Of a stretch of 29,447 bases of DNA, positions 1-29,447 are shown one piece after another; the stretch's first letter is position 1, and every line of letters starts with the position of its first letter. Source of the stretch: a virus; the IMG/VR virus record IMGVR_UViG_3300021961_000440, positions 1 through 29,447 of that record; one strand, given 5' to 3'. The position numbers were made by a program, and so were the translations under genes. The notes below the pieces were generated by a model. It saw only the letters and a list, made by a program, of their open reading frames with translations, did no database searches and had not been told where the DNA came from.

Positions 1-14
1 TTGCGAAAATATAC

Positions 15-36
15 CGACCACTTCTACAACTGGCAC
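15..36 (-). repeat. 22-bp operon-boundary dyad, copy 1
   Basis: This is the left-most copy of the GTGCCASTT-N4-AASTGKCAC element. The half-sites CCACTT and AACTGGCAC are intact, while the first three bases are degenerate. It lies downstream of tRNA-Thr, so it closes the 1308-to-tRNA operon. The promoter it would serve lies beyond the window. Confidence 0.7.
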
Positions 37-71
37 ATGGTATCATTTATCTGCCACACATTTGTGGTAAA

Positions 72-145
72 AGCTAGTGACAAGACTTGAACTTGCGACC
101 TGAGCTTTACAAAAGCCCTGCTCTATCCAACTGAGCTACACTAGC
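72..145 (-). tRNA. tRNA-Thr (UGU)
   Basis: A full cloverleaf can be drawn. The acceptor stem GCTAGTG/CACTAGC is perfect, the D arm is GCTC/GAGC, the anticodon loop is TTTGTAA (anticodon TGT), and the T loop is TTCAAGT. No CCA is encoded. It is the last gene of the operon that starts at 1308 and lies just below the 104-aa membrane protein gene. UGU reads ACA and ACU-type codons, which are frequent in this AT-rich phage. Confidence 0.96.
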
Positions 146-152
146 AAAAAGA

Positions 153-467
153 TCAGTCCTTGGATATATTTAGAATAAACCAAATACCAAGACCAATCAT
201 AACAAATAGGAGGATGTATTTCCATGCAGCAACTAGAATACATGCTGCAATTAAAAGTAACACAAACCCACCATCAAATCCTGATGATGAACCAGAATCA
301 GATTCATTATCATCAGAACTGTATGAGTTGTCTATGACTGCTGTGATACATTTACCACCAGTCATAGACTCTGCAAATGAAACTGCATCACTGTAAGTAT
401 ATGCTTCCACCCTCACAGTTTGTAACCAATTAGATGGAGTCCTTACAGTACATTTCCACTCATTCAT
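153..467 (-). CDS. small membrane protein, unknown function
   Basis: A 104-aa protein of no family I recognise. The N-terminal ~45 residues are soluble (they include CTVRTPSNWLQTVRVEAY), followed by an acidic Ser/Asp/Gly linker (about residues 46-66). Two hydrophobic segments fill the C-terminus (about 68-81 and 83-100), so it is probably an integral membrane protein with the N-domain on one side. The start codon overlaps the stop of the exonuclease gene (ATGA), implying translational coupling. Confidence 0.8.
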   Translation of the reverse strand: MNEWKCTVRTPSNWLQTVRVEAYTYSDAVSFAESMTGGKCITAVIDNSYSSDDNESDSGSSSGFDGGFVLLLIAACILVAAWKYILLFVMIGLGIWFILNISKD

Positions 468-1144
468 TTGTTATTATATTCCTGAATATACTGCTTGAGA
501 GTGTCAACATAGTCATCAGGATTCTTGATGAAAACTTGAGTTTCACCTGAATGACAAGAAACAAGAGTCACAATTTGAGTAACTTTCTTACCAGTCATTT
601 CCTCATACATTTTAGCATAACCTGTCTCCTGCACAAAATAATTGAGAATCTGAGATTCATACTTTGGTTTAGAAGAACTCTTGAAGTCAATTACAGACAA
701 CTGACCATCAAACTCAGCAATACAATCTACACGACCTGCAATGCCAAGTTGTTCAGAATACAGAGCACATTCTTGATAGTGAACATTGTTAATCCTGTCA
801 AGAAGATGTTGAAATTGACTGAACAATTTCAGGGCAATTTCATAATTCTCATTGCCTTCATATTCTGAAAAGTCAATAGAATTGTCTACATATTGTTCTA
901 CAATACTGTGAAACTTAGTGCCATTGGTAGATGCAAACTGACTGATCTTGTTTGCTACATCAGCACCTACACGTTCCCTCCACTCTGCAATAGATTTGCG
1001 ATTCTGATAGGAAGTAACAGTGGTGATAGAAGGCAACAGTTTGCCATTCACCACATATTTACGAGAACCATCTACAGTTTGAGTAGGAATATCTGCAAGT
1101 TTAGGCAGATTGAGGTGATGAAAAGGTTGAGAAATGGTAATCAT
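464..1144 (-). CDS. PD-(D/E)XK exonuclease, MGME1/RecB-like
   Basis: A predicted DNA exonuclease of 226 aa. It shows the PD-(D/E)XK core of the RecB/Cas4/MGME1 group: H79-x3-E83 in a helix, D140 in GIAGRVDCIAEFDG, D153-F-K155 in the VIDFKSS strand, and the Q172-x3-Y176 helix motif (QETGYAKMYEE). This type of exonuclease is common in T4-like cyanophages and probably acts in phage DNA replication, recombination or host DNA degradation. ATG at 1144 is chosen over an in-frame TTG 18 bases upstream. The start follows ATTATTAACAACAAC, a leader also seen before the gene at 6395, with no clear Shine-Dalgarno. Confidence 0.85.
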   Translation of the reverse strand: MITISQPFHHLNLPKLADIPTQTVDGSRKYVVNGKLLPSITTVTSYQNRKSIAEWRERVGADVANKISQFASTNGTKFHSIVEQYVDNSIDFSEYEGNENYEIALKLFSQFQHLLDRINNVHYQECALYSEQLGIAGRVDCIAEFDGQLSVIDFKSSSKPKYESQILNYFVQETGYAKMYEEMTGKKVTQIVTLVSCHSGETQVFIKNPDDYVDTLKQYIQEYNNK

Positions 1145-1158
1145 GTTGTTGTTAATAA

Positions 1159-1308
1159 TCAAAGGAACTCAGCAATGTAATAGTCAACAGTAATTTCTAA
1201 TTCTGCTGCTTTTGCCTCAAGTTCCATGGTATATTCTTCTGCCATTTGTGCATCTGCATGGTCACAGAATAGATCAAGGGTGGATTGGTGCATCATTTTA
1301 TCTTTCAT
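1159..1308 (-). CDS. 49-aa acidic protein, unknown
   Basis: First gene of the operon 1308 to tRNA-Thr. The protein begins MKDKMMHQSTLDLFCDH and is acidic and helical, with no recognisable domain. The ATG at 1308 lies exactly 7 bases below the -10 box, which would make the message leaderless. In-frame ATGs at 1296 and 1293 give a 12-15-nt leader and are the alternative start. A longer reading frame upstream runs through the promoter and is not credible. Confidence 0.7.
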   Translation of the reverse strand: MKDKMMHQSTLDLFCDHADAQMAEEYTMELEAKAAELEITVDYYIAEFL

Positions 1309-1343
1309 ACATGTATGATACCATAGATTCACAAGAAAGTCAA
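1306..1343 (-). promoter_or_regulatory. early sigma70-type promoter with start-site dyad (class A)
   Basis: TTGACT (1343-1338), a 17-bp spacer and TATCAT (1320-1315) preceded by TGG, an extended -10. The perfect 12-bp palindrome CATACATGTATG (1306-1317) covers the predicted start site and the ATG. The 22-bp dyad lies 30 bp above the -10 box. Confidence 0.85.
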
Positions 1344-1349
1344 GCATTA

Positions 1350-1372
1350 GTGGACACTCCTACAACTGTCAC
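1350..1372 (-). repeat. 22-bp operon-boundary dyad, copy 2
   Basis: This copy reads GTGGACACT-CCTAC-AACTGTCAC. It contains the stop codon of the 67-aa gene (1369-1371) and ends 6 bp upstream of the -35 box of the 1308 promoter. Confidence 0.8.
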
Positions 1373-1572
1373 ACCCACGCTTGCATAAACTCATCAAGGT
1401 GGAAAGTATCGTCTGTTCCAGTCTCAACAATTAACTCATCATAGCTCATCTCTTTTAGACCTTCCAAGTATTCTTCTGGTGTGGGATCATTATCAGGATC
1501 AAAGTCATCATGACAAAGGAACTCATATTCTGCCACAAGTGCATTGATTAGTTGTTGTTTAGTGTAGGTCAC
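1369..1572 (-). CDS. 67-aa acidic protein, unknown
   Basis: Product begins MTYTKQQLINALVAEYEFLC; rich in Asp/Glu, predicted helical, no signal peptide, no known domain. The start is GTG at 1572, overlapping the ATG-TGA end of the 39-aa gene upstream; no ATG is available. Its stop codon lies inside dyad copy 2. It is the last gene of the 2101-1369 operon. Confidence 0.75.
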   Translation of the reverse strand: MTYTKQQLINALVAEYEFLCHDDFDPDNDPTPEEYLEGLKEMSYDELIVETGTDDTFHLDEFMQAWV

Positions 1573-1688
1573 ATGGTATAGGTATGATGGTCAATTTTCT
1601 GCAAATCTTGTTGCATTTGATGATCAGTATTTGTGCTAATGATAATGCCAATGATCAGACACAAAATACAAAAAACAGTTGCTCTCAT
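1569..1688 (-). CDS. 39-aa single-pass membrane or secreted peptide
   Basis: Starts at ATG 1688 and ends at TGA 1569. The sequence opens MRATVFCILCLIIGIIIS, a hydrophobic stretch of about 15 residues that could be a signal anchor, followed by a short polar tail. It overlaps the gene above by ATGA and the GTG-start gene below by 4 bases, so it fits a coupled three-gene operon. Confidence 0.7.
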   Translation of the reverse strand: MRATVFCILCLIIGIIISTNTDHQMQQDLQKIDHHTYTM

Positions 1689-2101
1689 TTGTAGAGATAA
1701 CCTCCTGCCCAATCAGCACGTTGGTACATTTGTTCCCTAGAAGAATCATCAAGCAAGTTATACCTTACACCTTTAGCAGGTGACTGCCAGGATGCAGATT
1801 TGTACACATCACCATTAGTCAGATCCACAAATGCATGGGCACTGCGTTGCTTACTGGGACCAGCAAGATGAATAATCTTAGCATATTTCTTACCCTTGTT
1901 GTAGATATATTCATCAACTCCAATACCTTCACAAAGTTGATCAATTTGTTCTTTGTGATAGTCTACATTCTCACCTTTGGCAATATATTGTCTGTGACGT
2001 TCAATAGCAGTAGACTGAAAGTTAGTGCGAAGAACATCACAAAACTGTTCAATCTTGTCAATGATATTTTCAGTGGTCAAGTTGGTGTTTTGATTTTTCA
2101 T
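1685..2101 (-). CDS. 138-aa protein, unknown
   Basis: First gene of the 2101-1369 operon. Soluble, with an N-terminal helical part (TTENIIDKIEQFCDVL, AIERHRQYIAKGENVDYHKEQID) and a C-terminal part rich in aromatic residues and Gly (ADWAGGYLYK at the end). I recognise it only as a cyanophage-type hypothetical. ATG 2101 sits 7 bases below the -10 box, so the message would be leaderless. The alternative is an in-frame TTG at 2080 (giving a protein beginning M-TTENIIDK). Confidence 0.8.
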   Translation of the reverse strand: MKNQNTNLTTENIIDKIEQFCDVLRTNFQSTAIERHRQYIAKGENVDYHKEQIDQLCEGIGVDEYIYNKGKKYAKIIHLAGPSKQRSAHAFVDLTNGDVYKSASWQSPAKGVRYNLLDDSSREQMYQRADWAGGYLYK

Positions 2102-2136
2102 ACATGTATGATAGCACAAGAATCAGCAAAAGTCAA
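2099..2136 (-). promoter_or_regulatory. early sigma70-type promoter with start-site dyad (class A)
   Basis: TTGACT (2136-2131), 17-bp spacer, extended -10 TGC-TATCAT (2113-2108). The palindrome CATACATGTATG (2099-2110) covers the predicted start site, as at 1306. The 22-bp dyad is 30 bp above the -10. Confidence 0.87.
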
Positions 2137-2142
2137 TAGGTA

Positions 2143-2165
2143 GTGGACAGTTCCACAACTGTCAC
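2143..2165 (-). repeat. 22-bp operon-boundary dyad, copy 3
   Basis: The best dyad of the set: GACAGTT-CCAC-AACTGTC is a perfect inverted repeat with GTG and CAC outer ends. It lies between the stop of the 70-aa gene (2167) and the 2101 promoter. Confidence 0.85.
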
Positions 2166-2166
2166 A

Positions 2167-2379
2167 TCAATACCTTTTTGGTATGTCACAATATGCTACT
2201 GGTTCATAGTCAGATCCATCACTAATTGATGTGCTAATATCTTGAATCTCTTTTGCTTTATACAACAGAAATTCAAGATCTTCAATTAAATTACTTAAAT
2301 TATCATTTGTTTTTCCAAGCAGAGCATCATTAATTCTTTCAAATGCTGCTGATGTTTGTAGAGAATGTGTGTGAATCAT
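2167..2379 (-). CDS. 70-aa helical protein, unknown
   Basis: Product begins MIHTHSLQTSAAFERIND and has a long amphipathic helix region (about residues 12-50) with a short C-terminal tail (CDIPKRY). No known domain. ATGA overlap with the 41-aa gene above. It is the last gene of the 2981-2167 operon. Confidence 0.75.
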   Translation of the reverse strand: MIHTHSLQTSAAFERINDALLGKTNDNLSNLIEDLEFLLYKAKEIQDISTSISDGSDYEPVAYCDIPKRY

Positions 2380-2501
2380 TTTATTTTATACTTCTCCTTC
2401 AATACTTTCAGAACTTGTTTGCGTGATTTGATTCTGCCTTTGCAAGTGCCTTTTGTATTCTTTTGTTTTCCTGAGTTGTGAATCCAATTAGGTGTGTTCA
2501 T
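2376..2501 (-). CDS. 41-aa very basic protein, unknown
   Basis: ATG 2501 to TGA 2376. The product MNTPNWIHNSGKQKNTKGTC... has many Lys/Arg residues (roughly a third of the chain), which suggests nucleic-acid or ribosome binding, but no fold is recognised. It begins 17 bases after the 3' end of tRNA-Arg and overlaps the next gene by ATGA. The reading is supported by the clean coupling, not by homology. Confidence 0.65.
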   Translation of the reverse strand: MNTPNWIHNSGKQKNTKGTCKGRIKSRKQVLKVLKEKYKIK

Positions 2502-2517
2502 TGTTTTACAGTTAGAA

Positions 2518-2590
2518 CAGGCACAGAGGGACTCGAACCCCCACTCAACTGCTTAGAAGGCAGTGGCATTATCCATTATGCTATGTGCCC
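2518..2590 (-). tRNA. tRNA-Arg (UCU), copy 1
   Basis: Acceptor GGGCACA/TGTGCCT (the first pair is G-U), D arm GCAT/ATGC, anticodon arm ACTGC-CTTCTAA-GCAGT (anticodon TCT), T loop TTCGAGT. It reads AGA/AGG, the Arg codons favoured in AT-rich phage genes. The anticodon arm is identical to the second tRNA-Arg(UCU) at 16189-16262. Confidence 0.95.
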
Positions 2591-2620
2591 AAACAAGGGG
2601 CAACATGCCCCTATTTAGCA

Positions 2621-2773
2621 TCAGAACTCAATGGGTTCAAGGGTTGGTTGTGCACCTGCACTTTCAGTGCTAATGCTATCACTATCACCACCAGCAAGAA
2701 CATCAAGAATAGCAAGGATTTCATTGCCATTCTGACCCTTACGCAGAGCACCAATCATGAGATCAAGAGACAT
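2621..2773 (-). CDS. 50-aa protein, unknown (cyanophage small ORF)
   Basis: Product begins MSLDLMIGALRKGQNGNEI. A helical N-terminus (to about residue 27) is followed by a low-complexity Gly/Ser/Asp tail. An in-frame ATG at 2830 would add 19 poorly conserved-looking residues, so the ATG at 2773 is preferred. It lies between the 47-aa gene and tRNA-Arg. Confidence 0.65.
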   Translation of the reverse strand: MSLDLMIGALRKGQNGNEILAILDVLAGGDSDSISTESAGAQPTLEPIEF

Positions 2774-2837
2774 AATAAAGAAAGTGATGAATGAACAAGA
2801 TGTGTAACTTTGGGGCAAACACATTCCCATCAATCAA

Positions 2838-2981
2838 TCAGTCTGTGAGACCTACATTAACTAATTCAAACTCATCTTCATCTGAGAGATTGTAAATGAG
2901 TTGATAATAGTCTTCATAATCAACACCAAGATAAGATGCAAAATCTTCTAGGTCATCATGCAATTTACAAGTGTCAATCAT
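2838..2981 (-). CDS. 47-aa acidic protein with FAxYLGVDYEDY motif (paralogue A)
   Basis: ATG 2981 is preceded by GAGG, a good Shine-Dalgarno. The product carries FASYLGVDYEDY at about residues 14-25. A paralogue with FAEYLGVDYEDY lies at 16364-16504, and the nucleotide similarity over the motif is also obvious. Both copies stand shortly upstream of a tRNA-Arg(UCU). No known domain. First gene of the 2981-2167 operon. Confidence 0.75.
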   Translation of the reverse strand: MIDTCKLHDDLEDFASYLGVDYEDYYQLIYNLSDEDEFELVNVGLTD

Positions 2982-3005
2982 TGTTCCTCAACTGTTGATG
3001 TAATA

Positions 3006-3014
3006 ATCATAGCA
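3006..3014 (-). promoter_or_regulatory. extended -10 promoter for the 2981 operon
   Basis: TGC-TATGAT (3014-3006), with no convincing -35 hexamer (TACCAA at the 17-bp position). The 22-bp dyad at 3042 is 31 bp above the -10 box, the usual spacing in this window. The gene start is 25 bases downstream. Confidence 0.65.
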
Positions 3015-3150
3015 CACAAACTTGAGTTTTGGTAGTTGTGTGTGCCACTTCTACATCTGACACAGTGGTATAGTTTTGTGTTTGTGCCTTGAGTGTAATG
3101 AATGGATCACCCACAAGTAGAATTGTGCACAAAAAGATTCCCTTCCACAT
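3007..3150 (-). CDS. 47-aa secreted-type microprotein that runs through a dyad and promoter
   Basis: ATG 3150 to TGA 3007, starting 4 bases after the stop of the 61-aa gene. The N-terminus (MWKGIFLCTILLVGDPFITL) looks like a signal peptide or anchor; the tail is polar. Codons 31-38 (SDVEVAH) are written by the 22-bp dyad, and the stop codon lies inside the -10 box of the next promoter. The frame could be partly accidental, but the hydrophobic start and tight spacing support translation. Confidence 0.5.
   Translation of the reverse strand: MWKGIFLCTILLVGDPFITLKAQTQNYTTVSDVEVAHTTTKTQVCVL
3042..3063 (-). repeat. 22-bp operon-boundary dyad, copy 4
   Basis: The copy reads GTGCCACTT-CTAC-ATCTGACAC. 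It lies inside the end of the 47-aa reading frame and 31 bp upstream of the -10 box of the 2981 promoter. Confidence 0.75.
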
Positions 3151-3154
3151 AGTA

Positions 3155-3340
3155 TTATACATCATAAATCTTATTCATGTTAAGATGTTCCCTATACCAA
3201 ACTTCATCCTCTTTGGTATTAAAAGAAAGACCCAACAAAAAACTATAATGGTCTGCCCAAATCATGCAACTACTTTCAAACCAATCTTTCATCAATTCAG
3301 TGTTGCAATCCTGGAGAGTTTTCATCTTTATGTTTGTCAT
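3155..3340 (-). CDS. 61-aa protein, unknown
   Basis: Product begins MTNIKMKTLQDCNTELM and contains aromatic-rich segments (WFESSCMIWADHYSFLLGL; VWYREHL). No known domain. ATG 3340 lies 7 bases below the -10 box (leaderless). The in-frame ATG at 3325 would leave a 15-nt leader and is equally possible. First gene of a short operon with the 47-aa microprotein. Confidence 0.7.
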   Translation of the reverse strand: MTNIKMKTLQDCNTELMKDWFESSCMIWADHYSFLLGLSFNTKEDEVWYREHLNMNKIYDV

Positions 3341-3352
3341 GTAGACATGATA
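3338..3352 (-). promoter_or_regulatory. extended -10 promoter with start-site dyad (class A variant)
   Basis: TGC-TATCAT with the hexamer at 3352-3347. The start site is covered by CATGTAGACATG (3338-3349), a 12-bp dyad similar in place and form to CATACATGTATG. No -35 consensus. The 22-bp dyad is 31 bp above the -10. Confidence 0.7.
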
Positions 3353-3382
3353 GCATGAAAAGAGGCACTGTGCTCATTTACA

Positions 3383-3404
3383 GTGCCAGTTCCACAAGTG
3401 TCAC
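3383..3404 (-). repeat. 22-bp operon-boundary dyad, copy 5
   Basis: The copy reads GTGCCAGTT-CCAC-AAGTGTCAC and contains the stop codon (3401-3403) of the 80-aa gene upstream. Confidence 0.82.
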
Positions 3405-3643
3405 TCTGGCATCAGACTCTGCAGAGTTTCTTCATCATAAAGATCTAAGATTTCATCTTTTACTTCTTCTTCACTCCACATTTCAATGTTTTGCATAATA
3501 GAATCAAATGCAAAAGTGACTAGAGTATCCATATCCATCCCATCAATAATCATGTGGGTATAGTTTTCTTTGAGGGAAACAAGTTGAGATTCAGTCAATG
3601 GAATAGATTCAGATTTCAGGATTTCAGAGTAAAGATCAGACAT
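3401..3643 (-). CDS. 80-aa acidic helical protein, unknown
   Basis: Product begins MSDLYSEILKSESIPLTESQ. Strongly acidic with predicted helices, including WSEEEVKDEILDLYDEETL near the C-terminus. No known domain. ATG 3643 overlaps the end of the coiled-coil gene by 8 bases; an in-frame TTG one codon upstream is less likely. The stop lies inside dyad copy 5, so it ends the 3973-3401 operon. Confidence 0.78.
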   Translation of the reverse strand: MSDLYSEILKSESIPLTESQLVSLKENYTHMIIDGMDMDTLVTFAFDSIMQNIEMWSEEEVKDEILDLYDEETLQSLMPE

Positions 3644-3851
3644 CAATTTCTGCTAATTTCTTTTGCTTACGAAGATCAGAGATAATCATTTGAAGTTCTA
3701 GAACATCTTGCCTACATTCTTCTAGATCTTCACAGAGCATTTCATATTGATACTCTGATTTACACTTTCTGATTTGCTTTGTGATCTTATCATATTTCTT
3801 TTTAGCATCCTTTAGTTGCTTTTCGTACTCTTGAATAGAATTGTAGTTCAT
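3636..3851 (-). CDS. 71-aa coiled-coil protein, unknown
   Basis: The chain is almost entirely charged heptad-like helix (Lys/Glu/Gln-rich; YEKQLKDAKKKYDKITKQI and later ELQMIISDLRKQKKL), so a coiled-coil oligomer is likely. ATGA overlap with the 41-aa membrane protein gene above. Confidence 0.78.
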   Translation of the reverse strand: MNYNSIQEYEKQLKDAKKKYDKITKQIRKCKSEYQYEMLCEDLEECRQDVLELQMIISDLRKQKKLAEIDV

Positions 3852-3973
3852 TTGTTGAAAGAAGAATTGTAATAGCGACGAAAGGCAGTAACAATAATAA
3901 TGGCAGTGCTAATGACACCAACCAAACCAAGGAAGGTAACAGCATCACCTGAAAAAGTATAAGTGTTAGGCAT
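3848..3973 (-). CDS. 41-aa single-pass membrane protein
   Basis: ATG 3973 to TGA 3848. The product begins MPNTYTFSGDAVTFLGLVG and has one transmembrane helix (about residues 11-31, ending IIIVTAFRR) and a basic C-terminal tail. It is the size of small photosystem-associated peptides, but I cannot match it to any, so function is unknown. First gene of the 3973-3401 operon; the start is 22 bases below the -10 box. Confidence 0.75.
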   Translation of the reverse strand: MPNTYTFSGDAVTFLGLVGVISTAIIIVTAFRRYYNSSFNK

Positions 3974-3983
3974 TTGTTTTTTG

Positions 3984-4023
3984 ATTACCTTGTAATAGTA
4001 GCAGAGTGAGAGAAAAAAATCAA
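3984..4023 (-). promoter_or_regulatory. early sigma70-type promoter with start-site dyad (class B)
   Basis: TTGATT (4023-4018), 17-bp spacer, extended -10 TGC-TACTAT (4000-3995). ATTAC-CTT-GTAAT at about 3984-3996 is the class B dyad at the start site. The 22-bp dyad is 32 bp above the -10. Confidence 0.83.
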
Positions 4024-4031
4024 GTGGTTGT

Positions 4032-4053
4032 GTGCCACTTCATCAACTGTCCT
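4032..4053 (-). repeat. 22-bp operon-boundary dyad, copy 6
   Basis: The copy reads GTGCCACTT-CATC-AACTGTCCT and reaches into the stop codon of the RlpA-like gene (4052-4054). Confidence 0.8.
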
Positions 4054-4390
4054 ATCCAACTACTCTCCAGCATACAACAGCGTTTCCCTTACGTGGAGAA
4101 GCAATGTGAGCAAAAGCAGCATAAGAAAGATCCAAGTCAGCATGAGAATATGGACCACGATCATTTACTTTTACAATTACTTGTTTGAGGTTGTCTTGAT
4201 TTGTGACCCTAATTTTGCTTCCCATAGGCAGGTAAGGATGAGCAGCAGTCCAACGATAAGCATCAAATCTTTCGCCACTTGCAGTAGTTTGACCATGGAA
4301 ACCATCACCTACACCATAGTAAGTTGCCATGCCACAAGTTAGACCAGCAATCAATCCAATCATATCAATCCCAAGAAACATTTTGAACAA
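4052..4390 (-). CDS. RlpA-like lytic transglycosylase (double-psi beta-barrel)
   Basis: A 112-aa protein with a short hydrophobic N-terminus (to about residue 20) and then a complete RlpA-type double-psi barrel: GMATYYG, FHGQTTASGE, TAAHPYLPMGS, VTN, and VNDRGPY. The residues matching the known RlpA active site are present with correct spacing: E40, D43 and H51, plus D77 of the NDRG motif. RlpA proteins cleave naked peptidoglycan glycans in the cell envelope. The neighbouring gene encodes a signal-peptide protein, so the pair probably works in the periplasm. ATGs at 4381 and 4363 are alternative starts; the last avoids overlap with the upstream gene but shortens the signal. Confidence 0.88.
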   Translation of the reverse strand: MFKMFLGIDMIGLIAGLTCGMATYYGVGDGFHGQTTASGERFDAYRWTAAHPYLPMGSKIRVTNQDNLKQVIVKVNDRGPYSHADLDLSYAAFAHIASPRKGNAVVCWRVVG

Positions 4391-4757
4391 GGAACCCAGG
4401 CATTACATAAGTCCAAGCACCTAAGTCATTGTGTCCACCAGTTTTATATTCCCACTTGTACTCAAACTTATTGTGACTATCCCAAGTCATATATCCCTGC
4501 TCTTTATCAAATCTGCCTTTGATTGTGAGACTATGTTTGTTAGAAAAGATGTTTCTTGTGCGTAATGCTCCACCCTTTTCACGGGTTTCAATCACCACAC
4601 AGGTATCAGGATAGGTTTGAATACCTGACTCCAACATACAGGGAGTTTCATATCTAAAAGGACGATAGAAAACATTTTGTTCTGGAGTTGCAAATGCAGG
4701 ACTTGCTAACAATAAAGAAGCAAGAGCAAACAATTTAGATTTATTCAAAATCATCAT
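4365..4757 (-). CDS. secreted protein of unknown function
   Basis: 130 aa with a clear signal peptide (MMILNKSKLFALASLLLASPAFA, cleavage after AFA). The mature part is about 107 residues, beta-rich, with two Cys close together (PCMLES and DTCVV) that could form a disulphide. No family recognised. It overlaps the 32-aa membrane peptide gene by 17 bases and the RlpA-like gene by up to 26, suggesting joint action in the envelope. ATG 4757 and 4754 are both usable. Confidence 0.8.
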   Translation of the reverse strand: MMILNKSKLFALASLLLASPAFATPEQNVFYRPFRYETPCMLESGIQTYPDTCVVIETREKGGALRTRNIFSNKHSLTIKGRFDKEQGYMTWDSHNKFEYKWEYKTGGHNDLGAWTYVMPGFLVQNVSWD

Positions 4758-4839
4758 CTCTTGGATTAACAGAACAGAAAGTATAGTTGATTGCTAATGC
4801 AATGGCAAGTGCAGTGAAATAACCTATAAGAATGGTCAT
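4741..4839 (-). CDS. 32-aa single-pass membrane peptide
   Basis: ATG 4839 to TAA 4741. MTILIGYFTALAIALAINYT makes one transmembrane helix, followed by an acidic tail. It overlaps the gene above by ATGA and the secreted-protein gene below by 17 bases. Very short, but coupling and hydrophobicity make it credible. Confidence 0.62.
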   Translation of the reverse strand: MTILIGYFTALAIALAINYTFCSVNPRDDDFE

Positions 4840-5012
4840 GGAGTAGGATCAAAATATACTATTTCTTCCAACATAGGAAGTATTTCATATTGAATATCAT
4901 CAAGATGTTGACCCATAATAGTCATATCCATCTCATGAAGTTTATTCTCACGCTCTACAACTTGTTTTAGAAGTTTGTAGGCATTTTCAATGTCACTGTA
5001 AGAATATATCAC
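4836..5012 (-). CDS. 58-aa acidic helical protein, unknown
   Basis: GTG start at 5012 overlapping the upstream stop (GTGA); a second GTG lies one codon earlier at 5015. The product (after the start: IYSYSDIENAYKLLKQVV...) is a single long helix region with many Glu/Asp, a likely coiled coil. It ends in an ATGA overlap with the 32-aa gene. Confidence 0.65.
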   Translation of the reverse strand: MIYSYSDIENAYKLLKQVVERENKLHEMDMTIMGQHLDDIQYEILPMLEEIVYFDPTP

Positions 5013-5293
5013 CACTCACCTCTTTGAATCAGAATCTTGCGAATCTCATTATATGCAAACTGTTGAGTCTTACGATCTTGAGCATGATCAAGAACATAAT
5101 ACATTTTCTTGAGATACTCATCCTGAGTAGTAATATGAATCACTTTTGCTTTAGTCATTCCAAGACCTTGAATAGGAGAACCTGCTTTAACTTTACTCTT
5201 TCCAAAGTTTCCAGTCACATTACCTTGAGTACGAAGTTTGGGTTTGATTTTGGAAAGATTGGAGGTTGCGAAGTTCATCTGTGTTTTATTCAT
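5009..5293 (-). CDS. 94-aa basic protein, unknown
   Basis: First gene of the 5293-4052 operon. The N-terminal half is basic and Gly/Lys-rich; the C-terminal half is helical (YLKKMYYVLDHAQDRKTQQF, NEIRKILIQRGEW). No known domain. ATG 5293 is 7 bases below the -10 box; an in-frame ATG at 5278 gives a 15-nt leader. Confidence 0.73.
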   Translation of the reverse strand: MNKTQMNFATSNLSKIKPKLRTQGNVTGNFGKSKVKAGSPIQGLGMTKAKVIHITTQDEYLKKMYYVLDHAQDRKTQQFAYNEIRKILIQRGEW

Positions 5294-5305
5294 ACAAGTA
5301 TGATA
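5291..5305 (-). promoter_or_regulatory. extended -10 promoter with start-site dyad (class A)
   Basis: TGC-TATCAT with the hexamer at 5305-5300 and the imperfect dyad CATACAAGTATG (5291-5302) over the start site. There is no -35 match at 17 bp. The 22-bp dyad is 31 bp above the -10. Confidence 0.72.
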
Positions 5306-5330
5306 GCACACCAGAGGGGGCAATGGGGAT

Positions 5331-5519
5331 TTACTGTGCCACTTCCCCAACTGTCCTCTCTATGTGCTCCACTGTGCTGTGCAGTTTGTTATACAAACCA
5401 CTCAGGGATACTTTACCACTACTCTCCATGATCTTCTGCTCTTTCTTTGACAACAACTGTAGTGCAGTCTTCAGTGCATCCAACTCATCAAGATTCAGTC
5501 TCACAAAATCTTCAGTCAT
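5331..5519 (-). CDS. 62-aa helical protein, unknown
   Basis: Product begins MTEDFVRLNLDELDALKTAL; all-helical and charged, no known domain. Its last codons (RTVGEVAQ) are encoded by dyad copy 7, so the regulatory element doubles as coding sequence. ATGA overlap with the gene above; last gene of the 6556-5331 operon. Confidence 0.72.
   Translation of the reverse strand: MTEDFVRLNLDELDALKTALQLLSKKEQKIMESSGKVSLSGLYNKLHSTVEHIERTVGEVAQ
5336..5357 (-). repeat. 22-bp operon-boundary dyad, copy 7
   Basis: The copy reads GTGCCACTT-CCCC-AACTGTCCT. It is wholly inside the 3' end of the 62-aa gene and 31 bp above the -10 of the 5293 promoter. Confidence 0.8.
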
Positions 5520-5752
5520 TTCTTTTCAGGTTGAGGTTTGGGTTGAACTTTGGTAGGATCAGCATAAGGAACCCTGCCATCCTTTTGATACATCAGAATG
5601 TCATACTTGAACTTACATTCATGTGGACGCTGATTACAGAGCATGAGTGTATCATTTACTGCTCTTTGTGCTCCACCAGATGATCCAATAGCACCACCAA
5701 TCATAAGAGATAGTGCCACAAATGCAATCATTTTATAATTGTTAATGATCAT
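5516..5752 (-). CDS. 78-aa exported or membrane-anchored protein
   Basis: An N-terminal hydrophobic stretch (KMIAFVALSLMIGGAIG) acts as signal or anchor, followed by a polar segment with two Cys (LMLCNQRPHECKFKY) and a Pro/Lys-rich tail. No family recognised. ATG 5752 overlaps the upstream stop; ATG 5731 would start directly at the hydrophobic segment. Confidence 0.73.
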   Translation of the reverse strand: MIINNYKMIAFVALSLMIGGAIGSSGGAQRAVNDTLMLCNQRPHECKFKYDILMYQKDGRVPYADPTKVQPKPQPEKK

Positions 5753-5955
5753 TTAATAACCTTCCAATTAGGGTCATTTACTTTATCAATCCAGAAGAAG
5801 TATTGTTTATTGATAGATGCTAAAAACATCTGATTATCTGTCTCTTGTTCTACATGACATCCATGCAGTTTATCCATCAGATTAGCAAACCTATTCTTTG
5901 CCTTGTTAGAAATAGGTTGAACATTTACCATTTTACGTTTCACTTTAGTTTGCAT
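5749..5955 (-). CDS. 68-aa basic protein, unknown
   Basis: Product begins MQTKVKRKMVNVQPISNKAK: a basic N-terminus, then an alternating hydrophobic/charged region (MFLASINKQYFFWIDKV) suggesting a small beta sheet. No known domain. TGATG overlap with the gene above and ATGA overlap with the gene below. Confidence 0.75.
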   Translation of the reverse strand: MQTKVKRKMVNVQPISNKAKNRFANLMDKLHGCHVEQETDNQMFLASINKQYFFWIDKVNDPNWKVIK

Positions 5956-6395
5956 CAATTAACTCCACAATAGGACCACCAGGGTTGATCTACACCTACA
6001 GTATCATCAAAGGTATAAATGAACTCACACCAACAATCTTTGGCATACTTATACATTTGCTTGTAAGTTTTGAAGTGTTTAGGATCAACATCTTCATCAC
6101 CCCTCTCATAATAATAAAGAGGTTGAGGTTCACGATCATTCTTATACATCATAAACCCATGTTCATCTTTGACAATGCTACCATCTTCACTACACATGTA
6201 TTCACTATCCCATGTAGAACGAGTTTTGAGAGATGAGATGTCACCACCATCAATAAGATCAACTACCTTACTGCGTGCTTGATAATCTTCTTTTAGAATC
6301 TTACCATTGTGATCAGGACCACCATCCCAGTGACAATATACACCAGAATAGGTATTGTCTTTGTGTTTGATTGAAATAAAACTACGAGTTCCCAT
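5955..6395 (-). CDS. conserved phage protein (MGTRSFI... family)
   Basis: 146 aa. The opening MGTRSFISIKHKDNTYSG followed by YCHWDGGPDHNGK is a widespread signature of hypothetical proteins in tailed phages, including many cyanophages; function is unknown. Rich in Trp/Tyr and acidic residues, no signal peptide. The start follows ATTATTAACAACAC rather than a Shine-Dalgarno, the same leader as the exonuclease gene. Confidence 0.85.
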   Translation of the reverse strand: MGTRSFISIKHKDNTYSGVYCHWDGGPDHNGKILKEDYQARSKVVDLIDGGDISSLKTRSTWDSEYMCSEDGSIVKDEHGFMMYKNDREPQPLYYYERGDEDVDPKHFKTYKQMYKYAKDCWCEFIYTFDDTVGVDQPWWSYCGVN

Positions 6396-6412
6396 GTGTT
6401 GTTAATAATAAA

Positions 6413-6556
6413 TCAGTCTTCAATAAGAATCCATTCTTCCATGTCACTCTCAGTCATGGATTCCCAATTATCTTCAAAAAGATCAAACATTGCTTCATTA
6501 GGAATGATACAATCAAACTCATCAATTTGAATGTCATCAAGAAATGCAGTGCTCAT
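6413..6556 (-). CDS. 47-aa acidic protein, unknown
   Basis: First gene of the 6556-5331 operon. The product begins MSTAFLDDIQIDEFDCIIPN and is extremely acidic. ATG 6556 is chosen over ATG 6565 because it lies 24 bases below the -10 box, as in the other class B promoters (22-25 bases). No known domain. Confidence 0.68.
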   Translation of the reverse strand: MSTAFLDDIQIDEFDCIIPNEAMFDLFEDNWESMTESDMEEWILIED

Positions 6557-6567
6557 CTGTCTCATTT

Positions 6568-6585
6568 GATTACCTAGTAATCATA
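6568..6585 (-). promoter_or_regulatory. extended -10 promoter with perfect start-site dyad (class B)
   Basis: TGC-TATGAT with the hexamer at 6585-6580. GATTAC-CTA-GTAATC (6568-6582) is a perfect inverted repeat at the start site. A TTGACT lies only 6 bp above the -10 and cannot serve as a -35. The 22-bp dyad is 31 bp above the -10. Confidence 0.72.
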
Positions 6586-6615
6586 GCATGGAGTCAAGAG
6601 TTTTGGTGGTTTATT

Positions 6616-6637
6616 GTGCCAGTTGTACATGTGGCAC
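6616..6637 (-). repeat. 22-bp operon-boundary dyad, copy 8
   Basis: GTGCCA-N10-TGGCAC with a GTAC centre. The outer arms are perfectly complementary, the clearest sign that the element is a dyad. It follows the stop of the 42-aa gene (6645). Confidence 0.85.
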
Positions 6638-6644
6638 ATCAATA

Positions 6645-6773
6645 TCACTTTTTTGTTCTTTTTCTTGTTTTCTTTGGTGCTTCTTCTTGGACCTCAACAA
6701 CAGGTTCTTCCTTAACTTCCTCAATCTTTTCTATTTGTTGAGTTCTGTTGATTAAATCTGTAAATCTGCCCAT
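6645..6773 (-). CDS. 42-aa highly charged protein, unknown
   Basis: ATG 6773 to TGA 6645. Acidic in the middle (IEKIEEVKEEPVVEVQEE) with a strongly basic tail (PKKTRKRTKK), probably disordered or nucleic-acid binding. It stands 31 bases after tRNA-Ala and is the last gene of the 7979-6645 operon. CTAAATAG about 20 bases above the start is only a weak late-promoter match. Confidence 0.65.
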   Translation of the reverse strand: MGRFTDLINRTQQIEKIEEVKEEPVVEVQEEAPKKTRKRTKK

Positions 6774-6804
6774 TGTATTATTGCAATTTACAGCTATTTA
6801 GAAA

Positions 6805-6875
6805 TGGAGAATACCAGAGTCGAACTGGTGATTGATGCTTGCAAAGCACCTGTTTTACCACTAAACTAATTCCCC
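6805..6875 (-). tRNA. tRNA-Ala (UGC)
   Basis: Acceptor GGGGAAT/ATTCTCC contains the G3-U70 pair that identifies alanine tRNAs. The anticodon arm is GGTGC-TTTGCAA-GCATC (anticodon TGC) and the T arm ACCAG-TTCGACT-CTGGT. Last tRNA of the cluster. Confidence 0.96.
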
Positions 6876-6879
6876 TAGG

Positions 6880-6961
6880 TGCACAAGAAAGGACTTGAAC
6901 CTTCATGGATTGCTCCACTGGAACCTAAACCCAGCGCGTATACCAATTCCGCCACTTGTGC
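6880..6961 (-). tRNA. tRNA-Leu (UAG)
   Basis: Class II tRNA with a perfect acceptor GCACAAG/CTTGTGC, anticodon loop TTTAGGT (anticodon TAG), a long variable arm and T loop TTCAAGT. Only 4 bases separate it from tRNA-Ala. Confidence 0.96.
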
Positions 6962-6964
6962 ATA

Positions 6965-7037
6965 CTCCCCCACCTGGATTCGAACCAGGAACCAAGTGAT
7001 TAACAGTCACCTACTCTGCCTGTTGAGCTATAGGGGA
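6965..7037 (-). tRNA. tRNA-Asn (GUU)
   Basis: Acceptor TCCCCTA/TGGGGGA, anticodon arm GGTGA-CTGTTAA-TCACT (anticodon GTT), T arm CCTGG-TTCGAAT-CCAGG. Only 3 bases from tRNA-Leu, so the three tRNAs must be processed from a common precursor. Confidence 0.96.
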
Positions 7038-7042
7038 ATGAT

Positions 7043-7198
7043 CTACTTTTTATCTAACAAATACTCAACTGTATTTGCTATGTCATTCATTGCATTTCTA
7101 AGATCTGGTTGCTCTCCTGCTTCCATATCCATATTATCATTAACCAATGTCCAACGCCATTGATTCATATCTTTATTATGCCAGAGGTTAATCACCAT
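7043..7198 (-). CDS. 51-aa protein, unknown
   Basis: ATG 7198 to TAG 7043. Begins MVINLWHNKDMNQWRWTL; Trp/Asn-rich N-terminus and an acidic helical C-terminus. No known domain. It overlaps the end of the 52-aa gene by 11 bases and stops 6 bases before tRNA-Asn. Confidence 0.65.
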   Translation of the reverse strand: MVINLWHNKDMNQWRWTLVNDNMDMEAGEQPDLRNAMNDIANTVEYLLDKK

Positions 7199-7346
7199 GT
7201 TTGTACTGCTCTAACTCTATCCAATTAAGAAGTGTTTGATAAGCATTGATTGCTGCTTGATTGCAATTATCTTTCTTTAATCCTTCAATGTAGTATTCAA
7301 GTGCTTCAATCACCATTTGACGATCAGTTTGAGAAATCAAAGACAT
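7188..7346 (-). CDS. 52-aa helical protein, unknown
   Basis: Product begins MSLISQTDRQMVIEALEYYI and forms a two-helix hairpin pattern (QMVIEALEYYIEGLKK; AAINAYQTLLNWIELEQ). A longer frame upstream runs into tRNA-Pro and is rejected. It sits between tRNA-Pro and the 51-aa gene. Confidence 0.72.
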   Translation of the reverse strand: MSLISQTDRQMVIEALEYYIEGLKKDNCNQAAINAYQTLLNWIELEQYKHGD

Positions 7347-7383
7347 GATAATAACTTGATAATTTGGAGTATTTATTCTCCAA

Positions 7384-7458
7384 TCCAAGATGTAGGATTT
7401 GAACCTACGACCCCTGCTTCCCAAAAGCAGTGCTCTATCCAAACTGAGCTAATCCTGG
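7384..7458 (-). tRNA. tRNA-Pro (UGG)
   Basis: Acceptor CCAGGAT/ATCTTGG, D arm GCTC/GAGC, anticodon arm CTGCT-TTTGGGA-AGCAG (anticodon TGG), T arm GTAGG-TTCAAAT-CCTAC. Confidence 0.95.
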
Positions 7459-7461
7459 TGG

Positions 7462-7533
7462 TGGGAAATCACAGATTCGAACTGTGGACCATCTCCGTGT
7501 AAAGGAGGCACTCTACCACTGAGTTAATCTCCC
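7462..7533 (-). tRNA. tRNA-Val (UAC)
   Basis: Acceptor GGGAGAT/ATTTCCC, D arm ACTC/GAGT, anticodon loop TTTACAC (anticodon TAC), T arm CACAG-TTCGAAT-CTGTG. Three bases separate it from tRNA-Pro. Confidence 0.95.
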
Positions 7534-7537
7534 AAGA

Positions 7538-7601
7538 GGGTGACAATGCCACCCTGTTACACTGTAAAGTATGAATCAGTACAGTGCCTTTTGCTATGGC
7601 A
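7538..7601 (-). ncRNA. three-hairpin tRNA-like spacer between tRNA-Ser and tRNA-Val
   Basis: In transcript order: a D-arm-like hairpin TGCC/GGCA (7601-7585), an 8-bp hairpin GCACTGTA/TACAGTGT with a 13-nt loop (7587-7559), and a hairpin GGGTG/CACCC with a 7-nt loop (7554-7538). The order and sizes resemble D, anticodon and T arms, but the T loop lacks TTCRA and no acceptor stem closes cleanly. It could be a decayed tRNA or a processing element. Confidence 0.35.
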
Positions 7602-7632
7602 TCCTGGTTTATCTTTCCAGTGCAAGTAGCAA

Positions 7633-7718
7633 AGGAAGGTTAGGGATTCGAACCCTAGGAGGCTACTAACCTCAGTAGTTTTCAAGACTACCACCATCAA
7701 CCACTCGGTCAACCTTCC
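7633..7718 (-). tRNA. tRNA-Ser (UGA)
   Basis: Class II tRNA. The acceptor GGAAGGT/ACCTTCC is perfect, the anticodon loop is CTTGAAA (anticodon TGA), the long variable arm is GAGG-TTAGTAG-CCTC, and the T arm is TAGGG-TTCGAAT-CCCTA. First tRNA of the cluster, 30 bases below the stop of the 76-aa gene. The discriminator appears to be U rather than the usual G. Confidence 0.95.
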
Positions 7719-7748
7719 AATCATAAAGGGGATTTCTCCCCTTATTTA

Positions 7749-7979
7749 TCAGTTCTGAATAGGAACAAGAACCTCATTCTTCTTCAGTTTAGCAATCAGT
7801 TTGCCAACACTTTCAGCAGTGCGAATTTGATCTTCAACACTGACAGGATCTTTACAGGCAAAGATATAAGACTTATCAGGATTGCTATGATAAGTCACAC
7901 CAACTTGCATTTCATCATAGTCAAAAGAAACCTGAGAAATAGCAGAGGATTCAACAGCAAGAATAGCAGTGACAGACAT
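7749..7979 (-). CDS. 76-aa protein, possibly KTSC-like
   Basis: Begins MSVTAILAVESSAISQVSFD. The pattern ESSAI...FDYDEMQVGV...Y.F...AESVGKLI resembles the small KTSC fold (Ser-x-Ile start, beta strands, then a Ser-x-Gly helix), but the KTSC signature itself is absent, so this is tentative. First gene of the operon that carries the tRNA cluster; start 25 bases below the -10. Confidence 0.75.
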   Translation of the reverse strand: MSVTAILAVESSAISQVSFDYDEMQVGVTYHSNPDKSYIFACKDPVSVEDQIRTAESVGKLIAKLKKNEVLVPIQN

Positions 7980-7991
7980 GTGCCTTTGATT

Positions 7992-8032
7992 GATTACTTT
8001 GTAATGATAGCAGGTCTGGGGAGGAAAGTCAA
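7992..8032 (-). promoter_or_regulatory. early sigma70-type promoter driving the tRNA cluster operon (class B)
   Basis: TTGACT (8032-8027), 17-bp spacer, extended -10 TGC-TATCAT (8009-8004). ATTAC-TTT-GTAAT covers the start site (about 7993-8005). The 22-bp dyad is 31 bp above the -10. Confidence 0.87.
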
Positions 8033-8039
8033 GAGGTTT

Positions 8040-8061
8040 GTGCCACTTAGATAACTGTCAT
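8040..8061 (-). repeat. 22-bp operon-boundary dyad, copy 9
   Basis: The copy reads GTGCCACTT-AGAT-AACTGTCAT. It encodes the last residues (MTVI) and stop codon of the 44-aa gene. Confidence 0.78.
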
Positions 8062-8181
8062 ATTAGACCAGTCATTCCTATAAATTACCAGCAATGCTGC
8101 GCTATTGATGGGCGTGAATGTTACATAATCCTCACATACAAATACAATTTTGCCTTTCATGTCTTTATATTCAACAAACAT
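8047..8181 (-). CDS. 44-aa protein, unknown
   Basis: ATG 8181 to TAA 8047. Begins MFVEYKDMKGKIVFVCEDYV; strand-rich with no signal or known domain. It overlaps the 61-aa gene by 11 bases. The stop codon lies within dyad copy 9. Confidence 0.68.
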   Translation of the reverse strand: MFVEYKDMKGKIVFVCEDYVTFTPINSAALLVIYRNDWSNMTVI

Positions 8182-8356
8182 CTTCTCTTGTAAAATCACC
8201 TTTTCCCTCCAAAGTTTTAACAAGTAAAGCAGTAAAAAGTTCCATCTTATCTGGATGAACTGTTGCTGGGTTAATGTTTATTGCCTGTTTTAGTGCAACA
8301 AGTTCATTCCATTCATCATTAGAAAGATCTTCCTGAGTGCTGCGTGAAAGGGTCAT
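8171..8356 (-). CDS. 61-aa protein, unknown (cyanophage small ORF)
   Basis: Begins MTLSRSTQEDLSNDEWNELV. A compact helical protein with ALKQAI and KMELFTALLVKTLEGKGD helices, a type I have seen annotated as hypothetical in cyanophages. No catalytic motif. Start codon overlaps the stop of a mini-ORF upstream (ATGA). Confidence 0.75.
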   Translation of the reverse strand: MTLSRSTQEDLSNDEWNELVALKQAININPATVHPDKMELFTALLVKTLEGKGDFTREDVC

Positions 8357-8389
8357 AACTTCTCTGAATTATGAGCATACTCTAACATA

Positions 8390-8449
8390 CTATCTAGCAA
8401 ATGCTTGGTTTCTTAAGGTTGATTTAATACTTTTGTTGTAATACTTCAT
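8390..8449 (-). CDS. possible 19-aa mini-ORF in a coupled chain
   Basis: ATG 8449 overlaps the TGA of the 85-aa gene (ATGA) and ends at TAG 8390 (product MKYYNKSIKSTLRNQAFAR). A second mini-ORF of 11 codons (MLEYAHNSEKL) starts at 8388 and ends at 8353, overlapping the 8356 start by ATGA. The two fill the otherwise non-coding 89 bases and could simply carry ribosomes across the gap. Confidence 0.35.
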   Translation of the reverse strand: MKYYNKSIKSTLRNQAFAR

Positions 8450-8703
8450 TTTTCATACAAAAGAAATACTTTGATTGTTTGCCCATCATCCTGTAGTGAC
8501 ACTTGAACGTTAGAGCATTCATAACGAACATACTCACGTCCATCACTACCAATTACCTCTACACGAGTTACATCAGGATAGCTCTTGATAAAATCACCGT
8601 TGGGCATTTCAATATCATCTAATGAGGTATCAATATCAAAACCATCATAAGTTGTATTCAACCACGGAGCATCATCTTTGTCTGGTAGATTGTGTTCAGT
8701 CAT
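8446..8703 (-). CDS. 85-aa acidic protein, unknown
   Basis: Begins MTEHNLPDKDDAPWLNTTYD; acidic, predicted mostly beta (VTRVEVIGSDGREYVRYEC, VQVSLQDDGQTIKVFLLY). No signal or known domain. ATGA overlap with the gene above. Confidence 0.75.
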   Translation of the reverse strand: MTEHNLPDKDDAPWLNTTYDGFDIDTSLDDIEMPNGDFIKSYPDVTRVEVIGSDGREYVRYECSNVQVSLQDDGQTIKVFLLYEK

Positions 8704-8927
8704 TCTTCACCTGTTACAACATGATTCCATGCAACAGAGTATTTACTATCCCAGTTATCACAATAAGGTGAATAAAATGCATTGAGTGCAGCAGTAGTAT
8801 CAACAATGCGTTGAGCATCACCAGCATCTACTGCTTCTTGCAATTTATCAAGCAAGAAACTAAATGTAGTAATTTGATTAAATGCCTCTTGCAGGTCATT
8901 CATTACAGTCCAGGTTTTGTCAATCAT
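8700..8927 (-). CDS. 75-aa helical protein, unknown (cyanophage small ORF)
   Basis: Begins MIDKTWTVMNDLQEAFNQI with a good Shine-Dalgarno (GTGAGGAAA) upstream. Helices cover most of the chain (LLDKLQEAVDAGDAQRIVDT), then YSPYCDNWDSKYSVAWNHVV. I recognise it as a recurring cyanophage hypothetical, function unknown. Confidence 0.78.
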   Translation of the reverse strand: MIDKTWTVMNDLQEAFNQITTFSFLLDKLQEAVDAGDAQRIVDTTAALNAFYSPYCDNWDSKYSVAWNHVVTGEE

Positions 8928-8951
8928 GGTGTTTCCTCACTAAAGTTTAAA

Positions 8952-9134
8952 TTATTTTGTTGGACATGATGTATAAAACTCTCCTTCAACATAACATGAG
9001 TATTGTGATTTGTCTATTGATTTGGGTTTGTGAGTTAAAACTTTGAATGTAGTTTCAATAGGGCGATTAGAAACTATGATTGGCACATCTTGCAAGCATC
9101 CTGCAAGAATACAACCAATTATACCTGTGAACAT
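8952..9134 (-). CDS. 60-aa lipoprotein, unknown function
   Basis: The opening MFTGIIGCILAGC contains a textbook lipobox (L-A-G-C), so the protein should be lipidated at Cys13 and anchored to a membrane. The mature part is about 48 residues with two more Cys. ATG 9134 overlaps the upstream TGA by one base; an in-frame TTG just above is less likely. Confidence 0.73.
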   Translation of the reverse strand: MFTGIIGCILAGCLQDVPIIVSNRPIETTFKVLTHKPKSIDKSQYSCYVEGEFYTSCPTK

Positions 9135-9748
9135 CAATCTAGTCCAATAAGATTATTTTGTTGTTGCAAATCAAGTTTAGCACGTTGGTTGTAGTATTCT
9201 GCTTCACGCATGTTATATTCTTTACACTTTTCATGCTCTGCTACATTAGCAGCAGCATCACACATTGCATCCATCTCTTCTTCAGTGTACTGATGAGATT
9301 CAGGTTGATGAACACTATCCAACCCACCCTGTTTGGCAAGTTCTTCAATGTACTTATTTTTCCAGTACATTGCCTCTACATTATCAGAAACAGTTTTGAT
9401 AGTTTTGAACTCATCCTCCAGTTTTTTCCACTCTTCAAACTTACCACGAAGGTCTTCATCCATTGTCAGTTCATATTCTTTACAGACCTTACGCTGATCA
9501 GACTCATTCACATAATCATTGAAAACAAGAGACATAGCACCACTGCGAATAGATGTGGGATGCATACCTACACAGAGGAGAAACTTTTCAAAAAGTTTGA
9601 AATACTGCTTACAGTTAAGGTCCCCTGCTGGTGCAGTGATAAGATAATGCTCTTCAGGGACAAAATCATCATCAGCAAAGGAGGATGATCCATAGGTGGG
9701 GGTGAATGTTGCATCAAACTTAAATTGAACAGTTGCTTCGTAAGTCAT
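9134..9748 (-). CDS. 204-aa protein, unknown
   Basis: First gene of the 9748-8047 operon. Begins MTYEATVQFKFDATFTPTYG. The N-terminal half is beta-rich (about 1-100); residues about 100-200 are charged, probably coiled coil (EEWKKLEDEFKTIKT, MREAEYYNQRAKLDLQQQ). No known domain. ATG 9748 is 23 bases below the -10 box; a longer frame to 9796 would overlap the promoter. Confidence 0.8.
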   Translation of the reverse strand: MTYEATVQFKFDATFTPTYGSSSFADDDFVPEEHYLITAPAGDLNCKQYFKLFEKFLLCVGMHPTSIRSGAMSLVFNDYVNESDQRKVCKEYELTMDEDLRGKFEEWKKLEDEFKTIKTVSDNVEAMYWKNKYIEELAKQGGLDSVHQPESHQYTEEEMDAMCDAAANVAEHEKCKEYNMREAEYYNQRAKLDLQQQNNLIGLD

Positions 9749-9770
9749 GAAACTTGTTTTGTATATCAGT

Positions 9771-9798
9771 ATTATAGCAGAAAACACACCACCCACAA
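9771..9798 (-). promoter_or_regulatory. early sigma70-type promoter for the 9748 operon
   Basis: TTGTGG (9798-9793), 16-bp spacer, extended -10 TGC-TATAAT (9776-9771), the only consensus -10 among the early-type promoters besides those at 11967 and 17813. The 22-bp dyad is 31 bp above the -10. Confidence 0.82.
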
Positions 9799-9806
9799 CA
9801 GATGAT

Positions 9807-9828
9807 GTGCCAGTTCCTCAAGTGTCCT
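9807..9828 (-). repeat. 22-bp operon-boundary dyad, copy 10
   Basis: The copy reads GTGCCAGTT-CCTC-AAGTGTCCT and contains the stop codon (9818-9820) of the 108-aa gene. Confidence 0.8.
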
Positions 9829-10144
9829 CTTCTTCTAAAAACTTCTTCAACTCTCCCATAACATCTTCCATGGGTATAAGTTTCTCTTCTCCACGATCAA
9901 TACGATCTACCATTTCCTGTAGATAATCAAGGAATTCTTTATCTAAACATTCATCAGTATTGATAGATGACCAGAACCAATTATAACATTCTTCATATGG
10001 GTCATCATACCACATTAAGGCATAACCCTCATAGTTTCCACTGATAAGGTCACGCCACATCTTGAAGTTGTTCCACATCTCCCTCCAACCAGTTTGGAAG
10101 CAGTGAACAAAATAATACTCAATCCAGTTCAGTTTCTTGCTCAT
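9818..10144 (-). CDS. 108-aa Trp-rich acidic protein, unknown
   Basis: Begins MSKKLNWIEYYFVHCFQTGW; notable for many Trp residues in the first 60 (including WREMWNNFKMW, ECYNWFW) and an acidic helical tail. ATG 10144 lies inside the end of the upstream gene (26-base overlap). Last gene of the 11946-9818 operon; stop codon inside dyad copy 10. Confidence 0.75.
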   Translation of the reverse strand: MSKKLNWIEYYFVHCFQTGWREMWNNFKMWRDLISGNYEGYALMWYDDPYEECYNWFWSSINTDECLDKEFLDYLQEMVDRIDRGEEKLIPMEDVMGELKKFLEEEDT

Positions 10145-10382
10145 CTCTATAATCCCATTTCCAAGTGCGTTCAAGGATACCAATATCAAAACCTAACTTA
10201 TGTGCCCAGAATAGGATACTTAAAGTGGAACCAGAACCTGATCTAATTTGAATGTAAGGCCAAGAAGGATAATCATTCCAACTGACAGATGCTTGAAGCA
10301 AACTCCAACCCTTTACATTGATAATTTGAACATACCAATCGTGTCCAAAATCTTCACGGTGCTTAAATTGAAATAGAGTCAT
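10119..10382 (-). CDS. 87-aa protein, unknown
   Basis: Begins MTLFQFKHREDFGHDWYVQI. Aromatic-rich, probably a small beta sandwich (SLLQASVSWNDYPSWPYIQI). No known domain. ATGA overlap with the gene above. Confidence 0.75.
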   Translation of the reverse strand: MTLFQFKHREDFGHDWYVQIINVKGWSLLQASVSWNDYPSWPYIQIRSGSGSTLSILFWAHKLGFDIGILERTWKWDYRDEQETELD

Positions 10383-10774
10383 CTTCCTGTTACATCCTCA
10401 TAGTCTTGGAGTTTACCATATCTAAAGTGAAGTTTCAACCTAGGCCAATCTTCCCATTTACCCTTCCAGTTTTCAGGATGTATTTCAATATATTTGGTAA
10501 TGAAATATGGCACATATTTACCACGTGCTCCTGTAGGGATCCACTCATAATTGAAAAATAATATTTTAGGATTGTATCTTGGATCATCCTTTGGAATTTC
10601 TTCAAAAGTAGTAGTTCCCTTGTAATCAGGATACCACAACTGACCAGCAGGATCTAACCAGTAGTCAGTCATTGTGCCACCAATGCCATCCTCAATGTCT
10701 TTAGTTTGGCACACTACATTTGTGAACTGATCACCCAAATTGTATGATGATCTAAAATAGTCAAACATGCCCAT
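10379..10774 (-). CDS. 131-aa conserved cyanophage-type hypothetical (MGMFDYF...)
   Basis: Begins MGMFDYFRSSYNLGDQFTNV, a start typical of a family of small phage proteins of unknown function. It continues with FQTKDIEDGIGG-like and WLDPAGQLWYPDY segments rich in Tyr/Trp/Pro. No signal peptide or catalytic motif. 18 bases separate it from the upstream Cys4 gene. Confidence 0.78.
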   Translation of the reverse strand: MGMFDYFRSSYNLGDQFTNVVCQTKDIEDGIGGTMTDYWLDPAGQLWYPDYKGTTTFEEIPKDDPRYNPKILFFNYEWIPTGARGKYVPYFITKYIEIHPENWKGKWEDWPRLKLHFRYGKLQDYEDVTGR

Positions 10775-10792
10775 TGTGCTGCACCATTAAAA

Positions 10793-10996
10793 TTAGTTTC
10801 TTGGTTTTGGTTTGTTACACTCATTACAGTAGAAAGAAAACTTTTCTTTAAATGTTTTGACTACTTGATAATAATCACTATCAAGTGGTTTCTCAATTTG
10901 GCATTTGCTGCATACTCTGGTCTTTCTTAGATTGCTTTCTAATTTTTTTGAGTTCCTTGAGTTCCATCTTAATGTTTTTGTAAGCAGTGTCAGCAT
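10793..10996 (-). CDS. Cys4 zinc-ribbon-like protein in a long overlap
   Basis: The last ~40 residues carry two Cx2C pairs (VCSKCQIEKP and FYCNECNK), a likely structural zinc site as in small phage zinc-ribbon or HNH-like proteins, without an HNH motif. The only ATG (10996) lies 104 bases inside the preceding gene in another frame, an unusually long overlap for this genome. The true start could be a non-ATG codon or a +1 shift from the upstream frame. Confidence 0.6.
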   Translation of the reverse strand: MLTLLTKTLRWNSRNSKKLESNLRKTRVCSKCQIEKPLDSDYYQVVKTFKEKFSFYCNECNKPKPRN

Positions 10997-11090
10997 CTAG
11001 TTTTCCTCCAATTTCAAGAGCACAAATAATATCAACCCTTGTGCCAAAGTGTGCAAGTGCTTTCTCAAAATTATTTAAATCTTCATACAT
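10893..11090 (-). CDS. 65-aa protein, unknown
   Basis: Begins MYEDLNNFEKALAHFGTRVD. Helical (FEKALAHFG, YKNIKMELKELKKIRKQ) with a basic C-terminus. ATG 11090 overlaps the stop of the coiled-coil gene. No known domain. Confidence 0.68.
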   Translation of the reverse strand: MYEDLNNFEKALAHFGTRVDIICALEIGGKLDADTAYKNIKMELKELKKIRKQSKKDQSMQQMPN

Positions 11091-11313
11091 TGCCCTTGAT
11101 CCATTTTTCACCAGTCACAATATCTATGCGAGCATCTACTGCATCAAGAGAGTTCATCAGTTCATAAAGAGTGTTTGTAGTCTCTATGTTTTCTTCTTCT
11201 AACTTTTTAACCTTCTGTTCTAGTTCAGAAAGTCTATCATAGATTTCATCTGTTGGAACTGGATCCATAATCATACCCCACTTCTTAAAAAACCAATAAG
11301 GATCTTGTTTCAT
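11083..11313 (-). CDS. 76-aa coiled-coil protein, unknown
   Basis: Begins MKQDPYWFFKKWGMIMDPVP, then a heptad-pattern coiled coil (YDRLSELEQKVKKLEEENI) over about residues 23-60. ATGA overlap with the gene above. A likely oligomeric small protein. Confidence 0.75.
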   Translation of the reverse strand: MKQDPYWFFKKWGMIMDPVPTDEIYDRLSELEQKVKKLEEENIETTNTLYELMNSLDAVDARIDIVTGEKWIKGNV

Positions 11314-11513
11314 AATACACCTACAGATTTCAAGTAATTGCGATAAGCAGCATATCTTTGCCACTTTGGTTGGTTGGGAACATTCAACTGATGACAGATT
11401 TCACAATAACATAACCATTCATACCATGGAGTTGTTGGATCTAGGACATGATAAGGATACTGACTCTTTGTTTGTTGATTCATCATTCCAATGCCTAATA
11501 ACCCCAGCAACAA
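11310..11513 (-). CDS. 58- to 67-aa protein, start uncertain
   Basis: The C-terminal part (PWYEWLCYCEICHQL...QRYAAYRNYLKSVGVL) looks like a genuine small protein with a Cys cluster. A TTG at 11513 gives a hydrophobic start (MLLGLLGIGMM); ATG 11486 gives 58 aa. The interval above it (11514-11554) is hydrophobic in two frames, so part of a membrane segment may be missed. Confidence 0.55.
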   Translation of the reverse strand: MLLGLLGIGMMNQQTKSQYPYHVLDPTTPWYEWLCYCEICHQLNVPNQPKWQRYAAYRNYLKSVGVL

Positions 11514-11554
11514 TAAACATGTTAGTAATCAAATAAGATACAAAAATTATAGTT

Positions 11555-11788
11555 CTAATTAGTGCTACTTGATCTGCTACGTGATCTTTTTTGTGTGCTT
11601 TTTCTCCTATTGCCTTTGCCCACAATCTCCACATTGTTTGTTTTGAGTTCATAATCTTTTGGAGTAAGTTTTGTCCTGTCAAGATATTTTTGCAAATGAT
11701 TCTCACATTGAAACCAACAAGTCTTGTTATATTTACCTTCCTTATGAACTAACTTAATTGGAAAATTACTATAGGGAAAATCACTCAT
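11555..11788 (-). CDS. 77-aa protein with basic Arg/Ser tail, unknown
   Basis: Begins MSDFPYSNFPIKLVHKEGKY, with TCWFQCENHLQKYL and a C-terminal RKSTQKRSRSRSSSTN run. The tail could bind nucleic acid. ATGA overlap with the 53-aa gene above. Confidence 0.7.
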   Translation of the reverse strand: MSDFPYSNFPIKLVHKEGKYNKTCWFQCENHLQKYLDRTKLTPKDYELKTNNVEIVGKGNRRKSTQKRSRSRSSSTN

Positions 11789-11946
11789 CTTTCTTGCTCT
11801 TTCCTCTGGGTATAATGGAAGTCAAATGTTTTGTTCAGAATATCATCACAGATTTTGTAATCTGATCCATTAAAAGCAATACCATGAATTTGGTAATGCC
11901 TTACTGCCTGGTAGATTATTTTACATTGTTCTGGAGTGAAATTCAT
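11785..11946 (-). CDS. 53-aa protein, unknown
   Basis: ATG 11946 to TGA 11785, first gene of the 11946-9818 operon. Begins MNFTPEQCKIIYQAVRHYQI; reads like a short helical phage protein with a basic end (HYTQRKEQER). The start is 21 bases below the -10 box. Confidence 0.72.
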   Translation of the reverse strand: MNFTPEQCKIIYQAVRHYQIHGIAFNGSDYKICDDILNKTFDFHYTQRKEQER

Positions 11947-11966
11947 GGGTTTTGTAAAGATACCTT

Positions 11967-11995
11967 ATTATACACCATATCCTTCTAATTTGGAA
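11967..11995 (-). promoter_or_regulatory. early sigma70-type promoter for the 11946 operon
   Basis: TTCCAA (11995-11990), 17-bp spacer, consensus -10 TATAAT (11972-11967) preceded by GTG rather than TGn. No clear start-site dyad. The 22-bp dyad is 31 bp above the -10. Confidence 0.78.
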
Positions 11996-12002
11996 CTTTA
12001 GT

Positions 12003-12024
12003 GTGCCAGTTCCAAAACTGTCTT
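12003..12024 (-). repeat. 22-bp operon-boundary dyad, copy 11
   Basis: The copy reads GTGCCAGTT-CCAA-AACTGTCTT and touches the stop codon of the tail-assembly chaperone gene (12023-12025). It separates the tail cassette from the early operon below. Confidence 0.82.
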
Positions 12025-12424
12025 AGGATGGCATTTCTGGCCAATTTACATTTGAAATCATTGTTGGATTAGTTGGATCCAAAACAGGTTGTGCGTTTTC
12101 AGTAATATCTCTGAGTGCTTGTCTATAATCTTTTTCTGCTTGAGTCATAACTCTATCACCAACTGCCCACCAGTCAGTATCAATGAGTCTTCTGTCTCTT
12201 TCTCTTCTCAAATACTTCATAGAAGAGTCTGCACGAATCCTTTCAATTTCTGCTTCTACTTCTTCCTTTGTAGGTGGATCAACTGGATTAGTATCATGCC
12301 AATCTAAGTTTTCATAAAGTTCTTCGCCAGTTAATACCCAAGTGCATCCAGGTCTTAAATTAAAGACTGCTGTGCTAACTTGAGGCCAATCAATTCTTTC
12401 TCTTGTAATTTGTACTTGTGTCAT
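12023..12424 (-). CDS. tail fibre assembly chaperone (Phage_tail_APC-like)
   Basis: 133 aa. The N-terminal half (about 1-65) has RPGCTW...W..TNPVDPPTKEEVEAE, as in XkdW-type proteins. The C-terminal half (about 68-105) has YLRRERDRRLIDTDWWAVGD and MTQAEKDYRQALRDIT, the signature of phage tail-assembly chaperone proteins. It follows three fibre-like paralogues and overlaps the last by ATGA, so it probably helps fold or attach them. Its N-terminal half resembles the 118-aa protein at 20239-20595, whose C-terminal half is different. Confidence 0.8.
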   Translation of the reverse strand: MTQVQITRERIDWPQVSTAVFNLRPGCTWVLTGEELYENLDWHDTNPVDPPTKEEVEAEIERIRADSSMKYLRRERDRRLIDTDWWAVGDRVMTQAEKDYRQALRDITENAQPVLDPTNPTMISNVNWPEMPS

Positions 12425-12981
12425 CTAGCAATCTCCCATAACATTATTCCTGATGTCATTCTTTGATAAACATTATTGTTAGTATCACTAAATGTTCTAT
12501 TTATATATAAAACTGTACCTGTAGCTGATCTACAGGTAAGAGTGTAAGTTAAAGTGTTTAGTGATCCAGGTTCATCATACCACCAAAAATCAACCATGGC
12601 AGGAGTAGATCCATTGTTTTCTGCAGCAGCTGCATAACAATCACCACCAGGAAGAACACCATAACCTCTACTTCCAGGAGTATTTCCAGGATCAGTTAAA
12701 TATGTTCCATTTCTTTCTAATCCCCACATGACGTTCCATAAATTATCAACTTCACCAGACCATCTAGCATAGATCAAAACGCCATTACTAGCTGAAGTTA
12801 ATGTTATACTAGTTTGAATTTCTGTAACTGATATATTTGAGTTTATTGTAAGGGATCTGCTTGTTATTGTAGTTACATGGGAGTAACTTGTTTGTACTAC
12901 ACCACCTCCAGTGTGACTATATCCACTAATTGGTATATTTCCATTTGCTGTAACAGCATAATTTCCCATTACTACTGCCAT
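12421..12981 (-). CDS. fibre-like structural paralogue A3
   Basis: 186 aa. It shares with the next two genes GGGV-VQT near the N-terminus, LIYARWSGEV in the middle, AAAENNGSTPAMVDFWW, and a C-terminus LYINRTFSDTNNNVYQRM-SGIMLWEI. Beta-rich with no signal peptide, a typical small tail-fibre or receptor-tip adhesin of marine T4-like phages; the exact virion position is unknown. One-base overlap with the gene above and ATGA overlap with the chaperone gene. Confidence 0.75.
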   Translation of the reverse strand: MAVVMGNYAVTANGNIPISGYSHTGGGVVQTSYSHVTTITSRSLTINSNISVTEIQTSITLTSASNGVLIYARWSGEVDNLWNVMWGLERNGTYLTDPGNTPGSRGYGVLPGGDCYAAAAENNGSTPAMVDFWWYDEPGSLNTLTYTLTCRSATGTVLYINRTFSDTNNNVYQRMTSGIMLWEIAR

Positions 12982-13559
12982 TATCCACTCACCTCAAACA
13001 AATAAATTGCAGATGTAAGTAATTCAAAAGCAGTTGTGTTACTATTAAGAATAGTTCTGTTAAGATACAGAGTTCTGTTAGTAGAAGGCATAACAGTGGG
13101 CCTATATGTAAGGGATTGTACTCCTGAAGGTACAGTATCTCTATACCAAAAATTCATTTGTGCAGGTGTGCTTTGATCATTTGCAGCATTTGCCGAATAA
13201 GTATCCATTCCACAAGTAATTCCAGGCAGTTGTGCAGATAGATATGGAGGAAGTCCAATTTGAGTATTCCGAAGATCAACTCCACCATAAAAGGCTTCTT
13301 GCAGTAGTCCAAAATTACAGGTGTACAAACTAGTTACTTCAAAACACCACCTAACATAAATTAGGATTGAACTAGTTTGCCTTTTGGGATATATGAGTGC
13401 AGCTGTATTGCTAACAGTTGTATGTGTGTTAGCATAAATTGGTTGAGCTACCTGGGTTGTTATGTCTTTACAAACTGTCTGTATAATACCACCATTTTGC
13501 GCAAAAGAAGAAGGTGCAATATAGTTTGTCTGTAGATAATTTGATCCTAGAATAGCCAT
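12981..13559 (-). CDS. fibre-like structural paralogue A2
   Basis: 192 aa with the same architecture: GGIIQTVCKDI, SILIYVRWCFEV, DQSTPAQMNFWY, LYLNRTILNSNTTAFELLTS, LFEVSG. More diverged in the central loop than A1 and A3, as expected if the loops contact different receptors. Two bases separate it from A1. Confidence 0.75.
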   Translation of the reverse strand: MAILGSNYLQTNYIAPSSFAQNGGIIQTVCKDITTQVAQPIYANTHTTVSNTAALIYPKRQTSSILIYVRWCFEVTSLYTCNFGLLQEAFYGGVDLRNTQIGLPPYLSAQLPGITCGMDTYSANAANDQSTPAQMNFWYRDTVPSGVQSLTYRPTVMPSTNRTLYLNRTILNSNTTAFELLTSAIYLFEVSG

Positions 13560-13561
13560 AA

Positions 13562-14110
13562 TTAACCAGAAACCTCCAAAACCATCATGCCACTTATCAT
13601 TCTTTCATATCCAGTAGCATTAGTATCTGTCCAAGTTCTATTTATTCTAAAAGTTTGAGCTGTAGCCAAGTTTACTACTGGGGTATAGGTTAATGTGCTT
13701 GTAGTATTAGGTGTGTCACTAAACCAAAATTGACAAGCTTCTGGAGTTGAGTCATTGTTTTCTGCAGCAGCTGCATAAGACATAACAGGAACAGCAATAC
13801 CAGTATTTTTTACACCTTCTGCATGGTCTGTGCCAAGTCTTGTTCCATTTCTATCTAAACAAAAAGTAGCATTCCAAGTACCAGTAATTTCACCACACCA
13901 GCGCATGTAAATTAATAATTTATTTCCAGAATCCCTTGGAGTTATACTAATAGAATAAGGAAGAGTTGTATAAGTATTTGCAGATACTGCTAACGTTGTT
14001 GGAGTAGAATAAGTCATAGAAGACATTTGGATTATTCCTCCACCAAATCCATATGCTCCAGTTGGATATAATCTGTCACATCTAACTACATTTGATTCTA
14101 AAGTTGACAT
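13562..14110 (-). CDS. fibre-like structural paralogue A1
   Basis: 182 aa: GGGIIQMSSMTYS, ITPRDSGNKLLIYMRWCGE, AAAENNDSTPEACQFWF, INRTWTDTNATGYERMISGM, LEVSG. First of the three tandem copies. ATG 14110 stands 15 bases below the late-promoter-like AATAAATA at 14125-14132. Confidence 0.78.
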   Translation of the reverse strand: MSTLESNVVRCDRLYPTGAYGFGGGIIQMSSMTYSTPTTLAVSANTYTTLPYSISITPRDSGNKLLIYMRWCGEITGTWNATFCLDRNGTRLGTDHAEGVKNTGIAVPVMSYAAAAENNDSTPEACQFWFSDTPNTTSTLTYTPVVNLATAQTFRINRTWTDTNATGYERMISGMMVLEVSG

Positions 14111-14123
14111 TTATTTTTTTTAT

Positions 14124-14369
14124 CTATTTATTTTGATTTATTTCATTTTCTAAATCTTTAGATATTTTTAAATACTTTCTATACATTATCCATCTAGAAA
14201 TAAAATTATTTTGAACAACTGGGTGAAATCTCATCATCCAAAATAATCTCTCTATATTTAACTTTGCACTTTTGGACAAAAGAAAAATATATGTAGATAC
14301 ATTTTGATCTATTATCATCATTGTAACAACAATGGCAAATAGACTAAAAAGAGTATAATAATAGATCAT
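14124..14369 (-). CDS. 81-aa membrane protein, unknown
   Basis: An N-terminal transmembrane helix (MIYYYTLFSLFAIVVTMMII) is followed by a basic, partly amphipathic region with DQNVSTYIFLLSK and FWMMRFHPVV. It belongs to the set of small membrane hypotheticals seen in cyanophages. ATGA overlap with the 54-aa gene above. Confidence 0.78.
   Translation of the reverse strand: MIYYYTLFSLFAIVVTMMIIDQNVSTYIFLLSKSAKLNIERLFWMMRFHPVVQNNFISRWIMYRKYLKISKDLENEINQNK
14125..14132 (-). promoter_or_regulatory. T4-type late promoter (AATAAATA)
   Basis: AATAAATA on the minus strand, 15 bases above the start of paralogue A1. The same class of sequence (NATAAATA) marks late genes in T4-like cyanophages. It overlaps the stop of the membrane protein gene. 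Confidence 0.6.
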
Positions 14370-14530
14370 AAGGTTTTCCTTAAGAAATTAAGATAATCCA
14401 ACACTTGAAACTTGATATTATCTAATTCCCTCTCACAACCTTCCCATTTTGCTTTTGTTCTAATGTCATCATGAACTCTATGGAGATCTTCTACCATGAG
14501 ATCAATTGCCTTGTTTTTGCTGTGGTCCAT
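14366..14530 (-). CDS. 54-aa helical protein, unknown
   Basis: ATG 14530 to TGA 14366. Begins MDHSKNKAIDLMVEDLHRVH; a charged helical chain, probable coiled coil. It overlaps the lipoprotein gene by 29 bases in another frame and the membrane protein gene by ATGA. Confidence 0.68.
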   Translation of the reverse strand: MDHSKNKAIDLMVEDLHRVHDDIRTKAKWEGCERELDNIKFQVLDYLNFLRKTL

Positions 14531-14690
14531 TATTTTTTATGGTAACTGGACAAGTTGGAACTAAACTACGAAGTTCAGATATGATTTCAATTTTCTGCTG
14601 TGCAGTAAGATCAGCAATAGAAGATACTCTACTGATGATCTTTATTGCATCTGAACAACTGATGATAGTTGATAGAAATACAGGAATCAT
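14502..14690 (-). CDS. 62-aa small lipoprotein, possible envelope factor
   Basis: MIPVFLSTIISC has a short hydrophobic start ending in a lipobox-like I-I-S-C, so lipidation at Cys12 is likely. The mature part has SIADLTAQQKIEIISELRSLVPTCPV and a polar tail. A spanin-like role is conceivable, with a membrane protein two genes downstream, but nothing in the sequence proves it. Confidence 0.68.
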   Translation of the reverse strand: MIPVFLSTIISCSDAIKIISRVSSIADLTAQQKIEIISELRSLVPTCPVTIKNNGPQQKQGN

Positions 14691-14717
14691 CTATTTCCCC
14701 AACTCATAATCTATCTA

Positions 14718-15752
14718 TCAGATTTTAATCCACCTACTGTTTTCTAGTGTCCAATTTGTAACATCTGCAATTCTTTCTCTTACAGACTTAGCAGGAACCC
14801 ATCCAAGTTTCTCCATCTTAGATCCATCAAGTGCATACCTAAGATCATGCCCAGGTCTAGAGGAATGGAAATCAATTAGTTCATAGTTGAGTTCCTGTCC
14901 TTGTGCTTCTGCAATAATCTTTGCTAGTTCAAGATTATCAAGTTCCTCAGACCCTACAATATTAAACTTAGGACATTTTGCACCAGTTTCATCTGGCAGA
15001 TTCCAAGACTCTTTTGCATTAACAAGAAGGAACAAGATTGCACTTGCTACATCTTCAGCATGAATGTAGTGTCTAGATCCAGGAATAGTTTTTGTAGAGT
15101 CACTGTGAATGGTCACAGTCTCACCATCTCTGACCTTTTTAATACACATAGGAATGTATTTCTCAGGGTGCTGACGCTCACCAAATACATTCATAGTATG
15201 AGTGATAAAGATGGGAAGACCATAAGTATTCTCATATGCCACAGCAAGTTCTTCACCACCTGCCTTAGTTGCACTGTAAGGATTAGTAGAATTGTATCTA
15301 TCATGCTCTTTGTACTTGATTCCATTAGGAGCAGGACCAAATACTTCATCAGTGCTGAAGTAAATGAATCTCTTGAGATTTTCTTTTTGAGTTCTTGCAA
15401 ACTCTAGAATGTTGCAGGTTGCCACAACATTATCCAGAACAAACTCCATAGGATACTCAATACTGCGATCTACATGAGAACCAGCAGCAAGATGAAGAAT
15501 GTAATCAACTTTGCCAATTTCAGATCTGATAAGTGGATTGAGTTCTGCTTTGAGATCATGAAAAACAACCTTAACACGTTTCTTTTCTTCTGAAGAAAAC
15601 TCTTCAAGAATGTCATTCAGTCTATTGAGATTTCCACTATAATCTAAACGGTCAAGAGTTACAATTTCCCAATCAGTTTCTTTAAGTAAATAACCAATCA
15701 AGTGGTGTGCAATGAAACCAGCACCACCAGTAATAAGAGCTCTTTCTGACAT
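14718..15752 (-). CDS. NAD-dependent nucleotide-sugar dehydratase, RmlB-like
   Basis: 344 aa, extended SDR family. It shows the NAD site GGAGFIAHH (about 9-17), TLDRLDYSGN after strand 2, the FSTDEVFG motif with T134-D135-E136, and the active-site Y159-SAT-K163. The TDE triad is that of dTDP-glucose 4,6-dehydratases, making 4-keto-6-deoxy sugars; the length is close to the family norm of 340-360. In phage it may modify host surface polysaccharide or supply sugars for virion or DNA decoration. ATG 15752 is preferred over a TTG at 15758. Confidence 0.88.
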   Translation of the reverse strand: MSERALITGGAGFIAHHLIGYLLKETDWEIVTLDRLDYSGNLNRLNDILEEFSSEEKKRVKVVFHDLKAELNPLIRSEIGKVDYILHLAAGSHVDRSIEYPMEFVLDNVVATCNILEFARTQKENLKRFIYFSTDEVFGPAPNGIKYKEHDRYNSTNPYSATKAGGEELAVAYENTYGLPIFITHTMNVFGERQHPEKYIPMCIKKVRDGETVTIHSDSTKTIPGSRHYIHAEDVASAILFLLVNAKESWNLPDETGAKCPKFNIVGSEELDNLELAKIIAEAQGQELNYELIDFHSSRPGHDLRYALDGSKMEKLGWVPAKSVRERIADVTNWTLENSRWIKI

Positions 15753-15754
15753 AA

Positions 15755-16015
15755 TCAATCAAGGTAGTAATCACTATTATCCACTATTTCCCAACTTAAG
15801 TCAAGTTCATCTAGAAACTGAACTAATTCATGCTCATTGTCAGGAAGAACCTCATCATCTTCAAGAGTAAAACATGCCTCACAAAGAGCAGGTCCATATT
15901 CAGCAGGTTCATCATATGTCTGTGCATATACTTGAACCATGTCTTCAACTACAGCAGAAACATAGATGCTGCCATCTTCATGTTGATTGACAGTTTCAAT
16001 GCTCAGAATACTCAT
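15755..16015 (-). CDS. 86-aa acidic protein, unknown
   Basis: Begins MSILSIETVNQHEDGSIYVS. Strongly acidic, with an N-terminal strand pair and CEACFTLEDDEVLPDNEHEL. A conserved-looking cyanophage hypothetical; no catalytic motif. It overlaps the 53-aa gene above by ATGA and ends just before rmlB. Confidence 0.77.
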   Translation of the reverse strand: MSILSIETVNQHEDGSIYVSAVVEDMVQVYAQTYDEPAEYGPALCEACFTLEDDEVLPDNEHELVQFLDELDLSWEIVDNSDYYLD

Positions 16016-16173
16016 TTCTTTTTCATCTCCTTTTGAACAAACTTTTTAGCAGTTTCCATTGTATTATGAACTGAAATCTGTTGTCCCATATGTATGATCA
16101 TAAATTTTTTGTAGAATGGGATAATTGCCCATTCTCCAGTCTTACTAACCCAACCTAACTCATCTTGTTCCAT
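16012..16173 (-). CDS. 53-aa protein, unknown
   Basis: Begins MEQDELGWVSKTGEWAIIPF, a compact beta-type N-terminus (GEWAIIPFYKKFMIIHMG) with a basic helical tail (METAKKFVQKEMKKK). A longer frame runs backwards into tRNA-Arg and is rejected. The start is 16 bases after the tRNA 3' end. Confidence 0.7.
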   Translation of the reverse strand: MEQDELGWVSKTGEWAIIPFYKKFMIIHMGQQISVHNTMETAKKFVQKEMKKK

Positions 16174-16188
16174 AGTCAAGTGCAACAA

Positions 16189-16262
16189 CGTCTCAGGCAG
16201 GACTCGAACCTGCGACCAACTGCTTAGAAGGCAGTGGCTCTTTCCATCTGAGCTACTGAGAC
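16189..16262 (-). tRNA. tRNA-Arg (UCU), copy 2
   Basis: Perfect acceptor GTCTCAG/CTGAGAC, D arm GCTC/GAGC, anticodon arm ACTGC-CTTCTAA-GCAGT (anticodon TCT, same arm as the copy at 2518-2590), T arm GCAGG-TTCGAGT-CCTGC. The acceptor and T stems differ from copy 1, so it is not a recent identical duplicate. Confidence 0.96.
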
Positions 16263-16266
16263 AAGT

Positions 16267-16336
16267 AGAGAGTGGTTGGAATCGAACCAACTACTGTATG
16301 TGTTATCCACGTGCCTTTCCAGTTGGCATCACTCTC
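16267..16336 (-). tRNA. degenerate tRNA (anticodon unclear)
   Basis: The acceptor GAGAGTG/CACTCTC and T arm GTTGG-TTCGATT-CCAAC are perfect and the D arm (GCC/GGC with A14, GG, A21) is canonical. The anticodon arm is broken: CGTGG against ATACA pairs at only three of five positions, the variable loop is 3 nt, and the whole is 70 nt. The loop read this way would give AAC, which is doubtful. Either a decaying tRNA or one with an altered anticodon arm. Four bases from tRNA-Arg copy 2. Confidence 0.7.
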
Positions 16337-16363
16337 TGTGGGGCAACCTTCCACCCCTACATA

Positions 16364-16504
16364 TTACCTTGAATAATCATCAAAGTCAACATCAGGATGC
16401 AGAAACTCTAAGTAATCTTCGTAATCAACACCAAGATATTCTGCAAACTGTTTTAACTCTTCAGTATGTTCCTTGGCAATAAGTTCCTCTATGTTCTGGA
16501 CCAT
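16364..16504 (-). CDS. 46-aa acidic protein with FAxYLGVDYEDY motif (paralogue B)
   Basis: ATG 16504 with a strong Shine-Dalgarno (GAGGAGG). The product has FAEYLGVDYEDYLEFL, clearly related to paralogue A at 2838-2981. Both lie just upstream of a tRNA-Arg(UCU). No known domain. Confidence 0.75.
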   Translation of the reverse strand: MVQNIEELIAKEHTEELKQFAEYLGVDYEDYLEFLHPDVDFDDYSR

Positions 16505-16513
16505 ACTACCTCC

Positions 16514-16645
16514 TCAATAACCATATCTAGAGATCATTTGATCCATTCTATCCTCTCTGTATTCATCTTCTACTTCTTCAGTCTTATTATCTTCTAGCTC
16601 TTCGTAGATGCTGTCAGCATCTTTATCTAGAAAAAGGGAAGTCAT
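16514..16645 (-). CDS. 43-aa very acidic protein, unknown
   Basis: Begins MTSLFLDKDADSIYEELEDN. A longer frame upstream overlaps the cobS C-terminus and is a shadow. The product is mostly Glu/Asp with a basic DRMDQMISRYGY end. Its stop lies in the Shine-Dalgarno region of the next gene. Confidence 0.65.
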   Translation of the reverse strand: MTSLFLDKDADSIYEELEDNKTEEVEDEYREDRMDQMISRYGY

Positions 16646-16691
16646 AGGAGATTTTACTTGCAAGGGATGTTTTATATAGTAGGGAAAGGGA

Positions 16692-17789
16692 TTACTCCCC
16701 TTCCTCCTGCTGGAATTCAACATCAATCTTGTCATACAACTCCACAAAAGTGGACTTGGTTTCATCATCAAAGCGATTCAGGCAAACTTTAATTGCCTTA
16801 TCTTTCTTACCAAAGATAGAATATGCTTTGATGATGTGTACAAGACGACGAGTAGAGATCACTTCATCAATACCACCATCATTGAAAGTCTTGCGAATAA
16901 TCTCAGACCAAGTACAAAGATGCTTGATAAAATCAGTGTGCTCTCCAACCATAGGAATGTTAAGAGATTCTGCAACTTTAGTCAAGATCTTATTCTCAGT
17001 GGCAAGAGTTGGATATTCTTGCTCAAAGGTGATAGGAAACCTCTCAAGGAATGCCTCATTGAGCACATTAGTGCCAATAAAGCGACCATCATCAGATCCT
17101 TTACCTTTAGTGTTAGCAGTGGCAAACACATTGAATCCTGCCTTAGGAACAATATGCTTACCAATCTTCTTAAGGAAGACACCTTTACCCTCTAGAATGG
17201 ATTGGAGGCACATGATTTTATTGGATGCAAGGTCAATCTCATCAAGAAGAAGGATTGCACCACGATCCATTGCTTCAACCACAGGACCATTGTGCCATAC
17301 AGTCTCACCATTAACTAGACGAAAACCACCAATAAGGTCATCTTCATCAGTCTCAATAGTGATGTTGACACGAATCAATTCACGACCAAGTTGTGCACAT
17401 GCCTGTTCTACACCAAAGGTTTTACCATTGCCAGACAAACCAGTGATGAAAGCAGGGTAAAACAACCCAGAAGAAACAACTTTCTTAATATCACTAAAGT
17501 TACCAAAGCTGACGAAGGTAGCATCTTTTTTAGGAATAAGATTTTGCACAACTGCATTGAGAGTCTGAACAGTATCAGTTCCCTCAGCAGCAGGAGAATT
17601 GTAAGTTTGTTCCAGTTCTTTCACGGTTGCCTCAAGATTCCATTTACCACGACCAGTTTTATATGCTTGTAGATACTTAGATGCAGTAGCATAAGAAGTA
17701 TTCAGTTGATCTGCCACGCACTTAACAGCAGTAGCATCAATCTCAGTACCAAACTGTTCTTTTAGTAGTGTGATAAGTTGTTCTTGCAT
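16692..17789 (-). CDS. cobS: CobS-type AAA+ ATPase (MoxR class)
   Basis: 365 aa. A helical N-terminal part (to about 60, QLNTSYATASKYLQAY) precedes the AAA+ core: Walker A GLSGNGKT (117-124), Walker B LLLDEID (180-186), sensor-1 ATAN (N226), an arginine near the trans-acting finger position (R250 in FLERFP), and a C-terminal helical domain. Known as CobS in T4-like cyanophages, where it is nearly universal. The partner zincin/VWA gene lies directly upstream, so it fits a MoxR-VWA chaperone or remodelling pair; a true cobalt-chelatase role needs a CobN partner that is not seen here. First gene of its operon, class B promoter at 17801-17840. Confidence 0.92.
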   Translation of the reverse strand: MQEQLITLLKEQFGTEIDATAVKCVADQLNTSYATASKYLQAYKTGRGKWNLEATVKELEQTYNSPAAEGTDTVQTLNAVVQNLIPKKDATFVSFGNFSDIKKVVSSGLFYPAFITGLSGNGKTFGVEQACAQLGRELIRVNITIETDEDDLIGGFRLVNGETVWHNGPVVEAMDRGAILLLDEIDLASNKIMCLQSILEGKGVFLKKIGKHIVPKAGFNVFATANTKGKGSDDGRFIGTNVLNEAFLERFPITFEQEYPTLATENKILTKVAESLNIPMVGEHTDFIKHLCTWSEIIRKTFNDGGIDEVISTRRLVHIIKAYSIFGKKDKAIKVCLNRFDDETKSTFVELYDKIDVEFQQEEGE

Positions 17790-17800
17790 GGTCTTGGGTT

Positions 17801-17840
17801 GATTACAAAGTAATTATAGCATGGGTGGGAGCAGAGTCAG
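17801..17840 (-). promoter_or_regulatory. early sigma70-type promoter for the cobS operon (class B)
   Basis: CTGACT (17840-17835), 16-bp spacer, extended -10 TGC-TATAAT (17818-17813). ATTAC-AAA-GTAAT covers the start site. The 22-bp dyad is 30 bp above the -10. Confidence 0.82.
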
Positions 17841-17847
17841 GGGCAGA

Positions 17848-17870
17848 GTGGACTCTTCCCCAACTGGCAC
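17848..17870 (-). repeat. 22-bp operon-boundary dyad, copy 12
   Basis: The copy reads GTGGACTCTT-CCCC-AACTGGCAC. It ends one base before the stop codon of the VWA gene (17872) and 7 bp above the -35 of cobS. Confidence 0.78.
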
Positions 17871-17871
17871 A

Positions 17872-20010
17872 TCATGCAATCATTTCAATAAAAGAAGACA
17901 AAAGTTTCTTGTTTGTTTTCTTCTTACTCAGCATTTTAGAAAATGCAGTTTTGATTTGTGCTTTAGTTGCACCCTCTTCAACATCAAACTTCTCATCCTG
18001 AGACAAAGAAGTGGTAGGAATGACATTGAATTGATCATATCCAGTGTTAGTAAAGGTAATGAATTGATTTTTCTTATAGACGCTCTTTACTTTATCATAG
18101 TCACCATACTCCCTACCATACCAATCATAGCAGGTCTTGAAATCCCTACCAGGAATAACTCTGAAGTTGACAAAATTAACAGTAGGAAACTTATCTTTCA
18201 GAGTAGAAAGAAGAACCTTAGAATACTGAGGGAAGTTTCCATAGGTATAAGCAGGATAGATTCTGCCATTCTTCCTGTTGCGAATGGTAGTCTTGAATGC
18301 TTTAGTAATGCCAACATATTCTTCATCCCTGTTATTCTTTTTAACTTTGGTGGTGGCATTAACATAACCTTCACCATCAGTCAGGAAAACAACATTCACT
18401 TTCTGAAGTTTGTTACTCTTCTGGAAGTGGGGGATCAATTCATGCAGAGCAAGCATAGTATCACCCAGAGGAGAACCAGAGAGATCAAGATGCCTAGGAG
18501 CAGCACCTTGCCTCTTCTGGAAAGCATAACAACATGCCCAGATGTTCTTCATCTGTTGATCCAATTCACGAGAATTAGTCTTACTAGTGAAGAAATTAAG
18601 AAGTCTAAAAGAATTCTCAGGAGCAACTACACCACTGACTTTTTTATAGATTGGAGGATGATTTGGTTGGATGTCAACATAAGAATTGCAATCTACAGTA
18701 AAAGCATACACCTCAAAGGGGATATTTACTTTCTTGCAGAACCAAATCAGATTGTACAGTTGCTTGCAAGTGTCAAGAATCCAATCACACATGGATCCAG
18801 ACCAATCAAGAATAAAGATCAGACCATGATTCTTTCCATCAGGGATAACAGAAACTTTCTTGAAAAGATCTTCATTGAACTTGTAAGTATGCAGTTTGCT
18901 GGTATCAAGAACACCAGTTCTTGCAGTGCTAGAACGAGCATATTGATCTGCTGATTTCTTACACTCAAACTCTTTCACAAGATAGGAAACTTCCTTCTCA
19001 GAAGATTTCTTGTACTGAACATACTCAGAAACAACTTCCTTGTACCAACTACCAATCCAAGAGTCATTATTAGAATAATACTCTTGTGTTTTACTGTGAA
19101 TATACTCATTGGGAATAATCACATTTTCAAGAATAACCTGAGGAAGCTCAACATAAGTAGTCTCTTCCCCAAACTTATTGGTCAGTTCCTCTGCTTTCTC
19201 ATCAAAAGATTGGGCAGTCTTAGACTCAAACTCACCATGCTCATCACTAGGTTGACGACCACCACCATTGGGCATTTCTTGTTCCATGGTAATAGGATTG
19301 TCTCCCTGAGATTCTTGCTCTGAAGTAGAAGATTCTTGAGATTCTTGATCAAGATCCATAGAATCCTCAGTGTTTTGTTCAGAATTCTGAGGAAAATCTA
19401 CTTCTTCCCCACTTTGTCCTTGATTCTGAGCAATTTCAGGCATCTCTGTGAGTTGTTTTTTCTTATGATTCAAGAACTGAACAATTTCACGAGCAATATC
19501 AAGAACCTCTTTGAAGGTTTCCAGTTGACTAATGCGAGTCACAAACTCATCCTCTTGATCAGAGAATGCAATGTTATGAAATGCACCAATCTTGAAGTAC
19601 ATGTTGATTCTATCAATGAATGAGAGATCATCAAGATTCTCATCTTTTACAGAAAAGAAATCATCATTATTCAGTTCATTATAACCATTATAGAAAGTTT
19701 TGGAAAGACCAGGATATTTCTTCTTCATCAGACGCTCTACACGAACATCCTCAATCACATTGATGAAATCCTTAGGAACATCAGAGTATTCTTTAGTCCA
19801 ATCAATGTTATCAGTAAAGAGTGCATGTCCCACCTCATGACCCACCAGAAGGTCATAAACAGTGGCAGATGCCCTATCCCACATAGGAAGAGTTAGAACC
19901 CTCCTATCAACATCAAAGGATGCAGTAGAGACCTTTTTATGCTCTACAATGAGGTTCTCTGTTGCCAGACACTTAGCAAGAGATCCTTTAACTTCTAGGT
20001 TGACTGACAT
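17872..20010 (-). CDS. zincin plus VWA protein, CobT-like partner of CobS
   Basis: 712 aa. N-terminal metallopeptidase-like domain with H58-E59-V-G-H62 and a downstream acidic VIEDVRVE segment (about 85-92) that may supply a third ligand; an acidic Gln/Glu/Ser linker (about 200-280); and a C-terminal von Willebrand A domain with MIDAS DWSGSM (D402) and a TDG loop (D545). MoxR/CobS-type ATPases commonly team with VWA proteins. It is oriented as the gene just before cobS in the direction of transcription but has its own promoter. ATG 20010 is 25 bases below the -10; an open frame above it runs through the terminator and lacks an ATG. Confidence 0.88.
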   Translation of the reverse strand: MSVNLEVKGSLAKCLATENLIVEHKKVSTASFDVDRRVLTLPMWDRASATVYDLLVGHEVGHALFTDNIDWTKEYSDVPKDFINVIEDVRVERLMKKKYPGLSKTFYNGYNELNNDDFFSVKDENLDDLSFIDRINMYFKIGAFHNIAFSDQEDEFVTRISQLETFKEVLDIAREIVQFLNHKKKQLTEMPEIAQNQGQSGEEVDFPQNSEQNTEDSMDLDQESQESSTSEQESQGDNPITMEQEMPNGGGRQPSDEHGEFESKTAQSFDEKAEELTNKFGEETTYVELPQVILENVIIPNEYIHSKTQEYYSNNDSWIGSWYKEVVSEYVQYKKSSEKEVSYLVKEFECKKSADQYARSSTARTGVLDTSKLHTYKFNEDLFKKVSVIPDGKNHGLIFILDWSGSMCDWILDTCKQLYNLIWFCKKVNIPFEVYAFTVDCNSYVDIQPNHPPIYKKVSGVVAPENSFRLLNFFTSKTNSRELDQQMKNIWACCYAFQKRQGAAPRHLDLSGSPLGDTMLALHELIPHFQKSNKLQKVNVVFLTDGEGYVNATTKVKKNNRDEEYVGITKAFKTTIRNRKNGRIYPAYTYGNFPQYSKVLLSTLKDKFPTVNFVNFRVIPGRDFKTCYDWYGREYGDYDKVKSVYKKNQFITFTNTGYDQFNVIPTTSLSQDEKFDVEEGATKAQIKTAFSKMLSKKKTNKKLLSSFIEMIA

Positions 20011-20034
20011 GTGTGATTTCTTTACTGTCCTTAC

Positions 20035-20040
20035 AGGATA
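20035..20040 (-). promoter_or_regulatory. extended -10 promoter for the VWA gene
   Basis: TGC-TATCCT with a weak -35 (GTGGTG at 17 bp). TCCT-TAC-AGGA is a short dyad at the start site. A degenerate 22-bp dyad lies 32 bp above. The upstream terminator overlaps the spacer, so this promoter restarts transcription after termination. Confidence 0.65.
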
Positions 20041-20044
20041 GCAC

Positions 20045-20070
20045 AAAAAAGGGGGGTCACCACTCCCCCC
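20045..20070 (-). terminator. rho-independent terminator upstream of the VWA gene
   Basis: In transcript sense GGGGGG-AGTGGTGA-CCCCCC-TTTTTT: a perfect six-G/C stem followed at once by a U run. It ends either the late transcripts arriving from 20239 or the candidate short RNA that begins at 20142. Confidence 0.85.
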
Positions 20071-20071
20071 T

Positions 20072-20093
20072 AGTACACTAATTAAACTGTCCA
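20072..20093 (-). repeat. 22-bp operon-boundary dyad, degenerate copy 13
   Basis: Only CACT and AACTGTC match the consensus, but the position (32 bp above the TATCCT box) is that of all other copies. It was found by the spacing rule and then checked for sequence. Confidence 0.4.
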
Positions 20094-20148
20094 CCACCAA
20101 GGACAGGTCTGGGGTCTCAAAGTCACAAAGAACCCTCAAGACTTATTC

Positions 20149-20177
20149 ATAGTAACATGAGGTCTTGAGGGTGTCAA
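20149..20177 (-). promoter_or_regulatory. consensus sigma70 promoter overlapped by a hairpin
   Basis: TTGACA (20177-20172), 17-bp spacer, TACTAT (20154-20149), a near-perfect host-type promoter without the 22-bp dyad. A 10-bp inverted repeat CCCTCAAGAC/GTCTTGAGGG (20133-20142 and 20162-20171) has one arm in the spacer and one at the start of the transcript, so read-through transcripts would fold it whole. Confidence 0.75.
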
Positions 20178-20238
20178 GTTGACAAGAATTAAATCCATGA
20201 GTAGGATAACTCTGTCAGGGTTCAAGAGAAAATATTAT

Positions 20239-20595
20239 TTAATTTTTAGGAATATTATTTTTTATTTCTTGAATTGTAGAGAACCAAGTAGATGTTTCTT
20301 TTCCAGGAATATTGCCAGAATTCATATCATCCCAAAGAAGAGCCAACTGATCTTCTAATTTTGGATATTCATTAAATCTTTTTATTGAGTATTGCAAAGA
20401 TTCCCAATCTGCTTTTTGTTCTGCTAACTTTGCTTTGATTTCATCTTCAGATGGTTTAGCAATGTCTGAACTGTTCCACATTAAAGTAGAGTAATCATCT
20501 CCACTTATAGACCAACTTGCTCCTGGGCACAAATCAATAATAGCAGTGCTATATTCAGGAGGTCTTCCAAAACTTCTTACTGTTTTTGCTGGCAT
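20239..20595 (-). CDS. XkdW-like tail assembly protein
   Basis: 118 aa. CPGASWSISGDDYSTLMW...KPSEDEIKAKLAE at the N-terminus parallels RPGCTW...PTKEEVEAEIER in the chaperone at 12023-12424, but the C-terminus (NEYPKLEDQLALLWDDMNSG) matches XkdW-type sequences rather than the WWAVGD/YRQALRDIT module. It follows the second set of three fibre-like paralogues and probably serves them. A perfect late promoter is 33 bases upstream. Confidence 0.72.
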   Translation of the reverse strand: MPAKTVRSFGRPPEYSTAIIDLCPGASWSISGDDYSTLMWNSSDIAKPSEDEIKAKLAEQKADWESLQYSIKRFNEYPKLEDQLALLWDDMNSGNIPGKETSTWFSTIQEIKNNIPKN

Positions 20596-20627
20596 GATTT
20601 TAATAGTATAAAATAATTTCTTTTTTT

Positions 20628-20635
20628 TATTTATA
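20628..20635 (-). promoter_or_regulatory. T4-type late promoter (TATAAATA)
   Basis: A perfect TATAAATA on the minus strand, 33 bases upstream of the 118-aa gene. This is the classic gp55/gp33/clamp-dependent late promoter of T4-like phages. Confidence 0.8.
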
Positions 20636-20636
20636 A

Positions 20637-21182
20637 TTAAACTGCTATTTCCATAATAAATCCATAACTGGTGTTGAATTCATCAGCAGTAGTATAATAT
20701 CTATTCATACGATAAGCTACTGCTGTTCCATAAGTACTCCTAACTGCTGGGGCATAAGTTCTTGTTGCTGTTGATCCAGCAACACATTGATAAGTTAATC
20801 TATTGTTTGATGGAGTTGTGTCACTGTTGGCATCATACCAACCTACACCAACAGTAGAATATCTTACATTTCCAGCATCATTATTATATGCCTGTTCTCC
20901 AGCAGTGGTTATTAGAGATCCATCTCTATGAATTAAAAATCCAACATTATGATGAGATTCCCCACCTAACATCCATTCCATAATTAAAATATTATTAGCA
21001 TTCTTTGGAGTTATGGATAATCTTAATGGATAAACTTCCAAACCATCTCCAGTAACTGCTGCAGCAAAATTTACATATCCTGTAGAAAAAACCTGATGAA
21101 ATCCTACAACAGAACCACTAGTTGTTAATGTAATGTTATTAGATAAATTTCTAACTGTATCTACATTTAAAATTGATGACAT
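20637..21182 (-). CDS. fibre-like structural paralogue B3
   Basis: 181 aa. GSVVGFHQVF, LRLSITPKNANNILIMEWML, GFLIHRDGSLITTAGEQAYN, APAVRSTYGTAVAYRMNRYY. Closely related to B1, with the same order of motifs as set A but a distinct core (IHRDGSLITTAG). Beta-rich adhesin-type protein. Confidence 0.75.
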   Translation of the reverse strand: MSSILNVDTVRNLSNNITLTTSGSVVGFHQVFSTGYVNFAAAVTGDGLEVYPLRLSITPKNANNILIMEWMLGGESHHNVGFLIHRDGSLITTAGEQAYNNDAGNVRYSTVGVGWYDANSDTTPSNNRLTYQCVAGSTATRTYAPAVRSTYGTAVAYRMNRYYTTADEFNTSYGFIMEIAV

Positions 21183-21184
21183 TT

Positions 21185-21733
21185 TTATATACCCTTAAAT
21201 TCGTATGCATTAACAAAACTAACTGTAATCTCATTACTAACTGTTCCCACTGTTCCTGTGTTAACTGTTCTATTTAAATAAAAAGTTCCATTACCATAAA
21301 TGCTAAATGTTAATGGTTCTACAGAAACTGCTCTAAATGGAAATAAAACAGATGCTGTTGAGGGAGTAGTAGCGCTGTTGTTATCATAGTTCCAAATAAA
21401 ATATCCATAGTTTCCAGATTGATATTGTTGGTCTGCTGCTTCACTACCTCCAACTACTGGGAAGCCCCCAGTCAGTCCAAATGACCCATTAACCAAAATA
21501 AAAGCACCATTATTTGGGCTACTAGCTTCTCCAGAAATAATCCATTCCACAAGAATAGTATTTCCAACAGATGATGGAGTAATAGTAATATTTAGTGGAG
21601 TTATTTCAGTATCAGTGTGAGTGCTAGTTGCATCAATTCTTTGAGTAATTGTTTGTATTACTGAACCAGACCTAGGAAGTAATATTTTACTTCCAGTCCT
21701 GTCATAAATTTGACTAACTGCTACTTGACTCAT
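21185..21733 (-). CDS. fibre-like structural paralogue B2
   Basis: 182 aa. GSVIQTITQRIDAT, LNITITPSSVGNTILVEWII, AFILVNGSFGLTGGF, FYLNRTVNTGTVG. The middle copy is the most diverged of the trio, as in set A. ATGA overlap with B1; two bases to B3. Confidence 0.75.
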   Translation of the reverse strand: MSQVAVSQIYDRTGSKILLPRSGSVIQTITQRIDATSTHTDTEITPLNITITPSSVGNTILVEWIISGEASSPNNGAFILVNGSFGLTGGFPVVGGSEAADQQYQSGNYGYFIWNYDNNSATTPSTASVLFPFRAVSVEPLTFSIYGNGTFYLNRTVNTGTVGTVSNEITVSFVNAYEFKGI

Positions 21734-22293
21734 TGGGATACCTCAAAAATTCTACCAAAACTTACTCCAACTTCATATTGATCTGCTCCTGCGTTGGCAA
21801 TGCACCTATTTAAAGTAAATGTATTTGTAACCCCTGAACTAGATCTTACTGCTGGGGCATAAGTTCTAGATGCTGTACTTCCTGCTGTAGCATAATAAAC
21901 CAATTTTTGCATATGAGGAGTGCTGGAGTTATCGTTAGCAGCATCATATGGAGCTACTTGTAGGGCACTTGTTAAATTATTTCCACCAACACTATTATAT
22001 CCAGTATATCCTGCAGTGGTTATTAGTGCCCCATCTTGATGCACCAAAAAGCAAGTATTTTCATCTGATTCAAAAAAAATGTGCCAAGTAATTATTAATA
22101 AACTATTGGAATTTCTTGGTGATATAGTTATATTTAAGTCTGTAATTGTAGTACCATCACCTGCAGCTCCTGATGCTGAATAAACGGTTCTAGAATCGGA
22201 CCTTACTCTAGCAGTTTGGATAATACTTCCACTGGACTTTAACAATGGAGATCCAACTGCATTTGTGATCAAATTTGTCTGCAGAGTGCTCAT
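21730..22293 (-). CDS. fibre-like structural paralogue B1
   Basis: 187 aa. GSIIQTARVRSD, LNITISPRNSNSLLIITWHI, CFLVHQDGALITTAGYTGYN, APAVRSSSGVTNTFTLNRCI, FGRIFEVSQ. First of the second trio, 17 bases below a late promoter. Confidence 0.77.
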   Translation of the reverse strand: MSTLQTNLITNAVGSPLLKSSGSIIQTARVRSDSRTVYSASGAAGDGTTITDLNITISPRNSNSLLIITWHIFFESDENTCFLVHQDGALITTAGYTGYNSVGGNNLTSALQVAPYDAANDNSSTPHMQKLVYYATAGSTASRTYAPAVRSSSGVTNTFTLNRCIANAGADQYEVGVSFGRIFEVSQ

Positions 22294-22309
22294 GAATCTG
22301 TTTTTTCTT

Positions 22310-22317
22310 TATTTATG
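22310..22317 (-). promoter_or_regulatory. T4-type late promoter (CATAAATA)
   Basis: CATAAATA on the minus strand, 17 bases upstream of paralogue B1. A second AATAAATA occurs at 22353-22360, above the hairpin and inside the end of the 89-aa gene. Confidence 0.68.
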
Positions 22318-22324
22318 ATACTAT

Positions 22325-22350
22325 TTAAAAGATGTTCGAATATCTTTTAA
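22325..22350. terminator. AT-rich bidirectional hairpin
   Basis: TTAAAAGAT/ATCTTTTAA form a 9-bp stem around a loop containing TTCGAA. It has U-rich ends in both directions but a weak, AT-rich stem, so termination would be partial. It separates the fibre operon from the trio. Confidence 0.5.
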
Positions 22351-22358
22351 ATTATTTA

Positions 22359-22628
22359 TTAAGTACTTGCAATCCCCACTGGGAAAGATTGTACTTCATT
22401 TGGATCTTGGAACGTGATAGCACCTACTTTCAGTTTGTTAATTACTCCAAAAAGTTGATCTTCTAAAATTTTTTCAAAATATTCCTCATCCACAGAACCA
22501 TCTTCTAAGTGTGGGATATTAACAATTTTTTTATAGATAAACTCATCTGATCCTCTAGTAAAAACAACTTCTACACTAGAATCAGATGAATTATATTCAG
22601 AAACTGTATAAGTAATAGTTGAAATCAT
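22359..22628 (-). CDS. 89-aa protein, unknown, fibre-operon
   Basis: Begins MISTITYTVSEYNSSDSSVE. Beta-rich N-terminal half, then an acidic helix (DEEYFEKILEDQLFGVINKL). No known domain. It starts two bases below the stop of the large fibre gene, so it may be a fibre accessory or structural protein. Confidence 0.72.
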   Translation of the reverse strand: MISTITYTVSEYNSSDSSVEVVFTRGSDEFIYKKIVNIPHLEDGSVDEEYFEKILEDQLFGVINKLKVGAITFQDPNEVQSFPVGIAST

Positions 22629-22629
22629 G

Positions 22630-25600
22630 TCAATTGCTCGATTTGTTTATTTTATCTGTTAAACTATTTATTTGCTCTTGTTGTTCTTTAATTGCTTCTA
22701 TTAAAAGACTAATAAGGTTTCCATAGGCAACTGATTTAATTCCCTCTTCATTCTCAAAAACAACTTCAGGAAGAACTTTTTCTATTTCTTGTGCTATCAC
22801 ACCAGCATGTCTTTTTTCCTTATCTTCTTGATCATTTCTTGTGAAAGTAACACCACGAATTTGTGATACTTTTTCAAGTGCATTGTCAATAACTTCAATA
22901 TTTTCTTTTAGACTAGCATCTGAGGATGCAGTGACTGTTCCAGATGCTGTTATATTTCCATAAATTGTCAGATTTGCACTGCCATCAAGAATAGCCAAGG
23001 CAATATCTCCAGCATTCCTCCACTCATAACCACTTGGAGATTGATAATATGATCTAGAACCAGAAGCATAATAATATCTCAGTTGCCCCTCGGATGAAGA
23101 TTGCCAGGTATTAACTTCTCTTCTGAGAAAACTTGTTCCATCAATTCCATCAACAGTATCAGCATCTAAACCAGATCCAGAACCATCATTAGCACTGTGC
23201 CACAAAAAAGCATCAATTCCAGTATTTGCATCACGAATCCTTAAAGAAACATTTGTATCATGGTACAATGCAACTGCACTATATCCAGATCTATGGAATC
23301 CTAAGATTGGATTTGATGCATTATTTGTTCTTAGTTCTAAATTATTATTTCCTTGAACATAAGAACTATTGGATATTGCTGGGTTATTTCTATTAAAGAG
23401 ATAAGAACCAGTTCCTTCATCATTAGCATCAGACCTTAAGAACTGGGAACTATCAATACCATCAAGTAAATCAGCATCTAGACCAGAACCAGAACCATCA
23501 TTAGCCGAATCCCATATAGTATAGGAACCATCTCTCAAAAGACTGCCTGAATTTGTACAAGTTAATCTCCAGTTTCCGGCACTATTCAGAAAACCAATTT
23601 CATTGCCGCTGTTGGCGTAGACATATCCTCTGACACTTGCACCATGACTATCTCTAATTCGGAATCCACCACCGCCAACACCACCTAAAGTTAGATTCCA
23701 ATAGTTAGATGCATCAGAATACCAATGGTTTCCATTTGCCTCATTATAAAGACCTTCACCAGAGTTATAGTTACGAAACCAATCATCTGCGTAGAAGTTT
23801 ATAGCACGAACGTCCTTACCATAAGTATCCCAACCGTAACCATCAAGTAAATCAGCATCTAGACCAGATCCAGCACCATCATTTTCTGATGACCACTGCT
23901 TAGCCCATGCTGTATTACTTCCACTTCCATTAAAGGTAGAAGAATTTCCACCCCGAGTAAAAACATTTCCATCATTATAGTTTATATAAAATTGAGCTCC
24001 AGTATCAGAGGCATTATTAGCATTCAGTAGAGTACCATAACTAGCGCCACCTGAAGGTCCATTTGTGAAACCATTTACTCGATAAACACCTGCCAGAGCA
24101 GCAGTATTTAAATCAGAACTATAAGTCTGATCACGTCTCATAAAAGAAGAACTATCAATACCATCAAGTAAATCAGCATCTAAACCAGAACCAGAACCAT
24201 CATTACCTGCGTGCCAGTATTGACTTCCACTATTATCAGCACCACCTTTCCACAAATCTCCATCAGGACCCATCCAGGCAACAACACCACTTGCACCATT
24301 ACCAAAGGCAACTCCACCAGTTGCTTTGTAGTAGTTAATATACGTTGTGAATGCACCAGTCTTACCATCAATATGAAGATTTCCATTTGTAGTGACTACT
24401 GAAGCATTTGTAGTATCAGCATTTCCATTTCCACCAACTCTTAAATATTGTGCCCAATTAGTGTTTGGTCCAAATAATACAGATCCATCATTACCAACTG
24501 TCATTACATTAGTTCCTGGATTGAAACTAAATGCAGTTGCAGTTGTTCTAATACTTGGAGTTTGATTTCCTGTACCGGCAACAAAAACTGGATAGAAAGT
24601 TGAGTTGGTTGTAACATCAGATGCACTGACAACATTGGAAGGACCAGCAGCCCCTTGAGCACCTGTTGATCCTTGCACTCCTTGTGCACCTGTTGCTCCT
24701 TGCACTCCTTGTGCACCTTGAGCACCTACATCACCCTGTCTACCTTGTGCACCTTGTATCCCTTGAGCACCCGTATCACCCTGAGCACCTATTGCACCTT
24801 GAGCACCTGTAGCACCCTGTACTCCTTGTGCACCCTGTATTCCCTGAGAACCTGTAGCACCCTGAGCACCTATGGTGCCTTGAGGACCTAAAGCACCTTG
24901 TACTCCTTGTGCACCTTGTATCCCTTGAGCACCAGTATCACCTTGTGCTCCCACTGAACCTTGAGCACCTACAATTCCTTGAGCACCTTGAACTCCCTGA
25001 GCACCTGTATCCCCTTGTCTACCTTGTGCACCTTGTATTCCTTGAGCACCTTGAACACCTTGGAATCCTTGTGCCCCCTGGGGTCCAGCATCACCTTGAA
25101 ATCCTTGAGGTCCTATAGCACCTTGAATCCCTTGAGCACCAGTATCACCTTGTGCTCCCACTGAACCCTGAGCACCTACAGAACCCTGAGCACCTACAGT
25201 GCCTTGTCTACCTTGAGCACCTTGAACTCCCTGAGCACCTGTATCTCCTTGTACTCCTTGATATCCTTGGAAACCTTGTGGTCCAATGGCACCTTGGATA
25301 CCTTGAGCACCTTGAGCACCTACAGATCCTTGAACACCCTGCGATCCTTGAACTCCCTGAGCACCTGTATCTCCTTGTACTCCTTGATATCCTTGGAAAC
25401 CTTGTGGTCCAATTGCACCTTGAACACCTTGAGCACCTTGAACACCTTGAGCACCTTGAACTCCCTGTGCACCTTGAACTCCCTGAGCACCTGTATCTCC
25501 TTGTACTCCTTGATATCCTTGGAAACCTTGTGGTCCAATTGCACCCTGAAAACCTTGAGGTCCTTGAACTCCCTGTGGACCTTGTATGCCAAGAGGTTGT

Positions 25601-28158
25601 ACCCACTTAACGCCAGTTCCTGTAGATGCAAGAACAGAGTTTGCAACACCCACATTTCCTGGGGTATCATATAGTGGACCACTAATTCTTAAATTAGTAG
25701 TGGTGGTAAACCCAGAAGATCTAATATCATGAATTTCAATTCTTGGTGTTAATGTTACAATACCAGCAGAGACTGAGATATTAGTAGAATCAAATGATGC
25801 TATACCCTTTACTGAACTTGTAGCTAAAGTATGAGTATTACTAGTTATACCAACAACTCTACCATAATCATCTACATCAAGATGTGAAATAAATTTATCT
25901 GAACCAGAAGATAGGCTTGTTACTGGAGTTGAAACAGTTGCTAGATCAATATCCTCTGGATTGATAACAATTCTTAAAGTGCTTGCAGTTCCAACATTAA
26001 TGTCAGGACCAGAATCATATAAACCAAGACCTGCACCTTTTTGTGATGGTGATGAAATCTGAGTGAATTCAAGTGCAGAAACACCAATTGAAATTGCATA
26101 GGTATTTTTAGTGATAAGAGCAAAACCCTTTCCTTGTTCTCTTACTCCACCAAGGATGAAAGAAAAGTCTCCTGTTTCAATTTCTCCAGGTTGATCATAA
26201 TCAGGTGATCTAGTTAACTCCCAAGAAGTTGATCCATTACCAACTCTTGTTACTACATAGAATCCATTTTCAAAAAGATTTGTCTGCTGCTTAATGAGAA
26301 TTCTTTCCCCCTCAAAAAGATTAGTCCCATCAATAGAGGTTGTGCCTACACCAACACCATAAAGTTTTGCCCCAACACCACTAGCACCATTATCATAAAC
26401 AGAAAAAAGATTTTCTGTTGAACCTAAAGAAACTGCTTTTTGGACTTGAATTCCTTCTGCAAATGTATCAACATAATTTTTTGATACCAGTTCTGAACTT
26501 TCTAAAGGAATTAATTCATTAACATATACTCTATTAACATATAGATTGCTGCTTATTCCAACATCCCCCTTTACTTGGAGGGTTCTTGTCATTATAGAGG
26601 TGTTAATTCCTACTTTGTTTGCTGAATCATTAAAGTATATTTCAGAACCACCAAATTCTCCACCATTGTTGTACTGAACTTGTCCATCAGTGCCACCTGG
26701 AGGAACATTAACTGTAATTGTCACTCCAACACCAGTTCCATCATCAGTTGCAGTAATATACTGACCAACAATATTGAGGGAAGTTACACTTGCTGCTGTG
26801 CCTACAATAGTTCCTTCATCCCTAATGGTTAATCCATTGAAGTTGTTAATAGTAGCAATTGGAACCCAATCAACACCAGTTCCAGTTGAAATTAGAACTT
26901 CATTTGCATTACCAGTCTGTGCATTTCCATCATAGAGTCCACCAGAAACATAAAGACTGTTAGATGCAGTTACAATGCCAGCAGTTACATCACCATTCAG
27001 TGCACCAGAGAATCCACCAGTTGAAGTTGTTACACCAGTGATTTGAACTCCATTGCTTGTGGTTTCAAGTTTCTTAGAATTGTTATAGTAGATCTCTACA
27101 GAATTAGATGCTTGTGCTCTTAAATATGTTTTAGCACTTGTATAATCTTGTAAATATAAATCATTAGAGTATATTTTTAGGGCAGATGTTCTTTCTTCAA
27201 TATAACTTGTAGTTCCATCACTCTTAATTTGCAAGTCACCAGCAGCACCAGATTCTCCAAACCAGACAGGAACATTATCCTTAACATATACACTAGATTG
27301 GAATGTAGAAACACCAGAAACATTCAGTGATGTGATTCTTGCATCTGCAACTGTGCCAACACCAGAGTAATTGAGATTTGTGCCACTCAGAGTTGTGACA
27401 ATACCAGTGACAATTCTTGCCTCTGTGGGTACATGGAGATTGGATACTGTTCCTGTAGTATAAGTTGCAGTAGTTCCACTAATGGAAGTTACAACTCCAG
27501 TATTAATATAGCCAGTTGTAAAATTACCAGTAATATAAGTTGCTGTATCTCCACTAATACTTGTTACTACACCTACACCAATATCTGCATTTGTAAAATA
27601 AGCATTAGCATAACTAACAGATCCACCATCTAAAGTTTGGAGAGTGCTAATTCCAAGGAACTTAGCAGATGTTCCTGATAAAATATCAATGTCTCCAGTA
27701 TTGTAATCTAAAGTATTACCACTAACTGCAGTAATTACACCAGTATTGATTTGACCTGTTGTAAAATTGCCTGTTGTAAAATTGCCTGTTGTAAAATTGC
27801 CTGTTGTATAAGTTGCTGTAGTCCCCTGAAGTGTTGTGAGAGTTGATATTCCACTATAGTTTAAATCTGTTCCAGATAGAGAAGTTACAACACCAACTCC
27901 TAGGTATCCTGTTCCACCATTAACTACAGTTCCTTGTAGAGTTGTGACTGTAGCAAATCCTGAAGAAACATCTCCACTGAGTTGAGAAGCAGTAACTGTT
28001 CCAGTTACTAATTGATTTCCACTAACTTGCAACTCTGCAGTTGCATTGGTTGTACCAATTCCAACTTTACCAGTTACTTCTAATACAGTATCTGTATCAT
28101 TGTAACCAGATAAACCAACCTTTATATCTCTTAGTCTTTTTGATAAAAAATCTGCCAT
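22630..28158 (-). CDS. giant collagen-like tail fibre with S74 chaperone
   Basis: 1842 aa. Residues about 1-520 are beta repeats (including TTGNF copies and VGIGTT); about 550-790 contain [20 protein letters not shown] and a fibre-like domain; about 857-1172 are some 105 Gly-X-Y collagen triplets (many GAQ, GVQ); then a beta region with four [11 protein letters not shown]-type motifs; and a C-terminal Peptidase_S74 intramolecular chaperone from about 1745. The S74 dyad is S1746 and K1751 (SDASLK), so self-cleavage before S1746 is predicted, freeing about 97 residues. A host-contact fibre. Confidence 0.93.
24640..25590 (-). repeat. collagen-like coding repeat region
   Basis: About 105 tandem 9-base units coding Gly-X-Y, with higher-order repeats ([19 protein letters not shown] recurs several times). 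DNA of this kind can change length by recombination; the long open frames on the other strand here are artefacts of the repeat. Confidence 0.9.
27755..27808 (-). repeat. 15-bp tandem repeat in the fibre gene
   Basis: About 3.6 copies of CCTGTTGTAAAATTG (plus-strand view), in frame, coding a TTGNF unit. Copy-number change would alter fibre length without a frameshift. Confidence 0.85.
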
Positions 28159-28162
28159 TTAA

Positions 28163-28504
28163 TTACCTCTTGGCACTTTCTAGAACGCTAAGAACAATCT
28201 CAAGAGTTCCATCTACACTTCCCTGAACTTTAAAAATATCACCTGTTTCTAAAATTAATCTTCCAGTCAATAATGATACAGAATCATTTGCTGGAACTGG
28301 AGTTTCTTTTACCAACCTTGCATCAACACTACTTCTTGAATGTGATGCTGTTACTGTTTGTGTTGAGGTTCCTGTACCTACATTACTAACCTGAGCAAGT
28401 AGAATGATGGAAGCAACTCCACTTGGAGCAGTATAAATTCCAACATTAGAACTAGTAATATTGTGCCTAATAGTCAAAAACTTATTAAGTGCTATCTGTG
28501 CCAT
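28163..28504 (-). CDS. 113-aa virion-associated protein, unknown
   Basis: Begins MAQIALNKFLTIRHNITSSN. Beta-rich (VGIYTAPSGVASIILLAQVS; LLTGRLILETGDIFKVQGSV), with the look of a baseplate or fibre-connector protein. It lies between the partial structural gene and the giant fibre. Confidence 0.72.
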   Translation of the reverse strand: MAQIALNKFLTIRHNITSSNVGIYTAPSGVASIILLAQVSNVGTGTSTQTVTASHSRSSVDARLVKETPVPANDSVSLLTGRLILETGDIFKVQGSVDGTLEIVLSVLESAKR

Positions 28505-28505
28505 A

Positions 28506-29447
28506 TTATCCTATCTGATCCAGGGCAATAATTAGGGGTGTTACTGTATTTAGAAGACTCTGATCGAAGTCTCTACCACTGATTGTTCCTGTAAATTGGT
28601 TCACAGAAACACCATCACCAATTCTAAAGTTACCAGCCTGATCTGTGCTGGTATAAACTACCAGACCTCCATCTCTAAATTGAACTTCATTTTCTTGAAT
28701 TGTTACACCACCTAAAGCAGGTTTTGCTGTAAAGATATTAGTTCCAGATCCAACATATTCAAATGAGTGTGATGATGCAATTTGTAAACTCTGCCTTGCA
28801 AAATAAGCAGTAGTTCCAGACCCAACTTCATAATTTAAAACCGTTTTCAAAGTAACAGTGCTGATACCTGCAACTGGTAAAGTTGCACTATCAATTGAAT
28901 AATAAATTGGTTGAAGAACAACAGTACCAGATGCTCCACCAGACCCACTAACAGAAATATTTGGAGGATTTTCTAATTCATATTGCGATCCAGTTGCAGT
29001 TATTGTAAATCCAGAAACTTCCCCATCTGGATTTATTTCTGCAATTGCTTCTGCTCTAATTCCAGATGGTCCAGTTGGAGCATCTATTGTTACTGTTGGT
29101 GGATTTAATGGATTATATCCAGATCCAGGATTATCTACAATAATAGAATCTACTGTGTAATATAATTTTCCAAAATACAGTGCTTGTCCATCATAAGGTC
29201 TATAAGATCCAACTCCAGAAATAACAACAACATCAGTATCCTCAAGTGCAGTTGAATTTACAGAACCTGTCATTCTGTAAATTGATCCAGAATCAGTACC
29301 ACCAACACCAAGAGAAACTAATCCTTTATTTCCAAAAGATGAGTTAGAGTTTGTAATATCACACTGCCCACCAGATCCAGTAAAGATTGCAACATCATCA
29401 CAAATAGTGAAGATAGAAACTAACTGAGCATATGCACCATTTGTAAT
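28506..29447 (-). CDS. virion structural protein, partial (N-terminus beyond the window)
   Basis: The frame is open to the window edge; 313 residues are visible. Repeating beta segments (AIFTGSGGQCDITNSNSSFG, then NPGSGYNPLNPPTVTIDAPTGP and GSQYELENPPNISVSGSGGA) suggest a beta-helix or beta-solenoid fibre or baseplate protein. The ATG at 29273 is internal, not a start. Last visible gene at the upstream end. Confidence 0.8.
   Translation of the reverse strand: MTNGAYAQLVSIFTICDDVAIFTGSGGQCDITNSNSSFGNKGLVSLGVGGTDSGSIYRMTGSVNSTALEDTDVVVISGVGSYRPYDGQALYFGKLYYTVDSIIVDNPGSGYNPLNPPTVTIDAPTGPSGIRAEAIAEINPDGEVSGFTITATGSQYELENPPNISVSGSGGASGTVVLQPIYYSIDSATLPVAGISTVTLKTVLNYEVGSGTTAYFARQSLQIASSHSFEYVGSGTNIFTAKPALGGVTIQENEVQFRDGGLVVYTSTDQAGNFRIGDGVSVNQFTGTISGRDFDQSLLNTVTPLIIALDQIG

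Follow-up and report, generated by a model that had tools for sequence, protein, structure and literature searches.

Phage early promoters carrying a 22-bp dyad probably mimic a host promoter, the PlmA-dependent promoter of yfr2. We place the probability of this reading at about 0.72; there are no binding or transcription data for the phage sites.

In this view, a host transcription activator would use the dyad as its operator. The most likely candidate is PlmA, a GntR-family regulator present throughout cyanobacteria and known as PMM1637 in Prochlorococcus MED4. The 22-bp site would be bound by a dimer, with its center near -53.5 when the -10 hexamer is taken as -12 to -7. From there the activator would aid host RNA polymerase on an extended -10, so that a -35 would often be unnecessary. 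At small RNA genes, Yfr2 (Cyano-1) among them, the host would use the module, consisting of the dyad, about 30-32 bp, and a -10. The phage would have placed copies of it ahead of its early operons, which host proteins alone could then transcribe immediately upon entry. Binding of PlmA to the phage copies is inferred, as is activation rather than repression.

Dyad sites and promoters in the window

The window is the whole stretch of DNA analyzed, positions 1 to 29,447 of IMG/VR record IMGVR_UViG_3300021961_000440, and coordinates follow it. With up to three mismatches allowed, the dyad pattern gave 21 strand-matches, compared with 0.11 expected from shuffles. The first-pass annotation had reported thirteen dyads at operon junctions. 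All 13/13 places were confirmed, at operon junctions in a variable gene cluster and all oriented toward minus-strand genes. Three were corrected in register by one base (1350 to 1351, 2143 to 2144, and 17848 to 17849), and the copy at 20072 is only possible. The sites are as follows.

15..36, minus strand: dyad GTGCCAGTTGTAGAAGTGGTCG, matrix score 16.3; promoter outside the window
1351..1372, minus strand: dyad GTGACAGTTGTAGGAGTGTCCA; -10 TATCAT at 1315-1320, gap 30 bp; -35 TTGACT present
2144..2165, minus strand: dyad GTGACAGTTGTGGAACTGTCCA; -10 TATCAT at 2108-2113, gap 30 bp; TTGACT present
3042..3063, minus strand: dyad GTGTCAGATGTAGAAGTGGCAC; extended -10 TGCTATGAT at 3006-3011, gap 30 bp; no -35
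3383..3404, minus strand: dyad GTGACACTTGTGGAACTGGCAC, top score 31.1; extended -10 TGCTATCAT at 3347-3352, gap 30 bp; no -35
4032..4053, minus strand: dyad AGGACAGTTGATGAAGTGGCAC; extended -10 TGCTACTAT at 3995-4000, gap 31 bp; TTGATT present
5336..5357, minus strand: dyad AGGACAGTTGGGGAAGTGGCAC; extended -10 TGCTATCAT at 5300-5305, gap 30 bp; no -35
6616..6637, minus strand: dyad GTGCCACATGTACAACTGGCAC; extended -10 TGCTATGAT at 6580-6585, gap 30 bp; no -35
8040..8061, minus strand: dyad ATGACAGTTATCTAAGTGGCAC; extended -10 TGCTATCAT at 8004-8009, gap 30 bp; TTGACT present
9807..9828, minus strand: dyad AGGACACTTGAGGAACTGGCAC; extended -10 TGCTATAAT at 9771-9776, gap 30 bp
12003..12024, minus strand: dyad AAGACAGTTTTGGAACTGGCAC; -10 TATAAT at 11967-11972, gap 30 bp
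17849..17870, minus strand: dyad GTGCCAGTTGGGGAAGAGTCCA; extended -10 TGCTATAAT at 17813-17818, gap 30 bp
20072..20093, minus strand: possible weak dyad TGGACAGTTTAATTAGTGTACT; -10 TATCCT at 20035-20040, gap 31 bp

The promoter of site 15 is not visible because the site lies at the window edge. After register correction, the gap between dyad and extended -10 was 30 bp at 10/11 strong dyads and 31 bp at the remaining one (4032). The earlier claim of twelve visible promoters with gaps of 30-32 bp is corrected in this respect, the spacing being tighter than stated. The claim that the promoters at 3006, 3347, 5300, and 6580 lack a -35 yet keep the spacing also held, each gap being 30 bp.

Site 8040 faces a tRNA cluster at 6805-7718 on the minus strand, and site 17849 lies immediately upstream of a cobS-like ORF (16692-17789). 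Site 20072, at the start of a peptidase-like ORF (17872-20139), scores under the matrix reporting threshold and was read directly from the sequence. Its gap contains a terminator-like hairpin, GGGGGG-loop-CCCCCCTTTTTT. We regard it as a possible dyad with a promoter, and no more than that because it is weak by matrix, though TATCCT lies at 31 bp and the hairpin is in the gap. No additional strong dyad was found in the region of large structural-type ORFs (20.2-29.4 kb), and a Pfam scan of 30 window proteins revealed no transcription factor.

Fixed spacing and spread among cyanophages

Random distances between dyad and -10 in related phages had been named beforehand as an outcome that would refute a promoter role. 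The distances were checked and are conserved. In IMG/VR, the dyad with TATAAT at a gap of 30 bp was found in at least 120 stretches, compared with 2 stretches at a gap of 20 and 2 at a gap of 40. Among 132 unique sites, 104 had a -10 at 28-33 bp vs 7 at 48-53 bp. A -35 match (TTGA[CT]/TTGC) is often absent and was present in 24/104 of the sites with a -10. Individual genomes were compared using five control gaps. A -10 at 29-32 bp occurred 23 times in P-SSM2 (controls 1-5), 24 times in S-CRM01 (1-5), 22 times in S-PM2 (0-7), and 17 times in P-RSM4 (2-4). Spacers keep their length while their sequence differs. These spacing controls show that the fixed distance is not due to chance.

The element is widespread in cyanophages. 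It is present in Syn9, P-SSM2, S-PM2, S-CRM01, P-RSM4, P-HM2, and P-TIM40, and the Microcystis siphophage Mic1, which is unrelated to the T4-like phages, contains 48 copies. Dyad-bearing phages have between several and 48 copies, and Mic1 also has a second class of sites with a gap of 40 bp, as would be expected of an activator bound to one face of the helix. In S-SM2, which belongs to the same virus family, there is no more than one candidate dyad, and S-TIM5 and Ma-LMM01 have no dyads above chance, so phages can infect cyanobacteria without the module.

Two observations argue that the dyad acts in DNA, as an operator, and not as a hairpin in RNA. A single copy can serve divergent promoters, as at record position 66592 of P-SSM2, where it has a promoter on each side; IMG/VR likewise has a reverse-strand -10 peak at 29-31 bp from the dyad. 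In addition, position 7 is anti-palindromic, with the identical base on both arms at 520/750 sites vs 366 expected, so hairpin pairing is avoided. This position is left unexplained by a simple symmetric dimer. An RNA hairpin or terminator was rejected on the basis of position 7 together with the absence of T-runs. Many spacers hold a terminator-like hairpin separate from the dyad, which could act as a terminator at some sites.

Host yfr2 promoters and the regulator PlmA

Host chromosomes use the same dyad with the same spacing (~30-32 bp) at Yfr2 and related promoters. The strict dyad was found in 48/386 cyanobacterial genomes and a control pattern in 2. At 15/17 host sites examined, the dyad is followed at 31-32 bp by a -10 and then by a non-coding RNA. 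RF01701 Cyano-1 (Yfr2) accounts for six of the 17 RNAs, and both sites lacking a strict -10 match belong to this group. The phage matrix was then applied to 28 RF01701 loci, all from small-genome cyanobacteria. In 25/28 the best site lay 35-39 bp upstream of the start of the RNA model, and the expected place was empty in 3/28. None of 300 shuffled matrices reached 25 (mean 5.4, maximum 14). The promoter-proximal half of the site is degenerate in picocyanobacteria, and at most matched loci the gap to the -10 equals the phage gap. A host regulon of many sites was rejected; in 257 Gb of prokaryote genomes, just five contigs contained the full element with TATAAT. A single MAG bin accounted for two of these, and the only contig compared with phages matched cyanophage P-TIM40.

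The yfr2 promoters are one class of host non-coding RNA promoter with a published DNA-binding regulator. The GntR regulator PMM1637 (PlmA) of the host binds them at an element termed CGRE1 (Lambrecht et al. 2018, cited in PMC6778093) and is described as mediating Yfr2 induction (PMC6778093). The dyad matches at a fixed place in the 25/28 yfr2/Cyano-1 loci. Equating it with CGRE1 rests on position and matrix match, as the published CGRE1 sequence was not compared. In MED4 CGRE1 is restricted to the region upstream of yfr2 (PMC6778093), whereas phages carry several to 48 dyads before other operons.

A GntR protein is encoded by 10/10 hosts tested and a GntR homologue by 0/20 phages. One host hit, when translated, was 347 aa long with an N-terminal GntR domain. 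That the host proteins are PlmA is inferred from PMC6778093. A phage-encoded regulator was sought by comparing conserved Syn9 genes with seven cyanophages, and no gene tracks with the dyad. None of the Syn9 genes found in ≥5/6 dyad-bearing phages is absent from dyad-poor S-SM2, and the unassigned conserved genes scanned belong to T4 core, structural, or DUF families. The pMarR protein of P-SSP7 was also rejected; its site is located downstream of the transcription start, and a matching dyad is not described.

The first-pass annotation had proposed a regulator site at about -43 to -64 that may help recruit polymerase. This proposal is supported and agrees with all results: the spacing is conserved in cyanophages, the -35 is often missing, and host non-coding RNA promoters have the same geometry. 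Binding and transcription-start data are lacking.

Alternative explanations and relation to early genes

The activator might instead be phage-encoded or carried in the virion, the likeness to host yfr2 being secondary, for example through a phage protein imitating the host one. In favor of this, phages carry the element densely and hosts only rarely, injection of a regulator by phages is conceivable, and MotA and AsiA are absent from cyanophages (PMC5780444). We consider this unlikely, as the Syn9 comparison yields no tracking gene, the 20 phages lack a GntR homologue, an unrelated Microcystis siphophage uses the same site, and the geometry is identical in hosts. Still less probable is a repressor operator that holds early promoters shut or closes them later. 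GntR proteins are often repressors, and a full -35 accompanies some copies. However, the dyad lies entirely upstream of the -35, the spacing is retained where the -35 is lost, and Yfr2 induction is the effect attributed to PMM1637 (PMC6778093).

The PeSL parallel drawn from the sequence alone held in part. As in PeSLs, operon junctions of the variable region join a terminator to a promoter, because a terminator-like hairpin occurs in many of the spacers. The dyad itself does not form this terminator and is not a repeat used for recombination, and PeSLs are not known to include a 22-bp operator placed at a constant distance. A mobile stem-loop of this type, acting as an RNA terminator or processing hairpin or as a DNA recombination point with promoter distance a by-product of copying, would account for the junction copies and the spacer hairpins. 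It can nearly be ruled out, because no T-run follows the dyad, pairing is avoided at arm position 7, spacer length is constant despite differing sequence, divergent promoters share one dyad, and the dyad also occurs at host sRNA promoters.

Other phage systems differ. T4 middle promoters have a MotA box near -30 and require phage MotA/AsiA; the dyad does not fit this model, given its center near -53.5 and the absence of motA and asiA from cyanophages. The late promoters read by P2 Ogr and P4 delta have a dyad near -55 and a weak or absent -35, and they depend on an activator, as proposed here. They differ in using a phage zinc-finger protein, a TGT-N12-ACA site, and late genes. The two would work alike but are not related. 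Doron et al. 2016 (ISME J) reportedly described an early-gene regulatory element in the T4-like cyanophages Syn9 and P-TIM40. The dyad occurs in both of these phages, within a single gene cluster, and is widely distributed among T4-like cyanophages and metagenomes. Judged by this distribution, without a comparison of published sequence and position, it is very probably that element, which would then already have been described.

To our knowledge, no factor is known to read the early promoters of T4-like cyanophages across their many different hosts. If the PlmA reading is true, broad host range would follow from a host regulator common to all cyanobacteria that acts through a portable operator. 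This pairing would also explain why no phage gene tracks with the dyad and why infection might depend on the nitrogen and light state of the host, and an unexplained repeat would become a directly testable protein-DNA pair. In a bolder version, T4-like myoviruses of picocyanobacteria and a Microcystis siphophage would have independently built early regulons from the PlmA-dependent yfr2 module. Early infection would then be tied to a host regulator that PII-PipX and thioredoxin connect to nitrogen and redox state, and the many phage copies could also titrate PlmA away from yfr2. Taken jointly, these claims are as likely to fail as to hold.

The dyads are grouped in the phage genomes. They lie at 45-55 kb in one gene cluster of P-TIM40 and at about 44.8-53 kb in Syn9; published early-gene lists were not compared for either phage. 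In Mic1, 48/48 dyads fall within 56.8-72.1 kb, from gp50 to gp73. The earliest Mic1 cluster consists of gp49 and gp69-73, and 17 further genes, among them gp52, gp59, and gp63, are early (PMC11237433). The 56.8-72.1 kb region contains most of the genes called early in the published RNA-seq (PMC11237433).

Geometry of the dyad promoter

The window, an IMG/VR record of 29,447 bases, belongs to a T4-like cyanophage whose closest matches are Synechococcus and Prochlorococcus myoviruses, and most of its genes are on the minus strand. The first-pass annotation claimed 13 copies of a 22-bp dyad. All 13 were confirmed as imperfect dyads of the form GTGNCASTT-N4-AASTGNCAC, and every copy lies in gene direction. 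Scoring against a matrix derived from other phages left 11 strong sites. Each of these lies upstream of a -10 box, mostly an extended TGN-TATNAT, and the gap to the first base of the box was exactly 30 bp in 10 of them and 31 bp in one. The spacing is thus tighter than the claimed 30-32 bp, and the broader range arose in part because three sites had been placed one base out of register. Two copies are listed separately.

15..36, minus strand: dyad without a visible promoter
20072..20093, minus strand: weak dyad

The same spacing was found in other phages. An IMG/VR scan for the exact dyad gave 132 unique sites, of which 104 had a -10 box at 28-33 bp (mode 30) and only 7 at 48-53 bp. In a second scan the variable arm positions were left open and TATAAT was required at an exact gap; at least 120 stretches were recovered at 30 bp, and 2 each at 20 bp and 40 bp. 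The element was present in 214/221 loci from the 30-bp and exact-dyad scans, and 211/214 encode relatives of known cyanophage proteins. Two element-bearing contigs (L174 and L177) are assigned to TMED113, a Flavobacteriales MAG. They are probably misbinned phage DNA because L174, the only one compared, matches a P-TIM40-like cyanophage.

In the whole genomes of S-CRM01, P-SSM2, S-PM2, P-RSM4 and Syn9, dyad promoters at 29-32 bp outnumbered those at five control distances, and P-HM2 had a weaker excess. The fixed distance is kept in the IMG/VR scans and most whole genomes. S-TIM5 had no dyad promoters above chance by the same comparison, and S-SM2 (NC_015279, a Kyanoviridae member) had at most one candidate in its whole genome. 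We infer that S-SM2 early genes would be fired some other way, or through a diverged site. The dyad pattern alone, allowing ≤3 mismatches, was found in 10/10 further cyanophages, with 0-2 control matches per strand in each.

Only 24/104 promoters (unique IMG/VR sites with a -10 box) passed a simple TTGA[CT]/TTGC -35 test. Many spacers contain a GC-rich hairpin and T-run; therefore, judging by appearance, the terminator of the upstream operon is likely packed between operator and -10 box. A dyad can be shared by two divergent promoters. In P-SSM2 the dyad at record 66592 is flanked by TATTGT and TATAAT on opposite sides, each 30 bp away, and the IMG/VR sites have a second -10 peak in the reverse direction at 29-31 bp. 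Several P-TIM40 promoters, e.g. at record 50296-54330, have an additional conserved CACTACC in the spacer.

Dyads and early genes

A novel early regulatory element was reportedly found in Syn9 and P-TIM40 and conserved in T4-like cyanophages (Doron et al. 2016). Both phages also bear the dyad here, in a small-gene cluster (44.8-53 kb) of Syn9 and at 45-55 kb in P-TIM40. The window dyad is very likely that element.

The cleanest timing evidence comes from Mic1, an unrelated siphophage reached through a Microcystis contig of the scan. Its 48 dyads all lie at 56.8-72.1 kb, among genes gp50 to gp73, and the reversed Mic1 genome, used as a control, had none. By RNA-seq the first wave consists of gp49 and gp69-gp73, and gp52, gp59 and gp63 are among 17 further early genes (PMC11237433). 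By eye, the CATAAT -10 boxes lie 31 bp from the dyad, or 40 bp, about one helical turn farther, where a TTGACA -35 occurs. About 40 dyads crowd 65.9-72.1 kb around first-wave gp69-gp73, often in 56-62 bp steps. Such a dense array could possibly titrate a host regulator as well.

Host yfr2 promoters and a candidate regulator

The strict dyad occurred in 48/386 cyanobacterial genomes, usually as a single copy, and a control pattern in two. Many host dyads have a -10 box at 31-32 bp and no protein gene directly after. Six RNAs behind them are Cyano-1 (RF01701, Rfam), which we take to be the Yfr2 family; Yfr2 is described as almost universal among cyanobacteria (PMC6778093), in agreement with this assignment. 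A matrix from phages alone was applied to 28 loci of RF01701 in hosts with small genomes (2.3-2.9 Mb) that are presumably picocyanobacterial. At 25/28 its best dyad lay 35-39 bp ahead of the point where the RNA model begins; with shuffled matrices the count was 14 at most.

Other host RNAs behind the dyad start with TGCAAGGAGTGATACC and had no Rfam family match at the gathering score. This conserved, untranslated, transcript-like sequence follows the same dyad promoter in large-genome cyanobacteria (L382-L385, L392-L394, L396, L397, L400, L401) and might be a Yfr2-like small RNA. The perfect palindrome GTGGCAATTCATGAATTGCCAC, which recurs in several cyanobacterial genomes (G107, G195, G284, G238), is probably a separate repeat picked up by the loose pattern.

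No GntR-family gene was found in any of the 20 phages searched, and no gene in a comparison of Syn9 genes tracked with the dyad. A GntR protein is encoded by 10/10 hosts tested. PMM1637, a GntR regulator that all cyanobacteria share, binds Yfr2 promoters bearing CGRE1, an element found nowhere else in MED4, and is described as mediating Yfr2 induction by nitrogen starvation and high light (PMC6778093, citing Lambrecht et al. 2018 for CGRE1 and PMM1637). Its homologue PlmA binds the PII-PipX complex (PMC6243067).

The geometry, distribution and host match of the element are shown. We consider it likely (about 0.72) that the early promoters of the phages either were copied from the host PlmA-dependent yfr2 promoter or have converged with it. 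Two parts of this are inferred: that PlmA binds the phage dyads, for which there are no binding data, and that it activates rather than represses them. CRP acts from -41.5 at class II and -61.5 at class I promoters. The dyad centre, near -53.5, falls between the two, and activation from there by polymerase contact is likewise an inference.

Unlike half-sites

Among 823 unique sites, arm position 7 (columns 7 and 16 of the 22-mer) is almost always C or G. Both arms carry the same base on one strand (G..G or C..C) in 520/750 versus 366 expected; the maximum in 20,000 permutations was 420, which is not a strict probability as related sequences share ancestry. This preference opposes palindromy. 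Selection as an RNA stem is the alternative, and since the preferred pairing would mismatch in a hairpin, the element was more likely selected as DNA. The typical site consists of two unlike half-sites, CAGTT and CACTT. Nothing in a simple symmetric dimer calls for this asymmetry, and a heterotypic or polar site remains unexplained. In P-TIM40 the half-sites are CAGTT and CACTA.
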